Positions 1 through 64,000 of a stretch of DNA of 64,000 bases are shown in pieces; positions within the stretch are counted from its first letter, which is position 1, and every line of letters begins with the position of its first letter. The notes beneath the pieces are model-generated. The model was not told where the DNA came from, did not search any database, and saw only the letters and a list, made by a program, of their open reading frames with translations. This stretch comes from an uncultured Bacteroidota bacterium (GTDB taxonomy: Bacteria; Bacteroidota; Bacteroidia; Bacteroidales; P3), in the NCBI GenBank assembly GCA_902800395.1, contig CADCEC010000016.1, forward strand, positions 1 through 64,000. Reading direction: 5' to 3'. The position numbers were made by a program, and so were the translations under genes.

Positions 1-73
1 AATTAAACTGAGGCTTAATGGTATGTCACCTGTCCAGTACAGGCAGGCTCATGAATCCTCAATTATTGTTTAA
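1..73 (+). CDS. IS3-family transposase (orfB), C-terminal fragment
   Basis: Only the last 23 codons are inside the window. In the frame that begins at base 2 they read IKLRLNGMSPVQYRQ and end IIV before TAA at 71-73. The LNGMSPVQYR signature is the usual C-terminal end of IS3/IS150-group DDE transposases. The stop is followed at once by an IS-type terminal repeat, as expected for an element whose 5' part lies left of the window. Whether the whole element is intact cannot be judged here. Confidence 0.75.
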   Translation, partial: IKLRLNGMSPVQYRQAHESSIIV

Positions 74-99
74 CCGTCCAACAATTGGGGTTCACATCA
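74..99 (+). mobile_element. Right terminal repeat of an IS3-family element
   Basis: The bases after the transposase stop contain GTCCAACAATTGGGGTTCA, which resembles right ends of IS150-group elements (TGTCCAAC...TTGGGG). It marks the likely boundary between the insertion sequence and the chromosome. The left end and the target duplication are outside the window. Confidence 0.6.
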
Positions 100-120
100 T
101 CCCCCGTCCCACCACTACAC

Positions 121-160
121 ACTAACCACTAACCCTAAACCTTAAACTTTAAACCTAATA
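121..160. repeat. 7-bp-period array between IS end and first lipoprotein gene
   Basis: About five degenerate 7-mers of the CTAACC/TAAACCT type follow one another. The rest of the 100-256 spacer is AT-rich with no recognisable gene. Confidence 0.6.
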
Positions 161-256
161 ACAACAATAAAAAAGGGATAAGGACGTTATTGATAATTAC
201 GGGATAGTTTTATATTGATTAGCAAACCAATTTAATAACTTTAAAAATCAAACATT

Positions 257-832
257 ATGAAGAAAACTTTATCAATCCTGATGGTCGCTTTTGCGATGAC
301 CGCGATGGTGGCTTGCAACAAGGACAAGGACAATGAAGACTCTCCGCTGAACATTGCCAACAACACGCTGGTATATGACGGCCAGACCTACACCTTCGAC
401 CATGTGGTGGTGGACTACTACCACAGTCAGCTCACTCTGATGGGTGCCTTCACCGATGACACACTTGAAAACGGCAGCCCCAAGCTCATGGTTCAGGGCA
501 TCCATATCATGCCTGAAGTCTGGAACAATAGTTTCGACCTAGCCGACGCCACTCAGTATCCCGATGGTGTGATGGTCTCTCTCCATCTTTACGGGGTGGT
601 GGAAATGACGTTCGAGATGTTTAACAATGGTGGAAACACCGGCGCTTACGGCACTCTCGACGGACAGGAATACGAGAATGAGTCAATCTTCAGCAGCGGT
701 ACCTACAGCGTCTCGGGCAACAACGATGGCACTCCCATTACTGTCACTTACGACGGTGTACTGAAGAACGGCAAGACGTTGAAGATGAAACTTGTTTCGG
801 ACAACTACCCCCTTGGCCCACAAGGGAGGTAA
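257..832 (+). CDS. Putative surface lipoprotein, unknown function
   Basis: The 191-residue product starts with a type II signal peptide (MKKTLSILMVAFAMTAMVAC) whose lipobox ends in Cys20. An acidic, Asn/Asp-rich linker (NKDKDNEDS) follows, typical of lipoproteins anchored in the Bacteroidetes envelope. The rest looks beta-rich and has no recognised domain. The gene lies just left of a second small lipoprotein gene on the same strand with a similar N-terminal plan (CNKDKD against CNKDED). The two may be distant paralogues and co-transcribed. Function is unknown. Confidence 0.75.
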   Translation: MKKTLSILMVAFAMTAMVACNKDKDNEDSPLNIANNTLVYDGQTYTFDHVVVDYYHSQLTLMGAFTDDTLENGSPKLMVQGIHIMPEVWNNSFDLADATQYPDGVMVSLHLYGVVEMTFEMFNNGGNTGAYGTLDGQEYENESIFSSGTYSVSGNNDGTPITVTYDGVLKNGKTLKMKLVSDNYPLGPQGR

Positions 833-883
833 CATCTCCATCGGTAACTTATTGAAAGTCGTATTGCTTCAAAAAAAATAACC

Positions 884-1390
884 ATGAAAACGCTTAAATT
901 TATCGTAGCACTTTGTGCAATAGGTCTTTGCTTTGCTTCGTGCAACAAAGACGAAGACAAGGGAAACGCATCCATCGAAGGCCGCTGGGAAGCTTTGCGC
1001 TTTGCAGACAACCCGGACGACATCGCCTTTGTAGCTATCTTTGTAGGTGAGAACCTCGACCTGTATGTTATCCCGTGGGGACAGCACATGGTGGGTACCT
1101 TTACTCTGACCAATGGAGTGATCAACTACAACATCACCGGGGCCTATCAGGCCTCCAGTGTCCCCGTCGCCTACGATGACGATGGCACCATGAACACCTA
1201 TTCGTGGTATATTGGAAACCTCGATGCCACCACACTCGAACTGACAGAAGGCTACAACTGGTACGCTATACGTGGCGTAGAATTTGAACGTGTCCAAGAT
1301 GATTTTGGTCAGTTTGAATTCAAGATCAGCGGAAATACCGCCACTAGTTCTTTGGTTGGCATCCCCGACCTGGTATTCCACAAAATATAA
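884..1390 (+). CDS. Small lipoprotein, unknown function
   Basis: The product has 168 residues with a lipoprotein signal (MKTLKFIVALCAIGLCFASC, Cys20) followed by NKDEDKGN. The mature part begins IEGRWEALRFADNPDD, reminiscent of lipocalin-like or DUF4488-type Bacteroidetes lipoproteins in which a GRW motif opens a small beta-barrel; this link is inference. It sits 51 bp after another lipoprotein gene and 15 bp before the alcohol dehydrogenase gene, so the three may form one transcript. Confidence 0.75.
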   Translation: MKTLKFIVALCAIGLCFASCNKDEDKGNASIEGRWEALRFADNPDDIAFVAIFVGENLDLYVIPWGQHMVGTFTLTNGVINYNITGAYQASSVPVAYDDDGTMNTYSWYIGNLDATTLELTEGYNWYAIRGVEFERVQDDFGQFEFKISGNTATSSLVGIPDLVFHKI

Positions 1391-1405
1391 TAGGCTGCAA
1401 GAGCC

Positions 1406-2578
1406 ATGTTAGGAAACATTTCTTATTACAATCCCACCAAGTTATATTTTGGTGATGAGTCTTTGAATTTCCTCAAGGACGAACTGAAGAACTACGGCCC
1501 CGTGGTGCTGCTCAACTACGGCAGCGGCAGCGTGAAGCGCAACGGTATCTACGACCAGGTGGTGGCCATCCTGAAAGAAGCTGGCAAGACCATCGTGGAG
1601 AATCCGGGCGTGATGACCAACCCCACGCTGGAGAAGCTGAACGAGGGTGTGAAGATTGCCCGCGAGAACAACGTGGACCTGATTCTGGCCCTCGGCGGCG
1701 GCAGCGTGTGCGACTACTCGAAGGCGGTGGCGGCATCGGTCTATTACGAGGGCGACTACTGGGATAAGTTCTGGCTCAAGCAGGAACAGCCTGCTGCCGA
1801 CCAGAAGCTGTTGCCCGTGGCTTGCATCCTGACGATGGCGGGAACAGGCTCGGAGATGAATGCCGGCACGGTGATTACCGATGCGGAGCACACCTTCAAG
1901 GTGGGCCACGTGTTCGACAGCCGCCTGATGCCGAAGTTCTCCATCCTGAATCCCAAGTTCACGATGACCGTGCCTCTCGACCAGATGAAGGCCGGCATCT
2001 ACGACATCATGAGCCACATCATGGAGCAGTACTTCTCTGATTTCGACGACAATACCAGCGACTACCTCTCCGAAGGACTCATGCGAAGCCTCATCACAGC
2101 CTCCCGTATCGCCGTGAAGAACCCGCAGGACTACGAAGCCCGCTCGAACATCATGTGGACAGCCACTTGGGCGCTCAACACCCTCCTCGGCAAGGGCAAG
2201 AAGGAGGACTGGATGGTGCACATGATTGGTCACAGCGTGGGCGCCTGGACACACGCCCCTCACGGCTATGCGCTGGCTTCCGTCTCGATGGCTTACTATC
2301 GCAGGGCGATGGAAAACGGCATGCCTAAGTTTGCCCGTTTTGCGCACAACGTCTGGGATATTCCTGCCGAGGGCAAGAGCGAACGAGAACTGGCAGAGGC
2401 TGGATTGGAGGCCCTGAAGAACTGGATGCTGGAGATAGGTCTGCCGCTCACCATCAGTGAATTGGGTGCCACCAACGAGATGATTCCCGGCATCACCGAG
2501 ACCACCGTCGTCTATCCCGCCGGCTATCTTGACCTCACGAAAGAGGACATCACGGAGATACTAAAGGAGAGTATGTAA
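1406..2578 (+). CDS. Iron-containing (butanol-type) alcohol dehydrogenase
   Basis: This 390-residue protein matches group III Fe-type alcohol dehydrogenases of the BdhA/YqhD kind, which reduce aldehydes with NAD(P)H. The N-terminal nucleotide-binding half carries LALGGGSVCDYSKA (GGGS at about 97-100). The C-terminal helical half carries the metal-binding segments DIMSHIMEQYF and HMIGHSVGAWTHAPHG, with the expected His and Asp residues. Length is normal for the family. It probably handles redox balance or aldehyde detoxification in the cytoplasm; the natural substrate cannot be read from sequence. It converges with the prsW-like gene. Confidence 0.9.
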   Translation: MLGNISYYNPTKLYFGDESLNFLKDELKNYGPVVLLNYGSGSVKRNGIYDQVVAILKEAGKTIVENPGVMTNPTLEKLNEGVKIARENNVDLILALGGGSVCDYSKAVAASVYYEGDYWDKFWLKQEQPAADQKLLPVACILTMAGTGSEMNAGTVITDAEHTFKVGHVFDSRLMPKFSILNPKFTMTVPLDQMKAGIYDIMSHIMEQYFSDFDDNTSDYLSEGLMRSLITASRIAVKNPQDYEARSNIMWTATWALNTLLGKGKKEDWMVHMIGHSVGAWTHAPHGYALASVSMAYYRRAMENGMPKFARFAHNVWDIPAEGKSERELAEAGLEALKNWMLEIGLPLTISELGATNEMIPGITETTVVYPAGYLDLTKEDITEILKESM

Positions 2579-2583
2579 AACAT

Positions 2584-2613
2584 GTTGGCAGGGCCGTCGA
2601 CGGCTCCGCCAAC
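2584..2613. terminator. Hairpin between convergent genes
   Basis: GTTGGC (2584-2589) pairs with GCCAAC (2608-2613) around an inner GCCGTCGACGGC palindrome. It lies between the convergent alcohol dehydrogenase and PrsW genes. There is no clear U tract, so termination is only inferred from position. Confidence 0.4.
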
Positions 2614-2617
2614 GACC

Positions 2618-3664
2618 TCAAAGCGATGAAATCAGGTCCTCGAGGGCTTTGCGGTCGGCGGGGTAAAACTTGAGCAGAGGGGCTACAGTCATGCGGGCTG
2701 TGGGACCGAGTCGGCGCTCCAGCTTACGGTATTCCTCGTGTTGCGACAGCAGCGTGCGACGGCGCTCCTCGTCCATTTTGTATTCCACTCCCGCCTCGCA
2801 AGCCATAAAGCGGCTCTTGGCGGCGATGAGGAGTTCGATATGCAGCTGCACATAGCAGACAAGGTCGAAGAAGACCTCCGGCGAGAAGGAATCCTTCACC
2901 GCCAGCAGGTATCGGCCCGTGGGTGTCTGTTCGAAACGCCCCTCGCGGATGGCGAGAATCAGCTCCAGCTGCTTGTCGAGCCCGCGGTCCATCCAGCGGT
3001 GTATCATACGGCTGTCGTAATTCCACGTCCACACCAACAGGCCGGTCATCAAGGCGAAGACAACGACGAGCTGCACCACCGGTGAGGTGAATGTTGAAAT
3101 TTCATGGTTGAACGGTGCATCGTGAAGGATATGAAGCATTGGGGAGGAAAGCAGAAGGAGAAGGACTATCCAGACGTCTTTCTGCCTGACCTTCAGTTGC
3201 GATCGGCGACGCTCCACAATCCTCACGGCGAACATCAGGCCTGCGGCGATAATGGCGCTGCAACCCATGTGTAAAAGCGCCACCTCGAGGCCGCGGAGGA
3301 TCGCGGTGCCTATCCCCATCGGCTCGCCACCAAAGAGATCGAGCAGGGTCTCCACCATGCAGAAGCCTGCGCCCACGGCAGCACCGGAGATCACGCTGTC
3401 GATGAAGAAGACTATCTTCTTGCGCCACGCAAGCGCTATCAGCGGCAGCGCCTTCACCAACTCCTCAAAGATGGGGGTGATGATAACTGAGAGTTGGGAG
3501 TTTAAAGGAATGAGGCGGAAAGTGAAGAAGCAGATTAGGGCAGCCAGCAGACCGCAGAGCACCAGATGCAAGAGCCGACGCAGGCTGATGAGGGCGAAAC
3601 GGTCGATGGAGTAGACCACTTCGAGATAGATGAAAACGGGAAGGAATGCAGCGATAAAAGCCAT
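2618..3664 (-). CDS. PrsW-family intramembrane metalloprotease
   Basis: The 348-residue protein has several N-terminal membrane segments that carry the PrsW/RceI-like motifs: FEELVK (Glu67-Glu68), GAAVGAGFCMVE (Glu105) and LLHMGCSA (His132). These are the presumed metal ligands of the CAAX-protease/PrsW superfamily. In Bacillus PrsW cleaves an anti-sigma factor; no anti-sigma gene is next to this one, so the substrate here is unknown. The last 130 residues form a soluble, charged helical domain beyond the core. It ends 40 bp from the alcohol dehydrogenase stop, and its start faces the end of sdaA, both on the minus strand. Confidence 0.8.
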   Translation of the reverse strand: MAFIAAFLPVFIYLEVVYSIDRFALISLRRLLHLVLCGLLAALICFFTFRLIPLNSQLSVIITPIFEELVKALPLIALAWRKKIVFFIDSVISGAAVGAGFCMVETLLDLFGGEPMGIGTAILRGLEVALLHMGCSAIIAAGLMFAVRIVERRRSQLKVRQKDVWIVLLLLLSSPMLHILHDAPFNHEISTFTSPVVQLVVVFALMTGLLVWTWNYDSRMIHRWMDRGLDKQLELILAIREGRFEQTPTGRYLLAVKDSFSPEVFFDLVCYVQLHIELLIAAKSRFMACEAGVEYKMDEERRRTLLSQHEEYRKLERRLGPTARMTVAPLLKFYPADRKALEDLISSL

Positions 3665-3709
3665 ATTACAACAATTTTTTATTCATAATATTTCATATTT
3701 TCTTTGTCT

Positions 3710-4915
<1,206 letters not shown>

Positions 4916-4916
4916 A

Positions 4917-5744
4917 TTATTCTTTTATTTCGGTGGTTGGCGGAAGTTCGTACATCACGCGGGCGTGGTTGGTGCGGATGAGCTGGGTGTCGAGGGTGCG
5001 GCCGGTAGCGCGGTAGATGGTGTCGCGGTAGACCTCGCCGTTACGGTAGACGACGCCCTCCTCACGTGAGAAGAACTCATTTTCAGCATGTATATGGAAG
5101 GTGTGGGGCTGTGGCTCCTCGGCGCGGAGCTCGCCACAGAGGTATTCGCCGTCGACCCATAGGTGCAACTGGTAGGTGTTGGAGGTGCGATTGCAGACAC
5201 GGTAGTCAATATAATTATAGGAGATGCTGGTGCCCGTGCCAAAGGGAATCTGGCGGCCGAAGTCGGGGAAGAGGTCCAGCCCGTCGTGGTGGTGGTGCTC
5301 GGTGATGGTGAGGTCGCTGTGCAGCACCATCCAGTGGATGAGGTTCGAGAGCTGGCACATGCCGCCGCCGATGCCCTGCGAGGGGCACCCTTTGGCGATG
5401 GTGAGACCTTCCTTGTAGCCCTTACGCTTGGTGGTGCGGCCGATGAGACGCCAAACGGAGAAAGTCTCGCCGGGCCGGATGAGGAGTCCGTCGATATGCT
5501 TCACCGCCAGCGCGAGGTTGGTGGCCTTATTCTCCTGCAGCTGCATATTCACGTTTCCCAAACGGCGGCGGATGAGCGAATTATGGTGATAGACGAGGAC
5601 TGGCAGCGGCTCGGAGGCCCTCTGCTTGGCGAAGCGGGTATTTCCGAAGAGGTCCTTCAGATGGCGTTCAAAGATGCCTTTCTCCACCGAGAGACGGTAG
5701 GTGAAAGGGGATATTTCGCAAAACAGTTTTCGTTTCATTTTCAT
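4917..5744 (-). CDS. VanW-family protein
   Basis: The 275-residue product matches the VanW family: RPGETFSVWRLIGRTTKRKGY, GIGGGMCQLSNLIHWMVLHSDL and HHHHDGLDLFPDFGRQIPFGTG are the conserved blocks. VanW sits in some vancomycin-resistance clusters, but most family members are chromosomal proteins of unknown, probably envelope-related, role. No signal peptide is evident. It is the first gene of a likely vanW-sdaA transcript. No glycopeptide-resistance genes lie nearby, so resistance should not be inferred. Confidence 0.85.
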   Translation of the reverse strand: MKMKRKLFCEISPFTYRLSVEKGIFERHLKDLFGNTRFAKQRASEPLPVLVYHHNSLIRRRLGNVNMQLQENKATNLALAVKHIDGLLIRPGETFSVWRLIGRTTKRKGYKEGLTIAKGCPSQGIGGGMCQLSNLIHWMVLHSDLTITEHHHHDGLDLFPDFGRQIPFGTGTSISYNYIDYRVCNRTSNTYQLHLWVDGEYLCGELRAEEPQPHTFHIHAENEFFSREEGVVYRNGEVYRDTIYRATGRTLDTQLIRTNHARVMYELPPTTEIKE

Positions 5745-5830
5745 AATGCCGACCGGAAGTCAGCGTTCCATTTTTCGTGAATTTCGAGGTGCAAAAATAC
5801 AAATTTTTTTCAAAACAGAATCAAAAAAAT

Positions 5831-5888
5831 GAAGCGCTGACATCCTATTGGCATAAAAAGAAGCGCTGACATCCTATTGGCATAAAAA
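5831..5888. repeat. Perfect 29-bp tandem duplication
   Basis: A 29-bp unit starting GAAGCGCTGACATCCTATTG and ending in GCATAAAAA occurs twice head to tail (5831-5859 and 5860-5888). It lies in the divergent spacer between vanW and korA, just upstream of the korA promoter, and may be a recent slippage event or a duplicated regulator site. Confidence 0.85.
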
Positions 5889-5911
5889 AAGGAATTGTTT
5901 AAAAATATTTC

Positions 5912-5941
5912 TTGCAGAGTAATTTTTATTTTGTATATTTG
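5912..5941 (+). promoter_or_regulatory. Bacteroidetes promoter for korAB
   Basis: TATATTTG at 5934-5941 fits the -7 box TAnnTTTG, and TTG at 5912-5914 lies 19 bp upstream as the -33 element. The korA ATG follows 43 bp later. Confidence 0.75.
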
Positions 5942-5984
5942 CACTTTCAACATTTAAATAAATTAACAAAAACATATAAATAAC

Positions 5985-7823
5985 ATGTCAGAGAATCAGA
6001 TAGTTAATAAAGAGGACCTTGTGGTCCGATTTGCTGGCGACTCGGGTGACGGCATGCAGCTTAGCGGCACACTGTTCAGCGACGCATCGGCCCTGACCGG
6101 TAACGACATCGCCACCTTCCCCGATTATCCCGCCGAAATCCGTGCTCCGCACAACACCATCGCCGGTGTCTCCGGTTACCAGGTGCATGTGGGTAACCAC
6201 ATCTATTCGAGCGGCGACAAGTGCGACATTCTGGTGGCTATGAACCCCGCCGCCTTCAAGTCGCAGCTGAAGTGGGCCAAGAAGGGTGCCACCGTCATCG
6301 TCGACATCGACACCTTCACCGACGAGGCTATGGAGAAGGCCGGTTACACCAGCAACCCCTTCACCGACGAGTTGGAGCGTGCCTACACCATCATCAAGGC
6401 CCCCATCACCTCGTTTACCGAGAAGATCGGTGAGGCCCAGGGTGTGGACAAGAAGACCGCCGACAAGAGCCGTAATATGTTCGCCCTCGGCATCATCTTC
6501 TACTCGACCCACAAGACCCTCGACCATACCTTTGCCTATCTGGAGCGCAAGTTCGCCAAGAAACCCGCCGTCATCGAGCTGAACAAGGCCGTGCTGACTG
6601 AGGGTTACGAATATGCCGACAAGCTGGAGGTGATGCACTCGCACATCTTCGAGGTTGCCCATGCCGACAAGATGGAGAAGGGCCGCTACCGCAACATCAC
6701 CGGTAACGTGGCCACCGCTTGGGGTCTGCTCGCCGCCTCTGAGAAGAGCGGCCGCCGTCTCTTCCTCGGCAGTTATCCTATCACCCCCGCTACCGATGTC
6801 ATGGTCGAGCTGGCCAAGCACAAGAGCCTTGGTGCCCGTGTGTTCCAGGCCGAAGACGAGATTGCCGGTATCTGCTCCGCCATCGGCGCCAGTTATGCCG
6901 GTGCTCTGGCTTGCACCAGCACCTCCGGTCCCGGTCTCTCGCTGAAGAGCGAAGCTCTGGGATTGGCCGTGATGACCGAGCTGCCCTTGGTCGTCGTCGA
7001 CGTGCAGCGCGGCGGTCCCTCCACGGGTCTGCCCACCAAGACTGAGCAGAGCGACCTCAACCAGGCCCTCTACGGCCGCAATGGCGAGGCTCCCCTGGTG
7101 GTCGTTGCCGCCTCGAGCTCAGCCAACTGCTTCTACTGGGCCTTCAACGCCGCCAAGATTGCCCTCGAGCACATGACCCCCGTCATCCTGCTCACCGACG
7201 GCTATCTGGGCAACGGCAGCCAGCTGTTCAAGATTCCCAGCATGAAAGACATGCCCGAAATCAAGCCGCGTCTGGCCAAGGAGAACGACCCGAACTACCG
7301 TCCGTTCCGCCGCGACGAGGAGAAGTTTGCCCGCGAATGGGCTCTCCCCGGCATGGAAGGCCTGAGCCACCGCGTGGGCGGTCTTGAGAAGTGCCCCGAC
7401 GGTCCTCTCAGCACCGATCCCGAGAACCACGCCCTGATGACCAAGAACCGTCAGGAGAAGGTGAACCGCGTGGCCAACTACATCCCCGACCAGGAGGTGA
7501 CCGGCGCCAAAGACGCCGACCTGCTCGTGGTGGGCTGGGGCGGCACCAGCGGTGCTCTGACCCTCGCCGTCGAGGAGATGAACAACGAAGGCAAGAAGGT
7601 AGCCTACACCCACTTCAACTACATCTGCCCGCTGCCGAAGAACACCGGCGACATCCTGCGCAAGTACAAGAAGATTGTGGTCTGCGAGCTGAACAACGGC
7701 CAGTTCGCCGGCTACCTGCGCACCCAGTTCCCGGAGTGCCCCATGACCCAGTACAACAAGGTGATGGGCCTGCCCTTCGAGGTTGGCGAGCTGAAAGAGC
7801 ACTTCAACAGTTTAATTGGATAA
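5985..7823 (+). CDS. korA: 2-oxoacid:ferredoxin oxidoreductase, alpha subunit
   Basis: This 612-residue subunit combines a gamma-type domain (FAGDSGDGMQLSG near the N-terminus, about 1-190) with the pyrimidine-binding domain I/II of the alpha chain (GSYPITPATDVMVELAKH, QAEDEIAGICSAIGASYAGA, TSTSGPGLSLKSEALGLAVM). This fused layout is that of KorA-type enzymes, which decarboxylate 2-oxoglutarate or related oxoacids to acyl-CoA while reducing ferredoxin. The beta chain is the next gene. Substrate choice between 2-oxoglutarate and branched-chain oxoacids cannot be proven from sequence. Codon use is strongly biased, as expected for high expression. Confidence 0.92.
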   Translation: MSENQIVNKEDLVVRFAGDSGDGMQLSGTLFSDASALTGNDIATFPDYPAEIRAPHNTIAGVSGYQVHVGNHIYSSGDKCDILVAMNPAAFKSQLKWAKKGATVIVDIDTFTDEAMEKAGYTSNPFTDELERAYTIIKAPITSFTEKIGEAQGVDKKTADKSRNMFALGIIFYSTHKTLDHTFAYLERKFAKKPAVIELNKAVLTEGYEYADKLEVMHSHIFEVAHADKMEKGRYRNITGNVATAWGLLAASEKSGRRLFLGSYPITPATDVMVELAKHKSLGARVFQAEDEIAGICSAIGASYAGALACTSTSGPGLSLKSEALGLAVMTELPLVVVDVQRGGPSTGLPTKTEQSDLNQALYGRNGEAPLVVVAASSSANCFYWAFNAAKIALEHMTPVILLTDGYLGNGSQLFKIPSMKDMPEIKPRLAKENDPNYRPFRRDEEKFAREWALPGMEGLSHRVGGLEKCPDGPLSTDPENHALMTKNRQEKVNRVANYIPDQEVTGAKDADLLVVGWGGTSGALTLAVEEMNNEGKKVAYTHFNYICPLPKNTGDILRKYKKIVVCELNNGQFAGYLRTQFPECPMTQYNKVMGLPFEVGELKEHFNSLIG

Positions 7824-7833
7824 ATAACAATGG

Positions 7834-7945
7834 AAGTTAAAGAATTAAAGAAGTTATCGCGCTTCGCGCTAGAAGTTACAGACAATACCGCCTGCCGGAA
7901 CACTTGTCTTTAACTCCTTTAACTTCTTAACTTCTTTAACTCCCC
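7834..7945. repeat. Inverted 7-bp-type repeats in the korA-korB spacer
   Basis: GTTAAAGAATTAAAGAAGTT near the korA stop faces an array of TTTAACTTCTTAACTTC type before korB, so the spacer can fold into a long imperfect hairpin with GCGCTTCGCGC inside. It could tune the KorA:KorB ratio; that is inference. Confidence 0.55.
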
Positions 7946-7959
7946 CAAAAAATAAGACA

Positions 7960-8994
7960 ATGGAAAAGCATTTTGTTCCCAAAGCGGATAAAGAATATAC
8001 CAAGGCTGATTTCCAGAGCGACCAGATGGTGAAGTGGTGCCCCGGTTGTGGCGACCACGCCATCCTCGCCGCCCTGCTGGCCACCTTCCCCAAGACGGGT
8101 TACAAGAAAGAGAACGTCTGCATGGTGAGTGGTATCGGCTGCTCGAGCCGTATCCCCTACTATGTGGACACCTACGGATTCCACAGCATCCACGGCCGCG
8201 CCTGCGCCATTGCCACGGGTGTGAAGCTCGCCAACCCCGCCCTCAGCGTGTGGGTGAACATGGGCGACGGTGACTCGATGGCCATCGGCGGCAACCACCT
8301 CATCCACGCTGTGCGCCGCAATCAGGACCTGAACATCACCATCTTCAATAACGAGATTTACGGCTTGACCAAAGGTCAGTATAGCCCCACGACGAAGTTC
8401 GGCCAGGTCACCAAGACCTCGCCCTACGGCACCATCGACTATCCCTTCAATCCCGGCGAGCTCGTCATGGGCGCCCAGGGCACCTTCTTCGCCCGCACCC
8501 TCGACTGCGTGCCGCAGTTGAGCACCGAGTGCATGACCCGCGCCGCCCAGCATGACGGCTGCTCTGTCACCGAGGTGCTGCAGAACTGCGTCATCTTCAA
8601 CGACAAGACGCATGCCGCCATCACCGACCGCGCCGTCCGCGACGACCGTACCATCGTGCTGGAGCACGGCAAGCCCATGCTCTTCGGCAAGAACAAGGAG
8701 AAAGGTCTGCGCTTCAACGGCCGCCAGCTCGAGGTTGTCACCCTCGGCGAGAACGGCATCACCATCGACGACATCATGGTGCACGACGAGACCACCGAGG
8801 ATACCGGCATTCACATGATGCTGGCCCACATGGGTCCCGCAGCGGGTCTTCCCGTAGCCCTCGGCGTCATCCGCAACGTGAAGAAAGTCAGCTACACCCA
8901 GCTCTATGAGGAGCAGATGGACGAGCAGATGGCCACCGGCAAATACAAATGCATGGACGACCTGCTCAACAGTGGCGACACCTGGGAAGTGTGA
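7960..8994 (+). CDS. korB: 2-oxoacid:ferredoxin oxidoreductase, beta subunit
   Basis: The 344-residue protein binds thiamine diphosphate. Visible motifs are KWCPGCGDHAILAAL at the N-terminus, GIGCSSRIPYY, and the ThDP/Mg segment MGDGDSMAIGGNHLIHAV followed by NNEIYGLTKGQYSPTT. It pairs with the KorA gene 136 bp upstream to form the oxidoreductase that joins oxoacid oxidation to ferredoxin reduction. Length and motif order are normal. A strong hairpin terminator follows. Confidence 0.93.
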   Translation: MEKHFVPKADKEYTKADFQSDQMVKWCPGCGDHAILAALLATFPKTGYKKENVCMVSGIGCSSRIPYYVDTYGFHSIHGRACAIATGVKLANPALSVWVNMGDGDSMAIGGNHLIHAVRRNQDLNITIFNNEIYGLTKGQYSPTTKFGQVTKTSPYGTIDYPFNPGELVMGAQGTFFARTLDCVPQLSTECMTRAAQHDGCSVTEVLQNCVIFNDKTHAAITDRAVRDDRTIVLEHGKPMLFGKNKEKGLRFNGRQLEVVTLGENGITIDDIMVHDETTEDTGIHMMLAHMGPAAGLPVALGVIRNVKKVSYTQLYEEQMDEQMATGKYKCMDDLLNSGDTWEV

Positions 8995-9000
8995 GATTAG

Positions 9001-9028
9001 TTAAGAGTTAAGAGATAAAAGTTAATAG
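9001..9028 (+). repeat. 7-bp-period array after korB
   Basis: Four units (TTAAGAG, TTAAGAG, ATAAAAG, TTAATAG) lie between the korB stop and its terminator. Confidence 0.75.
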
Positions 9029-9032
9029 TTGG

Positions 9033-9066
9033 GAGGCCGGCAGATTGCCGGCCTCTTACATTTTTC
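9033..9066 (+). terminator. Intrinsic terminator of korAB
   Basis: GAGGCCGGC (9033-9041) pairs with GCCGGCCTC (9047-9055) around a 5-nt loop, followed by TTACATTTTTC. The core GCCGGCagattGCCGGC recurs with two changes inside the DUF4105 gene at 24727-24743. Confidence 0.8.
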
Positions 9067-9067
9067 T

Positions 9068-9098
9068 TTTGCCATATTAAATATTTTTTGTATCTTTG
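9068..9098 (+). promoter_or_regulatory. Promoter of the subtilase gene
   Basis: TTTG at 9068-9071 and TATCTTTG at 9091-9098 are spaced 19 bp apart, a good match to the Bacteroidetes -33/-7 pattern; the ATG is at 9121. Confidence 0.75.
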
Positions 9099-9120
9099 CA
9101 TTTAATATATATGCAGACCC

Positions 9121-11262
9121 ATGAAGAAAATATTATTTACCCTCTTAGCAATGAGCATCTTAATGGGTGCTTCTGCGCAGAATAAGAAATGCGGTATCGA
9201 CACGAAGGCTTTGGTTGCAGAACAGATAGCCGCCGGTGCCACCCATATCGACATGCTGGCGAAAATGGCACCGAACTTCGACCGCGCCGTTTTCGAGAAG
9301 GCCGGTATCGTCTTCGGAGCCCAAGCGGGGCAGATTGTCACCATGAGTGTCCCTGTTGAAGCCCTCCCATTGCTGGAGAGTGCCAAAGAGGTGGTACAGT
9401 ACAGCATCTCGCATACCATTGCCGCCCCCGAATGCAACCAGGACCGTTTCGACACCCGCACCGACAGTGTACACCAGGGTCTCGGCGTCATCAATAACCT
9501 CGCTTACGACGGCGAGGGTGTGTATATCGGCATCACCGACTGGGGCTTCGACTATTCGCACCCCAACTACAATGCAGGCACAGGTAATCTGCGTCTGGAG
9601 ATGGCCTGGGATCACTTCAAGCTCTCGGGTCCCACGCCGGCTGACAAGGGCTATAGCGAAGGTCTCAACTATGGAACGCTTATCACCGACCATCTGAGAT
9701 CAGCGCAGGGGGATACTTCGAACCTCTACGGCTACGGCACCCACGGCACCCATGTGGCCGGCATCACTGCCGGACGCGGAGTGGACGGCGACCAGATGGG
9801 GCAGGCTCCGGGAGCCAAACTGCTATTCTGCTCTTTCGGCCTGGGCGAGAAGCCTTGGATGGACGCCGTTGCCTGGATGAAGCAGGTGGCACAGGACAGC
9901 TCGCGCCGACTGGTCATCAACAGTAGCTGGGGCATGTATTCTTTCAGCACCCTCGACGGTACCTCGCTGCTCAGCCAGGCCATCAACGCCTGGAGTGAGG
10001 AAGGTGTGGTGTTCTGCACCAGTGGCGGCAACAACGGCCACAACACCGTTCCCTTCCATATCAGCCGCACATTTCGCAGCGACACCATTGACACCCTACG
10101 CACCGTAGTGGTACGTGCCAGCGACATCTACAGCATCAGCGAGACTGGCCAGGTGCTCATCATGTGGGGTGAGGAGAACCACGACTTCAGCGCCTGCATC
10201 CGTCTCCGCAAAAATGACAGCACAATTTGGCACACGCCCATGTTCAGCACCGCTATGGGCGACACGGTCATCTATGACAGCATCGTCCATGAGGGCGTGA
10301 GCACAGGCTACCGCGTACTTGTCGAGCATGCCAATCCCTTCGACAACCGTCCCCATATCCAGATTGACATCAACAAGAACACCTTGCAGACGCAGCTCTT
10401 CATCACCGCCACTGAAGGTACCGTCCATGCTTGGAATGTGGCCAACAAGGAGAACCACGCCGGCAACGAAGGATGTAGTTTTTCTCAAGCAGGCCGCGAC
10501 GGATTCACCTCCGGCGACTCCTTCTATGGTGTCGGCGAGCCTGCCTGTGCCGCCAAGTGTATCAGCGTTGCCGCCCACAATCCCGACCGCTACAGCCAAT
10601 CCTCGGGCATCTACCGTATCGGTAGAATAGCCGACTTCAGCAGTGCCGGTCCCCTTATCAACGGTGTCAACAAACCCGAGATTTCCGCTCCGGGCGTCGA
10701 CATCGTCTCCTCCATCAGCTACTGGACCACAGGCACCTACCCCACCCTCCTCTCCACCTACGTGGGCAACAGAAAATACATCTGGTCCAGCATGAGCGGC
10801 ACCTCGATGTCGAGTCCCGCCGTCACGGGCGTTGTAGCCCTGATGCTCCAGGCCAATCCCAACCTCAGCGTCGAACAGATCCGCGAGATTATCTTCACCA
10901 CTGCCCGCAACGATAGCATCACGGGTCCCCTCGTGGCCAGCGGCACCATGGATGTGCACTGGGGCTGGGGCAAGATTGACGCCCTCCGTGCCGTGAACGA
11001 AAGCGTGCGCCGCGTGAGCATCAACGAGGTGGAGACGACACGCACCCCCCTGAAGGTTTTCCCCAACCCTACCACCGGCATGGTCACAGTTCATACGGGT
11101 TGCGGAGAGCAGCAGACCCTCTTCGTCTACTCCATCGACGGCCGCCTCGTACACCAGACTCCTGTCGCCGCTGAAACCACCCTTGATGCTAGCAGCTGGA
11201 ACCCGGGAATTTACATCCTGCGTGTCGGCAGCCGCACAGAGAAGTTAATAGTTAATAGATAA
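9121..11262 (+). CDS. Secreted S8 (subtilisin-like) serine protease with T9SS sorting domain
   Basis: The 713-residue protease has a Sec signal peptide (MKKILFTLLAMSILMGASAQ). Its S8 triad is visible: Asp140 in GITDWGFDYSHP, His208 in GTHGTHVAGI and Ser562 in MSGTSMSSPAV. A large insert between His and Ser is common in Bacteroidetes members. The C-terminus has a type A T9SS sorting domain (VFPNPTTGMVTV ... LFVYSIDGRLV ... LDASSWNPGIYILRV ... EKLIVNR). It should therefore cross the outer membrane by T9SS and act at the cell surface or outside. Its last codons run into a repeat array (11245 onward). Confidence 0.93.
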   Translation: MKKILFTLLAMSILMGASAQNKKCGIDTKALVAEQIAAGATHIDMLAKMAPNFDRAVFEKAGIVFGAQAGQIVTMSVPVEALPLLESAKEVVQYSISHTIAAPECNQDRFDTRTDSVHQGLGVINNLAYDGEGVYIGITDWGFDYSHPNYNAGTGNLRLEMAWDHFKLSGPTPADKGYSEGLNYGTLITDHLRSAQGDTSNLYGYGTHGTHVAGITAGRGVDGDQMGQAPGAKLLFCSFGLGEKPWMDAVAWMKQVAQDSSRRLVINSSWGMYSFSTLDGTSLLSQAINAWSEEGVVFCTSGGNNGHNTVPFHISRTFRSDTIDTLRTVVVRASDIYSISETGQVLIMWGEENHDFSACIRLRKNDSTIWHTPMFSTAMGDTVIYDSIVHEGVSTGYRVLVEHANPFDNRPHIQIDINKNTLQTQLFITATEGTVHAWNVANKENHAGNEGCSFSQAGRDGFTSGDSFYGVGEPACAAKCISVAAHNPDRYSQSSGIYRIGRIADFSSAGPLINGVNKPEISAPGVDIVSSISYWTTGTYPTLLSTYVGNRKYIWSSMSGTSMSSPAVTGVVALMLQANPNLSVEQIREIIFTTARNDSITGPLVASGTMDVHWGWGKIDALRAVNESVRRVSINEVETTRTPLKVFPNPTTGMVTVHTGCGEQQTLFVYSIDGRLVHQTPVAAETTLDASSWNPGIYILRVGSRTEKLIVNR

Positions 11263-11279
11263 TAGATAATAGTTTATAG
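11245..11279 (+). repeat. 7-bp-period array spanning a stop codon and a spacer
   Basis: Five 7-mers (TTAATAG twice, ATAATAG twice, TTTATAG) begin inside the last codons of the protease gene, include its TAA, and run up to the ATG of the next gene. Confidence 0.85.
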
Positions 11280-12272
11280 ATGCTGAAACTGTTCGAGAGA
11301 AACACCATTTTCCAAGTAGTCGTCATCCTTGTGGTGACGATACTGCTGTGGTTGCCTCATCTTGCCAGTCCTCAGCCCATGCCGGAGCCCGCCCCCTTTG
11401 CACCGCTCTACAGTCTGCTCTACAACTGTCATTTCTCCCCGCTACTTGCCGTACTCCTTGCCATCGTGCTTGTTGTCGGGGGCGGCATCCATCTCAATCT
11501 TATACTCGCCAACGTAGGACTCGTCTCGCAGAACAGTCTCTCCCCCACTCTCTTCTATATTCTCTTCATGAGTGCCACTGCCGACACCCTCTCTCCCACC
11601 CTTATCGTCGGCTTCCTCGTCATTGCTTTTGTCCGTCTGCTCCTGCTCCATAGCACACTACTCACCATCTCCTCCGACAAGGTTTTTGGCGCCACAGCCC
11701 TCATCGGCATCTGCTCCCTCTTCTACCTTCCCTCCCTGTTGCTGCTCTTGAGTTATCTTTTGGTAGCCGTGAGTTACCGACTCTACAGTTGGCGCGACTG
11801 GATGGTGCTTCTGCTTGGTCTTTTGGCACCTTACATCCTTCTGTGGACCGTTCTCTACCTGAACGACAGCCTTGCCGAGAGTTTCCCCGCTATGGCCGCC
11901 TCCCTCACCCCTCCTCAATTCTCGATTCTCATTTCTCAATTCTCTATTTCCCTCGTCGCCAACGGCATCCTCCTTCTTTTCTTCGCCGTCTCACTCTTCG
12001 TCCTCTGGCGTAGTTTCGGCGAGAAGACCACTCTCTGGCAGAAAAACGCCACCGCAGTGATGCTGCCTACCGTTTCCGCCATCGCGCTGATATTCTATGC
12101 CCCAGCCTTCCCCATCAACCTTCAGATCTTCGCCATTCCCTTCGCCCTCTGTGCCACTCTCCGTTTCACCTCCACCCACAGCAACAGTTTCGGCCGTCAG
12201 CGCCATCAGTGGAAAAATCACCTGAAAGACCTTCTGTTCCTTATCGTCATTGTTGCCGCCATCTTATGTTAG
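11280..12272 (+). CDS. DUF6427-type integral membrane protein
   Basis: This 330-residue protein is almost wholly membrane-embedded, with about eight to ten hydrophobic segments starting NTIFQVVVILVVTILLWLPH. Sequence style and position next to rnhB agree with the DUF6427 family, a Bacteroidetes group of unknown function often mislabelled as beta-carotene monooxygenase. A run of five 7-mers at 11916-11950 encodes the peptide PQFSILISQFSISL in frame. The stop overlaps the rnhB start (ATGTTAG), so the two genes are translationally coupled. Confidence 0.7.
   Translation: MLKLFERNTIFQVVVILVVTILLWLPHLASPQPMPEPAPFAPLYSLLYNCHFSPLLAVLLAIVLVVGGGIHLNLILANVGLVSQNSLSPTLFYILFMSATADTLSPTLIVGFLVIAFVRLLLLHSTLLTISSDKVFGATALIGICSLFYLPSLLLLLSYLLVAVSYRLYSWRDWMVLLLGLLAPYILLWTVLYLNDSLAESFPAMAASLTPPQFSILISQFSISLVANGILLLFFAVSLFVLWRSFGEKTTLWQKNATAVMLPTVSAIALIFYAPAFPINLQIFAIPFALCATLRFTSTHSNSFGRQRHQWKNHLKDLLFLIVIVAAILC
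11916..11950 (+). repeat. In-frame 7-bp array inside the DUF6427 gene
   Basis: Units CAATTCT, CGATTCT, CATTTCT, CAATTCT and CTATTTC follow without a break. The reading frame stays open. Confidence 0.85.
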
Positions 12273-12865
12273 AAGCTTGGAAAATAAAAGGGCGCCGTGA
12301 GGCGGGATGCGACGAGGCCGGACGCGGACCTCTGGCGGGACCTGTTGTCGCCGCCGCCGTCATCTTGCCCGACGGCTACAGCCATCCCCTCCTCAACGAC
12401 TCCAAGCAGCTCACCGAGCGTCAGCGCGACCGCCTGCGAACAGAGATAGTGCGCGATGCCGCTGCCTGGGCCGTCGCCGTCGTCGAGCCCGACGAAATCG
12501 ACCGTCTCAACATCCTCCACGCCTCCACACATGCCATGTGCCTCGCTGTGCAGCAACTCGCCGTCAAGCCCGAGTTCCTCCTCATCGACGGCAACCGCTT
12601 CTACAACGAGACCGACATCCCCTATGAGTGCATCGTCAAAGGCGACGCCAAATATATGTCCATCGCCGCCGCCAGCATCCTAGCCAAGACCCACCGCGAC
12701 GAGCTGATGGTGCAACTTCACAACGAATATCCCCAATATGGCTGGGACCGCAACAAGGGCTACCCCACCATCGAGCATTTCAACGCCATCGAGCAGTACG
12801 GTCCCTCGCCCTACCACCGCCGCTCCTTCAACCTCTACCGACAACACACGTTGTTTGAGAGTTAA
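12266..12865 (+). CDS. rnhB: Ribonuclease HII
   Basis: With the start at 12266 the product has 199 residues, normal for RNase HII, which cuts RNA in RNA:DNA hybrids and single ribonucleotides in DNA. Active-site blocks are AGCDEAGRGPLAGPV (Asp16, Glu17), LNDSKQLTERQR, and DGNRFY ... KGDAKYMSIAAASILAKTHRD. A further upstream ATG at 12209 would add 19 residues that only translate the end of the preceding gene, so the ATG overlapping that gene's stop is preferred. Confidence 0.95.
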   Translation: MLEAWKIKGRREAGCDEAGRGPLAGPVVAAAVILPDGYSHPLLNDSKQLTERQRDRLRTEIVRDAAAWAVAVVEPDEIDRLNILHASTHAMCLAVQQLAVKPEFLLIDGNRFYNETDIPYECIVKGDAKYMSIAAASILAKTHRDELMVQLHNEYPQYGWDRNKGYPTIEHFNAIEQYGPSPYHRRSFNLYRQHTLFES

Positions 12866-12905
12866 TAGATAAGATAAATAGATAATAGATAATAGATAAT
12901 AGTTA
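12861..12905 (+). repeat. 7-bp-period array between rnhB and DUF6913 gene
   Basis: GTTAATAG is followed by repeats of ATAATAG, filling nearly the whole 41-bp spacer up to the next ATG and covering the rnhB stop. Confidence 0.85.
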
Positions 12906-12906
12906 T

Positions 12907-13446
12907 ATGCTGGAATTCATTAAAAACTTTCGCCGCAAGCGAATCATTCGCGACCTGAAGGCTGCCCCACGCGACAAGCGCATCAACAACATCCAGGAGG
13001 TTCAGTCCATCGGTGTCATCTGCCAGCTCGACACCGAGCAGAACTGGAACATCCTCTACCACTTCGCCAAAGTGATGGAGAACCAAGGTAAGAAGGTCCA
13101 CCTCATAGCCCTTCAGGACGAAGGCATCAGCTTCGTCGTCACCCACCAGTCCACCACTATCTGCCGCGCAAAGACCGACATCAACTTCTGGGGTCTTCCC
13201 TCAAACGACTCCATCAAGGAATTCACCTCGCGCCACTACGACCTCCTCATCGACACCATCGGCGACGAGAACTTCTTCTCCCAGTATATCGCCCTACGCA
13301 CCGATGCCAGCCTCAAGATTGTCTACGCCACCCCCGCCGAGGACCCCACAGAAGTCTTCGACCTCATCATCCGCGGCGACGGCCACGTGGAGCTCAAGAC
13401 CTTCTTCAACAACATTATCGAATATTTAGGAATGATTAAAAAATAA
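12907..13446 (+). CDS. DUF6913-type conserved protein
   Basis: The 179-residue soluble protein starts MLEFIKNFRRKRIIRDL and includes IGVICQLDTEQNWNILYHF and HYDLLIDTIGDENFF. This fits a conserved Bacteroidetes family (DUF6913) usually placed next to dapA, as here. No catalytic motif is recognised. It lies 22 bp before dapA and is probably co-transcribed with it. Function is unknown. Confidence 0.65.
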   Translation: MLEFIKNFRRKRIIRDLKAAPRDKRINNIQEVQSIGVICQLDTEQNWNILYHFAKVMENQGKKVHLIALQDEGISFVVTHQSTTICRAKTDINFWGLPSNDSIKEFTSRHYDLLIDTIGDENFFSQYIALRTDASLKIVYATPAEDPTEVFDLIIRGDGHVELKTFFNNIIEYLGMIKK

Positions 13447-13468
13447 CGCATTTATACATTAACGCATT

Positions 13469-14359
13469 ATGAAACAACCCCTCTTTACCGGCACGGGCGT
13501 GGCCCTCATCACCCCCTTCCGCCGTCAGCAGGAAACCGTCGACTTCACCAAACTCGAGCACCTCATCGAACATATCATCTCCTCGGGAGTAGATTATATC
13601 GTGGCCCTCGGCACCACTTCCGAAGCCGCCACCATGACTGAGAACGAGCGTTCCGCCGTACAGGAGTTCATTGTCGAGACCGTCAACGGCCGTTGCCCCA
13701 TCATGCTTGGCTTGGGAGGCAACAACACCCTCAATGTCACCGACACCATCAACCGCACCAACTTCGACGGCATCTCCGGCATTCTCTCTGTGGCGCCCTA
13801 CTACAACAAGCCCAACCAGCGCGGCCTTCTGCAGCACTTCCATAACATTGCCGAAATATCGCCCGTACCTGTCATCCTCTACAATGTGCCGGGCCGCACA
13901 GGCATCAACCTCACGGCCGACACCACGCTTACCCTCGCTGCCGAATGCCCCAATATCATCGGCATCAAGGAAGCTTCTGGCAACCTGCAACAGGTGATGG
14001 AAATCCTACGCCGCCGTCCCGCGGGCTTCCGTGTCATCAGCGGCGACGACTCCCTCACTCTTCCCATGATTGCTCTCGGTGCTGACGGCGTCATCTCCGT
14101 CATCGCCAATGCACTGCCCAAGGAGACCTCCGATATGGTACGCTTCGCCCTCAAGGGCGATCTCAAGAAAGCCCTTCCTCTGCACTACCGCCTGCTGCCC
14201 CTGATGAACGCCATCTTCGAAGAAGGCAACCCCACAGGCGTGAAGGCGCTGCTCGAGGCAGAAGGATTCATCACCAACATCCTGCGTCTGCCGCTGGTCA
14301 AAGCCTCCAAGACCCTCACCAACAAACTCACCACGCTCTACAATGAATTTAGAGGATAG
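13469..14359 (+). CDS. dapA: 4-hydroxy-tetrahydrodipicolinate synthase
   Basis: The 296-residue TIM-barrel aldolase condenses pyruvate with aspartate semialdehyde in lysine/diaminopimelate synthesis. Visible motifs are GTGVALITPF, LGTTSEAATM, Tyr138 in YNVPGRTGIN and the Schiff-base Lys167 in GIKEASG. Length and all motifs are normal. Its 3' end overlaps the next gene by 17 bp, so expression is coupled. Confidence 0.96.
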   Translation: MKQPLFTGTGVALITPFRRQQETVDFTKLEHLIEHIISSGVDYIVALGTTSEAATMTENERSAVQEFIVETVNGRCPIMLGLGGNNTLNVTDTINRTNFDGISGILSVAPYYNKPNQRGLLQHFHNIAEISPVPVILYNVPGRTGINLTADTTLTLAAECPNIIGIKEASGNLQQVMEILRRRPAGFRVISGDDSLTLPMIALGADGVISVIANALPKETSDMVRFALKGDLKKALPLHYRLLPLMNAIFEEGNPTGVKALLEAEGFITNILRLPLVKASKTLTNKLTTLYNEFRG

Positions 14360-15026
14360 CCTACAGGCCGTGCGCACCGAGTTCCTGTCGCGCATGACGC
14401 GCGGTAATGGGCATCTCCTCCTCGAGGTCGAAGAATTCGTCACCTCGCGGCTGGGCAAGATGTTACGTCCTCAACTCACGCTCCTCGCCGCCGACACCCT
14501 CGGACAAGCCTCCTCGCGCCGCACCCTCCTCCTCGCCACCGCCGTAGAAATGCTCCACAACGCCTCGCTGCTGCACGACGACATCATCGACCATTCCGAC
14601 ACACGCCGTGGGAAGCCCTCCGTCAATGCCCGCTGGAACAACTCCGTAGCTGTCCTCGTGGGCGACTTCCTCTTGGCACAGGTAATGCGCATCCTCTACG
14701 AAGTGAACGAGCCCGACACCACACAGCGCGTCTACCAAACCGTCGAAGCTATGGTCGAAGCCGAACTTTTAGCACAGGAGGCTGCGGTCAGCGATGCAGA
14801 CCGTTACCTACGCATCATCGACGGCAAAACCGCCCGTCTCTTCGCCACCGCCTGCGCGCTGGGGAACCCCGAGTATGAAGAATTCGGCCTCCACTATGGA
14901 CGTCTCTTCCAACTCCGGGATGACATCGACGACGGCGAAGCCAACGAATATACCGAAGGCCTCATCCTGCAAGAAAAGAACATCCTCGCCGCAATAAAAC
15001 CCCAACTTCCAGTACTAATCAATTAG
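14343..15026 (+). CDS. Short trans-polyprenyl synthase family protein, C-terminally truncated
   Basis: The protein has the first Asp-rich motif (LLHDDIIDHSDTRRGKPS) and a second Asp-rich segment (FQLRDDIDD) of the isoprenyl diphosphate synthase fold, which elongates prenyl chains from IPP. It has only 227 residues against about 320 in typical family members. After the second motif only some 25-30 residues remain, and the usual GKxxxxDLxExKxTLP segment and final helices are absent. No continuation is seen in other frames downstream. It may be a truncated, possibly inactive copy or a reduced subtype. The start lies inside dapA. Confidence 0.75.
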   Translation: MNLEDSLQAVRTEFLSRMTRGNGHLLLEVEEFVTSRLGKMLRPQLTLLAADTLGQASSRRTLLLATAVEMLHNASLLHDDIIDHSDTRRGKPSVNARWNNSVAVLVGDFLLAQVMRILYEVNEPDTTQRVYQTVEAMVEAELLAQEAAVSDADRYLRIIDGKTARLFATACALGNPEYEEFGLHYGRLFQLRDDIDDGEANEYTEGLILQEKNILAAIKPQLPVLIN

Positions 15027-15062
15027 TACAAATTCCATTGAATCAATAAAAAAAAGAATATC

Positions 15063-15557
15063 ATGAAAAAAATCCTCTTTACCTTTATCGCCCTCATCCT
15101 CGGCGGTGCCGCCTGGGCGCAGAACGCCAAGCTCCCTGAAAACATCACCCTGAAGGACATCGACGGCCAGAGCGTCCAGTCCTCCGTCATCCAGAATGGC
15201 GGCAAGCCCATCATTATCTCCTTCTGGGCCACCTGGTGCAAACCCTGCAACCTGGAGCTCAACACCATCAAGGACCTCTATGATGAGTGGCGCGAGGAGA
15301 CCGGCGTGAAACTCGTCGCCGTCTCCATCGATGATGCCCGTAGCGCGGCCCGCGTGAAACCCCATGTCGAGGGCAACGACTGGCCCTATGAGGTCTACCT
15401 CGACCAGAACTCCGACCTAAAACGTGCCATGGGTGTGGTCAACGTGCCGCACACCTTCATCCTCAACGGCAACGGCGAAATCGTCTGGCAGCATACCGGC
15501 TATCAGGCTGGCGGCGAAGAGGAACTTATCGAGAAGGTCCGCGAGCTGCTGAAATAG
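15063..15557 (+). CDS. TlpA-like periplasmic thioredoxin
   Basis: The 164-residue protein has a Sec signal (MKKILFTFIALILGGAAWAQ) and a TlpA/ResA-type thioredoxin fold with the active site WATWCKPC (Cys59, Cys62). The cis-Pro region is VVNVPHTFIL. It should act in the periplasm in thiol-disulfide exchange, for example in keeping cytochrome or envelope thiols reduced. It ends a dense run that begins with the subtilase gene and is followed by a strong terminator. Confidence 0.9.
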   Translation: MKKILFTFIALILGGAAWAQNAKLPENITLKDIDGQSVQSSVIQNGGKPIIISFWATWCKPCNLELNTIKDLYDEWREETGVKLVAVSIDDARSAARVKPHVEGNDWPYEVYLDQNSDLKRAMGVVNVPHTFILNGNGEIVWQHTGYQAGGEEELIEKVRELLK

Positions 15558-15583
15558 CCACCAGCACCATTCCCTTACCAACT

Positions 15584-15625
15584 CCAGCCCAACTTTTACC
15601 ATGGTAGAAGTTGGGCTGGTTTATT
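15584..15625 (+). terminator. Intrinsic terminator after the TlpA-like gene
   Basis: CCAGCCCAACTT (15584-15595) and AAGTTGGGCTGG (15608-15619) form a perfect 12-bp stem, with a further small palindrome in the loop, followed by TTTATT. Confidence 0.88.
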
Positions 15626-15666
15626 GTAGGGTGAAAGAATTATTTCGTTATGTCGGAAAAAATTTG

Positions 15667-15674
15667 TATTTTTG
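15667..15674 (+). promoter_or_regulatory. -7 box for the DUF6029 gene
   Basis: TATTTTTG followed by CA fits the TAnnTTTG box, 31 bp before the ATG. The -33 element is not clear. Confidence 0.6.
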
Positions 15675-15705
15675 CATTTTATTTTAGATACATAATTATA
15701 TTACA

Positions 15706-17370
15706 ATGATAAAGAGAATCTTTACACTAGCCCTTCTGGCAGCCTTAGGCTCGACGGTGTCGGCGCAGGGTTTGCTGGGAGGCCATGTGACGGGCAATGT
15801 GCAAATGGACGGTCAGATGTCGAGTGCCGACAGCATCATTGGTGCACAGGATGTGCCGGAGAAGCTGCTGATGAACGCCCGTGCCGATGTGCTATACACC
15901 AATGGCGACTTCAGCGCCGGCCTACGTTTCGAGTTGTACCAGAACCCGCTGCTGGGCTTCGACGCCAAGTATAGCGGACAGGGATTGGCAAACTATTTCG
16001 TGGCCTACAACGGTGAGAAGTTGAGTATTACGGCGGGTCATTTCTACGAGCAGTTCGGCTCGGGCATGATCTTGCGCGCCTATGAGGACCGATACCTGGG
16101 ACTGGATAACGCGCTACTGGGCATGAACGTGCAGCTGCGTCCCGTGCCGGGTGTGACGATAAAAGGTGTCATCGGCCGTCAGAAGATTTTCTGGGAGTAC
16201 GGCGAGGGTCTGGTGCGCGGCATCGACGGCGAGGTGAACCTTAACAGCATACTGGGATTTATGAAGGAAAGCAAATTCCGTACTACGTTGGGTGCGGGCT
16301 TCGTGAGCAAATATGAGGATGACGAGGTGATACCCTCGTCGGCGAATCCCGAGATGAGGCTGAACCTGCCGCTCAACGTTGGTGCCACGTCGCTGCGTGC
16401 CGATCTGGGCTACGGCAACTGGAGTCTGCAGACGGAATATGTGATGAAGGGACAAGATCCCAACGCCATCAACGGCTATGTGTATCATCCCGGCCAAGCG
16501 TTGCTGCTGAACCTCATCTATTCGCAGCGCGGCTTCAGCGCGAGCGTGCAGGCGAAGCGAATTGACAACATGGGCTTCAAGAGCGTGCGCTCGCAGAGTG
16601 GCGAGATGCTGTATATCAACTACCTGCCTGCCATCACGAAGAACCACACCTACGCCTTCCTGTCGATGTACCCCTATGCCACACAGGTGAACGGCGAACA
16701 GGGACTGCAAGCCGACGTGATGTATAAGTTCAAAAAAGGCTCCTTCTTGGGCGGCGAAACCGGCTTGGACCTCCACCTGAACGGCTCGGTGGTCTATGGT
16801 CTCGACACCACGGTGACCGGCGGTGCCGGCACGGAGGGTTACTCGGTGAACAGCGGTTTGGGAGAAACGCTCTACGGCGATGTCTCGGTGGAAATAGCCA
16901 AAAAGCTCTCGAAAGCCGTGAAGTATACCGTCACCTACGCCTACCAGGTGTTCAACCCGGTGGTGGAGAACGAGCCGGGTGACCTGCACCATAACCATAT
17001 CGTAGTGGCCGATGTGCTGTGGAAGGTGAACAAGGGACATTCACTGCGCTTCGAAGCGGAGTGGATGGGTAGCGACAGCCACTACGACGCCAACGACCCT
17101 GCACACAGCGACCGCCGTGCGGGCGACTGGATAATGGGTCTCGTGGAGTGGAATATCGGTACCCACTGGTTCCTTTCGGCCAGCGACCAGTATGCCTACA
17201 ACGACGGCATCGGCAACTACTACAACTTCACGGTGGGCTACACCAGCGGTGCCACGCGCCTGCAAGTGGGTTACGGCAAGCAGCGCGAAGGTCTGCTGTG
17301 CATCGGCGGCGTGTGCCGTCTAGTGCCGGCAAGCAACGGATTGACGTTCAGTTTAACGACAAGCTTTTAG
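15706..17370 (+). CDS. DUF6029-type outer-membrane protein
   Basis: The 554-residue protein has a Sec signal (MIKRIFTLALLAALGSTVSAQ), then alternating beta-strand patterns rich in Tyr, Gly and Asn throughout, as in an outer-membrane beta-barrel. The N-terminal part (GHFYEQFGSGMILRAYEDRY, GLDNALLGMNV) matches DUF6029 proteins known only from Bacteroidetes. It is followed by an Omp28-like lipoprotein gene on the same strand, a pairing that recurs in this phylum as far as I know. Function is unknown. Confidence 0.75.
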   Translation: MIKRIFTLALLAALGSTVSAQGLLGGHVTGNVQMDGQMSSADSIIGAQDVPEKLLMNARADVLYTNGDFSAGLRFELYQNPLLGFDAKYSGQGLANYFVAYNGEKLSITAGHFYEQFGSGMILRAYEDRYLGLDNALLGMNVQLRPVPGVTIKGVIGRQKIFWEYGEGLVRGIDGEVNLNSILGFMKESKFRTTLGAGFVSKYEDDEVIPSSANPEMRLNLPLNVGATSLRADLGYGNWSLQTEYVMKGQDPNAINGYVYHPGQALLLNLIYSQRGFSASVQAKRIDNMGFKSVRSQSGEMLYINYLPAITKNHTYAFLSMYPYATQVNGEQGLQADVMYKFKKGSFLGGETGLDLHLNGSVVYGLDTTVTGGAGTEGYSVNSGLGETLYGDVSVEIAKKLSKAVKYTVTYAYQVFNPVVENEPGDLHHNHIVVADVLWKVNKGHSLRFEAEWMGSDSHYDANDPAHSDRRAGDWIMGLVEWNIGTHWFLSASDQYAYNDGIGNYYNFTVGYTSGATRLQVGYGKQREGLLCIGGVCRLVPASNGLTFSLTTSF

Positions 17371-17400
17371 TTAAAAGACAATAGATAAGAGATAATAGTT
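17371..17400 (+). repeat. 7-bp-period array before the Omp28-like gene
   Basis: Units TTAAAAG, ACAATAG, ATAAGAG and ATAATAG fill the 30-bp spacer between stop and ATG. Confidence 0.8.
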
Positions 17401-18264
17401 ATGAAGAAGATATTTATAGGGCTAATGGGTTTAATGGGGCGGGTGCTCCCGCTGAGCATTATATTGGGCCTTTGGAGTTGCGACAAGATTGAGGAGGGAG
17501 AGTATACGGTGTACGACGGGGCACAGGTGACCTGGACGACCGCCGCCGCCTCGCTCACGCCGGTACAGCGGGTTTATGTGGAGAAGTTCACGGGGCCGCG
17601 TTGCAGCAACTGTCCGACGGCTGATGCAACGCTGTCTACCATCCACGACGAGCGAGTGGTGATGGTCTCCATCAACCACCCCACGGGACAGGGCATGCCT
17701 TACCCCGGACAGCCCGACATGAGAACCGACGGAGGTACGGTGTGGGACAAATGGTATGGCATCAACTCCATACCAGCTGCCTATATCAATCGTGACCTCA
17801 GCCAGCAGTATCTGGGTGACATGAGCAACATCATCGGGGACATCAACCAAGCGCTGACAGTGCAGCCAGTCATTGCCTTGGAGGCCTCCGCCTACGGCGG
17901 TCTCGGCGAAGTGGATGTCGTTATAGAAATGCAGTTCGTGAAGGATTACACCCAGCCCTTGACGGTAACAGTGGCGCTGGTGGAGGACTCGCTGGTGTAC
18001 TGCCAGCTGCTGCCGGATAACAGCATCGACTCCAACTATGTGCACAACCACATGCTGAGGAAAGTCGCCACCGGTTTCTGGGGCGCCGACGTGGATGCCT
18101 CCGGCACGGCGGGGGAGGCGTTGATGGGCAGAGTGGATTTCTCCGTCGACAGCGACGTGAACCTGGAGAAGAGCCATGTGGTGGTCTTCCTTAGCGACAA
18201 AGCCACGCGCAAGGTGCTGAACTGCGTACAGTGCAACATAATATTTGAAGTCGAAGAGAAATGA
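17401..18264 (+). CDS. Omp28-related lipoprotein with CxxC motif
   Basis: The 287-residue protein has a lipobox at LWSC (Cys27) and a thioredoxin-like opening VEKFTGPRCSNCPTAD (Cys68, Cys71), then a C-terminal beta domain. This is the arrangement of Omp28-related outer-membrane proteins first described in Porphyromonas. Part of the signal peptide (GLMGLMG) is encoded by a 9-bp repeat at 17415-17441 that resembles the one in the patatin gene. Its stop overlaps the start of the MATE gene by 4 bp. Confidence 0.85.
   Translation: MKKIFIGLMGLMGRVLPLSIILGLWSCDKIEEGEYTVYDGAQVTWTTAAASLTPVQRVYVEKFTGPRCSNCPTADATLSTIHDERVVMVSINHPTGQGMPYPGQPDMRTDGGTVWDKWYGINSIPAAYINRDLSQQYLGDMSNIIGDINQALTVQPVIALEASAYGGLGEVDVVIEMQFVKDYTQPLTVTVALVEDSLVYCQLLPDNSIDSNYVHNHMLRKVATGFWGADVDASGTAGEALMGRVDFSVDSDVNLEKSHVVVFLSDKATRKVLNCVQCNIIFEVEEK
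17415..17441 (+). repeat. 9-bp array encoding part of a signal peptide
   Basis: Units TATAGGGCT, AATGGGTTT and AATGGGGCG encode a GLMGLMG run. The same word family builds the signal peptide of the gene at 19619. Confidence 0.75.
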
Positions 18265-19613
18265 ACCGGAGAATTCTGGGGCTGGCGTTGCCCAACATTG
18301 TGACCAATATCACCGTACCTCTGCTGGGCATGGTGGATATGGCCATTGTGGGGCATCTCTCGGGAGCGCACGTGAGTGCCATCGTGGTGGGCAGTTCCAT
18401 CTTCAACCTCATCTACTGGAACTTCGGATTTCTCCGCATGGGTACCTCGGGACTCACCGCACAGGCCTTCGGTGCCGAAAGGTGGAATGAGAGCCTGAAG
18501 ACACTGATACAAGCCTGCACCATCGCGTTGGCCATTGCGCTGCTGATTATTGTGCTACAATGGCCATTGGCAGAAGCCTCGAAGGTAATCTTCCGTAGCG
18601 ACCCATCGAACGGGCCCGGGGTGATGGACTTGGCGCTGACTTATTTCTTTGTGCGCGTGTGGGCGGCTCCCGCCACCTTGGGACTCTATGCCATCAAGGG
18701 CTGGTTCATCGGCATGCAGGACTCCAAAACGCCCATGTGGATAGCCATTGCGCTGAACTGCGTGAACATCCTGGCGTCGCTGCTCTTCGTGATGGTGTTC
18801 CATTGGGACATCTTCGGCGTGGCCCTCGGCACAGTGATTGCCAACTACACGGGTCTCGCCCTCGGCCTCTTCTTCCTTCACCGTAAACTTCATCGCGACC
18901 ACAACCTTTCCTCTTTCCACTTTAATCTTTCCACTCTTTCCAACGCACTGCACTGGAAAGACATGCGCCGCTTCTTCAAGGTGAACGGCGACGTGTTCCT
19001 CCGAACGGTATGCCTCTCTGCGGTGTTCACATTCATCACCGCAGCCAGCGGCCGCATCAGCGAGAATATACGTGCTGTCGACGGCATACTGATGATGTTC
19101 TTCACCCTCTTCAGCTACATTATGGACGGCTTTGCCTATGCCGGCGAAAGCCTCGTGGGGCGCCATATCGGTGCCCGACAACTGCGCCACCTGAAACTGG
19201 CGGTGCGACTGCTTATCGCCTGGGGGCTGGCATTGACGGTACTCTTCACAGGTCTCTACGCAGCCTTTGGTAATCAGTTCCTGCATATCTTCACCGACAA
19301 ACAGGATGTGATTGCCGCCACAGGCGAATATATGGGATGGGTGCTGGCAATACCCATCTGCGGTTTCGCGGCCTTCCTCTTCGACGGCATCTTCATCGGC
19401 GCCACCGCGACACGGACAATGCGCAACGCCATGTTCGTGGCCACGGGAGCCTTCTTCGCCATCTACTACGGACTGAAAGAATACTTCGGCACCGCCGACA
19501 TCCACACCTGGAACAATATCCTGTGGATTGCCTTTATGGTCTTCCTGACACTGAGAGGATTGCTGCAAGCAGTGCGGGTGAGGAGAGATGTGTATGGAAA
19601 AATTAACGGGTAA
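18261..19613 (+). CDS. MATE-family efflux transporter
   Basis: The 450-residue protein has the twelve-helix MATE layout in two halves: N-terminal LALPNIVTNITVPLLGMVDMAIVGHLSG and a second half with the VNGDVFLRT and GAFFAIYY regions. Family members export drugs or metabolites using Na+ or H+ gradients; the substrate is unknown. A 7-bp array at 18906-18941 encodes SSFHFNLSTL in a loop between helices. The start overlaps the Omp28-like gene, so the two are coupled. Confidence 0.93.
   Translation: MNRRILGLALPNIVTNITVPLLGMVDMAIVGHLSGAHVSAIVVGSSIFNLIYWNFGFLRMGTSGLTAQAFGAERWNESLKTLIQACTIALAIALLIIVLQWPLAEASKVIFRSDPSNGPGVMDLALTYFFVRVWAAPATLGLYAIKGWFIGMQDSKTPMWIAIALNCVNILASLLFVMVFHWDIFGVALGTVIANYTGLALGLFFLHRKLHRDHNLSSFHFNLSTLSNALHWKDMRRFFKVNGDVFLRTVCLSAVFTFITAASGRISENIRAVDGILMMFFTLFSYIMDGFAYAGESLVGRHIGARQLRHLKLAVRLLIAWGLALTVLFTGLYAAFGNQFLHIFTDKQDVIAATGEYMGWVLAIPICGFAAFLFDGIFIGATATRTMRNAMFVATGAFFAIYYGLKEYFGTADIHTWNNILWIAFMVFLTLRGLLQAVRVRRDVYGKING
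18906..18941 (+). repeat. In-frame 7-bp array inside the MATE gene
   Basis: Units CTTTCCT, CTTTCCA, CTTTAAT, CTTTCCA and CTCTTTCC. The word CTTTCCA also forms arrays in the GT9 (22424), DUF4105 (24264) and GT4 (40791) genes. Confidence 0.85.
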
Positions 19614-19618
19614 CGGTT

Positions 19619-21892
19619 ATGAGGTATAGGTTAATATTGACAATAGGACTAATAGGTTTAATGGGACTTATAGGCCTTTCTGGTGGGTTGGAGGCGCAGA
19701 ATGTCAAATACAGCGACCATCAGGGTCGGGTGGTTGATGCCACTACCGGCAAGCCTCTGAAGGGTGTCAAAGTGAGCCATGCTTTGGGTGGAGAGAGCGA
19801 CGAGAAGGGGCGTTTCACGGTGCGCTACTATGACACCGAAAGCGATCTAAGAGTTATTGTATCGCATCCGGGCTACAAGACCGATACCTTCAGTTATGCA
19901 CCCACCTTCGTCAGCCTGCACCGACTGACCGCCGCATCGCAAAAGGATCGTCCCAAAGTGGGTGTGGTGTTGAGCGGAGGCGGGGCTAAAGGTGTGGCCC
20001 ATATCTCGGCCTTGAGGGCCATCGAAGAGGCTGGCATCCCCATCGATTATATCGCGGGCACCTCGATGGGTTCGCTGATTGGGGGGCTGTATGCAGTGGG
20101 CTGGTCGGTCGATGAACTCGACTCGCTGGTACGCCACCAGGACTGGACGTTTCTCCTCACCGACCGCCCCAAACCGGACAATCTGGACATGAACACCCGT
20201 CACTTGCTGACGACCTATCCCCTCTGGTATGCCTTCACCGGAGGGAAACACAATGAGAGCGCAGGATTCATCCGAGGTCTGAACCTCGACCAGCTGTTCG
20301 ACCAGCTACTCGTGGGTTACCTCGATTCCCTGTCGTTCGACACGCTGCCCATCCCCTTTGCCTGTGTAGCCACCGACGTGGTGACAAACACAGAGGTGGT
20401 CTTCCACAGCGGCCACCTGAAAGAGGCCCTGCGGGCCTCGATGTCGATTCCCGGGGTGTTCTCGCCGGTGAGGATAGGCAACAAGGTGCTGGTTGACGGA
20501 GGTGTGATGAACAACTATCCCGCCGACGTTGTGCGGAAGATGGGTGCCGACATTGTTATCGGCGTTTCGGTGCAGAACGACACGTTGACCGCCGACGAAT
20601 TCAGCAGTGCTTTGGACATCATTATGCAGGTGATGGATGCGAAAGGGAAAGAGAAATTTGTGGAGAACGTCAAAAAAAGCGACCTTTTCATGAAAGTGGA
20701 CGTGACGGGCTATAGCGCGGCAAGCTTCACGTCGCACTCGATAGACACCCTGCTGCAGCGAGGAGCCGAAGAGGCAGAACGACACTGGGAGGAGCTTCTG
20801 GCCTTGCGCCGCGAGCACGGCATCGATTCGATACCCGCTCCCGGCAGCCGACGCCAGAAACGTGAGGAGCGCTCCCGAATGCAAGGCACACCGAGCAGCT
20901 CGCTCTACAACTCGCCCATCGTGGGAGTGACCTTCCGCTTCGACAACGAAGAGACCGAGGCCATCCAGGTGGGGATGCTCCTCCCCTACCGCTTTATGAG
21001 AATGCCCATGGCGCTCTATAGCCACCTGCGGCTGGGCGATCGTCTCCAGGTGCTGGCGGAGAACCGTTTCTTCCCCCACGGAATCACCTCGCCCACGGTG
21101 AGTTACTCGTTCCGAAAGGACAACCTGGACATCTACTCCAAAGGAGTGCGCACCTACAACATCAAATACTACCGACATACATTCGAGGTGGTGCCCTTCA
21201 ATTCCACCTTCCGCCAATTCCGGCTGAGTTTGGGCGGGCGTTACGACTACTATGACTTTTATTCGCCCGCGCTGTCGGCATCAACCACAGAAATCCACCT
21301 CGACGACCATCATTTGTTCTCGTACTTCTTCACTTCGGAGGTGAACACATGGAATCACCCCTACCTGCCCACGAGGGGTGTGCGGCTGCTGACTTCGTAC
21401 ACCTATTATACGGACAACCTATATGGATACGACGGGACGCATGGCATCAGCGACATCAGGGCGTTGTGGAGCATAGCACTTCCTGCCAATCCGAAGCTGA
21501 CCTTCATACCCTCGTTCCGAGGGAGGCTGCTGCTGCATTCGGGCGACATCCCGATGACGCTCTCCAATGCTTTGGGAAGCGAGCAGCAGATTGTTGACCA
21601 ACAAATATTTTTTCCTGGAGTACATAGTTTGGCTTTTGTCGAACGTTGCTTCCTCTCCCTACAGCTTCGCATGCAGTTCAATATCACCGGCAATCATTAT
21701 CTGCTGATGAACGCAGGGGTGGCCCGTCACACGCTGAATCTTGACGAACTTGTTGAAGACTGGCCCAATCTCTGGGGGGCATCGATGGGCTATTGCTACT
21801 ACTCTTTCTTGGGCCCCATCGAGGCGATGCTGGGCTATTCAAAACTGGCTCCGGGATTGAACTTCTACCTCAATATAGGACATAGATTCTAG
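19619..21892 (+). CDS. Patatin-like phospholipase with N-terminal CarboxypepD_reg-like domain and C-terminal barrel
   Basis: The 757-residue protein starts with a signal peptide (LIGLMGLIGLSGGLEAQ), followed by a small beta-sandwich (GRVVDATTGKPLKGVKVS) like carboxypeptidase-regulatory/TonB-associated plug domains. The patatin hydrolase domain follows, with oxyanion loop SGGGAKG (about 119-125), Ser149 in GTSMG and Asp293 in DGG. The last 300 residues are beta-rich and resemble the Omp85-type barrel of PlpD-like type Vd proteins. It should be an outer-membrane lipolytic enzyme. The leading regulatory-like domain in place of a plain leader is notable. Confidence 0.85.
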   Translation: MRYRLILTIGLIGLMGLIGLSGGLEAQNVKYSDHQGRVVDATTGKPLKGVKVSHALGGESDEKGRFTVRYYDTESDLRVIVSHPGYKTDTFSYAPTFVSLHRLTAASQKDRPKVGVVLSGGGAKGVAHISALRAIEEAGIPIDYIAGTSMGSLIGGLYAVGWSVDELDSLVRHQDWTFLLTDRPKPDNLDMNTRHLLTTYPLWYAFTGGKHNESAGFIRGLNLDQLFDQLLVGYLDSLSFDTLPIPFACVATDVVTNTEVVFHSGHLKEALRASMSIPGVFSPVRIGNKVLVDGGVMNNYPADVVRKMGADIVIGVSVQNDTLTADEFSSALDIIMQVMDAKGKEKFVENVKKSDLFMKVDVTGYSAASFTSHSIDTLLQRGAEEAERHWEELLALRREHGIDSIPAPGSRRQKREERSRMQGTPSSSLYNSPIVGVTFRFDNEETEAIQVGMLLPYRFMRMPMALYSHLRLGDRLQVLAENRFFPHGITSPTVSYSFRKDNLDIYSKGVRTYNIKYYRHTFEVVPFNSTFRQFRLSLGGRYDYYDFYSPALSASTTEIHLDDHHLFSYFFTSEVNTWNHPYLPTRGVRLLTSYTYYTDNLYGYDGTHGISDIRALWSIALPANPKLTFIPSFRGRLLLHSGDIPMTLSNALGSEQQIVDQQIFFPGVHSLAFVERCFLSLQLRMQFNITGNHYLLMNAGVARHTLNLDELVEDWPNLWGASMGYCYYSFLGPIEAMLGYSKLAPGLNFYLNIGHRF
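19642..19677 (+). repeat. 9-bp array encoding a signal peptide
   Basis: Units AATAGGACT, AATAGGTTT, AATGGGACT and TATAGGCCT encode the hydrophobic core GLIGLMGLIGL of the patatin signal peptide. Confidence 0.8.
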
Positions 21893-21923
21893 GTAATCCT
21901 AGGTAGCCCTAGGAGTTCCTAGA
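21890..21923. repeat. 10-bp CCTAG-phased array between convergent genes
   Basis: CCTAG words occur every 10 bp, three of them as the palindrome CCTAGG or AGGT/CCTAG junctions. The array begins with the patatin stop codon and ends just before the GT9 stop. Confidence 0.75.
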
Positions 21924-22890
21924 GTTGATTGAGAATTTTGTCGAAGACCATCTGGGGGGTAACAGCGCGCAGACAGCGGTAGTCCCCATAACGGCAGGTT
22001 TTCTGCCCAAAAGCCGAGCAAGGCTGGCACGGGAGGTTGGCGCAGAGGGCATTGGCGCGATTTTGTCCATAGCCATAGAAGCCGAAGTCGGGATGTGTAG
22101 CGCCCCAGATGGAGACCACAGGTACACCGAGGGCGCTGGCAAAATGCATATTGGCGGAATCCATCGAGACCATCAGCGTAAGGCCTTTGATAATCTCCAG
22201 CTCCTCTGCAAAAGATTGCTTTCCCGCCACCGATTCCACACCCGCCAGATTGTCAGCCAACGTTTCAAGTTTAGCAGCTTCCTCTTTGCTTCCGAAAAGG
22301 AGTACACGATAGCCTTTGTCTGCTAACATCTTAACAAGTTGCTCCACATTCTCCCACGGCCACACTTTTCCTGCATGCTGCGAGAAGGGCGCAATGCCGA
22401 TACCCACACCCTTCGTGGCGACACTTTCCTCTTTCCACTTTCCACTTTCCACTTTTGCAAGTCCAGCGCGACGGAAGGTATCGTCGTAACGTTGGTAATG
22501 AGGCTTGCGGGGCTTCCGGCACCAGTGGTGCAGGAAGAGCCAGCGCGAGAGTCGCCCCTTGCGGAGGGCGTAGATGCGGAAATGGAAGTCGAAAAGGTGG
22601 CGCAAGCGGAGCACAATGAGTGCCATACCCACGCGGTTCACCTTGTGGAGGTCCACCACTGTGTCGGCTCCCACTGCCTCCAATGCTTTGTATATCTTCA
22701 GGAAACTCTGCTTCTTCTTGAGACCAAGGAAATGCACGTTGGGTCTGCCCTCGAAGAGTGGCTGCAACAGTGGCGGGCCGGCAACAGTGAAAGTCACCTC
22801 AGGATTGGCAGCGGCATAATTGTCGAGCACAGGCGACATGATTGCCACATCACCCAACGCCGACAGCCTTATAACCAACACATGCTTCAT
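21919..22890 (-). CDS. Glycosyltransferase family 9 (heptosyltransferase-like)
   Basis: The 323-residue protein begins MKHVLVIRLSALGDVAIMSP, the hallmark of ADP-heptose:LPS heptosyltransferases of GT9. The C-terminal nucleotide-sugar domain contains GYRVLLFGSKEEAAKLETL and SMDSANMHFASALGVPVVSIWGATHPDFGFYG. It probably transfers a sugar in lipooligosaccharide core synthesis at the inner face of the membrane. A repeat array at 22424-22458 adds the peptide KVESGKWKEES in frame between the two domains. It is followed on the same strand by DUF4254, another lipopolysaccharide-associated gene family. Confidence 0.88.
   Translation of the reverse strand: MKHVLVIRLSALGDVAIMSPVLDNYAAANPEVTFTVAGPPLLQPLFEGRPNVHFLGLKKKQSFLKIYKALEAVGADTVVDLHKVNRVGMALIVLRLRHLFDFHFRIYALRKGRLSRWLFLHHWCRKPRKPHYQRYDDTFRRAGLAKVESGKWKEESVATKGVGIGIAPFSQHAGKVWPWENVEQLVKMLADKGYRVLLFGSKEEAAKLETLADNLAGVESVAGKQSFAEELEIIKGLTLMVSMDSANMHFASALGVPVVSIWGATHPDFGFYGYGQNRANALCANLPCQPCSAFGQKTCRYGDYRCLRAVTPQMVFDKILNQL
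22424..22458 (-). repeat. In-frame 7-bp array inside the GT9 gene
   Basis: Five units of CTTTCC(A/T) type on the plus strand read GGAAAGT on the coding strand and give a KVESGKWK peptide. Confidence 0.88.
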
Positions 22891-22953
22891 TTCCCCTTTA
22901 ACCGTTAAACCTTTCTGCCTGACCTCTGGTCACGGCCTGCGACCACAGTGGAG

Positions 22954-22999
22954 CAAACCTTTAACCATTAAACTTTAACCCTTAACCTTTAACCTTTAC
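22954..22999 (-). repeat. 7-bp-period array between DUF4254 and GT9 genes
   Basis: Six plus-strand units of the CTTTAAC / CATTAAA / CCTTAAC type cover the DUF4254 stop and part of the spacer. Further left (22930-22950) is GGCCTGCGACCACAG, similar to words in the 49.3 kb element. Confidence 0.8.
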
Positions 23000-23592
23000 T
23001 CCTTTTTATACAACATCGGATTCAACGACGGGTCGTTGTACATCTTCATCTGTCGGTAGAGCTTCATTATGCGGCGCCCGGCGGCGAGGTCACCCAGCAA
23101 CTGGTCGATGGCGGTGGTGAGGTCCTCTCGCTGGGTTAGCAGGGTGTCGAGCTTCACCTGACACTTGGCGCGATGGGCTTCGTCGCCACGATGGGCCTCA
23201 ATCTCGAAATGGTAGATTTTAAGAGCCAGGATGGAGAGGCGGTCGATGGCCCATGCGGGAGTCTCGGTGTTCAATTTGGCATCGGCCTGCGGAGCCACAT
23301 CCTTGAACATCATGAAATAGTGGTCATCGATACGCTCCACAAGGTCGGTGCGATGCTGGTTCGAACGGTCAATGCGACGCTTCAGTTTCAGCGCCTCTAC
23401 GGGGTCCACATCGTCGGGGCGCACAAGGTCCTCCAGGTGCCACTGCACGGTGTCCACCCACGACTTCTCCCACAGCAGGTGCTCGTAGGTGCCTTCCTGA
23501 TAAGGATTATGCTGCTCGGCATCCACCGAGTCGGTCTTGTGGTATTCAACTATTTGTTGGCTGAAAAGCCCGAAAAGATCCATTGCTTTCAT
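22996..23592 (-). CDS. DUF4254 protein
   Basis: The 198-residue helical protein matches the DUF4254 family (YHKTDSVDAEQHNPY ... LLWEKSWVDTVQWHLEDLVRP ... DPVEALKLKRRIDRSNQHRTDLVE). Family genes usually sit beside GT9 or other lipopolysaccharide genes in Bacteroidetes, as here, and the role is not established. No signal peptide or membrane segment is seen. It is flanked on both sides by dense 7-bp arrays in its spacers. Confidence 0.85.
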   Translation of the reverse strand: MKAMDLFGLFSQQIVEYHKTDSVDAEQHNPYQEGTYEHLLWEKSWVDTVQWHLEDLVRPDDVDPVEALKLKRRIDRSNQHRTDLVERIDDHYFMMFKDVAPQADAKLNTETPAWAIDRLSILALKIYHFEIEAHRGDEAHRAKCQVKLDTLLTQREDLTTAIDQLLGDLAAGRRIMKLYRQMKMYNDPSLNPMLYKKE

Positions 23593-23596
23593 GCAA

Positions 23597-23653
23597 CTAT
23601 TATCTATTAACTATTATCTATTAACTATAATCTATTATCTATTAACTTTTAAC
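23597..23653 (-). repeat. 7-bp-period array, eight units
   Basis: Plus-strand units alternate CTATTAT and CTATTAA, with CTATAAT once. They fill the spacer between the DUF4105 stop and the DUF4254 start, and encode the last residues of DUF4105. On the coding strand they read TTAATAG / ATAATAG, the same words as at 11245 and 12861. Confidence 0.9.
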
Positions 23654-24852
23654 AACGCTCCCGTACATAGCGCCAGGGTGAAAATGAGCGGGATAAAGGC
23701 GATGCTGAGGTGGCACCACACCACCCACACCACGGCGGCAGCGAACATCGCCAGTTGGAGCCACAAGGCCCACTTGGGGCTGCGCTCCATGCGAATGGCT
23801 ATCAGCAGCAGTAACGGCGACAGCCACAGAATGTTGAGGTTCCATTCGGTGCAGTAGTGGTTGGTTCCAAACCACATAAAGAGCAGGAACAGCCCTATCA
23901 ATCCCGCCAACACAAACAGCACCCTACTGACCACAACCAAACCCTTATGCCACTTGAGCCCCTTTTGTCCCTTTATCCCCAACACTGCGACAGCAGCAAA
24001 TACAAGGGTGAACACCACGAAAGGCGGGAAACTGTCGGGAACCTCTGCTCGGTTCTCCTCCAAAAGTGTCACCGTCGGCTGCACCAAAGGCTGGCCGTCG
24101 CGTCGCATCTCGGCGAACTCCTGTTCCATCACCAACGGATAGAACATCGCCTCGTCCGCCGTGCATTTATGGTCGGCCGGCAAACCCAGCAGCAGGTCGA
24201 CCCCCAGCGCCCACCACTCCAACTTGTCGCGCATCGCCGAATGCAAATAGTCGCGATAGCTCATTCCACTTTCCACTTTCCGCTTTCCGCTTTCCACTTC
24301 CTGCTTTCCGCATGCCAGATAGACCATATCTCGGGGACGTGTGGCACAGTTGTCGCGGAAGAAATCATAGCGATAGTAGCGGTACTCGGGCAGGTAATTC
24401 TGCTCCAGCAAGAGAAAGAGGTTGCATACCTCTTGGGATGTAAAGTTCAGAGTCTGTTCCCATACGGCACGGCCATAGTAGCGATACTCTGCCATAAACT
24501 CCTCGAAAGAGGAACGGCCTAGCATGTAATCGAGCCTACCACGCATGAACTTCCAGTAGAAATGCGGTGTGTCGAAATCGAAGGTACCGTAGTTGTATAC
24601 CAGGTCAATACCCTTGGCGGTATCCTGGATACGAAGGGCGCTATGCCCGAAGGTGGTGTAGAAATCATCTCCCGGCCCACAGGTGATAATACTGGCCCTC
24701 GCCGTCTCGCTCAGCGGAAGAGGAGCGCCGGCATCTTGCCGGCCAAACCCTTGCGCCCTAATATTTCCTATAGTCACTATAGTTAGCATAGCCACTATAG
24801 AGACTATTTTCCAACTCTCTTTCAATAACCTATAACCCATAACCTTTCTCAA
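23635..24852 (-). CDS. DUF4105 envelope protein
   Basis: The 405-residue protein has a signal peptide, then the DUF4105 (Lnb-like N-terminal) domain with ITCGPGDDFYTTFGHSALRI and NFTSQEVCNLFLLLEQNYLPEYRYYRYDFFRDNCATRPRD split across the first half. Several membrane helices close the C-terminus. The domain is NlpC/P60-like with visible Cys and His. Three features look repeat-derived: a signal peptide built from 9-mers, a 17-bp palindrome just after the cleavage region, and a 49-bp 7-mer array encoding EVESGKRKVESG. Function in the envelope is unknown. Confidence 0.8.
   Translation of the reverse strand: MRKVMGYRLLKESWKIVSIVAMLTIVTIGNIRAQGFGRQDAGAPLPLSETARASIITCGPGDDFYTTFGHSALRIQDTAKGIDLVYNYGTFDFDTPHFYWKFMRGRLDYMLGRSSFEEFMAEYRYYGRAVWEQTLNFTSQEVCNLFLLLEQNYLPEYRYYRYDFFRDNCATRPRDMVYLACGKQEVESGKRKVESGMSYRDYLHSAMRDKLEWWALGVDLLLGLPADHKCTADEAMFYPLVMEQEFAEMRRDGQPLVQPTVTLLEENRAEVPDSFPPFVVFTLVFAAVAVLGIKGQKGLKWHKGLVVVSRVLFVLAGLIGLFLLFMWFGTNHYCTEWNLNILWLSPLLLLIAIRMERSPKWALWLQLAMFAAAVVWVVWCHLSIAFIPLIFTLALCTGALLKVNR
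24264..24312 (-). repeat. In-frame 7-bp array inside the DUF4105 gene (seven units)
   Basis: Units TTCCACT, TTCCACT, TTCCGCT, TTCCGCT, TTCCACT, TCCTGCT, TTCCGCA. 49 bp is not a multiple of three, yet the frame is open across it, so the flanking sequence must compensate. Confidence 0.9.
24727..24743. repeat. GCCGGC palindrome inside the DUF4105 gene
   Basis: GCCGGCATCTTGCCGGC differs at two bases from the loop-stem core of the korAB terminator at 9036-9052. Here it is coding (about residues 37-42), just after the signal peptide. Confidence 0.7.
24769..24813 (-). repeat. 9-bp array encoding a signal peptide
   Basis: Units CTATAGTCA, CTATAGTTA, GCATAGCCA, CTATAGAGA and CTATTTTCC (plus strand) encode the hydrophobic core of the DUF4105 signal peptide. 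Confidence 0.8.
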
Positions 24853-25928
24853 TTGCCCGTACCGATTCTTTCGCCCTCCACTGCAGCGGGGCGATCCACC
24901 ACAGTACGATGCTCCATGTGGATAGGTTCGTCGGTTTTCCCCTGATGTACAGTAACCTGCGGGAAAGGTATTTCAACGCCGGCATTGTTGAAGGCGATGT
25001 AGATATCCTCGCGAATATGTTTCCACACCTCCCAGTAGTCCTCCACGGTGACCCAGAGCCAGATGGAGAGGTCTACAGAACTGTTGTTCAGTTCGCTCAC
25101 AGCAATCACGGGAGGCTTAGGATCCCACTTCACCAGCGGCTCTGCCTTGATGACCTCCCACAACACCTCCTTGACCTTCGCCAAGTCGGTGCCGTAAGCC
25201 ACCGATGCCACCACGTCGAGACGGATCAGCGGCTCCTTGGTGTGGTTGATAAGGCTCTTGGTGGCCAGCTCGCTGTTGGGGATAATGATGGTGCGGCCGT
25301 TGAAGGGACGCATAATGGTGTGGAAGATACGGATTTCCTTGATATATCCCTTGTATGTGCCGCATTCGATATAGTCGTCCACCTTAAAGGGCTTCATCAG
25401 CAGGATGATGACACCGCCGGCAAAGTTCTGGAGAGTTCCCTGCAGGGCCATGCCGATAGCTAAGCCCATGGCACCCAGCAGAGCGATGAACGAGGTGGCC
25501 TTGATGCCGATAACATCCATCGCCATGATGACAATCATAGCCTTCATCAGCACATCCACCAACGAACCCAAGAAGGTCTTCAGCGACGGTTCGGCACCCC
25601 TCTTGTCCAACGCTTTAATGATGACCCTCTTGAGCATCTTGCTCAGTTTCATACCCACCCAGAGGATGATAATGGCGATGAGCAGCTTGGGAACAAACTC
25701 CACCGTCAACTGCACCAAGGCATGTAATCCGTCCTTGATGAGGGTATTCTCGCCCGTCACCACATCCTTCAGGTCCGACAGGCTCATGTTCGACACGCTG
25801 TCCGCTATAGTGGACTTGATACTATCCACAGCCTTCACACCCTCAGGCACGGGCATCTCAGGTTTTCCTTGTGCTGCCGCCGCAATCATCGCGGCATTAT
25901 TGTCGTCTAATAATAACATTGTATTCAA
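24849..25928 (-). CDS. MscS-type mechanosensitive channel
   Basis: The 359-residue protein has an N-terminal region, membrane helices (FVPKLLIAIIILWVGMKLSKML, VLMKAMIVIMAMDVIGI) and the MscS pore/beta domain with ALLGAMGLAIGMALQGTLQNFAGGVIILLMKPFKVDDYIE and RTIIIPNSELATKSLINHT. These are the defining blocks of small-conductance mechanosensitive channels, which release solutes on osmotic downshock. A -7 box (TACTTTTG) lies 13 bp upstream of the start. Length is somewhat longer than E. coli MscS because of an N-terminal extension. Confidence 0.92.
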   Translation of the reverse strand: MNTMLLLDDNNAAMIAAAAQGKPEMPVPEGVKAVDSIKSTIADSVSNMSLSDLKDVVTGENTLIKDGLHALVQLTVEFVPKLLIAIIILWVGMKLSKMLKRVIIKALDKRGAEPSLKTFLGSLVDVLMKAMIVIMAMDVIGIKATSFIALLGAMGLAIGMALQGTLQNFAGGVIILLMKPFKVDDYIECGTYKGYIKEIRIFHTIMRPFNGRTIIIPNSELATKSLINHTKEPLIRLDVVASVAYGTDLAKVKEVLWEVIKAEPLVKWDPKPPVIAVSELNNSSVDLSIWLWVTVEDYWEVWKHIREDIYIAFNNAGVEIPFPQVTVHQGKTDEPIHMEHRTVVDRPAAVEGERIGTGN

Positions 25929-25940
25929 AAATTAAAAATG

Positions 25941-25948
25941 CAAAAGTA
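25941..25948 (-). promoter_or_regulatory. -7 box of mscS
   Basis: On the minus strand TACTTTTG followed by CA fits TAnnTTTG, 13 bp before the ATG; no clear -33 element. Confidence 0.5.
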
Positions 25949-25958
25949 CAAAATTATA

Positions 25959-25988
25959 TTGATATATCAGAAAAAAAGTGTATTTTTG
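25959..25988 (+). promoter_or_regulatory. Promoter of the AlkZ-related gene
   Basis: TTG at 25959-25961 and TATTTTTG at 25981-25988 are 19 bp apart. The leader after it holds a 9-bp array (25996-26022). Confidence 0.7.
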
Positions 25989-25995
25989 CACCATA

Positions 25996-26022
25996 ATTCG
26001 CACATTTCGTTAAATTCGCCGA
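25996..26022 (+). repeat. 9-bp array in a 5' leader
   Basis: Units ATTCGCACA, TTTCGTTAA and ATTCGCCGA. The same three words in another order (ATTCGTTAA, ATTCGCACA, ATTCGCCGA) fill the spacer before dprA at 42386-42412. Confidence 0.8.
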
Positions 26023-26037
26023 CAAAAACGTCGTAAA

Positions 26038-26700
26038 ATGAAAAAGAGAATCAGCAGTTGCCCCGAACTTATGGAAGCCATCCAGCAGATAGGCCTCGTG
26101 CCGCTACTGGACAGCGGCATCCCCGGCTTCTCGGCCGACGAGCTTGTGGCACCAGAGTGCCGCTATGTGATGACCGACGACGGATGGGATTGGCCACTGT
26201 GGGACTGGAAAGGTCCAATGGTCACTGAAGGACACTTTGCCTACGGCAAGTTCTTTGGCGGCAAGGCGGGCTTCGTCACCATGGAGTGGTGGCCCGACCT
26301 CTGCAACTACCGGCGCGCCAAATACCCGGACCCCGAATCGGACAGCATCGAAGGCACCATCCTGGAAGTGCTGCGCGTTAATGGCAGCATGATTACAAGG
26401 GAGCTACGCACAGCTTGCGGCTTCGACGGTCCCAAGATGCGCTCGCGCTTCGACGGCTATGTCACACGCCTGCAGATGGCCTGCCGCGTGGTGACAGAAG
26501 ACTTCGTCTACCCCACCGACAAGCATGGCAACCGCTACGGTTGGGGCTGGGCCCTCCTCACCACCCCCGAGCACCTCTTCGGCCGCGAAAGCTGCCTCTG
26601 TGGCCGCACACCGGAAGAGAGTCTCCAGCGCATCCTCGCCCATCTCCGCAAGCAAGTCCCACAAGCCACAGAAAAGCAACTGGTCAAACTTCTATCATAG
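26038..26700 (+). CDS. AlkZ-related protein
   Basis: The 220-residue protein resembles short AlkZ/YcaQ-related proteins common in Bacteroidetes: GFSADELV, DWPLWDWKGPMVTEG, YGKFFGGKAGFVTMEWWPDLCNYRR, then a winged-helix-like half with FDGPKMRSRFDGYVTRLQM. AlkZ enzymes are DNA glycosylases that unhook cross-links, but this short form lacks much of that fold and no activity can be assigned. It stands alone between divergent and convergent neighbours. Confidence 0.65.
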   Translation: MKKRISSCPELMEAIQQIGLVPLLDSGIPGFSADELVAPECRYVMTDDGWDWPLWDWKGPMVTEGHFAYGKFFGGKAGFVTMEWWPDLCNYRRAKYPDPESDSIEGTILEVLRVNGSMITRELRTACGFDGPKMRSRFDGYVTRLQMACRVVTEDFVYPTDKHGNRYGWGWALLTTPEHLFGRESCLCGRTPEESLQRILAHLRKQVPQATEKQLVKLLS

Positions 26701-26852
26701 CATTCTTCCCTCCCATTGTCCCACCATCGTTTTCCCATTAAAAAAGAAAGAAAGATGAAAGAACGGAGGTTGAAAATACTATGTATTAGTCTGATGTAGG
26801 AATCCTATTTTCTGACAATCGTCGTGCCACCGCGTTGAGATAGGCTGACAAC

Positions 26853-27227
26853 CTAATCCTCATCCTTGGCGTTGGGTACGAGGAATATCACCGTCAATGC
26901 TCCCACTGCACCGGCCACAAGCACGATGATTCGGGCCATGGAGCCAGCGGGAATGAAAACGAAAGCGGAGAGTAGCACCATAGTCGCCATGATGCCCACG
27001 GCACCGGCTTTTTGTGCGACCGTCATGCCACCACGGCGCTGATAGCCACGGATATATTTCCCCAGCCAAGAGGCCAACAGCCATTGCTGCAGTCGAGGCG
27101 ACGAACGGTAGAACAGCCACGACGCCAGCAGCACGAACGGCGTCGTCGGCAACCCCGGCACCACCACTCCCAACGTCCCTAATCCCACGGCCATAAGACC
27201 TAATGCTATGTAGAGATATTTCTTCAT
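26853..27227 (-). CDS. DUF454 (YbaN-like) inner-membrane protein
   Basis: From the ATG at 27227 the product has 124 residues with hydrophobic segments and the DUF454 motif GLGTLGVVVPGLPTTPFVLLASWLFYRSSP split over the first half. The longer frame (start 27257) adds a poor N-terminus (MPYFFISVTL) that overlaps the upstream terminator hairpin region, so the shorter start is chosen. DUF454 proteins such as YbaN are small inner-membrane proteins of unknown role. Confidence 0.85.
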   Translation of the reverse strand: MKKYLYIALGLMAVGLGTLGVVVPGLPTTPFVLLASWLFYRSSPRLQQWLLASWLGKYIRGYQRRGGMTVAQKAGAVGIMATMVLLSAFVFIPAGSMARIIVLVAGAVGALTVIFLVPNAKDED

Positions 27228-27240
27228 CAAGGTTACAGAA

Positions 27241-27278
27241 ATAAAAAAATAGGGCATACCATTGAGGGTATGCCCTAT
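27241..27278 (-). terminator. Intrinsic terminator of the DUF1015 gene
   Basis: A perfect 12-bp stem (ATAGGGCATACC at 27249-27260 with GGTATGCCCTAT at 27267-27278) is followed on the minus strand by TTTTTTTAT. Confidence 0.92.
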
Positions 27279-27291
27279 TCTGATTTAACTC

Positions 27292-28557
27292 TTAGCAGAG
27301 CTCGTGGATCACGAGGCCGGAGCGCAGCTTGGGCTCAAACCAGGTGGTCTTCGGAGGCATGATGTTGCCGGTGTCGGCAATGTCGATGATCTGCTTCATG
27401 CTGACGGGATAGAGGGCGAAGGCGACCTTCATCTCGCCGTTGTCGACGCGACGTTTCAGTTCGCCGAGGCCGCGGATACCGCCGACGAAGTCGATGCGCT
27501 TGTCGGTGCGGAGGTCCTTGATGCCGAGCACCTTGTCGAGGACAAGGTTGCTGAGGATGGTGACATCGAGCACGCCGATGGGGTCGTTGTCGTTGTAGGT
27601 GCCGGGCTTGGCGGTCATCTTGTACCAGTGGCCATCGAGGTACATGCTGTGCTCGTGCAGTTTGGCGGGCTTGTAAATCTCGGTGCCCATGTCGGTGAGC
27701 TCGTAGCTCTCGCCGACGGCTTTGAGGAACTGCTCCTTGGTGAGGCCGTTGAGGTCCTTGACCACGCGGTTGTAGTCGATGACATTGAGCTGGTTGTCGG
27801 GGAAGATGACGGTCATGAAGTAGTTGTACTCCTCCTTGCCGGTGTGGTGGGGGTTCTGCTCCTTCTTCTCCTGTCCCACGAGGGCGGCGGCGGCGCTGCG
27901 ATGGTGACCGTCGGCGATGTACATAGCGGGAACCTGCTTGTCGAAGATGTCGACGAGCTCGGCGATGGTCTTCTTGTCGTCGATGACCCAGAAGCGGTGG
28001 CCGAAGCCGTCTTCCTTGGCGATGAAGTCATAGATGGGCTTCTTGGCGGTGATGCCGGCCACGATCTCGTCGATGCGGGCGATGGCGGGATAGGCGAAGA
28101 AGACGGGCTCCACGTTGGCGTTGGTGATGCGGACGTGTTTCATGCGGTCCTCTTCCTTGTCCTTGCGGGTGAGCTCGTGTTTCTTGATGACCTTGTTGAC
28201 ATAGTCCTCGCTGTAGGCGCAGGCCACGATGCCGTACTGCCACTTGGCGTCCTTGTCCTTGGGGTTCATGCTCTGGGCGTAGATGTAGAGTTTCTCCTCC
28301 TCATCCTTGACCAGCCAGCCGAGGTCCTTGAACAGGTTGTAGTTCTTCACCACCTGGAGGTACACTTCGGGCGAGTGCTCGTCGGTGCCTTTGGGGAGGT
28401 CGATCTCAGCCTTGGTGACGTGCAGCAGGCTGTAGGGGTTGCCCTCGCATTCCACGCGGGCTTCTTCGCTATTCAGAACGTCGTAGGGGCGCGAAGCCAG
28501 TTTCTCGACGATGTCCACCGGGGGGCGGAATCCTTTGAAGGGTTTGATAACGCTCAT
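27292..28557 (-). CDS. DUF1015 family protein
   Basis: The 421-residue protein matches DUF1015: KPFKGFRPPVDIVEKLASRPYDVLNSEEAR at the N-terminus (in two blocks), YIADGHHRSAAAALVGQEKK in the middle and a C-terminal FVGGIRGLGELKRRVDNG block. The HHR segment is the most conserved part of the family. A role in serine/phosphoserine metabolism has been suggested in some anaerobes, but the reaction here is not shown by the sequence. A -7-like TATTTTTG lies upstream near 28604-28611 on the same strand, and a strong terminator follows. Confidence 0.88.
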   Translation of the reverse strand: MSVIKPFKGFRPPVDIVEKLASRPYDVLNSEEARVECEGNPYSLLHVTKAEIDLPKGTDEHSPEVYLQVVKNYNLFKDLGWLVKDEEEKLYIYAQSMNPKDKDAKWQYGIVACAYSEDYVNKVIKKHELTRKDKEEDRMKHVRITNANVEPVFFAYPAIARIDEIVAGITAKKPIYDFIAKEDGFGHRFWVIDDKKTIAELVDIFDKQVPAMYIADGHHRSAAAALVGQEKKEQNPHHTGKEEYNYFMTVIFPDNQLNVIDYNRVVKDLNGLTKEQFLKAVGESYELTDMGTEIYKPAKLHEHSMYLDGHWYKMTAKPGTYNDNDPIGVLDVTILSNLVLDKVLGIKDLRTDKRIDFVGGIRGLGELKRRVDNGEMKVAFALYPVSMKQIIDIADTGNIMPPKTTWFEPKLRSGLVIHELC

Positions 28558-28634
28558 ATTTGTGTCTTTTTAATTATTGATTTATACGTTAATTTGGAAC
28601 TGCAAAAATACAAATTAATTTTGACGTGGACAAA

Positions 28635-30071
28635 TTATTTTTTCTCCACGCGGAAAATCTTGTACCCAATCATCGCCACCGTGATGGACATCAGCGGCGA
28701 AATGATGTTGAAAAAGCAATAAGGCAGGTAGGTCAGCGTCGGCACGTGCAGCACGAGCGATTGCGTCATGCCGCAGGTGTTCCACGGAACCAGCACCGAG
28801 GTAACGGTGGCGGAGTCCTCCGTCGAGCGGCTCAGCAGGCGTCCCTCGAAGCCCTTCTCTTTGTATAGTTTCTTGTAGATATTGCCCGTCAGCACGATGC
28901 TGAGGTACTGGTCACCAGTAACCATGTTGGCAAAGAGGCCTGTTCCGACAGTGGTGGTGACGAGCGAACGACGGCCGCTGATGCCGCGAGCCAGCGCCGC
29001 GGTGAGGCTCTGTATCATGCCGGTACCCGTCATTGCTCCACCGAAAGCCGAAGCGCAGAAAATAAGGAAGACGGTAGAGAGCATGCCCCTCATGCCGCGG
29101 GTCTGCACCAGGCTGTTGAGAATCTCGTTGCCAGTGTCGAGCGACGTGCCACCATAGTAGGTCGTCATCAGGCCGCGGAAGGCGTTCCCCTCCCCTATCT
29201 GGTTCACGATGTCGGGCTGTGCCACCAGCATCACTACTCCGGCGATGGCTGCCGAGAGAAACAGGATGATGGCTGCCGGCAAGCGCAGGGCGATAAGGAC
29301 GCCCGTGGCCAGCGGTACCAAGAGCAGCCAGCCATTGATGTTGAAGACACGCTGCAACCCTTCGGCGAACTCGGCCGACTGGATTTGGCCGCTGTCTGCA
29401 TGACAGAGGCTCGCCACCAGAAAGATTATCAGCGCGATGGTGAACGACGGAACCGTGGTGATAAGCATATACTTGATATGCTTGAAAAGTGGCACTTCGC
29501 CCACCGATGAGGCCAGCACCGTGGTGTCGGAGAGTGGTGAAATCTTGTCACCGAAATAGGCGCCCGAGATGATGGCTCCGGCCGTCCAGCCCATACTGTA
29601 GCCGTGGGCAGTGCCAATGCCCATCAGGGCGATGCCGATGGTAGCTACGGTGGTCCACGAACTGCCTGTAACCACCGACACCAGCGCACACACCATGCAG
29701 GCCACGAAAAGGAATACCGACGGGTCGACAATCTGCATGCCATAGTAAATCATCGTCGGCACCACGCCGCTCAGCATCCAGCTGCCCGCCACAGCACCGA
29801 TGAGGAATAGGATAAGGATGGCACCGCTGATGGTCTTCACGTTGTTCGCAATGGCGTGGTCAATCTGGCGCCACGGCACCTTGAAGAACAGCATGCCCAT
29901 CGCCACCGCCACCGCCGCAGCGATGAGCAGCACCGTCTGGCTCGCCCCGTCGAGGGCATCGGAGCCAAACTCCCTGATAACAAGCACCTGCAACGCCACC
30001 AGCACCGCCAGCGGTATCAGCGCTATCGCCCAGTGAATACGCGGACTTGACACAGAATTATCCTTTTCCAT
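28635..30071 (-). CDS. NhaC-type Na+/H+ antiporter
   Basis: From the ATG at 30071 the protein has 478 residues and about eleven hydrophobic helices. NhaC blocks include WTAGAIISGAYFGDKISPLSDTTVLASSVG, GSSWTTVATIGIALMGIG and ATVTSVLVPWNTCG. It should exchange Na+ for H+ across the inner membrane. The open frame extends 43 codons further upstream through AT-rich sequence that contains the -7 box, so that part is not likely coding. The -7 box ends only 7 bp before the chosen ATG, which predicts a nearly leaderless mRNA. Confidence 0.88.
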   Translation of the reverse strand: MEKDNSVSSPRIHWAIALIPLAVLVALQVLVIREFGSDALDGASQTVLLIAAAVAVAMGMLFFKVPWRQIDHAIANNVKTISGAILILFLIGAVAGSWMLSGVVPTMIYYGMQIVDPSVFLFVACMVCALVSVVTGSSWTTVATIGIALMGIGTAHGYSMGWTAGAIISGAYFGDKISPLSDTTVLASSVGEVPLFKHIKYMLITTVPSFTIALIIFLVASLCHADSGQIQSAEFAEGLQRVFNINGWLLLVPLATGVLIALRLPAAIILFLSAAIAGVVMLVAQPDIVNQIGEGNAFRGLMTTYYGGTSLDTGNEILNSLVQTRGMRGMLSTVFLIFCASAFGGAMTGTGMIQSLTAALARGISGRRSLVTTTVGTGLFANMVTGDQYLSIVLTGNIYKKLYKEKGFEGRLLSRSTEDSATVTSVLVPWNTCGMTQSLVLHVPTLTYLPYCFFNIISPLMSITVAMIGYKIFRVEKK

Positions 30072-30078
30072 CGCACTG

Positions 30079-30086
30079 CAAAAATA
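30079..30086 (-). promoter_or_regulatory. -7 box directly before nhaC start
   Basis: Minus-strand TATTTTTG then CAGTGCG and ATG. Transcription would begin within a few bases of the start codon. Confidence 0.6.
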
Positions 30087-30113
30087 CAGATTTTTTCTGA
30101 CGTGGAGAAAACA

Positions 30114-30146
30114 TTTTTTGCGGAATAAAAAAAATGCGTATTTTTG
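30114..30146 (+). promoter_or_regulatory. Promoter of the SpoIIE-type phosphatase gene
   Basis: TTG at 30118-30120 within a T run and TATTTTTG at 30139-30146, 18 bp apart. Divergent from the nhaC promoter. Confidence 0.65.
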
Positions 30147-30156
30147 CAGCCATTTT

Positions 30157-30198
30157 AATACATTATTAATCAACAACAATACATTATTAATCAACAAC
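30157..30198 (+). repeat. 21-bp tandem duplication in the phosphatase leader
   Basis: AATACATTATTAATCAACAA plus one base occurs twice in direct succession (30157-30177, 30178-30198), between promoter and coding start. Confidence 0.85.
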
Positions 30199-30286
30199 AA
30201 AGATGGCGCAGATAGCTGCTGCTTTGGGTATTACCGAGTTGGTCTATCACCAAATCTAATGGCCGGAAGGTCTTTTAGGAGGAAAG

Positions 30287-32125
30287 TTGGTAGCCTGGCT
30301 TTCCTTCTCTAATTATAAAATAGTGAAAGATAATAATCAGATAAACAACAAATGGCGGCGACTTCAGACACGTAGCGGTGTGTTACTGTTGCTGACGGCT
30401 GCAATATTATTGCAGGCCGGTAGTGCAGTACAGTACCATTTTGCCCGTAACGGTATCCGCAACGAAGTCTCCCAAAGGGCAACATCAGAACTGGAGGTAA
30501 AGAGTCTAAAGATTGAGCAGATGGTGACCCGTGTGGAGACAGCCATAGGCAACCTCCATTGGACACTTGAGCAGTCGATAGTCCATCAGGACTCCATATA
30601 TCCTGTTTTACATCGCCTCATGATGCTCAATCCTGACTTGGTAGGTTGTGCCATCGCCTTCCCCCAAAACTACTTCAAGGGTACGGGATACTGGTATGAG
30701 CCATACGTGTTTAGAAATGGCGATGTCCTCGAGGACAAACAGATTGGCTCGGCCAACCACGACTATTTCAACACTCCCTGGTATACTGATGCTATGGCTT
30801 CCGACCATGGACTTTGGACAGAGCCTTATATAGATAGTATCGGTTCCGAAGGCATGGTGTGCTCTTATGTTGTTCCGCTGTGCGATGCTTCGGGTCGCAC
30901 GGTGGCGGTCTTTGCCGCTGACGTACTGCTCGATTGGCTCGGTGGCATCTGTGAACAGGAAGAGTCCGTTCACACCTACCTTTTTTCGAATGCCGGACGC
31001 CTTATGGTGTGCCCCGACAGCACAATGGTGATGCACTACACCTTGGAAGAGGCTGCCAGCCTATATAGCGACACTTTGGCGGCACACCTCCACCGTGCCG
31101 TGGATCAGGATTTGCAGGGAACCGCTGAAGTGGAATACAACGGCGAAAAAAACTACATATACTATAGTCCAGTTGGTGGCCACACCGGCTGGTCGATGGT
31201 GCTCCTCTTCCCTGACAAAGAGATATTCAAGGGCCTCCACTATGTTAGTCGGGTGCTGATTATTTCCATGCTGCTTGGGTTGATACTGCTTGGCTATATC
31301 ATGTGGCGCACATTCCGCAGCATGAGAAAGCTGGGCGAAGTGAGGGCAGAGAAAGAGCGAATCGGCAGCGAACTGCTGATTGCACGCAACATTCAGATGG
31401 GCATGCTGCCCAAAACATTCCCACCCAGTCCCGACTGCAAAGAGGTGACCATCTACGGCTCGCTGGAACCTGCCAAGGAGGTCGGCGGCGACCTCTACGA
31501 CTTCCATATCCAGAACGGCCACCTGCTCTTTTGTGTGGGCGACGTGAGTGGCAAGGGCGTCCCCGCCTCGCTTATGATGGCCGTCACACGCAGCCTCTTC
31601 CGCACCGTTTCCTGTCAGACCGAAAAACCTGACGAAATCGTCAAGCGCATTAACGATTCGCTGTCGGAGATGAACGAGAACTCGCTCTTTGTAACCTTCT
31701 TTGTAGGTGTACTCGACCTCACGACGGGCCATCTCGCCTACAGCAATGCCGGCCACTGTCCTCCCGTCATTATCGGACCTACTCTTTCCACCCTCGAAAT
31801 GGATGCCAACATACCGCTCGGCATCATGCCGGGTTGGGAGTACACGTGTCAAGAGAGCCATATAGACACAGGCTCCATCATCTTCCTATATACCGACGGC
31901 CTCACAGAAGCTCAAGACTCTGTCTACAACCAATTTGGCGAAAAACGAATGATGGCCGAGTTGGAGAAGATGGAATCGGCAACACCACGCGCACTTATCG
32001 ACCACATGTCAGAGGTGATACACCAATTCGAGGACGGCACCGAACAAAGCGACGACCTCACCATGCTGGCCATAAAATACACAAACAACAACACATTAGA
32101 GGAGGCTAATGATGGAGAAAACTGA
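30287..32125 (+). CDS. Membrane-bound SpoIIE/RsbU-type PP2C phosphatase with sensor domain
   Basis: The 612-residue protein has a membrane helix near residues 31-50, an extracytoplasmic Cache-like sensor region (FNTPWYTDAMASDHGLWTEPY, VCSYVVPLCDASGRTVAVF), a second helix near 320-340, a short coiled linker and a C-terminal PP2C domain (LEPAKEVGGDLYDFH, FCVGDVSGKGVPASLMM, FLYTDGLTEAQD). Such proteins dephosphorylate anti-sigma-factor antagonists after sensing a ligand. No ATG exists before the first helix: TTG at 30287 has a strong AGGAGG 4 nt upstream, and GTG at 30323 is an alternative. The true start is uncertain. Confidence 0.85.
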   Translation: MVAWLSFSNYKIVKDNNQINNKWRRLQTRSGVLLLLTAAILLQAGSAVQYHFARNGIRNEVSQRATSELEVKSLKIEQMVTRVETAIGNLHWTLEQSIVHQDSIYPVLHRLMMLNPDLVGCAIAFPQNYFKGTGYWYEPYVFRNGDVLEDKQIGSANHDYFNTPWYTDAMASDHGLWTEPYIDSIGSEGMVCSYVVPLCDASGRTVAVFAADVLLDWLGGICEQEESVHTYLFSNAGRLMVCPDSTMVMHYTLEEAASLYSDTLAAHLHRAVDQDLQGTAEVEYNGEKNYIYYSPVGGHTGWSMVLLFPDKEIFKGLHYVSRVLIISMLLGLILLGYIMWRTFRSMRKLGEVRAEKERIGSELLIARNIQMGMLPKTFPPSPDCKEVTIYGSLEPAKEVGGDLYDFHIQNGHLLFCVGDVSGKGVPASLMMAVTRSLFRTVSCQTEKPDEIVKRINDSLSEMNENSLFVTFFVGVLDLTTGHLAYSNAGHCPPVIIGPTLSTLEMDANIPLGIMPGWEYTCQESHIDTGSIIFLYTDGLTEAQDSVYNQFGEKRMMAELEKMESATPRALIDHMSEVIHQFEDGTEQSDDLTMLAIKYTNNNTLEEANDGEN

Positions 32126-32165
32126 TGAAGAAGGATGATGCAGGAAGATACAGAAGATAAGAACG

Positions 32166-32204
32166 AAAAAAAAGAAAGGCTTGGGTCGTTGGACTCAAGC
32201 CTTT
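32166..32204 (-). terminator. Intrinsic terminator of gcvT
   Basis: AAAGGCTTGGGTC (32175-32187) pairs with GACTCAAGCCTTT (32192-32204), with one G-T pair, followed on the minus strand by a run of T. It may also stop the phosphatase transcript from the other side. Confidence 0.85.
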
Positions 32205-32225
32205 GCTTCTTGTTATACGTAAGGA

Positions 32226-33279
32226 TTATCCCTCGTAGAAGGGCATCTTGACGGTGATGGCCTTGAGGAGTTTCTCGCGGATCTTGATGTAGATTTCGGT
32301 GCCGGTCTTGGCATAGGCGGCCTCGATGAGGGCGGTGCCGATGTTCTTGCCGGTGCTGGGGCTGGGGGACGTTGCGGGCGATGCCGCGGTCGACCATCTC
32401 GAAGCCAGCCACTTTGCGCTTGAAGCCAGCAGCCTTCTGGGCGAGGAGGAGTTCCTTGTTGATGAAGTTGTTGTTCTCGGCTTTGAGTTTAACGATAAAG
32501 GCCAGAGGAGCCTCGAGGGGGCTGACGGTGTCGTCCATCTCGTGGCCGTAGAGGGCGAAGCCCTTCTCCAGACGCAGGGTGTCGCGGCAACCCAGACCGG
32601 CAGGCATGATGCCGAACTCCTTACCAGCCTCGAAGACCTTGTCCCACACCTCGATGGCTTTCTCCTTGGGAATATAGATCTCGCATCCGCCAGCGCCGGT
32701 GTAACCGGTGGTGGAGAGGATGATGTTGGGGATGCCGGCGAAGGTGAGGATCTTGAAAGTGTAGTACTCCATGTCGACGATGTTCTCGTTGGTGAGCTTC
32801 TGCATAGCCTTGAGGGCGTTGGGGCCCTGGACGGCGAGCTGAGCCCACTGCTCACTCTCGTTGACGAAATCTTTACCGAGTTCCATGCCCATCTTGTCGG
32901 CAATCTGGCTCATCCAGTTCCAGTCTTTATCGATGTTGGCGGCGTTGGGCACCATGAAGTACTCGTCGTCATGGACGCGGTAGACGAGCATGTCGTCGAC
33001 CACGCCACCCTGACCGTTGGGGAGGCAGGTGTACTGCACCTTGCCGTCGAAGAGGTCCTCGACGTTGTTGGTGGTGACATACTGCATGAAGTGCTTGGCG
33101 ATGGGGCCTTTGGCGCGGAACTCGCCCATGTGGCTCACGTCGAACACGCCCACGTTATTGCGGACATTGTTGTGCTCTTCGACAAGACCGGTGTACTGGA
33201 TAGGCATGTTGTAGCCGGCGAATTCGGCCATCTTTGCACCAAGTTTGATGTGCAAGTCGGTGTACGGTGTGGTTTTCAT
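32226..33279 (-). pseudogene. gcvT: Glycine cleavage T protein, frameshifted with a small deletion
   Basis: Frame 1 from 33279 gives about 300 residues of a good aminomethyltransferase (GAKMAEFAGYNMPIQY, VFDVSHMGEF, STTGYTGAGGCEIY, LGCRDTLRLEKGFALYGHEMDD) up to VDRGIAR. The C-terminal part (STGKNIGTALIEAAYAKTG ... MPFYEG) is in another frame and ends at 32226. At the junction near 32365-32375 the usual 15-20 residues after GIAR are missing and a C run is present. So a deletion plus frameshift, or an assembly error, disrupts the gene. The intact protein would transfer the aminomethyl carbon of glycine to tetrahydrofolate. Confidence 0.85.
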
Positions 33280-33453
33280 TATGTTACGTATTTTTATTAA
33301 TAATTACTTTATCAAAATCAAATATCAACCAAAACGAAAAAAACGAAAAAAAATTGTGCAAACGAAAAGAAAAATATTTTTTAGCACCCACAAATCCTAC
33401 TTAACATAACCTCAAAAACACGTGTTGATTTTCAAACATTTAAGCCACCAAGT

Positions 33454-33495
33454 CTTACTCAACTCTTACTCCCCTCTTACTCCACCCTTACTTTA
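33454..33495. repeat. 11-bp-period array
   Basis: CTTACTC-type words recur every 11 bp (four copies) in the AT-rich spacer between gcvT and hflX. No gene is seen in 33280-33558. Confidence 0.7.
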
Positions 33496-33558
33496 GTCTT
33501 GGTTATGAAAGAGTTAGCATAGGTCAGAACAGACTCAAACAATATAAAAGTCTGAAAA

Positions 33559-34800
33559 TCAATAGAGGAAATTATTGTACGGATACCTAACAGCATGAAT
33601 ACGAGACACTTCCTCGTAGAGGAGGTTACGGAGGGCGTCGATGTTTTGTTTCTTGGCGGCGGAGATGTGGATGAATGCTTGATTGTTTGATTGTTTGATT
33701 GTTTGAGTTTTTTCTGCGTCAGCACTCAAGCATTCAAGCATTGACTCATTCAAGCAATCTATTTTGTTGTAGACCATAATGACGGGTTTGTCGTCGGCGT
33801 GGATGTCGGCGAGGGTCTTGTTCACGGCGTCGATTTGCGACTGGTGGTCGGGATGCGAGATGTCGACGACATGGATGAGGAGGTCGGCCTCGGAGACTTC
33901 GTCGAGGGTGGATTTGAAGCTCTCCACCAACTGCGTGGGTAGCTTGCGGATGAAGCCGACGGTATCGGTCAGGAGGAACGGCAGATTGCCGATGACCACC
34001 TTACGGACGGTGGTGTCGAGAGTGGCAAAGAGCTTATTCTCCGCGAGTACATCACTCTTAGCCAGTAGGTTGAGAATTGTAGACTTACCAACATTAGTAT
34101 AACCCACCAACGCCACTCGGACGAGACTCTCGCGATTCTTTCGCTGCAGCGTTTTTTGGGTGTCGAGTTTTGCAAGTTGGAGTTTGAGGGCGGAGATTTT
34201 CTCTTTGATGAGGCGGCGGTCGGTCTCTATCTGCGTCTCACCTGGACCGCGCATACCGATACCACCGCGCTGACGCTCGAGGTGGGTCCACATACGGGTC
34301 AAACGGGGCAACATATATTGAAGTTGCGCCAGTTCCACCTGTGTGCGAGCCGTCGAGGTACGAGCATGACGGGCAAAGATGTCAAGAATGAGGGTGGTAC
34401 GGTCAAGTATGCGGCACTCCATCTCTTTTTCCAAATTGCGGAGCTGTGCCGGCGAGAGTTCGTCGTCGACAACGATGATGTCGGCCGCGAGGGCATTCTT
34501 GTATTCCTTTATCTCATCAAGTTTACCTGAGCCAACGTAGGTACGGGTATCGGGACGCTCCAACTTCTGTATCACCTTATAAACAGTGACACCGCCGGCA
34601 GTGCGAAGGAGAAACTCCAACTCGTCGAGGTATTCCTCAGTGCGCTTGATTGTCTGGCCATTAGGACAGACGCTGACAAGGATGGCCTTCTCAGGAACCT
34701 CTTCGTTGACAAAGGTATTCCTCTCCTGAGGAGAAAGACGTTTCCCCTCCTCCCCGATGGAATTTCTGAATTTGCCTTTTTTATTTGGAGCGTACTGCAT
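33559..34800 (-). CDS. hflX: GTPase HflX
   Basis: With the ATG at 34800 the protein has 413 residues. It has the HflX N-terminal domain (AADIIVVDDELSPAQLRNLEKEM), the GGIGMRGPGETQIETDRRLI segment and a G domain with GYTNVGKST, DTVGFIRKLP and NKID. HflX splits stalled or hibernating 70S ribosomes in characterised species. Two 8-bp repeat arrays (33679-33707 and 33726-33757) are coded within the G domain near the C-terminus and produce TIKQSNNQ and LNESMLECL. An ATG 86 codons earlier would only read through the glycosyltransferase gene, so it is rejected. The chosen start overlaps that gene by 20 bp. Confidence 0.93.
   Translation of the reverse strand: MQYAPNKKGKFRNSIGEEGKRLSPQERNTFVNEEVPEKAILVSVCPNGQTIKRTEEYLDELEFLLRTAGGVTVYKVIQKLERPDTRTYVGSGKLDEIKEYKNALAADIIVVDDELSPAQLRNLEKEMECRILDRTTLILDIFARHARTSTARTQVELAQLQYMLPRLTRMWTHLERQRGGIGMRGPGETQIETDRRLIKEKISALKLQLAKLDTQKTLQRKNRESLVRVALVGYTNVGKSTILNLLAKSDVLAENKLFATLDTTVRKVVIGNLPFLLTDTVGFIRKLPTQLVESFKSTLDEVSEADLLIHVVDISHPDHQSQIDAVNKTLADIHADDKPVIMVYNKIDCLNESMLECLSADAEKTQTIKQSNNQAFIHISAAKKQNIDALRNLLYEEVSRIHAVRYPYNNFLY
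33679..33707 (-). repeat. In-frame 8-bp array inside hflX
   Basis: Three TTGATTGT units (plus strand) then TTGAG. The coding strand reads CAAACAAT and yields IKQSNNQ, the same peptide as in the META lipoprotein. Confidence 0.88.
33726..33757 (-). repeat. Second in-frame 8-bp array inside hflX
   Basis: Units TCAAGCAT, TCAAGCAT, TGACTCAT and TCAAGCAA on the plus strand. Confidence 0.8.
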
Positions 34801-35989
34801 TGAAGATATTTTCGAGAGGTTGGACTGCGGCTTGCCAAGAGTAATGCTGGCGAACAAAAAGGTTGCCTTCGTGGGCGATGCGAGAACGGACCTCCTCTGA
34901 GCCAAGAAGCAAAGATATCCAGTAGGCCAAATCTTCCTTGCTGTCGCCGACAAACAGCTGGTCGCCCGATGTTGCACCAAGGGCAGCATTGGCCAGACTT
35001 GTCGTGACACACGGCTTCTGCATAGCCATTGCCTCGAGCAGCTTGTTCTGCAAGCCACTCCCTATGCGCATAGGAGCCACGAAGAGCTGCGACGAAGCAT
35101 AGGCTTCGCGTATGTCGGGCATACGTCCACTAACCGTTACTTTCTCGGGTTTCTGTGCATTGGAAGCCAACGCCCGTACTGCGGGCTTGGGATCGGCACC
35201 AGCAATCAGCACAGTAGCATAGGGACTATACTCCCACACCAAGGGCATAACTTCTTTGACCAAGTAGCGGGCGGCATCGACGTTGGGGGCGTAGGACATG
35301 TTGCCGCAGAAGCAGATTGAGTATCCTCCCTCGTTTAGACTTCCAGACTTTTTGACATTTTGACTTGAGAAGTAGTCAAAGTCGACACCATTTGGAATGA
35401 TATGTATTTCACCGTTTTTCTTGTGGGGGATAGCTTCGCTGTCGACATCGGAGATGATGGTAAGGGCGTCGAAAATAGAGAAAGCCTTGTATTCGGACGA
35501 CCTCAACATCTTGAATTCAAAGTGTAACAAATAGTGCCATAACCCTTTGGAATGCTCCATACGTCTCTCTGTGTTCATGGAGAGGGCATCTTGAAAGTCC
35601 ATCACCTTCGGGTAGGGCAATCGCGCCACGAGAGGCATTGTACGCACCATCTGACTATAGACCACATCCGGCTTCACCTCGCGCGCAAAAATTTTGCAGG
35701 CTCGTTTGGAACGTTTGGTGTTCCAGTAGCCCATCTGCAATGATTTTGAAGACAACCAATTGCGTAGAATATTGAAGCCACAGACAAAACGATTGAGATG
35801 CACCACACGTATCTGACGACAGTAAGGCTCAAGGGCTTCCACCTGCTCAGGTTCCACACGTCGGTGCGAAACTGCGAAGAGGTAGATTTCGTGCCTCTTT
35901 GACAACTCCACCACCTGATGATAGGCACGGAGTTTGTCGCCCTTATCCAACGGCCAGGGGAAACGGGGGAGAACGACCAATATTTTCAT
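34781..35989 (-). CDS. Glycosyltransferase family 4
   Basis: The 402-residue protein has a GT-B layout: N-terminal MKILVVLPRFPWPLDKGDKLRAYH, a middle GVDFDYFSS linker, and a C-terminal donor-binding domain with PVNVSG-like VTVSGRMPDIREAYASS and GSGLQNKLLEAMAMQKPCVTT. It resembles GT4 enzymes related to the TIGR03087 exopolysaccharide group. It probably builds a surface glycan at the cytoplasmic face. The 3' end overlaps hflX by 20 bp. Confidence 0.88.
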   Translation of the reverse strand: MKILVVLPRFPWPLDKGDKLRAYHQVVELSKRHEIYLFAVSHRRVEPEQVEALEPYCRQIRVVHLNRFVCGFNILRNWLSSKSLQMGYWNTKRSKRACKIFAREVKPDVVYSQMVRTMPLVARLPYPKVMDFQDALSMNTERRMEHSKGLWHYLLHFEFKMLRSSEYKAFSIFDALTIISDVDSEAIPHKKNGEIHIIPNGVDFDYFSSQNVKKSGSLNEGGYSICFCGNMSYAPNVDAARYLVKEVMPLVWEYSPYATVLIAGADPKPAVRALASNAQKPEKVTVSGRMPDIREAYASSQLFVAPMRIGSGLQNKLLEAMAMQKPCVTTSLANAALGATSGDQLFVGDSKEDLAYWISLLLGSEEVRSRIAHEGNLFVRQHYSWQAAVQPLENIFNAVRSK

Positions 35990-36020
35990 ACTTCTTAACT
36001 CTTAGTTCTTACTTCTTAGC
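35990..36020 (-). repeat. 7-bp-period array between topoisomerase and GT4 genes
   Basis: Units ACTTCTT, AACTCTT, AGTTCTT and ACTTCTT fill the 31-bp spacer. Confidence 0.8.
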
Positions 36021-38648
36021 TCACTGGAACAACTGCGTTTGCGTACCTTCGGCAAAACCGAGGCGGTCGTTGTCGGTTCCGTCGGCCGAACCGACGGGCA
36101 CAATTTCTTCTTCAACTTCGAGTGGTTCGGGGTCTGCCTTCACCGGCTCCAGCCAGTTGAACTGGTCAACGGCGAAAGTGGTGACACGCTTGCCTTTGGC
36201 CTTGTAGCTCTTCACGCCGATAAAATCCTCCACATCGATAATCTCGGAGGCTATCTTCTTGCCACTCTCGGGGTTATAGACCACCTCGAGACGCGGATAG
36301 AAGTCGAGAGTAAACGAGAGCATCTGCGAACCATCGTCGTCGAGGAAGAGCGTCTTGCGGTCACTGACCTCTGGTATAAAGCGTTTCAGATAAGGGTAGC
36401 CGTCGGCGGAACGGTAAAGGACTGTAAGCACTTGGTCGGTGCGGAACTTACGCAGCTCCACGAGGTCGTCTTCGAAATGGTTCCCAAGATCGAAACCCAT
36501 AATGCGGTAGTGGGCTGACTGCATGAGCGCCAACAATTTATCGTTTCCGTGAAACTCGCCAAGATATTTTCCTGCCTCGTTCACATTAAGGCGTTTGACG
36601 CTCTCGTCGAACCATATTTTGCGTGCGCTCAACGTAGAGACGCCCTCGTCCTTGAGGTTAATGGAACGGACGGCGTTGCGCGTCAATATGTTTCCAATAG
36701 ACTGACGTCCTTTGATGGCGAGGGTCTTGAAGTCGAAGTCGAAGCTCGTCTTCTTGAGCTTGGGCTTGCTGACGTGATGCACTGTCACCACTTCGGCCTC
36801 CCCGTTGGGATTGGCAGTGAAGTACAGCACCTTGCTTCCTTTCGTCCCTTTGGTGAGGGGATAGTCTTTGTCGCGAGTGACGGAAGTGACGCTGAAGCGC
36901 TTCACCATCACGTAACCATCGGGGCCACCATCGCGGTAGATAAGGTTGTAAACCGTGCGCTCGTCTCGCTTGCGGAACACACTGATAAAGAGTATCTCTG
37001 TGCACTCCTGCGTACCAACAAACCCCTTCTCTTGAATCTTGGTAACCATGAAGGTACCGTCACGACGGAACACAATGATATCATCCATTTTCGAGCATTC
37101 GCAGGCCACCTCGACACCCTCCTCCCTCTTCAGCCCCCAGCCGGCAAAGCCCGTCTGGTAGTTCACATATAGCTTCTCGTTGGCCAATGCCACAGTAGTG
37201 CCCTCGATGTCCTCGAAGTTGCGAATCTCAGTCTTGCGCTCACGACCCTTGCCATATTTCTTCAGGATATCCTGGAAATAACGAACAGCATAGTCGGTAA
37301 GGTGTGCCAAATGATTCTTCACCTCATCGATATTCATTTCGATATTGGCCAGTTCCTCCATCGCCTTCTTGATGTCAAACTTGCTGATTTTCCTGACAGG
37401 TTTCTCGCAGAGTTTCAGCACGTCGTCGCGTGTAATCTCTTTCTTAAACTCCTCCCGATAAGGGTCGAAGGCTTTCTCCATCTGCGCCACCTGGTCATCC
37501 CAACTCTTCGAGCGGTCGTTCTCCATAATCTTATAGATGCGCTTCTCGAAGAAGATTTTCTCCAAACTCACCCAGTGCCAGCGGTCCTCCAGCTCGCCCA
37601 GTTGTATCTCCAGCTCCTGCCGCAACAGGTCTTTGGTACGCATGGTATTGTGGCGCAGGATATCACTGGCAGTCATAAAGACCGGCTTGTCGTTCACAAT
37701 CACGCAGGTCTGCGGCGAAAAGGATATCTGGCAATTCGTGAAAGCATACAGCGCATCGATGGTCTGGTCGGGACTCACACCCGTCGGCAGATACACCACT
37801 ATCTCCACCTCCGCGGCGGTGTTGTCGTCCACCTTCTTAATCTTTATCTTCCCTTTCTCGTTGGCCTTAACTATGGAGTCAATGAGCACATCGGTGGTCA
37901 CACTATAGGGCAACTCGGTGATAACAATCGCCTTGCGCTTCTCGTCGTAATGCATCTTGGAGCGAATGCGCAGGCGACCGCCAAGGGCGGCGTCATTGTA
38001 GCGACTCACGTCGATAAGTCCGCCCGTCGGGAAGTCAGGATAAATCTCAAACTCCTCGCCACGCAATATCTTGACACTGCTCTCCAGCAACTCGCAGAAG
38101 TTATAAGGCAAAATCACACTCGTCAGCGTCACTGCAATACCCTTGGTACCCTGAGCCAGCAGCAGCGGAAACTTTACCGGCAGGGTAACGGGCTCCTGCT
38201 TCCTCCCGTCATAGCTCGGTTTCCACTCCGTCGTCTTGGGGTTGAACACCACATCCTTTGCGAACTTCGACAACCGCGCCTCGATATAACGGCCAGCGGC
38301 GGCATCATCGCCCGTGAGGATGTTGCCCCAGTTACCCTGACAGTCAATAAGCAGGTCTTTCTGCCCCATATTGACCAGAGCGTCCTTGATGCTCATGTCA
38401 CCATGAGGGTGGTACTGCATCGTGTTTCCCACGATATTCGCCACCTTCGTGAAGCGCCCGTCGTCCGTCTCCTCCATAGCGTGGAGAATTCTACGCTGCA
38501 CAGGCTTCAGTCCGTCGTCGATGTCCGGCACCGAGCGGTCCAATATCACATCACTGGCATAGTCTATCCAGTAGTCCTTGAACATCCCGCTCAGCGACAT
38601 CGTCGTCCCCTGTTCTTCCGTATTTATGTTGTTTTCGTTTTCTTCCAT
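36021..38648 (-). CDS. parC: DNA topoisomerase IV/gyrase-type subunit A
   Basis: The 875-residue protein has the type IIA breakage-reunion domain: RSVPDIDDGLKPVQRRIL, QYHPHGDMSIKDALVNM, and catalytic Tyr121 in AAAGRYIEARLS. A long C-terminal region with repeated beta blades follows. In Bacteroidetes the second A-subunit gene of this length and style is normally topoisomerase IV ParC, which unlinks daughter chromosomes; that choice over GyrA is inferred since no B-subunit gene is adjacent. The extreme C-terminus is acidic (PEPLEVEEEIVPVG). Confidence 0.85.
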   Translation of the reverse strand: MEENENNINTEEQGTTMSLSGMFKDYWIDYASDVILDRSVPDIDDGLKPVQRRILHAMEETDDGRFTKVANIVGNTMQYHPHGDMSIKDALVNMGQKDLLIDCQGNWGNILTGDDAAAGRYIEARLSKFAKDVVFNPKTTEWKPSYDGRKQEPVTLPVKFPLLLAQGTKGIAVTLTSVILPYNFCELLESSVKILRGEEFEIYPDFPTGGLIDVSRYNDAALGGRLRIRSKMHYDEKRKAIVITELPYSVTTDVLIDSIVKANEKGKIKIKKVDDNTAAEVEIVVYLPTGVSPDQTIDALYAFTNCQISFSPQTCVIVNDKPVFMTASDILRHNTMRTKDLLRQELEIQLGELEDRWHWVSLEKIFFEKRIYKIMENDRSKSWDDQVAQMEKAFDPYREEFKKEITRDDVLKLCEKPVRKISKFDIKKAMEELANIEMNIDEVKNHLAHLTDYAVRYFQDILKKYGKGRERKTEIRNFEDIEGTTVALANEKLYVNYQTGFAGWGLKREEGVEVACECSKMDDIIVFRRDGTFMVTKIQEKGFVGTQECTEILFISVFRKRDERTVYNLIYRDGGPDGYVMVKRFSVTSVTRDKDYPLTKGTKGSKVLYFTANPNGEAEVVTVHHVSKPKLKKTSFDFDFKTLAIKGRQSIGNILTRNAVRSINLKDEGVSTLSARKIWFDESVKRLNVNEAGKYLGEFHGNDKLLALMQSAHYRIMGFDLGNHFEDDLVELRKFRTDQVLTVLYRSADGYPYLKRFIPEVSDRKTLFLDDDGSQMLSFTLDFYPRLEVVYNPESGKKIASEIIDVEDFIGVKSYKAKGKRVTTFAVDQFNWLEPVKADPEPLEVEEEIVPVGSADGTDNDRLGFAEGTQTQLFQ

Positions 38649-38657
38649 AAAAAAATC

Positions 38658-38685
38658 TAACCGTTAATCTTTAACCGTTAATGGT
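38658..38685 (-). repeat. 7-bp-period array between lepB and parC
   Basis: Units TAACCGT, TAATCTT, TAACCGT and TAATGGT occupy the spacer and cover the lepB stop codon. Confidence 0.8.
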
Positions 38686-40264
38686 TATTAGCGTTCAACA
38701 TTATCCGATCCCATCTCATCCTTCCGTGGTCATTGTCCCAGCTGAAGAGCACCCACTTCGCTTTACCTACAATATGGTCTTCGGGAACAAATCCCCAGTA
38801 GCGGCTGTCCTGACTGTTGTGACGGTTGTCTCCCATCATCCAGTAGTAGTCCTGCTGGAACGTGTAGCTGTCAGCCACGCTGCCGTTGATGTATATCTTG
38901 CCGCCCTTCACCTCGAGGGTGTTGTGCTCGAAAGCAGTAATCACACGTCTGTACCACGGCAGGTTCTCCAACGTCAGTTTCAGCGTCTCACCCTTGGCGG
39001 GAATATGCACCGGACCATAGTTGTCCACCGAGTTGACTATACCCCTCACATTGGGATAGAGCGCCCCATTCGAGTCCGCCGGGAAGTAATACCGTTCTAT
39101 CTCTCTCGCATAGCCCGAAGTCATCAAGTTGTCCATCACCTCTCTCGACACCGACATCACCAGACAGAGATTGCCATTCGAGTCAACAGGCATACCTTGC
39201 GCATTCACCTGTATGGGAAATGCCCCCGCCATATCCTCCTGTGTCATACCACATTCGTCCAGCACCTCTTCTGCAATGTAGTTGCCGGAAAATGTCACCT
39301 TATGGTAGAACTGCACATCTGCCGGATTCTCCACCGCCTCGCCATTGATATGCACCACACCGTTAATGATTTGCAACGTCTCGCCAGGCAGTCCCATGCA
39401 GCGCTTGATGTAGTTCTCACGTTTGTCGATGGGGCGCACCAGAATATCGCCCAATGGGCCATAGTCGGGATGTACAGCATTACCTGCAATAACAGTCTCT
39501 CGTCCAAAAGCTTGGACAGCCTCATAGTAGGTGTATTTTCCATCGAGGAAATTGGTCAGCACCGTGTCGCCCGCCGGAAAATTGAACACCACAGCATCGT
39601 AGCGCTTCACATGCGTGTAGCCCGGAAAACGGTAGTACGGCAACTCAGGCCAGTCTAGATACGACTGTATCTTCGTGCCCACAATGGTATTGTGCATCAG
39701 TGGCAGCGCCAAAGGTGTCATGATGACACGCGGACCATAGGCCAACTTCGTCACCAACAGGTGGTCACCCACCCGCAAACTGCGCTCCATACTCGACGAA
39801 GGAATCGAATACAACTCGAAGACAAATCCTCGGATAATCACAGCCGCGATAAGCGCAAAAACTATCGCCTCGGCCCACTCACGAGCCTGCGAAGTCTTCT
39901 TCGCCTCCGCCTTTCTCTCCTCCTTCGTCAGCTTCTTCGGCTTCTCATACCGCCAGTCGCTCAGCCCCACTATCGGCAAATAGACACACGGCAACAACAC
40001 TGCACCCGTCTGCTCCCAAAAGCTTTTCCGCCCAAACACCTTCGCCGTCTCGTCCACCAACAGCAGGAACATAAAGATATTAATGCCGGGAATCAGCAAC
40101 AACATGTACCACGTCCACGGTTTCCCGCACACCTGCACCCACACGAACATATTGTACACCGGCACCAGCGCCTTCCACGGCGCCACCCCAGCTTTCTTGA
40201 ACACAAACCACAATCCCAGGATTGTGCCCACCACATAAAGCATCAACAGAATCTCGTAAATCAT
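38678..40264 (-). CDS. lepB: Signal peptidase I with N-terminal DUF5684-like membrane domain
   Basis: The 528-residue protein starts with a four-helix membrane region (GVAPWKALVPVYNMFVWVQ, MLLLIPGINIFMFLLLVDE) like DUF5684. A linker and a second membrane anchor follow, then the S26 catalytic domain. Ser158 in IPSSSME and the Lys in KRCMGLPGETL form the dyad, and GDNRHNSQDSRYWG is box E. The periplasmic part carries large inserts, which makes it about 200 residues longer than E. coli LepB. It removes signal peptides from exported proteins. The 5' end overlaps the downstream-coded glycosyltransferase stop by 4 bp. Confidence 0.9.
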   Translation of the reverse strand: MIYEILLMLYVVGTILGLWFVFKKAGVAPWKALVPVYNMFVWVQVCGKPWTWYMLLLIPGINIFMFLLLVDETAKVFGRKSFWEQTGAVLLPCVYLPIVGLSDWRYEKPKKLTKEERKAEAKKTSQAREWAEAIVFALIAAVIIRGFVFELYSIPSSSMERSLRVGDHLLVTKLAYGPRVIMTPLALPLMHNTIVGTKIQSYLDWPELPYYRFPGYTHVKRYDAVVFNFPAGDTVLTNFLDGKYTYYEAVQAFGRETVIAGNAVHPDYGPLGDILVRPIDKRENYIKRCMGLPGETLQIINGVVHINGEAVENPADVQFYHKVTFSGNYIAEEVLDECGMTQEDMAGAFPIQVNAQGMPVDSNGNLCLVMSVSREVMDNLMTSGYAREIERYYFPADSNGALYPNVRGIVNSVDNYGPVHIPAKGETLKLTLENLPWYRRVITAFEHNTLEVKGGKIYINGSVADSYTFQQDYYWMMGDNRHNSQDSRYWGFVPEDHIVGKAKWVLFSWDNDHGRMRWDRIMLNANNH

Positions 40265-41328
40265 ATCTTATCTATTATTTTTATCAGTTTTAGTTTTTCT
40301 TTGTTCCAGTCCATATCTTCGCGGGCTTCGGCGAAATCTTCCTCTTTCCACTCCTTCGACAGCACACCCTTTACCGACTCCGCCAAATATCGGGCGCCCG
40401 CACCTCGCATAACCACGCCGACTCCAAATCGTCGCACCGCCGCAGCCATCTCCGGCAAATTGCTCACCACCATCGGCACACCGGCGGCAACAAAGTCACC
40501 GATACGGTTCGGTAAAGCAAAATGATAACTCAACCCTATATCTTCAAGCATCACAAGCCCCACACTCGCCTGTCTCGTCAACGGCTCCAGCTCCTCCGGT
40601 GTCAGCCTTCCGAGGAACTCGATGCGGTCACTCCACGGCTTGCTCTGGGCATATACCCTCATCTCCTCCAGCAGGTCGCCACCACCAGCAATCACCAGCC
40701 GGCAATCCTCCAGCCACTCCATCGCATCAATCGCCCAATTCACCCCCCTACCCTTATTCACACACCCCTGATACAGCAGCACCCTCCCCCCACTTTCCAC
40801 TCTCCACTTTCCACTCTCCACTTTCCTCTCTCCACACACATTCCTCACCACCGTCATCTCCACGCCGTACTTCTCCTTGTAGTAGTCGGCAATGCTCTGG
40901 CACACAGTGAATAATGCGTCGCATTTCGGCATAAGGCAACGCTCAATGGCGCGCCACACCCACTTTACCAGTGGCTTCTCTTGTATCTCTGGCACTTCAG
41001 GGAAGAGTTCGTGGGCATCCATCACCAGCCTCGCCTTCGTCCGACGGCAGACCTTTGCAGCAAACCAAGAACCAAGGAGTGTGTCTGTATCGTTGGCCCA
41101 AACTACATCGGGTCGTTCTTTCTTCAAGCACCGGAGAAGTTTCAGATTATATTCTGCGTAAAAAATCCATCCACGACAATGTTTGAGCACCAAGTCGTTG
41201 CGGCCGATGACAGACACCTCATAACCCGCCTCACGCAACGCTGCCACATGGCGCATCACCCTCCGGTCGGTCACCAAGTCATTGGTCACCGCCATCACAA
41301 TCCTCCTCGTTTCTCCACTGGCTCTCAA
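40261..41328 (-). CDS. Glycosyltransferase family 4
   Basis: The 355-residue GT-B protein has an N-terminal half with RVMRHVAALREAGYEVSVIGR and VWANDTDTLLGSWFAAK, and a C-terminal half with VLLYQGCVNKGRGVNWAIDAM and LPNRIGDFVAAGVPMVVSNLPEM (split by a helix). It should transfer a sugar to a surface glycan. A 49-bp repeat array (40791-40839) sits exactly between the two halves and adds ERKVESGKWRVESGG. A similar peptide is found in GT9 and DUF4105. Confidence 0.86.
   Translation of the reverse strand: MRASGETRRIVMAVTNDLVTDRRVMRHVAALREAGYEVSVIGRNDLVLKHCRGWIFYAEYNLKLLRCLKKERPDVVWANDTDTLLGSWFAAKVCRRTKARLVMDAHELFPEVPEIQEKPLVKWVWRAIERCLMPKCDALFTVCQSIADYYKEKYGVEMTVVRNVCGERKVESGKWRVESGGRVLLYQGCVNKGRGVNWAIDAMEWLEDCRLVIAGGGDLLEEMRVYAQSKPWSDRIEFLGRLTPEELEPLTRQASVGLVMLEDIGLSYHFALPNRIGDFVAAGVPMVVSNLPEMAAAVRRFGVGVVMRGAGARYLAESVKGVLSKEWKEEDFAEAREDMDWNKEKLKLIKIIDKI
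40791..40839 (-). repeat. In-frame 7-bp array inside the GT4 gene (seven units)
   Basis: Plus-strand units alternate CACTTTC and CACTCTC and end with CTCTCTC and CACACAC. The coding strand gives KVESGKWRVESG. Confidence 0.9.
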
Positions 41329-41400
41329 AATCTTAATCTATATTTTTTAGATTTTTAAAATAAATATATTAACTTAGTAACGAAGTATAAAAAAAAATCG

Positions 41401-41408
41401 TATTTTTG
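41401..41408 (+). promoter_or_regulatory. -7 box of the META lipoprotein gene
   Basis: TATTTTTG followed by CA, 28 bp before the GTG start; this also argues against any start before 41415. Confidence 0.6.
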
Positions 41409-41435
41409 CACCCGAATTATTTATCAACAAACCTT

Positions 41436-41900
41436 GTGAAAAACATCCTTAAAATACTCCTGCCGATACTGATAGCGATTACACTCACCGCCTGCGCCAG
41501 CACAGCCACTCAAGCAATCAAACAATCAAACAATCAAACAAATTCGCTTGACAAAGACCAAGTCTGGCAACTCGTTAAAATCCAGGGGCGCAAGGTTTCC
41601 AAAAACGACAAAACCGTCACTTTGACTTTCAATCCTGAAGCCGAAAGTTTTCGCGGCATGACAGCCTGTAACTTCTATGCCGGTACCTACACCCTCGGCG
41701 AATCCTCCCCAACCAATGGGCGACACTCCTTTTCCATCGTCACCTTTGGCTCAGGCTCTATCCTCTGCCCCGAGGCCGACATGAACGCCGAAGGACGCTT
41801 CCTCTCCGTGTTCGAAAAAGCCAACTACATCCTCATTGACGAATTCACCCTCTCCTTCTACCGCGACAACAAAGAAATCCTACTCTTCGAATTGCAATGA
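41436..41900 (+). CDS. META-domain lipoprotein (GTG start)
   Basis: From GTG at 41436 the product has 154 residues with a lipoprotein signal (VKNILKILLPILIAITLTAC, Cys20). The mature part is a META/HslJ-like domain (DQVWQLVKIQGRKVSKND, RGMTACNFYAGTY, LCPEADMNAEGRFLSVFEKA). Immediately after the lipobox an 8-bp array encodes QAIKQSNNQTNS as linker. An in-frame TTG at 41406 lies within the -7 box and is not credible as start. The stop overlaps the NUDIX start by 4 bp. Role in the envelope is unknown. Confidence 0.82.
   Translation: MKNILKILLPILIAITLTACASTATQAIKQSNNQTNSLDKDQVWQLVKIQGRKVSKNDKTVTLTFNPEAESFRGMTACNFYAGTYTLGESSPTNGRHSFSIVTFGSGSILCPEADMNAEGRFLSVFEKANYILIDEFTLSFYRDNKEILLFELQ
41511..41542 (+). 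repeat. In-frame 8-bp array inside the META lipoprotein gene
   Basis: Units CAAGCAAT, CAAACAAT, CAAACAAT and CAAACAAA. The same word in the same coding orientation is found in hflX. Confidence 0.9.
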
Positions 41901-42394
41901 AAGTCAGCTATAAATATCACACCTTCAACGTCCCGCTCTGCCTGCTACGCTACCTAAAATGCCACATGCGGTGGGTGCGCGCTGCCGGCGGCATCGTCAC
42001 TGCCCCCGACGGCACCATGCTCCTCATTCAACGTAACGGCCGCTGGGACCTCCCCAAAGGTAAGGTTGAGTCTGGCGAAACCCTCCTCCAAGCTGCCATA
42101 CGCGAGGTCGAGGAGGAGACTGGCATACTATCCACAGCACACTACACAATACCCACTAAATCCTACCACCTCTTCCGTGCCCCTAAAGCCTGGCTCAAGG
42201 GCCCTAACCCACCCTCACACAAATGGCATCTCAAGCAGACCTCTTGGTTCCCCCTAACGGCTGAGAAACAACCCGGCACTCCCCAACAGGAAGAAGGCAT
42301 CACCGATGTCGTCTGGGTCACTCCCAACGAATGGCACCGCCGCCTCTCCACCTCCTACGGCACCCTTAGAACCCTCGAAAAAAAGATTCGTTAA
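41897..42394 (+). CDS. NUDIX hydrolase
   Basis: The 165-residue protein has a complete NUDIX box, GKVESGETLLQAAIREVEEE followed by TGI (about residues 55-77), after a WDLP segment. Such enzymes hydrolyse nucleoside diphosphate derivatives or related metabolites; the substrate cannot be assigned. It starts inside the META gene's stop region (ATGA overlap) and is followed 24 bp later by dprA. Confidence 0.92.
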   Translation: MKVSYKYHTFNVPLCLLRYLKCHMRWVRAAGGIVTAPDGTMLLIQRNGRWDLPKGKVESGETLLQAAIREVEEETGILSTAHYTIPTKSYHLFRAPKAWLKGPNPPSHKWHLKQTSWFPLTAEKQPGTPQQEEGITDVVWVTPNEWHRRLSTSYGTLRTLEKKIR

Positions 42395-42412
42395 ATTCGC
42401 ACAATTCGCCGA
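42386..42412 (+). repeat. 9-bp array between the NUDIX gene and dprA
   Basis: Units ATTCGTTAA, ATTCGCACA and ATTCGCCGA. The first covers the NUDIX stop codon. Confidence 0.82.
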
Positions 42413-42418
42413 CGAACA

Positions 42419-43519
42419 ATGGAAATACTCTCGCAGATAGCTCTCACCTTCACCCCCGGATTAGGCAATACCTCTATCCGTCGTCTCGTCGACCTCTACC
42501 CCGACGAGGACATCTTCTCGCTGCCCAAATCCGAACTGAAAAAAGCATTTGGCTCACATAAGTCCGTTCTCGACAACATCCTCAACAAGACTGCTTTCCA
42601 GCGTGCCGAGGAGGAACTTCGCTTCTGCGAACAGAGCCATATCCGTCCCCTCTTCTTCACCTCGCCAGACTATCCCGAACGTCTCAACCGTCCCGAAACC
42701 GACGACTGTCCCGCTCTGCTCTACGTCCTCGGTTCTGCCAACCTTAATCCCGAACGTTCCGTTGCCGTTGTTGGTACCCGTCGCGCTACTGCTTATGGTC
42801 GCGACAACACCGACCGTCTTATCCGCGAACTTAAATCATACAATACACAAATAATCAGCGGACTTGCATACGGTATCGATACCGCTGCCCATACCGCTGC
42901 ACTTGATTATAATCTGCCCACCGTTGCCGTCCTCGGTCACGGTCTCGACCAAATCTATCCTGCACAGAATCGTCCCCTGGCGAAACGTATCCTCGAGGCA
43001 GGTGGTGCCCTCGTCACCGAGTACCCTTCGGGAACTGCCATCAATCCCCGTTTCTTTCCCGCCCGCAACCGCATCATTGCAGCTCTGGCAGATGCTACCG
43101 TCGTTGTGGAGGCTTCCGAGAAAGGTGGAGCTCTTATCACAGCCGCCATCGCGGCCAGCTATCACCGCGAAGTTCTCTCTGTGCCAGGTCGACTTACCGA
43201 CAGCTACTCTCGCGGCACCAACAACCTCATCGCCACTAACCGCGCACTCTTAGTCCGCGACGCCGACGATATTGCTTTCCAACTCGGTTGGCCGCTTTTA
43301 GGCCGGCAGACCGAGATGAAGGAGTTGAAAGATAGTTATAAACTTTCATCAGACGAACAAAAGATTGTCAACGTTTTGAATGAGTATGACCACATGGGGC
43401 TCGAAGAGATTGCCTCCGCCACCTCTTTCTCTCTCCCTAAAACGGCCTCACACCTTTTCAACCTCGAGATGAATAAAGTTGTTCGCACGCTTCCCGGCCA
43501 TCTCTATCAATTAATTTAA
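42419..43519 (+). CDS. dprA: DNA-processing protein DprA
   Basis: The 366-residue protein has an N-terminal helix-hairpin-helix region (LTFTPGLGNTSIRRLVDLYP), the Rossmann DprA core (VAVVGTRRATAYGRD, SGLAYGIDTAAHTAAL, LGHGLDQIYPAQNRPLAKRI, FPARNRIIAALADATVVVEA) and a C-terminal winged helix. DprA loads RecA onto incoming single-stranded DNA during transformation. Its 3' end overlaps the convergent TrmH gene by 9 bp. Confidence 0.95.
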   Translation: MEILSQIALTFTPGLGNTSIRRLVDLYPDEDIFSLPKSELKKAFGSHKSVLDNILNKTAFQRAEEELRFCEQSHIRPLFFTSPDYPERLNRPETDDCPALLYVLGSANLNPERSVAVVGTRRATAYGRDNTDRLIRELKSYNTQIISGLAYGIDTAAHTAALDYNLPTVAVLGHGLDQIYPAQNRPLAKRILEAGGALVTEYPSGTAINPRFFPARNRIIAALADATVVVEASEKGGALITAAIAASYHREVLSVPGRLTDSYSRGTNNLIATNRALLVRDADDIAFQLGWPLLGRQTEMKELKDSYKLSSDEQKIVNVLNEYDHMGLEEIASATSFSLPKTASHLFNLEMNKVVRTLPGHLYQLI

Positions 43520-44290
43520 TTCCCAGAAGGCTACCGAAGCGGCGGCGGCGACGTTCAAGGAGTCGACGCCACGCTGCATCGGGATTTTCGCCACATAGTC
43601 GCACTGGCGCAACACACTGTCGCTTAGTCCATCGCCCTCTGTACCCATGATTATGGCCAACCGATTGGGTTCCTTCAAACAGGGGTCGTCGATACTAACC
43701 GACCTATCAGTCAATGCCAGAGCCACCGTCTTAAATCCCTGTTCTTTCAGCTGGTTGTAGTTATCGAGATAGGTCCACGGAATCTGGAAGACCGTTCCCA
43801 TACTTACGCGGCAGGCTCGACGGTTGAGGGGGTCGCAGCATGTTCTAGTCAGCAGCAGGGCATCGATACCCAAGGCTGCTGCAGCACGGAAGATGGCGCC
43901 GGTGTTTTCCGAGTTGACCACCGAGTCCATTACCGCAATGCGTCGGGCTTTTTCACATACCTCTCCTATCCCACGCGACATGGGGCGGTGCATACAGCAG
44001 AGTATTCCCCTGCTGAGTTCATAGCCGGTTAGTTGCTTCAGTGTTTCCCTCTTCCCGGTGTATACCGGCACTTCGGCGTTCAATGCTTCTATCTGCTCCA
44101 AGAATTTCTCCTCGCAGAGGAACGATACGGGTTTTACCCCGTGTTGAAGTGCCACACGGATTACTTTTTCGCTTTCGCAGATAAAGAGGCCCTCTTCTGG
44201 ATGCAGACGGTTTCTCAACTGCCCTTCCGTCAGTCTCGCATACGGTGCCACCTCGGGCATTTCCAAGGATTCTACATGAATCACATTCAT
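43511..44290 (-). CDS. TrmH/SpoU-family RNA methyltransferase
   Basis: The 259-residue protein has the SPOUT motifs: VVNSENTGAIFRAAAALG (motif 1), LAIIMGTEGDGLSDSVL (motif 2) and IPMQRGVDSLNVAAAASVAFW (motif 3). An N-terminal substrate-binding domain precedes them. It should methylate the 2'-O of a ribose in tRNA or rRNA; the target is not readable. It converges with dprA. Confidence 0.92.
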   Translation of the reverse strand: MNVIHVESLEMPEVAPYARLTEGQLRNRLHPEEGLFICESEKVIRVALQHGVKPVSFLCEEKFLEQIEALNAEVPVYTGKRETLKQLTGYELSRGILCCMHRPMSRGIGEVCEKARRIAVMDSVVNSENTGAIFRAAAALGIDALLLTRTCCDPLNRRACRVSMGTVFQIPWTYLDNYNQLKEQGFKTVALALTDRSVSIDDPCLKEPNRLAIIMGTEGDGLSDSVLRQCDYVAKIPMQRGVDSLNVAAAASVAFWELN

Positions 44291-44324
44291 CCTGACTATT
44301 CTCTTATTGATTATACTCTATTAT

Positions 44325-44972
44325 CTAAAACTTATATCCCAGGGAGATTCCCCAGGAGGGCTGACGATAGCCTTCTATATGCCAGTGCGACTTGATGTAG
44401 GTTGCTTTCTTGCTTTCTGGTTTCCATTCTCCATCCCCGGGACTTCCCATTGCCATATACCAGAGTTGGAGGCTGAGATGGTTCCAGAGGGTGAGTTCGG
44501 CCGACAGTTTGCCGGCGAGTCCCCAGCCACTTTCGCCTCTATCGTCCACCACCATCGGCGAGGTCTGCTGCTGGCAGTGGATGTAGCGGAAGTGTGTTCC
44601 CAGTGCGATTTGAAAAGTAATATTGTGGTTAGCGGGACGGCTGAGTGGCAGTCGGTAGCCGACACCGAGCATGATGGGTATGAACTGGTAGCGTTTCACA
44701 TGGAAGGCTGTGTCCAATATCAGTGCCTCGAGGTTGGGGTGTTCCTGGCGGAGTTGTTGTAGTTGTCCCACTTCGGCTGTCAGCAGCCAGGATTCTCCCA
44801 AAGCATAACCTCCACGGAGGGCCGTTGCCAGACTGGTGCGCAGAGGTGGGGCGTTGTCGCTGGAGAGCACGGGCAGTCCCACACCGCCATAGAGCGCACA
44901 CTCCCACTGCCCCCTAACAGGCAGACAGACAGCACTCAGCAGCAAGCATAAAACGGCAATCCGGCACCTCAT
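44325..44972 (-). CDS. Putative outer-membrane beta-barrel protein
   Basis: From the ATG at 44972 the product has 215 residues with a Sec signal (MRCRIAVLCLLLSAVCLPVRG). The mature part has amphipathic beta-strands ending in an aromatic residue (WGISLGYKF), typical of small outer-membrane barrels. A longer frame starting at 45053 would add an implausible leader before the signal peptide. No family is recognised. Confidence 0.65.
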   Translation of the reverse strand: MRCRIAVLCLLLSAVCLPVRGQWECALYGGVGLPVLSSDNAPPLRTSLATALRGGYALGESWLLTAEVGQLQQLRQEHPNLEALILDTAFHVKRYQFIPIMLGVGYRLPLSRPANHNITFQIALGTHFRYIHCQQQTSPMVVDDRGESGWGLAGKLSAELTLWNHLSLQLWYMAMGSPGDGEWKPESKKATYIKSHWHIEGYRQPSWGISLGYKF

Positions 44973-45028
44973 TTTTTTCACGTTACGTGGTAATAACGCA
45001 ATATCTAAAAAAAAATTATGAAAAAAAA

Positions 45029-45060
45029 TTTTGTCAACTAAAAAACAATTCATATTTTTG
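45029..45060 (+). promoter_or_regulatory. Promoter of the gene at 45083
   Basis: TTG at 45031-45033 and TATTTTTG at 45053-45060 with 19 bp between them. Confidence 0.72.
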
Positions 45061-45082
45061 CATTTTGAAAAACAATATTGTT

Positions 45083-45853
45083 ATGACTATCCGAGACCAT
45101 GAGGAGAAGCTTTTCGAGCGTTGGGCTGAGAGGGCCCGCAAAGTTCGTGATGCAGACATGATTACGAAAGACGGCCTGCTCTACCGCGGTGAGGTGGAGT
45201 GGGACGGATTCTGCCAGATACACAAGCCTGCCAACGAGGAGCAGTTGTGGAAGGATGCGGGGATGCGGTTGCTGGTGCTGATGAAGGAGCTCTATGAGGA
45301 GGACTGCTGGGATATCCGGACGGAGACGGGCCGTGTGCCGTCACCGAGACTGACGGTGAGGACGGCGATGCGATTCTTCCCCAATCTGGAATTGTGGGCT
45401 TACGGTCTGATGACCATTCCGGAGCGGAAGGTGATTCCTTTCCACAAGGCCGACCTCCCCACGCGGCTGCAGGGGTTCTATGAGAACGCTCCCATTGCGA
45501 GGGTGAACTGCAAGAAGCAGCCCGACATGAAGGCGGCGAGCAATGCTGTGCTGCAGAAGTATATGGAGAATTATTCCGACCTGTTGAAGGAGCAGATTAC
45601 GATGTATGAGGCCGACATAATCCTTTGTCTGGGAGGGCAGGGAATCATGGTGAATTTCCTGCAACAGCATGTGTACAAAGACCTTGAGCAGGTGAACTCG
45701 CACTGCTGGTACTCGCCGAAGGCCAATGTACTGGTGGTAAAGCAGTTTCACCCTAATTATAACGTCTATAGCCGCAAGGAGATGTACAAGGGGATGATTG
45801 ACGACTATCAGGCTTTTTTGAAGGCCACGCCGCAGTTCCCGACGCGGAGGTAA
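45083..45853 (+). CDS. Conserved hypothetical soluble protein
   Basis: From the ATG at 45083, 22 bp after the -7 box, the product has 256 residues. It contains MRLLVLMKELYEEDCWDIR, PNLELWAYGLM, ADIILCLGGQGIMVNFLQQ and VLVVKQFHPNYNVYSRKEMY. The combination of a Gx-type loop and a late FHPNY motif is reminiscent of the uracil-DNA-glycosylase-like fold, but this is weak inference. It stands alone, ended by the strong GC hairpin. Confidence 0.7.
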   Translation: MTIRDHEEKLFERWAERARKVRDADMITKDGLLYRGEVEWDGFCQIHKPANEEQLWKDAGMRLLVLMKELYEEDCWDIRTETGRVPSPRLTVRTAMRFFPNLELWAYGLMTIPERKVIPFHKADLPTRLQGFYENAPIARVNCKKQPDMKAASNAVLQKYMENYSDLLKEQITMYEADIILCLGGQGIMVNFLQQHVYKDLEQVNSHCWYSPKANVLVVKQFHPNYNVYSRKEMYKGMIDDYQAFLKATPQFPTRR

Positions 45854-45865
45854 GGAGAACAGAGA

Positions 45866-45905
45866 AACAAGGGGGGGGGGCGCTGCGCGCCCCCCCCCCT
45901 TGTTT
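45866..45905. terminator. Bidirectional terminator with G10/C10 stem
   Basis: ACAA plus ten G and CGC (to 45883) pairs perfectly with GCG, ten C and TTGT (45887-45903) around a 3-nt loop, followed by TTTTATT. It lies between convergent genes and can serve both. Confidence 0.9.
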
Positions 45906-46340
45906 TTATTGTTTGTTGAAGACCACGTCGGGTCCACCGAGGTAGGGGATGACAATGCTGTACTGGTCGGGAATGTGGAAGACGAGAGTATTGCCGGTGT
46001 AGTCGAGCGAGGTGCTTCCGGAAGAGACCTGGAGGGTGACTTTGGAGCCATCAAAAGTGTAGGGGTACTCGCCGGGTTGGAGGTTGCCGATACCGAGGGC
46101 TGTCATAGCCATCTGGATGGTGGCAGGCAGGTCGGCATCGATGCGGCAAGTGGATTCGTTTTTGAAATAGAGCTGGACTTCGATGGAGCCGGAGCCGAGC
46201 ATGGGTACATCGGTATAGTTCACATCAGCCACCCAGAGGGTGCCGACGAGTGAGGCGGAGGATTTGTCGTCGTCCTTGGAGCAGGAAACAAAGGCCACCA
46301 TAGCTACGGAGACGAGGGCCAAGAGAAGCAGTTTCTTCAT
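45906..46340 (-). CDS. Small lipoprotein, unknown function
   Basis: From the ATG at 46340 the product has 144 residues with a lipoprotein signal (MKKLLLLALVSVAMVAFVSC, Cys20) and an SKDDDKSS linker. The mature part begins LVGTLWVADVNY and is beta-rich, similar in style to the small lipoproteins at the window start. A -7 box TATCTTTG lies upstream at 46393-46400. Function is unknown. Confidence 0.75.
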   Translation of the reverse strand: MKKLLLLALVSVAMVAFVSCSKDDDKSSASLVGTLWVADVNYTDVPMLGSGSIEVQLYFKNESTCRIDADLPATIQMAMTALGIGNLQPGEYPYTFDGSKVTLQVSSGSTSLDYTGNTLVFHIPDQYSIVIPYLGGPDVVFNKQ

Positions 46341-46392
46341 AAGGGTTTGATATTTAATTATTAAATTTTTTCTGTTTTTCATTTTCGTTTTG

Positions 46393-46400
46393 CAAAGATA
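46393..46400 (-). promoter_or_regulatory. -7 box of the lipoprotein gene at 46340
   Basis: Minus-strand TATCTTTG followed by CA. Confidence 0.55.
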
Positions 46401-46420
46401 ATCTTTTTTTTTGAATACTT

Positions 46421-46452
46421 TTTTGCCAGTTTAAAATTTATTCCTATTTTTG
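46421..46452 (+). promoter_or_regulatory. Promoter of the DUF1846 gene
   Basis: TTTTG at 46421-46425 and TATTTTTG at 46445-46452, 19 bp apart. The ATG at 46498 follows; an earlier in-frame start would lie in the -7 box. Confidence 0.72.
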
Positions 46453-46497
46453 TATCCCGTATTTTCAATTCAATCATATATAATTTATTCATCTTCT

Positions 46498-47961
46498 ATG
46501 AAATACGGGTTTGACAACGAGAAGTATCTGCGGATACAGTCCGAACACATCAAGGAGCGCATCTCCAACTTCGGCAATAAGCTTTATCTTGAATTTGGCG
46601 GTAAACTGTTCGACGACTACCACGCCAGTCGTGTGCTGCCGGGCTTCGAACCCGACAGCAAGTTGAAAATGCTCACCCAGCTGAAGGACGATGCCGAGAT
46701 AGTCATCGTTATCAGCGCCGTCGACATCGAGAAGAACAAGAAGCGCGGCGACCTCGGCATCACCTACGACGAGGATGTGTTGCGCCTGCGTGAGGTCTTC
46801 ACCGAGCGCGGCTTTCTGGTTTCCGGCGTTGTCATCACCCACTATAGCGGACAACCCAGCGCCACCGCCTACCGCGAACGTCTCGAGCGTATGGGCATCA
46901 AGGCCTACTACCATTACATCATCGAGGGCTACCCCACCAACGTGGAACTCATCGACTCCGACGAGGGCTTCGGCAAGAACGACTATGTAGAGACCACGCG
47001 CCCGCTCGTCGTCATCACCGCCCCCGGTCCCGGCAGCGGCAAGATGGCCGTCTGCCTCAGCCAGCTCTATCAGGAGAACAAGCGCGGCATCAAGGCCGGA
47101 TACGCCAAGTTCGAGACCTTCCCCATCTGGAGCATACCGCTGAAGCACCCCGTCAACATCGCCTACGAGGCCGCCACCGCCGACCTCAACGACGTCAACA
47201 TGATCGACCCCTTCCACCTCGAAGCCTACGGCGAGACCGCCGTCAACTACAACCGCGACATCGAGATATTCCCCGTGCTGAATGCCATCTTTGACGGTAT
47301 TTACGGCGAGAATCCCTACAAGTCGCCCACCGACATGGGAGTCAACATGGCGGGCTTCTGCATCAGCGACGACGAGGTCTGCTGCCAAGCCTCGAAGGAC
47401 GAGATTATCCGCCGCTACTACACCACCCTCTGCGACTACGCCAACGGCAAAGCCTCCGACAGCGAGGTGAACAAGATAGCGCTGCTTATGAAGCAGGCCA
47501 AGATATCGACCGACGACCGTCGGACAACAGTTGCCGCAAAAGAAAGGCGCGACAAAGAAGGAGTACCCGCAGCCGCCATCGAGCTGGGCGACGGGACCCT
47601 CATCACCGCCCACAGCGGTGAGCTGCTGGGAGCCTGCGCCGCCCTGTTGCTCAACGCCCTGAAGCACCTCGCCGGCATCGACCACAGCGTCAAGCTCATC
47701 TCGCAGAAGATGATAGAGCCCATCCAGCACACCAAGGTCAACATGCTTCACGGCAGCAATCCGAGGCTGCACACCGACGAGGTGCTGGTGACGCTGTCGA
47801 TATTGAGCCTACTGGACGACAACTGCCGTCGTGTTCTCGACTGCCTGCCATTGCTTGACGGCTGTCAGGTTCACACCACGGTGATGACCAGCGAGGTGGA
47901 CCGCAAAATTTTCAAGAAACTCGGCGTGGGACTTACCTCAGAGCCCATCCGCAAAGACTGA
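46498..47961 (+). CDS. DUF1846 family protein
   Basis: From the ATG at 46498 the product has 487 residues and matches DUF1846 along its length (KYGFDNEKYLRIQSEHIKER, LEFGGKLFDDYHASRVLPGF, ITAPGPGSGKMAVCLSQLY, MGVNMAGFCISDDEVC). A member from Streptococcus has a structure with an ATPase-like core, but no reaction is established. A GPGSGK loop resembles a P-loop. The stop lies 24 bp inside the convergent C10 peptidase gene. Confidence 0.9.
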   Translation: MKYGFDNEKYLRIQSEHIKERISNFGNKLYLEFGGKLFDDYHASRVLPGFEPDSKLKMLTQLKDDAEIVIVISAVDIEKNKKRGDLGITYDEDVLRLREVFTERGFLVSGVVITHYSGQPSATAYRERLERMGIKAYYHYIIEGYPTNVELIDSDEGFGKNDYVETTRPLVVITAPGPGSGKMAVCLSQLYQENKRGIKAGYAKFETFPIWSIPLKHPVNIAYEAATADLNDVNMIDPFHLEAYGETAVNYNRDIEIFPVLNAIFDGIYGENPYKSPTDMGVNMAGFCISDDEVCCQASKDEIIRRYYTTLCDYANGKASDSEVNKIALLMKQAKISTDDRRTTVAAKERRDKEGVPAAAIELGDGTLITAHSGELLGACAALLLNALKHLAGIDHSVKLISQKMIEPIQHTKVNMLHGSNPRLHTDEVLVTLSILSLLDDNCRRVLDCLPLLDGCQVHTTVMTSEVDRKIFKKLGVGLTSEPIRKD

Positions 47962-48993
47962 AGTAACGAACTTGACTGTTCCTGAGGAGTTATTGCCATT
48001 GATTTGCAATAGGTAGATGCCCTTGCCCAGATCGGCGACGGGGATGGTGCCGGAGGTGGAACCCGATTTTACCTTCTGTCCCATCACATTGAAGATGGTG
48101 TAATCCACCGTTTCGGGAGGGAGATTCTTCAAACAGAGAATATCGGTAGCTGGGTTGGGATACACCTCGAGTGGCTGTGTCTGGGAGGGCTCTCGAACAG
48201 CCACATGCGGCGTCGTGGGGATGATATTCACGATAATGCCCTCTATCTTGGTCCATCCATAAGAATAGCCATTCGGGTCGGGGAGTTTGTACCAGTTGTC
48301 CTTGTAACCGCCCCAGCCAAAGTTGAGGTGGAACTTCCCGTCGCTCTCGCGGTAGCCGTCGACCACCACATTGTGCCCGGAGGTCCCGCTGGGGTTCTCT
48401 ACGGCCAGATGGGCGGGATAGCCGGCTTGTAGATTGGAGATTAGGATAGCATACATCGCTGAATCGGCTTCGCATAGCAACTGGCAGTCCTCGAAGCCGA
48501 AGCGCTGATAGGCTTCATACGCCTGGTTCACAGAAAATGTGCCCGAACCATATGAATCCGACGCAGAATAGACCTGCCTGCATGCCACCCCGCAGGCAAA
48601 AACCACGGCGCCTTTCAACGAGCCAGTAAGTTCCTCGCCACGCTGGAATCTGGCATCGGCGGAATCCAACATCTCGTTCAACTGCGGGAATGAGGGAAAA
48701 TCATATGTCTCCCAATCGTCATCGATATGGAACTGCCGACCGAAATAATTACCGGTGTTATAGTCGTCGTCATCGTCGAAGCGGGTATCTTGCGTCGTTC
48801 GCAGATAGTTGAGAATCTGCCCCATGGCGGTAGCGGGGCAACCGGTATAACTATGTTCGTTATTCTCCAGCGGATCTGCCGGACAATGTTGGTTGTAGGG
48901 ATACTCCTGCGTCCAATGCGTGGTAAGCAGCGGTTGTTGCGCCCAGCCGGTCACAGCGCAAAACAAAAACAATATAGTAAAAATCTTGTTCAT
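47938..48993 (-). CDS. Secreted C10 (streptopain-type) cysteine protease with T9SS sorting domain
   Basis: The 351-residue protein has a Sec signal (MNKIFTILFLFCAVTGWAQ), a C10 catalytic domain with Cys52 in SYTGCPATAMGQILNYL and a late HNVVVDGYRESDGKFHLNFG block with the active-site His. A short T9SS type A domain closes it (LEVYPNPATDILCLKNL ... GKGIYLLQI). It lacks the long propeptide of streptopain or interpain, so activation may differ. It should be secreted to the surface. A -7 box TATCTTTG is at 49025-49032. Confidence 0.88.
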   Translation of the reverse strand: MNKIFTILFLFCAVTGWAQQPLLTTHWTQEYPYNQHCPADPLENNEHSYTGCPATAMGQILNYLRTTQDTRFDDDDDYNTGNYFGRQFHIDDDWETYDFPSFPQLNEMLDSADARFQRGEELTGSLKGAVVFACGVACRQVYSASDSYGSGTFSVNQAYEAYQRFGFEDCQLLCEADSAMYAILISNLQAGYPAHLAVENPSGTSGHNVVVDGYRESDGKFHLNFGWGGYKDNWYKLPDPNGYSYGWTKIEGIIVNIIPTTPHVAVREPSQTQPLEVYPNPATDILCLKNLPPETVDYTIFNVMGQKVKSGSTSGTIPVADLGKGIYLLQINGNNSSGTVKFVTSVFADGL

Positions 48994-49024
48994 GGCTTAC
49001 ATTAATATTATTCAATTCACGGTG

Positions 49025-49032
49025 CAAAGATA
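49025..49032 (-). promoter_or_regulatory. -7 box of the C10 peptidase gene
   Basis: Minus-strand TATCTTTG followed by CACC, 31 bp before the start. Confidence 0.6.
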
Positions 49033-49053
49033 AACTTTTTTCCTCACATGAAA

Positions 49054-49088
49054 CAAAAAAAAAGAGCATCCCGGAATGGAATGCTCTT
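49054..49088 (-). terminator. Intrinsic terminator on the minus strand
   Basis: AAGAGCAT (49062-49069) pairs with ATGCTCTT (49081-49088) and is followed on the minus strand by nine T. It would end a minus-strand RNA coming from the 49.1-49.3 kb element. Confidence 0.8.
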
Positions 49089-49090
49089 AT

Positions 49091-49520
49091 AAAAAATGGG
49101 CGGCGACTTACTTTTCCACACATGAGCAGATTCAGTGAATCTGCGAGCCGAGACCCGATGAGTTCCCACACATCGGGCCAAGTCGAGGATACAGTATCAT
49201 CGGCGATGTGAGGCTTCTGCCTGGCCCCGGTACTTATTTACCAACTACGGCTTCTTTGCTCTTCTACTGCTATTTACTACAAATGCCACATTGACAACAA
49301 CTCTGCTACTCAACAACCAACTCTTGCCTCTCTGGCTGCTAAAGAGGGGACACGGCCTGCGAGCACCGCTGAAATCAAATCAAATGGGCGAGCATGGTAT
49401 GCCTGCGAACACCTTAAGAATAAAATACAATGCAGTGAGTCAACTTCCTTTCCACTTAAGACCCACACTCGGGGAGGATACGTGTGTGGGGGTGGAAAAG
49501 TAGGTCGCCGCACATTTTTT
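49091..49520. repeat. Inverted element with outward-facing 5S-rRNA-like ends
   Basis: The two ends are a near-perfect inverted repeat of about 28 bp: the left end read on the minus strand gives GGAAAAGTAAGTCGCCGCC, the right end read on plus gives GGAAAAGTAGGTCGCCGC, each followed by ATTTTTT. This is the 3' end of a Bacteroidetes 5S rRNA. On the minus strand CGCCGATGATACTG (5S loop region) lies near 49207 but about 70 nt of hairpins separate it from the 3' end. On plus, the bases from 49456 fit the 5S helix IV/V region. Neither copy has a clear 5' half, so both are probably remnants. No protein gene is supported in 49033-49847. Confidence 0.5.
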
Positions 49521-49775
49521 CAAGGGGGTCCCGCATGGGGCTTCCTCCGTTTTAGCCTCCGCGCGGCGTATCGGGCACAGCGGGCTTCCCCCACCCTGTC
49601 GCGCCAGCGAGAGGAAGATTGCCTCCGGCCCTTGGGAAAACAAACCGTTTCGGCTATCATAAAAACAAATCAAATCTACCGTTTTTTTCGGCTATCTGAT
49701 AAAAACACATAATATGCCGCTTTACCGATGGAAAGAATTCACTATATTACCTGATTACCTGTTCACATGATTACC

Positions 49776-49810
49776 TGAAAAATCAAAGAGCCACCCGTGG
49801 TAGGTGGCTC
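49776..49810 (-). terminator. Intrinsic terminator of the 49848-52764 minus-strand genes
   Basis: GAGCCACC (49788-49795) pairs with GGTGGCTC (49803-49810), followed on the minus strand by TTTGATTTTT. Confidence 0.85.
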
Positions 49811-49821
49811 TCATTTCCGAA

Positions 49822-49845
49822 CTGTCACGCTGTCACGGTGTCACG
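49822..49845. repeat. 8-bp TGTCACG-type array
   Basis: CTGTCACG, CTGTCACG and GTGTCACG in direct succession. A looser GATTACCTG repeat precedes the terminator at 49750-49778. Confidence 0.75.
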
Positions 49846-49847
49846 CC

Positions 49848-50282
49848 TTATGGAGGGTCGTCACCATCCTCGTCGTTGCCCTCATGGTGGAGGGCACTGG
49901 GGCGGCGCTTTTTATTCACATTTAAAGGAGTACTGTGGGGGAAGGCTACCGAATAGGCGCGGTCGAGAGCTTTCAAATCAACTTTTCTCACTCCGATGCC
50001 AAGCCGGACGGCGACCAATGCCCGCAGGAACTCGCGGCACTTCCGAGGGTGCAACCCGGGCGCGGGCAACTCGTCCAAGCCATACACCGGCTCGTATTCA
50101 TGCGTCGCGGCCAGCTCGCACACTTCGCCTATCATCTCGTCCGTCGCCTCGCTCCCCAGCCACGAATGCATCACCCTGCGGATGCAGAAGCGGCGGTATT
50201 GCATCCCGAAGAGCTGCCTCGTGCGCTCCAGCCGCTGCCAAAGCTGCACGAAGCATTGTTCATTATTCTCGATGGTTATCAT
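49848..50282 (-). CDS. Hypothetical protein of the accessory island
   Basis: The 144-residue, mostly helical, basic protein (LWQRLERTRQLFGMQYRRFC, HPRKCREFLRALVAVRLG) has a polar acidic tail (EGNDEDGDDPP). No family is recognised. It lies downstream of the primase-like gene on the same strand, with repeats in the spacer, and ends next to a good terminator, which supports it as a real gene over the opposite-strand frame of similar length. A role in element replication or maintenance is only suggested by the neighbour. Confidence 0.6.
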   Translation of the reverse strand: MITIENNEQCFVQLWQRLERTRQLFGMQYRRFCIRRVMHSWLGSEATDEMIGEVCELAATHEYEPVYGLDELPAPGLHPRKCREFLRALVAVRLGIGVRKVDLKALDRAYSVAFPHSTPLNVNKKRRPSALHHEGNDEDGDDPP

Positions 50283-50331
50283 AACGTTTCATTTTTACGC
50301 GAATGACCATTAATTATCCATTAATTTCCGA

Positions 50332-50358
50332 ACACGAATAGCACGAATTACACGAATA
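50332..50358 (-). repeat. 9-bp ACACGAATA array in a spacer
   Basis: ACACGAATA, GCACGAATT and ACACGAATA. The reverse complement of the same words is the ATTCGTGTC array coded inside the primase gene at 52147. Confidence 0.85.
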
Positions 50359-50395
50359 ATTAATGGCCAATTACACGATAATTAATGTTTACCTT

Positions 50396-50462
50396 GAACT
50401 CTTAAACTTTGAACCTTGAACTCTTGAACTGACTCTAAACCCTCAACTCTTAACTCTAAACT
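50396..50462 (-). repeat. 7-bp-period array before the hypothetical gene
   Basis: About nine degenerate plus-strand units of the CTTGAAC / CTCTTAA / CCCTCAA type run over the end of the primase gene and into the spacer. Confidence 0.75.
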
Positions 50463-52764
50463 TCCTCAGGTACTCTTCGGTCTTAACGTACCTACCACTC
50501 GCCGCATCCATCGCTATGTACCCTCGGCTCGTCCATTTGCGCAAGGCGGCACCTCCGTCGTTGCTGCGTCCCTGGCTCTGCCGCATCAGCTGGTACTGCT
50601 CGCGGGTGAACTCGTCGGGCAAAAGCTCCAGCAGGTTCTGAGGCCCCGACTGCCGCTGTATCTCCACTTCCTCGCGCAGCTCCTTCTCCAGCTGCTGGCC
50701 GAAGTAGAGCATCTTGCACCAGAGGTTGTACTGCTGGCTCCACCGCACGAAGTCGGCTATCTCCCTGCTCCATTTGTAGCCGTGCGCCACATACAGCACC
50801 ATGCCCTTGAGCCAAGCAATGACGTTGGCGCGATAGCTGAACACGCGGTAGGCCTCCGAGTCGTAGAGTTTCGCGGCGTCGCTGTTCTCTTTCTTCATCT
50901 CGAGCGAGAGCTTCCGCGCCTGCGGACACTCAATCAAGCCGTTGCAAGCCTCCAGACGGTCGATGTAGGGCTTCAATTCGGAGGCAAACTGATGGTCATA
51001 GATGCCCAGGATGGGTGCCTCGTCGTCATCGTCGTTGCGGATGATGGTGGCCACATCGAGGCGGCTCACCGTGCCGTCGTTCACCATCTTGCCGAAGAAC
51101 TTGCGGGCGTTGGGCGGCGTGGTCGAGGCGTTGAAGTTCCACCGCAGGGGCGCGATGCCGCTCACCGAGTCGGCTCCCACTCGCTCCTGTCCGGCCATCG
51201 AGTTGTCGAAGGCCTTGCGGATGAGCAAACCCACCTCGTCCACCGTCCCTTTCGAGGTCACCTTCTTCAGGGCATCGATTTCGTCCACGATGGTGTAGAT
51301 GAAGCGTTCGCCGTTGTTGTTGGCATCCACGATACGCTGGTTGAAGACGGCATCCGTCAGGTTGTCGATGAGCATCTGGATGCAGATGTCGGTCGGACGC
51401 GGGTCTTTCTTCTGCTTGGCGCCGGGGTTCTTCTGCTTCCATTCGGCCTCGCGCTGGCGGTTGGGGATGTCGCGCTGGCGGATGTCCTCCATGATGTATT
51501 CGACGGGCTTCTTGATGGTGCCCTTGCCGATGCTCTGGCGGCCGATGAGGACGTTCATGAAGGTGGCCTCGTGGTCGACGTTGTCCCAGTAGCGGAACCT
51601 CACGCCGTGCAGGTGCGCCCCCAGCGCGGGGAAGACGGCGGCGGCCACGGCGGGCTTGTAGAACCACGGCACGTTCTTGGTGAGCAGCCGTACCAGCGGC
51701 GGCAGCTTCTTGGGCATCGGCGGCGGTGTGGTCGTGGTGCCACCGCAGGCCTTGATGGCTGACTGCGACTTCAATGCCGTCAGCACCTGCTTCAGGCGGT
51801 AGGGCATCCCCTCGCTCTTGGCCGAGAGGGCGCTCTCGATTTTACGGCGTTTCTCCCCCAGCGGGAAACCGTCGTAGCAGGGTATCACCTGGTCGAGCCA
51901 CTGGGCGTTGCGCCCGCAGATGTGCCTCAGGTCGCATGCCAGCTGGTAGGTCAGCGTGTCGCGGTCGCCCTCCTGCGGCTCCTTGCCGTCATTGAACATC
52001 TCCCAGTACTTGGCGATGATCTCCGTGAACGGGATGCCGTGATAGTCGAGGGGAAATTCGGCAGAAGATTGCGATTTTGAAAGATTTTCTATTAAATTTT
52101 TGTCAGATTTTTCGCGCAGCGACCCCTCCTCAGCCGAAGGCAAACTATTCGTGTCATTCGTGCGATTCGTGTTCGTTTTATCCGTTCCATCCGTCAAATC
52201 CGAGTTCGCCTTAGAAGCCTCCGTGTTCGCCTTGGCCTCAGCCACCTCAAAAATTTCGTCATCCAAGAAAATCAAGTCCTCCTCGCTCCCCGTCGTGGTG
52301 AAGAACACCCTCGTCACATCCTTTGCCCCTTTGTCGAACTCCACCCCCAGCAGCTCGCTCGCCCATCGCAAGTTCTCCTCCTGGCTCAGCTCCTCGCGGC
52401 GGCGGAACACCAGGTGGTACCCCGCGCCCCGCGCGCTCTTCTCCAGCATCAGCAACCCCAGCTCCTCCTTCTTCTCGAGTATGCGCTCTTTCACGCTCTC
52501 CATCTCTTCGGCATTGATGTGGTCGACATCCATCCCCACCGTGGTGCTCATCCGTGTGGCACCTTTCAGTTTCCCGTCCTCGCCCGGCAGGCACGAATAG
52601 TTCATCTGCGCCAGCCGCATCTTCAGCTTCTCGTCGCCGCCACGCACGGCCTTCACTATCGCCTTCTGTTTCTCGCTGTCGCGCAAAGCCATGTATTCCT
52701 CTCTGTTGAGGATGGGACGCATCACTTTCGCCCCATCCTTATAGTATATCAGGTGTGTACTCAT
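50443..52764 (-). CDS. VirE_N/BT4734-like and DUF3987-like primase/helicase-type protein
   Basis: The 773-residue protein starts with a VirE N-terminal (BT4734/BF3469-like) primase-related domain (RMSTTVGMDVDHINAEEM, SARGAGYHLVFRR, GAKDVTRVFFTT). The linker NTNRTNDTNSL is coded by 9-bp repeats. The C-terminal half is DUF3987-like with FMNVLIGRQSIGKGTIKKPV (P-loop-like) and TIVDEIDALKK (Walker B-like). Such proteins are common on Bacteroidetes mobile elements and are thought to take part in DNA replication of the element. The gene is in a minus-strand run with unknown genes on both sides. Confidence 0.8.
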   Translation of the reverse strand: MSTHLIYYKDGAKVMRPILNREEYMALRDSEKQKAIVKAVRGGDEKLKMRLAQMNYSCLPGEDGKLKGATRMSTTVGMDVDHINAEEMESVKERILEKKEELGLLMLEKSARGAGYHLVFRRREELSQEENLRWASELLGVEFDKGAKDVTRVFFTTTGSEEDLIFLDDEIFEVAEAKANTEASKANSDLTDGTDKTNTNRTNDTNSLPSAEEGSLREKSDKNLIENLSKSQSSAEFPLDYHGIPFTEIIAKYWEMFNDGKEPQEGDRDTLTYQLACDLRHICGRNAQWLDQVIPCYDGFPLGEKRRKIESALSAKSEGMPYRLKQVLTALKSQSAIKACGGTTTTPPPMPKKLPPLVRLLTKNVPWFYKPAVAAAVFPALGAHLHGVRFRYWDNVDHEATFMNVLIGRQSIGKGTIKKPVEYIMEDIRQRDIPNRQREAEWKQKNPGAKQKKDPRPTDICIQMLIDNLTDAVFNQRIVDANNNGERFIYTIVDEIDALKKVTSKGTVDEVGLLIRKAFDNSMAGQERVGADSVSGIAPLRWNFNASTTPPNARKFFGKMVNDGTVSRLDVATIIRNDDDDEAPILGIYDHQFASELKPYIDRLEACNGLIECPQARKLSLEMKKENSDAAKLYDSEAYRVFSYRANVIAWLKGMVLYVAHGYKWSREIADFVRWSQQYNLWCKMLYFGQQLEKELREEVEIQRQSGPQNLLELLPDEFTREQYQLMRQSQGRSNDGGAALRKWTSRGYIAMDAASGRYVKTEEYLRKFRVKS
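52147..52206 (-). repeat. In-frame 9-bp arrays inside the primase gene
   Basis: Units ATTCGTGTC, ATTCGTGCG and ATTCGTGTT, then TATCCGTTC, CATCCGTCA and AATCCGAGT. They encode a Thr/Asn/Asp-rich linker with a three-residue rhythm. Confidence 0.85.
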
Positions 52765-52768
52765 GTCT

Positions 52769-52798
52769 TTAAACTTTAAACGTTAAACTTTAAACTTT
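52769..52798 (-). repeat. 7-bp-period TTTAAAC array
   Basis: TTTAAAC, TTTAAAC, GTTAAAC, TTTAAAC fill the spacer between the 131-residue protein gene and the primase gene. Confidence 0.85.
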
Positions 52799-53192
52799 AT
52801 AAAGACCAATTCGTTTCCGTGGTGCGAGTCTTGATAAATGCCGCCACCTCCTCTGTCTCGTCCTTGAACATCGCCTCGATGAGGGCTTTCCCCAGACGCT
52901 TTGGGAAGCGCAGCTGAATGATCACGTCGTTCAGCGTCTCCTTCACCGTGCCGTGCGCCGTCTGGAAGAGATTGTTGTAGCGGCTGCCGCTGTTCGTGGC
53001 GTAAGGGCGGAAGCACGACGTGCCGTCGTCCTCGGTCACCATGCGCCCTTTCTGGCTCACGCGGTCGCCGTTCTGTACCAGGTGTGGGTTCTCCTCGTAG
53101 GGACAGCGGTTGATGTTGATTTTACCATTCTCAGAATACGTCGTCTGAGTGTCGATGTTGACATTGTCAACGAATACATTGATACGATTCAT
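52797..53192 (-). CDS. Hypothetical protein upstream of the primase-like gene
   Basis: The 131-residue protein (MNRINVFVDNVNIDTQTTYS ... HGTVKETLNDVIIQLRFPKRLGKALIEAMFK in parts) has no family I recognise. It lacks a signal peptide and membrane segments. It is the first gene of a likely three-gene minus-strand operon with the primase-like gene and the 144-residue protein, with a -7 box TATCTTTG at 53313-53320. Single-stranded DNA binding or another replication role would fit the context but is not shown. Confidence 0.65.
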   Translation of the reverse strand: MNRINVFVDNVNIDTQTTYSENGKININRCPYEENPHLVQNGDRVSQKGRMVTEDDGTSCFRPYATNSGSRYNNLFQTAHGTVKETLNDVIIQLRFPKRLGKALIEAMFKDETEEVAAFIKTRTTETNWSL

Positions 53193-53312
53193 TTGTTTTT
53201 GAGTGTTGTGAGAAGAAGGTCGGATTCTTTGGCCATTTACTCGAGAACATCCTCCTCACTTCCACTCGGGTTAATAAATCAATTGTCTCTTGGTTTCCTT
53301 GGAAATCCGATG

Positions 53313-53320
53313 CAAAGATA
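53313..53320 (-). promoter_or_regulatory. -7 box of the primase operon
   Basis: Minus-strand TATCTTTG followed by CATCGG; leader of about 115 nt. No other feature seen in 53193-53397 apart from an ATCTGA/TCAGAT-rich stretch near 53335-53370. Confidence 0.6.
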
Positions 53321-53397
53321 GACAAGCCGTCAATCTGAGTAAATAATCTCAGATTATTTTCAGATTATTTCTCAACACTCACAAAGACAATAGAAAA

Positions 53398-53432
53398 CAA
53401 AAATGCCCGACTCTCAAAAATGAGAATCGGGC
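53398..53432 (-). terminator. Intrinsic terminator after the 187-residue protein gene
   Basis: GCCCGACTCTCA (53405-53416) pairs with TGAGAATCGGGC (53421-53432), one mismatch, followed on the minus strand by ATTTTTGTTTTC. Confidence 0.88.
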
Positions 53433-53462
53433 ACCCGATATTTGTGTTCAGATTATGTCTGA

Positions 53463-54026
53463 TTACCTCTTCTTGACCAATTTCGGCACGTATGCATCCA
53501 GCAGCGGGGTCACTTTCGACAACCTGCCGTTGCGCCCCTTGTTGATATTGTCCGAGCCCTCTTTGTCTCCGAAGAAGTCCTTATTCAATTCAGGGGCACT
53601 TTTAGCGTTAAGTAGCTTTTTGCCCCAGAAATAACCTACCAGATTCTGCCAAGTCACCCGAACCCTGTCTCCACGCCCATGCTCAAGCATGCCCCATAGC
53701 TCCTCCGACATCTCCGCCTCTTCGTCGCTCAATGGTGTTTCTCCCCTCCCGAGCACCGCCGTCAACATTCCTTTGATATCATCGGTCGTGATGCCATTCA
53801 CCCAGTCGCCATTCTCCGCCAAAGCGAACAACTCGTCAACAATCGCTTGGCGGGAATCCGGGAATTCCCTACCATCATTCCCCTCAATCACGGCATCCTC
53901 GATGTCGCTACTAAAGAACGCACCAAGCAACTTTCCGACATCGCTCACACCAACGTTGCCGATCTGGAGCACCTTCTTGTGGTCGTTGTGTATGGCTCCC
54001 TCTTCGTAATGATAGGTGTCACTCAT
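53463..54026 (-). CDS. Hypothetical protein with N-terminal YHYEEGAIHND motif
   Basis: The 187-residue protein is soluble and acidic in the middle (DDIKGMLTAVLGRGETPLSDEEAEMSEEL). Its N-terminus, TYHYEEGAIHNDHKKVLQIG, closely resembles the C-terminal end of the protein coded just upstream (SYNYAPGAVHDDNRRQIMLG). The shared block suggests a binding module carried by both. The start overlaps the end of the upstream gene by 8 bp. No family or catalytic site is recognised. Confidence 0.7.
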   Translation of the reverse strand: MSDTYHYEEGAIHNDHKKVLQIGNVGVSDVGKLLGAFFSSDIEDAVIEGNDGREFPDSRQAIVDELFALAENGDWVNGITTDDIKGMLTAVLGRGETPLSDEEAEMSEELWGMLEHGRGDRVRVTWQNLVGYFWGKKLLNAKSAPELNKDFFGDKEGSDNINKGRNGRLSKVTPLLDAYVPKLVKKR

Positions 54027-55383
54027 TTACCAGTTGTTTTTGTTGTAGCAGTTTCATTCTTTCCTCACCCAGCATAATCTGCCTGCGGTTGTCGTCGTGG
54101 ACGGCTCCGGGTGCGTAATTGTAGGAATTGGTGGGGCGCTCGACGACAGCCTTCATCGCCTCGGTCAACTCTTTCTGCTGGTTCATGCTGCCGACCAACA
54201 AACCGCGATATTTCTCCAGCAATGCCGGATAAGCGTTTCGCCACACCGCAATCCCGTTGAGCACAGTGCTATTATTCAGTTCGCGCAACAGTTCCCACGC
54301 CATCGTCGGAGGGTATTTCATCAGCTCTGCATCCACTTCATCGATTGGGATTGCCGACATTATCATCGTTTGCAGCACATCCTTTGTCCTGTCCAGTTCA
54401 TCTTGCAGATGCTTCTTCTGCTCATCCATCTGCCGAATCAGTTCGTCCTTCTGGCGGTTCTCGTCCTCCATCTCCTGATAGGTTTTGGGGCGGTGTTCGC
54501 GCAGCATCCGCTGAAAATCCTCGGGGAATAGGGTATCGCACAACTCATAGAGCATCTCCGACGGTTCCGTCCTGCCTATGACATCCTGCATCTTCAAGAT
54601 GACCTTGTCTAGCTGATTGCGATGCTTCCTGTCGAGATCCAGCTCGTCGGCACAATCCATCAATCCGCAATAGTAGATGTGGAGGTGAGGCAAAAACGAC
54701 TGGCTGGATTTCATCACCGTTTTGCTGACATCGACGAAGCTTGTATACTTCACCCCAACGATATGGCGGGTCATCACGGAATAGTAGTACTTCATGAACA
54801 TCCATTGCTTACCCAACAGGTCCAGGTTCTCCGCCTTCTTCTCCTTTGTCCACGCCTGCTGCATGATCATCGTGAAGGCATGCAACACGCAAAGCACCTC
54901 ATCGGTTTTGTAGTCGCTATACACCGCCGACTTGTGCAACAACCCACTCAATCTCGTAGACATCTCTTTCCAATCCTGCTGGCAGTCGGATTGCAGCAGC
55001 GCCTCAAGGATGTGGAAGTACTGTTGGATGCGTTTGGTTTCGTCGATACGTTTCATGTTGTCGCCCCAGCACTCGGCCGATTTCAGCAAGTCTTGCTCAG
55101 AAGCCCACTGGCCAAACAGGTTGTCGTCGTCGATGGCTCGTTTCATCTGCCAACGGATGCTCTCCATGTTGGGCCTGCACAGTTGCGTGTCGCCATAGAG
55201 ATACAATTTGTAGTAAGGCTCCATCATTGTGTGGAGCACGCTTTTATAAACAGAGTCTTTAGGGACGTACCCTCCCGTATGCCCACAGGAGATATCCTGA
55301 CGGTTGTCGTCATTCATCAAACGTTCAAGTGGATTGATGATGTTGTTTTGTATGTAGTTTTTATATTTATCGGTATCGTTCAT
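54019..55383 (-). CDS. Hypothetical 454-residue protein with coiled coil and C-terminal GAVHDD motif
   Basis: The protein is largely helical. A strong coiled-coil/charged stretch lies at about 305-335 (QEMEDENRQKDELIRQMDEQ and KKHLQDELDRTKD). The C-terminus carries SYNYAPGAVHDDNRRQ, the motif shared with the next gene. No membrane segment or enzyme signature is seen. It is the first of a two-gene operon with a -7 box at 55455-55462 and a strong terminator at the far end. The pair has the look of a compact accessory system of unknown role. Confidence 0.7.
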   Translation of the reverse strand: MNDTDKYKNYIQNNIINPLERLMNDDNRQDISCGHTGGYVPKDSVYKSVLHTMMEPYYKLYLYGDTQLCRPNMESIRWQMKRAIDDDNLFGQWASEQDLLKSAECWGDNMKRIDETKRIQQYFHILEALLQSDCQQDWKEMSTRLSGLLHKSAVYSDYKTDEVLCVLHAFTMIMQQAWTKEKKAENLDLLGKQWMFMKYYYSVMTRHIVGVKYTSFVDVSKTVMKSSQSFLPHLHIYYCGLMDCADELDLDRKHRNQLDKVILKMQDVIGRTEPSEMLYELCDTLFPEDFQRMLREHRPKTYQEMEDENRQKDELIRQMDEQKKHLQDELDRTKDVLQTMIMSAIPIDEVDAELMKYPPTMAWELLRELNNSTVLNGIAVWRNAYPALLEKYRGLLVGSMNQQKELTEAMKAVVERPTNSYNYAPGAVHDDNRRQIMLGEERMKLLQQKQLVNE

Positions 55384-55454
55384 ACTAAATAGCCATCATA
55401 CAGAAAGTAGAAAAACCCGTTAGGGGTAGCTTTTGCCTAGTTAAAAAATTTTTG

Positions 55455-55462
55455 CAAAGGTA
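55455..55462 (-). promoter_or_regulatory. -7 box of the 454/187-residue protein operon
   Basis: Minus-strand TACCTTTG followed by CAAA, 72 bp before the start. The leader contains ACCCGTTAGGGGT, a possible small hairpin. Confidence 0.55.
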
Positions 55463-55609
55463 CGAAGAATCTCTGACACAGAGAAGTTAAGTTATAAACA
55501 CGCACTTGTTGGCAGCCAGACTTCCTTTTACAAACTAAAATATCTCGTCTGTTGATAACATTTTTCGGGCTGTATAATACTTCTTTTCGCGGGTGCAAAT
55601 GAAATAAGA

Positions 55610-55641
55610 TTTGGCAGTTCCAGAAAATGTTCGTACTTTTG
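55610..55641 (+). promoter_or_regulatory. Promoter of the first DUF4143-type ATPase gene
   Basis: TTTG at 55610-55613 and TACTTTTG at 55634-55641, 20 bp apart, just before a triple 34-bp repeat. Confidence 0.7.
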
Positions 55642-55646
55642 CTTTT

Positions 55647-55723
55647 GATTTCGTGTAGAGAATGAGTATTATACAACCTTGATTCCGTGTATATTTATAG
55701 AATGAACAAACCTTGATTCCGTG
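55647..55723 (+). repeat. Three 34-bp-phased GATTCCGTG direct repeats
   Basis: GATTTCGTG (55647), GATTCCGTG (55681) and GATTCCGTG (55715) are exactly 34 bp apart, with GAATGA words between them. The last copy touches the ATG of the ATPase gene. They may be operator or RNA-level control sites. Confidence 0.75.
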
Positions 55724-57187
55724 ATGAAAAGAAAGATTTATGATCAATTGTTGCTCTGGAAAAACAAGCGCAAAGGCAAGTCAGCCATGATGATAGAAGG
55801 TGCCCGCCGTGTGGGCAAGAGCTATATCGTGAAGGAGTTTGCCCAAAGGGAGTACAAGAGCTATATCTTGATTGACTTCTTCAAGGTGGGTGACGACATC
55901 AAAGACCTGTTCAAAAACTACAAGGACAACCTCGATATGCTCTTCACCTATCTGAGCACCTATTTCTCCACCCGTCTGTATCCGCGAGAATCCATCATTG
56001 TGTTCGACGAAATCGAGTTCTGTCCAGCCGCCCGCGCTGCCATCAAGTATCTGGTGGAAGACGGCCGGTACGACTATTTGGAGACGGGTTCCCTGCTGGG
56101 TATGAAGACGAGCACGCAAAAGAATAAGAAGAAAAAGAAAGATGAAGACAAGAAGGATGACGACTATCTGGTGCCCTCGGAGGAGGAGAAGATAGATATG
56201 CACCCGATGGATTTCGAGGAGTTCCTTTGGGCGATGGGCGAGGAGACGCTGATGGACTTCATCCGCATGAAGTTCGCAGCACAAGAGCCCGTGGGGCAGT
56301 CGATGCACCGCAAAATCATGGACTATTTCCGCCTCTACATGATTGTGGGCGGTATGCCGCAAGCCATTCTGGAGTACCTCGACACCCGATCGTTCGAGGA
56401 TGTCGACCGCGTGAAGCGACAGATACTCAACCTCTACAACAACTGCATCGACCAGTATGCCGGTGTGCATACACCCAAGGTGAAAGCCATCTATGAGGCC
56501 ATTCCCGCCCAGTTGCAGCTCCACGAGCACAAATTCCAGCTGTCGGACCTGAACAAGGACGCCCGTTTCCGCGACTACGACAGCTCCTTCTTCTGGCTGC
56601 GCGACGCCAAGATGGTGAACCTGGCCTTCAACACCACGGAGCCCAGCATCGGGTTGGGACTCAAGCAGCGGGACAACTCGCTGAAATGCTACATGAACGA
56701 CACCGGCTTGATGATCAGCCATGCTTTCGACGAGCGCGGGGTCGTCTCCGGGCAGCTGTACCAGAAAATACTCAAAGACAAGCTGGACGCCAATATCGGC
56801 ATGCTGATGGAAAACATCGTGTCGCAGATGCTCACGGCCAACGGCTGCAAGCTATTTTTCTATTCCAATGCTTCCAGGGAGAACAAGGACGACCGTATGG
56901 AGATAGATTTCCTTATCGCCAAAAGCAAAATTACCAGCCGGCACAACGTTGCGCAAAGCGAGTGCAGAGAAAACTTGCTTTCTATGCCGAGCCAAAGCAA
57001 CGTCAGCGAAGCTAATATCTCTCCCATCGAGGTGAAATCCTCATCTGGGTTCACCACCGTCTCGCTGGAAAAATGCCTCAAGAAATACTCGTCCCATCTG
57101 GCGCAAGCCTACATCATCCACACCGGCGATGTCGAGCGTGACGGGGATTACCTCTACCTGCCGTTGTATATGGTACCATGCCTGTAA
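55724..57187 (+). CDS. AAA-type ATPase with DUF4143 C-terminal domain
   Basis: From the ATG at 55724 the product has 487 residues. The P-loop is GARRVGKS (27-34), Walker B is IIVFDEIEFCP and a later ETGSLLG fits the sensor region. The C-terminal half has the DUF4143 nuclease-like fold elements (KCYMNDTGLMISHAF, ENIVSQMLTANGCKLFFY, EIDFLIA, IEVKSS). Such AAA_14/DUF4143 proteins are very common mobile accessory genes with no firm function. A Lys/Asp-rich insert (56108-56164) interrupts the ATPase domain. The GTG just upstream of the ATG is not preferred. Confidence 0.88.
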   Translation: MKRKIYDQLLLWKNKRKGKSAMMIEGARRVGKSYIVKEFAQREYKSYILIDFFKVGDDIKDLFKNYKDNLDMLFTYLSTYFSTRLYPRESIIVFDEIEFCPAARAAIKYLVEDGRYDYLETGSLLGMKTSTQKNKKKKKDEDKKDDDYLVPSEEEKIDMHPMDFEEFLWAMGEETLMDFIRMKFAAQEPVGQSMHRKIMDYFRLYMIVGGMPQAILEYLDTRSFEDVDRVKRQILNLYNNCIDQYAGVHTPKVKAIYEAIPAQLQLHEHKFQLSDLNKDARFRDYDSSFFWLRDAKMVNLAFNTTEPSIGLGLKQRDNSLKCYMNDTGLMISHAFDERGVVSGQLYQKILKDKLDANIGMLMENIVSQMLTANGCKLFFYSNASRENKDDRMEIDFLIAKSKITSRHNVAQSECRENLLSMPSQSNVSEANISPIEVKSSSGFTTVSLEKCLKKYSSHLAQAYIIHTGDVERDGDYLYLPLYMVPCL

Positions 57188-57242
57188 CGCGAACCTTACA
57201 TCAATCAATCTTCTAACTCCCAATTCTTGATGTCTCTCCCCC

Positions 57243-57323
57243 CTACCAGTTCTTGAAGAACGGGTGGCCGAAGAGCTCGCCGAGAACGTCGCGGAAGAGC
57301 GTCAATGCAATCAAAAATCCCAT
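57243..57323 (-). CDS. Possible 26-residue hydrophobic small protein
   Basis: On the minus strand an ORF starts MGFLIALTLFRDVLGEL and ends GHPFFKNW before TAG. It has unusually good signals for its size: an AGGAG ribosome site about 9 nt before the ATG, a -7 box (TATCTTTG, 57360-57367), TTG at 57385-57387, and a perfect palindrome around the -33 region. The short hydrophobic start plus charged end would fit a small membrane or toxin-like peptide. It is not established that it is translated. Confidence 0.4.
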   Translation of the reverse strand: MGFLIALTLFRDVLGELFGHPFFKNW

Positions 57324-57359
57324 ATTTTTCTCCTTTCTTTTAGGTTAATATTCCGATTG

Positions 57360-57397
57360 CAAAGATACACCTATCGGTGTACCACAACGCGGTACAC
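57360..57397 (-). promoter_or_regulatory. Promoter with palindromic operator
   Basis: The minus-strand -7 box TATCTTTG is at 57360-57367 and TTG at 57385-57387. GTGTACC (57377-57383) and GGTACAC (57391-57397) form a perfect 7-bp inverted repeat spanning the -33 element, the usual place for a repressor. Confidence 0.55.
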
Positions 57398-57407
57398 AAT
57401 ATACAAT

Positions 57408-57482
57408 AAAAAGGGGCAGCCTGGTATGCCCATGAGCACCGCTGAAATAAATCAAATGCAGCGAATAACTCGTGGTCGCCCC
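57408..57482 (-). terminator. Long hairpin terminator with conserved 3' module
   Basis: GGGGC..GCC (57413-57421) pairs with GGTCGCCCC (57474-57482). A second helix (CCGCTG / CAGCG) forms in the loop, and the minus strand continues with TTTTTATTG. It would end the minus-strand transcript coming from 58943. A similar module follows vsr (62092-62122). Confidence 0.65.
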
Positions 57483-57614
57483 GCTTCACATTAAAAAATT
57501 AGGGTTTATGAAAAACCTTTGGAGTCAAGAAGCGTTCCACCGACTCGGTAATGGGATGGTTTTCGGGTGTTTCCACCGGGTCGAGATCTCGGTCGTCGAG
57601 GGGTGGAACGCTTT
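57467..57614 (-). repeat. Dispersed 3' element, copy A
   Basis: The core AACTCGTGGTCGCCCCGCTT, the TTCACATTAAAAAA stretch and TAGGGTTTATGAAAAACC recur nearly unchanged at 62107-62162. To the right, AAGCGTTCCACC (57531-57542) and GGTGGAACGCTT (57602-57613) form a perfect 12-bp inverted repeat around an internally structured segment. Confidence 0.75.
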
Positions 57615-57630
57615 GGGGTGTTTTCTTAGT

Positions 57631-57810
57631 TCATATTGATGCCCTTCGTGGTGGTTTAAAGAGGCCCACGGCCAACCGCGAGCCTCCCGCCTTCTTGTTG
57701 TCCAGTTCCTCTCTCACCAGAATTGACGGGATGGTTGATGCCAACTCCAAGCTTAACCCCTGCCTCTTCAAATACTCTGCGAGCGCTATCTGATATTTCG
57801 TCGCCTCCAT
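57631..57810 (-). CDS. Small 59-residue hypothetical protein
   Basis: The ATG overlaps the stop of the upstream gene (TAATG), which favours translational coupling. The product begins MEATKYQIALAEYLKRQG and continues with a Leu-rich helical part (LELASTIPSILVREELDNKK). It is too short to assign to a family. Overlap, codon use and strand agree with membership of the three-gene minus-strand set 57631-58943. Confidence 0.5.
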   Translation of the reverse strand: MEATKYQIALAEYLKRQGLSLELASTIPSILVREELDNKKAGGSRLAVGLFKPPRRASI

Positions 57811-58448
57811 TACGCGTAATACTCCTTTTTGATTTCCTCCATTATCTCTAACGACACCTTGTTGATGAGGTTCGCCGCATAGTCATACACTTCTCGGGGA
57901 ATTATAAATGCTTTCTCGATATCCTCCATAAGATTAATAAGAGATTTTGACTCTATATAGTTCTCTGTACGATATCTTTCTACATTAACCTTTGTTCCCT
58001 GTGGTTCTGGCTCAGTATTTGTAACGTGAACCAAGCTATAGTAAGGATAAGGTCCTATCTCTTTGGTAATATCTTCGCCAAACTCGTCCAAATATTCCGC
58101 GATTAGGATTTCTCTTAACGGGAAATACAAGCAATCTCCCACAGACAACTTCCCTCCAAACGGGGACGAGTTTTGTTTTGCCATTTTTTCTATCTTCTTT
58201 TTGCAAATGGTAACACGCCTTTTCCACATGCTGTACTTCTGTTTTTGAAGAGGTTTGCCAACCTTGATTTTATCGGGGTCGATACCGTTCCAACTTGCAT
58301 CTTCAAAGCCGATATAGCCACGTCTGAAATTAAAACAATCTTCTCGTTCCCCATTCCACCAAACCTTGATATAGTGGGTCATATCGGCATATTCGGTGCC
58401 TTTATTAACACGATATCGGATATAGTATGAATCGTTGTCTATCTTCAT
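57810..58448 (-). CDS. Hypothetical 212-residue protein
   Basis: The soluble protein (MKIDNDSYYIRYRVNKGTEY ... CFNFRRGYIGFEDASWNGIDPD ... LIAEYLDEFGEDITKEIGPYPYYSLVHVTN in parts) has no family I recognise. AT content is higher than in core genes, which suggests transfer. It lies between the 133-residue and 59-residue protein genes in one orientation and overlaps the latter by 1 bp. The C-terminal third is helical and charged (INKVSLEIMEEIKKEYYA). Confidence 0.65.
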   Translation of the reverse strand: MKIDNDSYYIRYRVNKGTEYADMTHYIKVWWNGEREDCFNFRRGYIGFEDASWNGIDPDKIKVGKPLQKQKYSMWKRRVTICKKKIEKMAKQNSSPFGGKLSVGDCLYFPLREILIAEYLDEFGEDITKEIGPYPYYSLVHVTNTEPEPQGTKVNVERYRTENYIESKSLINLMEDIEKAFIIPREVYDYAANLINKVSLEIMEEIKKEYYA

Positions 58449-58541
58449 TGTCGTAGATTTTAATAATCGAGTTGCCGGATGGACACATGGAGGGCGTCAA
58501 GAGAAATCCCTCCCCCGAAATTCCGACAACTCGAATAGCTT

Positions 58542-58943
58542 TCATTTCACCGGAAACAAATCCTTGTGCATTGGTGTCTGCCACTGCAACCTTGGATGTT
58601 CTATCGATTTCATATACCTGTCTATACTCCCTGGCGTTGAAAAGTATATCGCCCATTCCTTGAAAGTGTGTTCCTCTACGCAATTTGCATTATAATAAGG
58701 CGTATTCCACAGATTGAGAATTGACTCGCATATCACTTTAGAATCGAAACCGTATGCGTCAACAGCTTCATTCCAGTACTCTGTTATTATGTGTTTTGCC
58801 AATTTCTGTTTGTCACAATCAGGATTGTTGATGATAAACTCGAAGGCTTTCTCCTCTATCAAGCACCGAGCATCAATCATATCTGCCGCTTCATTTGTTA
58901 CATCGAAAGCGTCTTTTACTTCATATTCTTCGTTGTCTTCCAT
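58542..58943 (-). CDS. Hypothetical 133-residue acidic protein
   Basis: The protein is acidic at its N-terminus (MEDNEEYEVKDAFDVTNEA) and helical in the middle (EKAFEFIINNPDCDKQKLAK, HIITEYWNEAVDAYG). No family is recognised. It is the first protein gene downstream of the large foldable segment 58972-59402, with only 29 bp between them. An overlapping frame at 58405-58683 on the same strand also looks protein-like and competes for its 3' end, so the annotation of the 58405-58683 interval is uncertain. Confidence 0.6.
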   Translation of the reverse strand: MEDNEEYEVKDAFDVTNEAADMIDARCLIEEKAFEFIINNPDCDKQKLAKHIITEYWNEAVDAYGFDSKVICESILNLWNTPYYNANCVEEHTFKEWAIYFSTPGSIDRYMKSIEHPRLQWQTPMHKDLFPVK

Positions 58944-58971
58944 ATTGTCATTAAATTGTTTCGTTTAAATA

Positions 58972-59402
58972 AGGGGCCGCTATGATAAACAGCGAACCAA
59001 TCCCGCTGACGTTACCACTCTCGGCCCCTAAAACGAGTGAACAGGTTATCTCCCAACGAGCTAATGTTGTTCGGGAACTTTCGCTTCGCCACAATCGCGA
59101 AGTCTATCCAGAACCCCCAAGCTCTTTACGTCCGAAACGGGGTGGGGGCATCCCTGTTCACTAATCTCATTCACTTCATTGAAAAACGAGGCCGATGCTA
59201 CACGGCTCTACCAAAGCATCTTTGAACTGCGGATGGAAACCTTGTACCGCAGAGCCTCATTTTCAAACAAAGGTAGGATGCCGTTTCGATTCATTGGGAC
59301 AGCCCTATGTGACTGAACGTCCATGAAAGCCAGGAGTTCAAGACCGGGATTGCACCGGCTCCATGCTCGTGGCAACCCCTCGCAACGGCAATCACTACCT
59401 TT
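58972..59402 (-). ncRNA. Candidate large structured RNA or structured leader
   Basis: Four consecutive domains are closed by long-range stems: AGGGGCCG/CGGCCCCT (58972-58979 with 59022-59029); AGTGAACAGG/CCTGTTCACT (59036-59045 with 59153-59162); TTGAAAA..GAGGC/GCCTC.TTTTCAA (59179-59192 with 59254-59266); AAAGGTAG..TGCCGTT/AACGGCA..CTACCTTT (59269-59285 with 59384-59402). Inner hairpins include GATGCT/AGCATC, CTGCGG/CCGCAG, CAGCG/CGCTG and GAGCT/AGCTC. A minus-strand -7 box lies just upstream (59433-59440). It does not match tmRNA, RNase P or SRP RNA signatures. Strand is inferred. Confidence 0.55.
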
Positions 59403-59432
59403 TTCATTCTTTCAATGACCTCTTTCTCGTTG

Positions 59433-59440
59433 CAAAAGTA
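59433..59440 (-). promoter_or_regulatory. -7 box upstream of the structured segment
   Basis: Minus-strand TACTTTTG followed by CA fits TAnnTTTG. No good -33 element is seen. It would start an RNA near 59426 that enters the folded segment and then the gene at 58943. Confidence 0.45.
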
Positions 59441-59513
59441 CTACTATTTACCTTTGCCTTCCGATTTCTGCAAGGCATGCAGAAGAAAACTCACACAATC
59501 CAAGAAACTTTCG

Positions 59514-59521
59514 TATCTTTG
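59514..59521 (+). promoter_or_regulatory. -7 box of the 373-residue protein gene
   Basis: TATCTTTG followed by CA, 38 bp before the ATG at 59560. Confidence 0.6.
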
Positions 59522-59559
59522 CACTTTCAAATATAAGTGTCGTTTCTAAACCGGCCACA

Positions 59560-60681
59560 ATGATAGACCTTGATAAAATACATGCGCATCCAACTATGTA
59601 CATCCGCATCTGGAAGGACATCCCCCTCTTGTCGGAACTGTTTTTATACCGCCGTCGTATCGCCATCTACTATGAGCAATCCTACAACGAGCAGATAAAC
59701 AACTACATCCGCTCTCACTACGACGACGTCTGCAAACGGCTGGAGTCCAATGGGATTTTCTTTGTCTACATCCCCATGCTGTTGGAGAATATGGACGATT
59801 ACCTCCAGTACAATTTCCCAGATATTGCAAGAATTGGCACCGACAAACCCACAGCAGAGGACCTCTATCAATCCATCACCGACAACATAGTCAAAATACC
59901 TCCTACGGGTCGGCCGATGTTTCTCATCAGCGATTACAAAAGAAAGGCTCCATTCCCTCCAGGAATGGTTGAAGCAGGTCAACAGGTATTCTGCTGCTAT
60001 GACCTCGACTATGTCGACGACAACCAGTTCAAATACGCACTCAATCACTATCTCCCACCGTTATTATTGGACGACGGTGCCCTGTTCCGCAGCGGAGACA
60101 AAGAATCCTCTATGTCTAAAGTTTGTGAGGAAGGAGAAATATATGGCTATGACGCCGACAGGGAGTATATTGAAATTCTGTCTGAAATACGGGAGCGAAT
60201 AGATAAACTGTATGCCAGAGGAATACCTGCTGATATATTAAAACGACTTCTCTCGCTTCCCGAACCCAAACCCAGCCGTCTGCTCATCACCGAGGATTTT
60301 CGGCTGATGCTGCCCGACTACAACAACCGCGAGATTGTGCTCAACCCCTTGCCCAAGGCTCTTTACTTCTTCTACCTGCGCCACACCGAGGGTGTCCTCT
60401 TCAAACATCTGCGCGACCACCGCAGCGAGATCTTCGACCTCTACAGCCTCCTCTCGCCCAGCGAGAACCTCGACCGTATGAACAGTAGCATCGACGACCT
60501 TGTGGACAGCACCAAGAACGCTGTCAACGTCCTCTGCAGCCGCATAAAGACGGCTTTTGCCTCACAGTTCCAAGACCGGCTGGCCAGCCAGTACTACATC
60601 ACCGGCAAGCCCGGCGAACCTAAACGCATCGCCCTCGACCGGAAACTGGTGGAGGATCGGTCGGGGTTGATAGTGAAATAA
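59560..60681 (+). CDS. Conserved Bacteroidetes hypothetical protein
   Basis: The 373-residue soluble protein has a variable N-terminal half and a C-terminal part (NPLPKALYFFYLRHTEG, LFKHLRDHRSEIFDLYSLLS, SIDDLVDSTKNAVNVLCSRI, YYITGKPGEPKRIALDRKLV) that I know as a recurring, functionally unassigned Bacteroidetes block. The tail resembles a response-regulator-like or winged-helix output in charge pattern, which is only a guess. Its last 62 bp are repeated beyond the next gene (62021-62082), so the ATPase gene appears inserted at its 3' end. Confidence 0.75.
   Translation: MIDLDKIHAHPTMYIRIWKDIPLLSELFLYRRRIAIYYEQSYNEQINNYIRSHYDDVCKRLESNGIFFVYIPMLLENMDDYLQYNFPDIARIGTDKPTAEDLYQSITDNIVKIPPTGRPMFLISDYKRKAPFPPGMVEAGQQVFCCYDLDYVDDNQFKYALNHYLPPLLLDDGALFRSGDKESSMSKVCEEGEIYGYDADREYIEILSEIRERIDKLYARGIPADILKRLLSLPEPKPSRLLITEDFRLMLPDYNNREIVLNPLPKALYFFYLRHTEGVLFKHLRDHRSEIFDLYSLLSPSENLDRMNSSIDDLVDSTKNAVNVLCSRIKTAFASQFQDRLASQYYITGKPGEPKRIALDRKLVEDRSGLIVK
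60613..60674 (+). repeat. 62-bp direct repeat, left copy (in gene)
   Basis: This is the coding end of the 373-residue protein gene. It matches 62021-62082 at about 57 of 62 positions, with GGTGGAGGATCGGTCGGGGT identical. Confidence 0.9.
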
Positions 60682-60711
60682 TATTTTAAAGTATAGTTTA
60701 TAATATTTTTG

Positions 60712-60719
60712 TATATTTG
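60712..60719 (+). promoter_or_regulatory. -7 box of the second ATPase gene
   Basis: TATATTTG followed by CAAAG, 24 bp before the ATG. Confidence 0.55.
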
Positions 60720-60743
60720 CAAAGTATACTTAAGAATAATATT

Positions 60744-62018
60744 ATGGATAAGCAACTCATTAAGAGCGTTATCGTTGAAAAACAGCAGCAAATCAGTCAG
60801 GTAGAATTGCTGCAACGAGGTGAGGTCTTCGATGAAAAATCAAGTTATGTGCTCATCGGTATCCGGCGTGCTGGCAAGTCGTATACCCTCTACCAGGACA
60901 TCCTCTCAAAGCTCTCGTCGGGAGACGTAAAAGCTGAGGACTTCCTCTATATTAACTTTGAGGATGAGCGCATTGCACCTATCACAGGGAACGAATTGGG
61001 ACTAATACTTGACGCTTATTGGGAGTTGTATGACCAAAAACGTCCTTACATCTATCTTGATGAGATACAGGACATCGACGGCTGGGAGAAGTTCGCTCGT
61101 CGTCTGACCGAGGAGAAGCGCAAAGTGATGATCACCGGCAGCAATGCCAAGATGCTTAGTCGCGAGATAGCCTCCACCCTCGGAGGCAGCTATATCCAAC
61201 GACACATATACCCCTTCTCGTTCAAAGAATATCTCGATTATTATGGTGTTGGCCTTAACCGCAACTGGGAATTCAATCCAGAACTGCGACGGTCGATTGT
61301 CCGTCATTTCACCGAGTACTTCATTTATGGAGGTTTTGCCGAGTCGTTCGACAAGGTCGACAAGCGTGAGTGGCTCACCTCGCTTTACCAGAAGATATTG
61401 ATGGGCGATATTGTGGAGCGAAACAAGATTCGTAACCCTCGTATCCTAAGGCTGCTCGCCCGTAAGTTGGCCGAGAGTGTGATGCAGCCCACTACGCTTA
61501 AACGACTGGAGAATATCATCAAGTCAACTGGCGACAGCATCAGTCCTACTGTGTTGAAAGACTATTTAGGCTATATGGAGGATGCCTATCTCATCATCTC
61601 CATTCCCAATCTTGTCTCGCCCATTACCGAACAGCAGACCATAATGAAGCGTTATTTTGCCGACAATGGTATTCTCGGCCTTTTCTTTGTGGAGGGAGAA
61701 ACAAAGTTGCTGGAGAACATCGTGGCCATCCATTTGAACCGACAGTATCCCAGCACTCCCGACGAACAGCGTCTGTTCTATTACAACAAAGGCGTGGAGG
61801 TGGATTTCTGTGTTCCCGAGGACAATCTAGCCATACAGGTATCGTACAGCATCGACGACAGCACCACCTATGAGCGTGAGGTGGGCGGTATGGAAAAGTT
61901 TCTGAAAGCTTACAAACAATATCGGGGAATGATTGTCACCTGGGACACCGAGCGACAGATTACCGAGGACGGCATCACCATAGATGTGGTACCAGTATGG
62001 AAATGGTTATTACAATGA
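60744..62018 (+). CDS. AAA-type ATPase with DUF4143 C-terminal domain
   Basis: From the ATG at 60744 the product has 424 residues. P-loop GIRRAGKS (39-46), Walker B YIYLDEIQDIDGW, sensor MITGSNAKML, then a winged-helix region and a DUF4143-like end (KRYFADNGILGLF, ENIVAIHLNRQYP, KGVEVDFCVPEDN, AIQVSYSIDD). The final DFCV..IQVSY resembles a PD-(D/E)xK core. It belongs to the same broad family as the ATPase at 55724 but is not a close copy. It has its own -7 box and is bracketed by 62-bp direct repeats, so it looks like a mobile one-gene cassette. Confidence 0.88.
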   Translation: MDKQLIKSVIVEKQQQISQVELLQRGEVFDEKSSYVLIGIRRAGKSYTLYQDILSKLSSGDVKAEDFLYINFEDERIAPITGNELGLILDAYWELYDQKRPYIYLDEIQDIDGWEKFARRLTEEKRKVMITGSNAKMLSREIASTLGGSYIQRHIYPFSFKEYLDYYGVGLNRNWEFNPELRRSIVRHFTEYFIYGGFAESFDKVDKREWLTSLYQKILMGDIVERNKIRNPRILRLLARKLAESVMQPTTLKRLENIIKSTGDSISPTVLKDYLGYMEDAYLIISIPNLVSPITEQQTIMKRYFADNGILGLFFVEGETKLLENIVAIHLNRQYPSTPDEQRLFYYNKGVEVDFCVPEDNLAIQVSYSIDDSTTYEREVGGMEKFLKAYKQYRGMIVTWDTERQITEDGITIDVVPVWKWLLQ

Positions 62019-62020
62019 CT

Positions 62021-62082
62021 GGCGAACCCAAGCTCATCGCCCTCGACCGAAAACTGGTGGAGGATCGGTCGGGGTTGATAAT
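62021..62082 (+). repeat. 62-bp direct repeat, right copy
   Basis: This copy begins 2 bp after the ATPase stop and repeats the end of the 373-residue protein gene without an attached ORF. Confidence 0.9.
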
Positions 62083-62091
62083 GGGAAGATG

Positions 62092-62122
62092 AAAAAGGGG
62101 GCAGCCAACTCGTGGCCGCCCC
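62092..62122 (-). terminator. Intrinsic terminator of the vsr operon
   Basis: GGGGGCAGCC (62097-62106) pairs with GGCCGCCCC (62114-62122), one mismatch, followed on the minus strand by CTTTTTCATC. Confidence 0.8.
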
Positions 62123-62231
62123 GCTTCACATTAAAAAATAGGGTTTATGAAAAACCTTTTGGTTAGAAAGCGTCCCGCGTTCGGTTGAGGTGTCCAGGGA
62201 TTGTCGAGATTCCGGTCCCCCGAAGCAGAAC
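62107..62231 (-). repeat. Dispersed 3' element, copy B
   Basis: It contains the same core as 57467-57522 (AACTCGTGG.CGCCCCGCTT, TTCACATTAAAAAA, TAGGGTTTATGAAAAACC). The right part (AGCGTcccGC to AGAACGCC) is a looser inverted repeat homologous to that of copy A (shared GAGAT..CGGTC). It lies between the vsr stop and its terminator. Confidence 0.75.
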
Positions 62232-62250
62232 GCCATTACTTTATTCATCG

Positions 62251-62748
62251 CTATCCCTCTGCCGCCATTGGCAGATGTTCCTCTTCTTCGGTGTTATAGG
62301 GTATCGGCTTGTGGCGGTAAAGCGACAACATGTTCTCATTCATCAGCAGCTCGACCTCGCGCATCGTGTGGTCGATAAGGGTAGGTGTCAGCTGGCATTC
62401 CCATATCACAATCACCTGCCAGCCGTTCTCCTGCAACACGCGGTAGTTCTCCTGATCCCTTCTGCGGTTACGGTCGATTTTGGATGTCCAGAAGTCAATA
62501 TTGCTTTTGGGTATATGTGAACATTTACAGCCCTCATGCCCGTGCCAGAAGCATCCGTTGACGAATATCGCTGTCCTGTAGGGCCGCATCACGATATCTG
62601 GCTTCCCTGGGACGCTCTTTACGTTGAGACGGTAGCGGTATCCGTGACTCCACAGCCATTTTCTCACCTTCAGCTCGGGCTTGGTGTTCCTGCTGTGAAT
62701 ATGCGACATACAGATGTGCCGCTGGTCGGGAGAAAGCACATCAGCCAT
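62251..62748 (-). CDS. vsr: Very short patch repair endonuclease
   Basis: The 165-residue protein has all Vsr blocks: MSHIHSRNTKPELKVRKWLW, the catalytic PGKPDIVM (Asp), FVNGCFWHGHEGCKC (Cys/His zinc and active-site His) and a C-terminal VIWECQLT. Vsr nicks 5' of the T in T:G mismatches left by deamination of 5-methylcytosine at Dcm-type sites. That fits the neighbouring EcoRII-type endonuclease. The start overlaps the end of the membrane protein gene by 8 bp, so the genes are coupled. Confidence 0.94.
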   Translation of the reverse strand: MADVLSPDQRHICMSHIHSRNTKPELKVRKWLWSHGYRYRLNVKSVPGKPDIVMRPYRTAIFVNGCFWHGHEGCKCSHIPKSNIDFWTSKIDRNRRRDQENYRVLQENGWQVIVIWECQLTPTLIDHTMREVELLMNENMLSLYRHKPIPYNTEEEEHLPMAAEG

Positions 62749-63337
62749 TCTTCGACTTACGTTTTGTTTGCTGCCATTGGTATGATTCTCGCTTTGACTT
62801 TAGGAAGGATTTGACTTTGTGCAACCTCTCTGTATCTTTTATTAGAATGTCACCAATACGCCTCTGAGCATCCACCAATTCTCTAAAATACTGTTTCCCT
62901 ATCTCGACATTAACATCTCTATCTTTCTCAATTTTATCATCTATTTCATAGAATATCTCATCAAGTGCCGAAAGAGCTTCTAGCATCTCATGAGACAACC
63001 ATGTACATCTCGCAATTGCTTTATATAAATTATGACGAGATTTGAAGAAATCTTCTTCGGAATTATCAAAGATAGCGTGGTATTGACGGTGATCCGTTTC
63101 GTCATAAACAGTCATTCGCATAACCCCTAATAGACTCTCAATAAATTGGTATGCCTCTAATCGTTTTTGAATAACGGTTTTATAGTACTCGTCTCTATAG
63201 TTATTGTGTTGAACTTTTAAGCCTGCCCAAAATGCAATCAAAGCGACAATAATACTTCCAAGAAATGAAATGTTTCCACTAAGAAATGAGATTATCGCAG
63301 TAAAGAAACTATCGGCTATAATAATGGCAGTATCCAT
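62741..63337 (-). CDS. Membrane protein of unknown function between vsr and the restriction gene
   Basis: From the ATG at 63337 the product has 198 residues: an N-terminal hydrophobic hairpin (AIIIADSFFTAIISFLSGNI, FLGSIIVALIAFWAGLKVQH) followed by a long charged helical domain (KDRDVNVEIGKQYFRELVDA, KRESYQWQQTKRKSKNG). A start at 63370 is possible but would overlap the upstream gene. No family is recognised. The layout, a membrane anchor plus a coiled cytosolic part, is seen in several phage-defence effectors, and the place inside a restriction cluster makes a defence role plausible but unproven. Confidence 0.65.
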   Translation of the reverse strand: MDTAIIIADSFFTAIISFLSGNISFLGSIIVALIAFWAGLKVQHNNYRDEYYKTVIQKRLEAYQFIESLLGVMRMTVYDETDHRQYHAIFDNSEEDFFKSRHNLYKAIARCTWLSHEMLEALSALDEIFYEIDDKIEKDRDVNVEIGKQYFRELVDAQRRIGDILIKDTERLHKVKSFLKSKRESYQWQQTKRKSKNG

Positions 63338-63341
63338 AATA

Positions 63342-63998
63342 TCACACCAAATAATGTTTAGGAATCTCACTTTGCTTTTGCTTTACAATAGAAATAAAAT
63401 CTGCAAGGCTGAGAATGTCAGATTGGTTTTCTTTGGGATATGATCCGATGAGATGTTTGGGGACGACAAGCTCAAGGTGCGAATCCTTCATCTCCTTCAA
63501 TTGTGCTCTCGAGATAGCCGGTTGCAATGTACAGAGGTATTTCACATCAGCTCGGTCAGCCTCATTCAAAACCTGACGCCAGCGGTCCTTACATGTGGTT
63601 TTCGCTCCAAGTACTGTTAAATCGTCAGCTGGAAATTCGAAGTTATGGTAACAATTGCTATTGGGGAAGAGAAAGTCCGGGCGTTTGTTATTCTCTGTGA
63701 CAGCCTGTTCTTCAAAGACCAGTTTATTGGCGGTAAATATTGCGGACAGATGGTGTTCAAGCGATTTGCCGGATCTTGACTTGCGACGATTGAGGATACT
63801 ATTGGCGAAGTCCATTAGTTCATTACAATTGGCGAATGGCTTCGTGTATACATCATGATACAATTTGTCCTCTAATGCAAAGAATAAGCTGCTTTCAACA
63901 TTTCGCCAATCAAACAGAATAGTGTCAGGATTTGTGCAAATGTACTTGTTCGTGATGTTAAATATTTTATTGAAGATGTTTTGTGACATCTTCCCCAT
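63342..63998 (-). CDS. EcoRII-type restriction endonuclease, C-terminal catalytic domain (5' end outside window)
   Basis: The visible 218 residues match the EcoRII C-terminal/PspGI-like nuclease: RRKSRSGKSLEHHLSAIF, FEEQAVTENNKRPDFLFP (catalytic PD), TVLGAKTTCKDRWRQVLNEA (the xK part) and CTLQPAISRAQLKEM with VVPKHLIGSYP. Family members cut at CCWGG-type sites. The frame is open to the window edge, so an N-terminal effector domain and the matching cytosine methyltransferase probably lie beyond base 64,000. The vsr gene downstream supports a 5-methylcytosine system. Confidence 0.88.
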   Translation of the reverse strand: MGKMSQNIFNKIFNITNKYICTNPDTILFDWRNVESSLFFALEDKLYHDVYTKPFANCNELMDFANSILNRRKSRSGKSLEHHLSAIFTANKLVFEEQAVTENNKRPDFLFPNSNCYHNFEFPADDLTVLGAKTTCKDRWRQVLNEADRADVKYLCTLQPAISRAQLKEMKDSHLELVVPKHLIGSYPKENQSDILSLADFISIVKQKQSEIPKHYLV

Positions 63999-64000
63999 CT

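What the first reader, a model, noticed from the sequence alone, without database searches (positions are those of the whole stretch)
121..52798. A recurring vocabulary of short tandem repeats with 7-11 bp periods in spacers and genes
At least 25 places carry degenerate head-to-tail words with a strict period: 7 bp (TTAATAG, CTTTCCA, CAATTCT), 8 bp (CAAACAAT, TGTCACG type), 9 bp (ATAGGACT, ATTCGNNNN), 10 bp (CCTAG) and 11 bp (CTTACTC). The same words recur at unrelated loci and on both strands, which simple slippage of unrelated sequence does not explain. It suggests copying of short arrays between loci or an unknown process that builds or tolerates them.
Basis: partly seen in the sequence, partly recalled or inferred. 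Interest (0 to 1): 0.85.

Follow-up and report, generated by a model that had tools for sequence, protein, structure and literature searches.

The report
Species-specific repeat words overwriting bacterial genes
A rumen bacterium and its close relatives carry many short stuttered DNA words, different favourite words in different species, lodged between genes and even over small pieces of essential genes, which hints at a little-known way in which bacterial genomes rewrite themselves.

Summary
The window has 34 Tandem Repeats Finder rows of period 7-11 at score >=35 against 3.0 in shuffles. A 464 kb sample of the genome has 119 strict arrays of period 7-11 against 0 in shuffles, and none of periods 3-6.

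Follow-up went further. (1) Vocabulary differs between species: one GTGGAAA-type 17-mer matches 102 times here and 0 times in sister genome G002, whose GATGAGT-type 17-mer matches 146 times there and 0 here. (2) Orthologous slots often hold arrays of other words: 235 of 577 (non-independent) comparisons have an array, 10 with the identical consensus word. (3) Arrays lie inside AlaRS, MetRS and PheRS-beta genes, replacing variable segments; over 38 comparable in-gene arrays the median array is 35 nt, the median net length change +10.5 nt. (4) In genes the frame-breaking periods 7 and 8 are in excess, the frame-keeping 6 and 9 are not, unlike slippage in place.

Best reading: repeat words spread between loci by short-patch copying; selection decides where they survive. 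Vocabulary and turnover are shown; the copying step is inferred. A new variant of known dispersed heptamer repeats.

The parts
111..156 (.). degenerate period-7 arrays (ACCACTA / AACCTTA) in a spacer
7833..7942 (+). paired element in the korA-korB spacer: TTAAAGAAG-type array, hairpin core GCGCTTCGCGC and GACAATACC, inverted array TCTTTAACT (period 9)
   Evidence: two further copies in the own-genome sample (L021, L027) and one at another locus in L050
8999..9030 (+). period-7 array AGTTAAG just after korB
11242..11279 (+). period-7 array TTAATAG/ATAATAG spanning the end of the S8 peptidase gene up to the next start codon
   Evidence: G002 has a GATGAGT-type array in this slot
11914..11948 (+). 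period-7 array CAATTCT inside gene 11280-12272 (no Pfam match)
12863..12906 (+). period-7 array ATAATAG between the RNase HII gene and the next gene
18906..18935 (+). period-7 array CTTTCCA inside a MatE transporter gene; other words in the same slot in several relatives
19642..19674 (.). period-9 array AATAGGACT
21889..21913 (.). period-10 array CTAGG type
22422..22457 (-). period-7 array GTGGAAA inside a glycosyltransferase family 9 gene; G004 has an AAATCAG array in the slot
22956..22999 (-). period-7 array GGTTAAA in a spacer
23595..23653 (-). period-7/14 array TTAATAG/ATAATAG in a spacer
24262..24311 (-). period-7 array GTGGAAA/GCGGAAA inside an Lnb-domain gene; G002 has GTGGAGA in the slot
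24768..24845 (.). period-9 CTATAGTCA and period-7 ATAACCT arrays near the start of the same gene
33449..33500 (.). period-11 array CAACTCTTACT in a spacer
33672..33756 (-). paired period-8 element inside a GTP-binding (HflX-like) gene: GCTTGAAT array, core GTGCTGACGCAG, inverted AATCAAAC array; a relative of it fills the korA-korB spacer of L056 and L058
35992..36019 (-). period-7 array TTCTTAG in a spacer
40782..40839 (-). period-7/14 array GTGGAAA/GTGGAGA inside a glycosyltransferase (GT4-type) gene
41507..41543 (+). period-8 array AATCAAAC inside a META-domain gene
49746..49846 (.). period-8 arrays ATTACCTG and CTGTCACG
50331..50462 (.). period-9, -8 and -7 arrays AACACGAAT, CTTGAACT, ACTCTAA
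52147..52172 (.). period-9 array ATTCGTGTC
52767..52801 (-). period-7 array TTTAAAG between two genes

Best explanation
These are dispersed families of short tandem-repeat words. Within one genome a word spreads from locus to locus: short single-stranded or newly made stretches of an existing array are taken as template or primer at other places, guided by a few bases of match, and replace or add some 20-60 nt there (short-patch, microhomology-guided copying, like short-patch double illegitimate recombination, SPDIR, a name recalled). Common words are the commonest donors, so a few words come to dominate a genome and the winners differ between species. Local slippage changes unit number, and copying one strand onto the other gives inverted pairs. 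Selection then sorts: words with stop codons stay in spacers, stop-free words also survive in variable segments of proteins. Shown: the excess, the period range, the species-specific vocabulary, the turnover at orthologous slots, the replacement-like in-gene cases. Inferred: copying as the act, single-stranded intermediates, microhomology, and the rich-get-richer dynamics.
For: Species-specific dominance of words. korA-korB spacer: eight of 15 relatives have arrays, in six different kinds (periods 8, 9, 10), although their 200-nt flanks are 92-99% identical to the window's. 235 of 577 slot comparisons have an array, 10 the identical consensus word (comparisons are not independent, near variants count as different, and the slot test was relaxed). 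In-gene: 38 arrays with an arrayless ortholog, median length 35 nt, median net change +10.5 nt, 39% at +6 nt or less. PheRS-beta of G010 against this genome: one segment replaced at equal length. AlaRS: one variable segment carries a period-7 word here and period-8 words in G002 and G014, 3 of 22 genomes; another segment carries different 7-mer words in several species at constant length. MetRS: period 8 here, period 7 in G001. Synonymous-codon shuffles: p7 33 observed against 0.40, p8 11 against 0.05, p6 0 against 1.10, p9 1 against 1.20, so arrays enter genes ready-made rather than growing unit by unit. Stop filter: 41 of 46 arrays wholly in genes are stop-free on the coding strand; 62 of 73 spacer or boundary words have a stop on at least one strand.
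Against: No copying event was seen; genomes compared are separate species. 16 of 38 in-gene arrays have a net change of half the array length or more, and several look like plain insertions; spacer arrays add length (median 105 nt with array against 35 nt without). Junction microhomology was not tested. RecJ, whose loss raises SPDIR in the recalled work, is found in 23 of 25 genomes. Shared cores between array pairs look more like a defined element. The shift from period 7 upward to 11, and no less, is not predicted by this mechanism.
Confidence: 0.45

Rival explanations
1. Non-autonomous mobile elements: array, hairpin core, inverted array form small elements moved in trans by a transposase or recombinase; lone arrays are their remains.
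For: Array pairs are common: inverted partner within 150 bp for 17 of 79 period-7 arrays (4 at random places) and 7 of 10 period-11 arrays (0) in the own sample. Cores are shared across words: 16 of 63 period-7/8 pairs with a loop of 8 nt or more hold GCTGACGCA or GCTGCCGCA within one mismatch, 1.76 expected, in nine genomes; GCTGACGCA has an array just upstream in 8 of 42 cases against 4 of 999 for shuffled 9-mers. The TTAAAGAAG element recurs at other loci and in L050. Y1 transposases occur in 17 of 21 genomes.
Against: The core motif was picked from the same data, so both tests are after the fact; in an unaimed scan of words just downstream of arrays it ranks only 15th and in the flank scan it shows in this genome but not in the lists for G002, G010 and G012. 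Most arrays have no partner (62 of 79). G008 and G009 have no Y1 match but still have arrays. Small net length changes in genes do not fit insertion. Arms of one element type carry many unrelated words.
Confidence: 0.22
2. Independent replication slippage at each locus, with a polymerase that favours steps of 7-11 nt and certain words.
For: Excess of heptamer repeats in many bacteria is in print and slippage tied to the polymerase footprint has been proposed (passages of PMC4692102). Two-unit difference between L053 and L054 at one site. Some vocabulary words are commoner than composition-matched controls in viral contigs: 14, 25 and 13 stretches against 3, 1 and 9, a hint of intrinsic word preference.
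Against: 102 against 0 and 146 against 0 matches in sister genomes of like composition. Frame-keeping periods 6 and 9 are not enriched in genes while 7 and 8 are. Different arrays, also of different period, at the same site in close relatives.
Confidence: 0.12
3. Biased-uptake drive: the words are, or hitch on, DNA-uptake or recombination signals, accumulating as uptake sequences do (compare recalled USS/DUS), with species dialects.
For: Species-specific words in both orientations, tolerated in genes and often as inverted pairs. A ComEC-type Competence domain is found in 17 of 21 genomes.
Against: Many unrelated words of five periods in one genome and a tandem layout do not fit one receptor. 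ComEC is near-universal and says little; G007 and G010, array-bearing, gave no match (79% and 82% complete).
Confidence: 0.08
4. Selected regulatory or structural function (start-site leaders, stop buffers, terminators).
For: TTAATAG-type arrays between co-directional genes run in the sense direction in 9 of 10 cases and often end at a start codon.
Against: Arrays are not kept at orthologous spacers: 2 of 32 spacer comparisons with a window array have one in the relative, against 18 of 57 without (strict), or 16 of 47 against 19 of 42 (relaxed). In-gene arrays in synthetases have no such role.
Confidence: 0.08
5. Template-copied repeats added by a reverse transcriptase, telomerase-like.
For: Fixed words of 7-11 nt per genome would fit RNA templates.
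Against: G002, 98% complete and the array-richest genome sampled, has no RVT_1 match; this genome has one.
Confidence: 0.05

Closest known systems
STRR heptamer repeats of heterocystous cyanobacteria (Mazel 1990 recalled; Vioque 1997 seen only as a reference-list entry in PMC2858038; the paper itself is not held)
   Same: Dispersed head-to-tail heptamers, several words, lodged even inside a functional gene (RNase P RNA, by the title of Vioque 1997).
   Different: Other phylum; here periods 7-11, many words per genome that differ between sister species, and arrays in aminoacyl-tRNA synthetase genes.
TAACTGA repeats of Beggiatoaceae, cyanobacteria and some Bacteroidetes (MacGregor 2015, PMC4679880; abstract and sections 8, 12, 15 read)
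   Same: Intergenic heptamer arrays often just upstream of start codons, stop codons in all frames, a minority in ORFs, patchy taxonomic spread.
   Different: There one word dominates and near variants are rare; in ORFs they lie mainly at protein ends. Here the words differ between species and interrupt conserved enzymes.
G-rich heptamers GGGAATC / GGGGATT of Xanthomonas and Nostoc (PMC4692102, passages)
   Same: Intergenic heptamer arrays, length and sequence variation between close relatives at the same gene pair.
   Different: One G-quadruplex-forming word type per group; no in-gene replacement described in the passages seen.
BrickBuilt MITE of Porphyromonas gingivalis (PMC4596501, abstract and passages)
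   Same: Tandem repeats in a small dispersed element with inverted ends, in a Bacteroidales.
   Different: 23-nt unit, defined leader and tail, always intergenic, 19 copies.
SPDIR, short-patch replacement by unrelated intragenomic DNA (recalled; no paper found)
   Same: Short tract replaced with little net length change.
   Different: Known (recalled) as rare isolated events, not as a genome-wide spread of repeat words.

Membership tests
Dispersed heptamer STRR-type repeats | Head-to-tail heptamers at many loci beyond chance | tested here: met
   79 strict period-7 arrays in 464 kb, 0 in shuffles
Dispersed heptamer STRR-type repeats | Unit of seven only | tested here: not met
   40 of 119 arrays have periods 8-11
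TAACTGA repeats | Word TAACTGA | tested here: not met
   Not among the 40 commonest consensus words listed for this genome's sample; not searched genome-wide
BrickBuilt MITE | 23-nt unit, intergenic only | tested here: not met
   No strict array of period 22-25 in the own sample; 46 of 119 arrays lie wholly in genes
REPIN / Y1-transposase MITEs | Y1 transposase present wherever the elements are | tested here: inconclusive
   No Y1_Tnp match in G006, G008, G009 (72, 88, 95% complete); G008 and G009 have arrays at 1.69 and 0.90 per 10 kb, some stretches picked at word or gene hits
Telomerase-like reverse-transcribed repeats | Reverse transcriptase present | tested here: not met
   G002 has none by RVT_1
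Slippage-made simple sequence repeats | Frame-keeping periods favoured in coding DNA | tested here: not met
   p6 0, p9 1 against p7 33, p8 11 in 321 genes
SPDIR | Tract replaced with small net length change | tested here: inconclusive
   22 of 38 in-gene arrays below half of array length, 16 not
SPDIR | Microhomology at both junctions, intragenomic donor identified | not tested
   Genomes too diverged to reconstruct junctions
DNA uptake sequences | One dominant 9-12-mer, not tandem | tested here: not met
   Several words, tandem

The most novel reading that the evidence does not exclude
A genome-wide drive process in these Bacteroidales continually overwrites short tracts, including codons of essential enzymes, with the species' current repeat words, so that a lexicon is rewritten in concert across unrelated loci and replaced wholesale as species diverge.
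Probability: 0.33. Interest if true: 0.9.

Novelty: new variant of a known kind. Interest (0 to 1): 0.72.

Why it matters
If repeat words are copied between unrelated loci, bacterial genomes have a concerted, non-transposon route that inserts and replaces 20-60 nt at a time, also inside essential genes. It would supply new protein segments, explain the long-noted excess of heptamer repeats in some bacteria, and give a directly testable system: the vocabulary marks every event, and sister species show different vocabularies. It also warns that variable segments of conserved proteins may be parasitic DNA rather than adaptation.

Tried and rejected
Reverse-transcriptase (telomerase-like) origin: set aside because G002 has no RVT_1 match. 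Loss of RecJ as the cause: 23 of 25 genomes have RecJ. Known RNA families: none at gathering score in the window. Conserved cis-regulatory sites: arrays are not kept at orthologous spacers. Block-copy test by order of unit variants: considered, not run. Junction microhomology: not run, divergence too high. Taxonomic spread: the word TTTTCAA x3 is in 7 of 109 genomes sampled across the order, this one included; one word cannot measure breadth. Density against kinship in named relatives: 3.24 per 10 kb at KorB identity >=95%, 1.22 at 83-94%, 0.00 at 78-82%, 0.19 at 65-72%, 0.51 at 60-64% (80 loci), so it is patchy and not confined to the genus. Word preference across viral contigs: 14, 25, 13 against 3, 1, 9, weak. 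Literature: eight searches showed no paper on such a species-specific vocabulary in gut Bacteroidales; the library lacks most subscription papers.


Full report
Setting. The window is contig C16 of a 2.41 Mb, 21-contig genome. Named relatives by KorB are mostly uncultured Bacteroidales MAGs, many from rumen (586 relatives, best 80 kept). 18 other species of its genus were among the genomes searched.

Observation. The repeats are there and beyond chance. TRF gives 34 rows of period 7-11 at score >=35 against 3.0 in shuffles and 13 at >=50 against 0. The strict test gives 11 arrays of period 7-11 (and 3 of period 14) in the window, 0 in 20 shuffles, and 119 in 464 kb of the genome. In this sample no array has period 3-6, 12, 13 or 15-20. 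Relatives show a few of periods 6, 12, 13, 15, 16, 18 and 22-24, but 7 and 11 lead there too. Extrapolating 2.56 per 10 kb gives about 600 per genome (inference).

Vocabulary. 26 of 79 period-7 arrays share one unit. The 17-mer GTGGAAAGTGGAAAGTG matches 102 times in this genome (overlapping registers counted), 26 in G012, 12 in G007, 1-3 in six others and 0 in 22 of 31, G002 among them; none of the 12 genomes of other genera has it. GATGAGTGATGAGTGAT matches 146 times in G002, 36 in G007 and 0 in the other 29. Other words, such as GAAAATT, are shared by several species. Within-species word sharing for period 7 is 0.095-0.242, between species 0.001-0.122, with one case (G015-G008, 7 arrays each) where between exceeds within.

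Turnover. The korA-korB spacer was compared with 15 relatives. Eight hold arrays of six kinds and periods 8, 9 or 10, with 200-nt flanks 92-99% identical to the window's; two have a 19-nt spacer; five hold no clear array. Over 131 arrays of 17 species, 577 array-by-species slots were read: 247 shorter without array, 57 of like length without, 38 longer without, 119 with another word of the same period, 106 with another period, 10 with the identical consensus word. The slot test was relaxed (75% match, periods 5-12), near variants count as different words, and one slot is counted many times. Spacer arrays are not at conserved sites: strict 2 of 32 against 18 of 57; relaxed 16 of 47 against 19 of 42.

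Genes. Arrays lie in genes for a MatE transporter, glycosyltransferases, an Lnb protein, a GTP-binding protein, AlaRS, MetRS, serine dehydratase, a fumarate-reductase-like flavoprotein and PheRS-beta of G010. Shuffling synonymous codons leaves 0.40 period-7 and 0.05 period-8 arrays against 33 and 11 observed, while periods 6 and 9 (0 and 1) do not exceed the null. Hence the repetition is in DNA, not forced by protein sequence, and its periods are those that break the frame if one unit is added or lost. 41 of 46 arrays wholly in genes are stop-free on the coding strand. AlaRS shows it best. One variable segment carries GTGGAAA here, the period-8 AATCAAGC word in G002 and G014, and no array in the other 19 of 22 genomes. 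A second carries GTGGAAA here and GAAAATT in G002 at equal length. A third carries different 7-mer words in several species at equal length; the program scored an array in 5 of 13 comparable orthologs of G002's copy. MetRS has a period-8 array here and a period-7 one in G001, none in the other 21 of 23 aligned. PheRS-beta of G010 has an array where this genome has an arrayless segment of the same length. Of 117 in-gene arrays 38 had an arrayless ortholog in the fetched DNA: median array 35 nt, median net change +10.5 nt, range -66 to +69; 22 are below half the array length, 16 are not. So replacement is common but plain insertion also occurs.

Pairs and cores. Inverted partners within 150 bp: 17 of 79 (p7) and 7 of 10 (p11) here, against 4 and 0 at random places. 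Period-11 arrays here are often near-perfect hairpins. Of 119 inverted pairs from all species, 63 are of period 7-8 with a loop of 8 nt or more; 16 carry GCTGACGCA or GCTGCCGCA within one mismatch (1.76 expected) with at least ten arm words in nine genomes; period-11 pairs carry none (0 of 28), period-9 pairs 2 of 18. The motif was found by eye, so this is a description, not an independent test; the unaimed scans rank it 15th of 70 words and show it for this genome only.

Mechanism. Independent slippage does not account for the vocabulary or for the periods in genes. Reverse transcription is not needed. A Y1 transposase is not found in three of the genomes, two of which I sampled and found to have arrays. 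The pattern best fits short-patch copying of array DNA into other loci, with donors weighted by abundance, followed by selection; the recalled SPDIR process is the nearest known mechanism, though RecJ is present. The cores keep a mobile-element reading alive. Outside the genus, four named or unnamed sets show patchy arrays, and some viral-collection contigs of 36-70% G+C have up to 13.7 arrays per 10 kb, so the process may be wider.

Limits. All genomes are species representatives and mostly MAGs; the gene caller was my own; several stretches of G001, G002, G008, G010 and G012 were picked at word or gene hits, so their densities lean high; segments are called variable from alignments, no structure was made.

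Noticed in passing
L016:771-1169: Period-9 CCCAACTGT arrays, with an AT-rich palindrome (842-867) between them and inverted copies nearby.
   Followed up: no
window 5826-5888: A 29-bp direct repeat (2.2 copies) upstream of korA, not of the array type.
   Followed up: no
L289 and L304 (same viral-collection contig), L288, L291, L294, L306: Contigs of 44-70% G+C dense in heptamer arrays of many words, about 5-14 per 10 kb; host unknown.
   Followed up: partly
own-genome sample, TTAATAG-type arrays: Between co-directional genes they run in the sense direction in 9 of 10 cases, which a stop-codon filter alone does not explain.
   Followed up: partly
L252 and L259, RecJ genes: A variable segment of RecJ has a scored period-9 array in G012 and, by eye, a degenerate one in this genome.
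   Followed up: partly
L053:19906-19943 and L054:19902-19928: Same array with a 14-nt (two-unit) difference: local slippage also acts.
   Followed up: no
L012:13678-14153 and L028:131-205: Spacers made almost wholly of nested arrays around the core GACAAATGCATTTGTTG.
   Followed up: no
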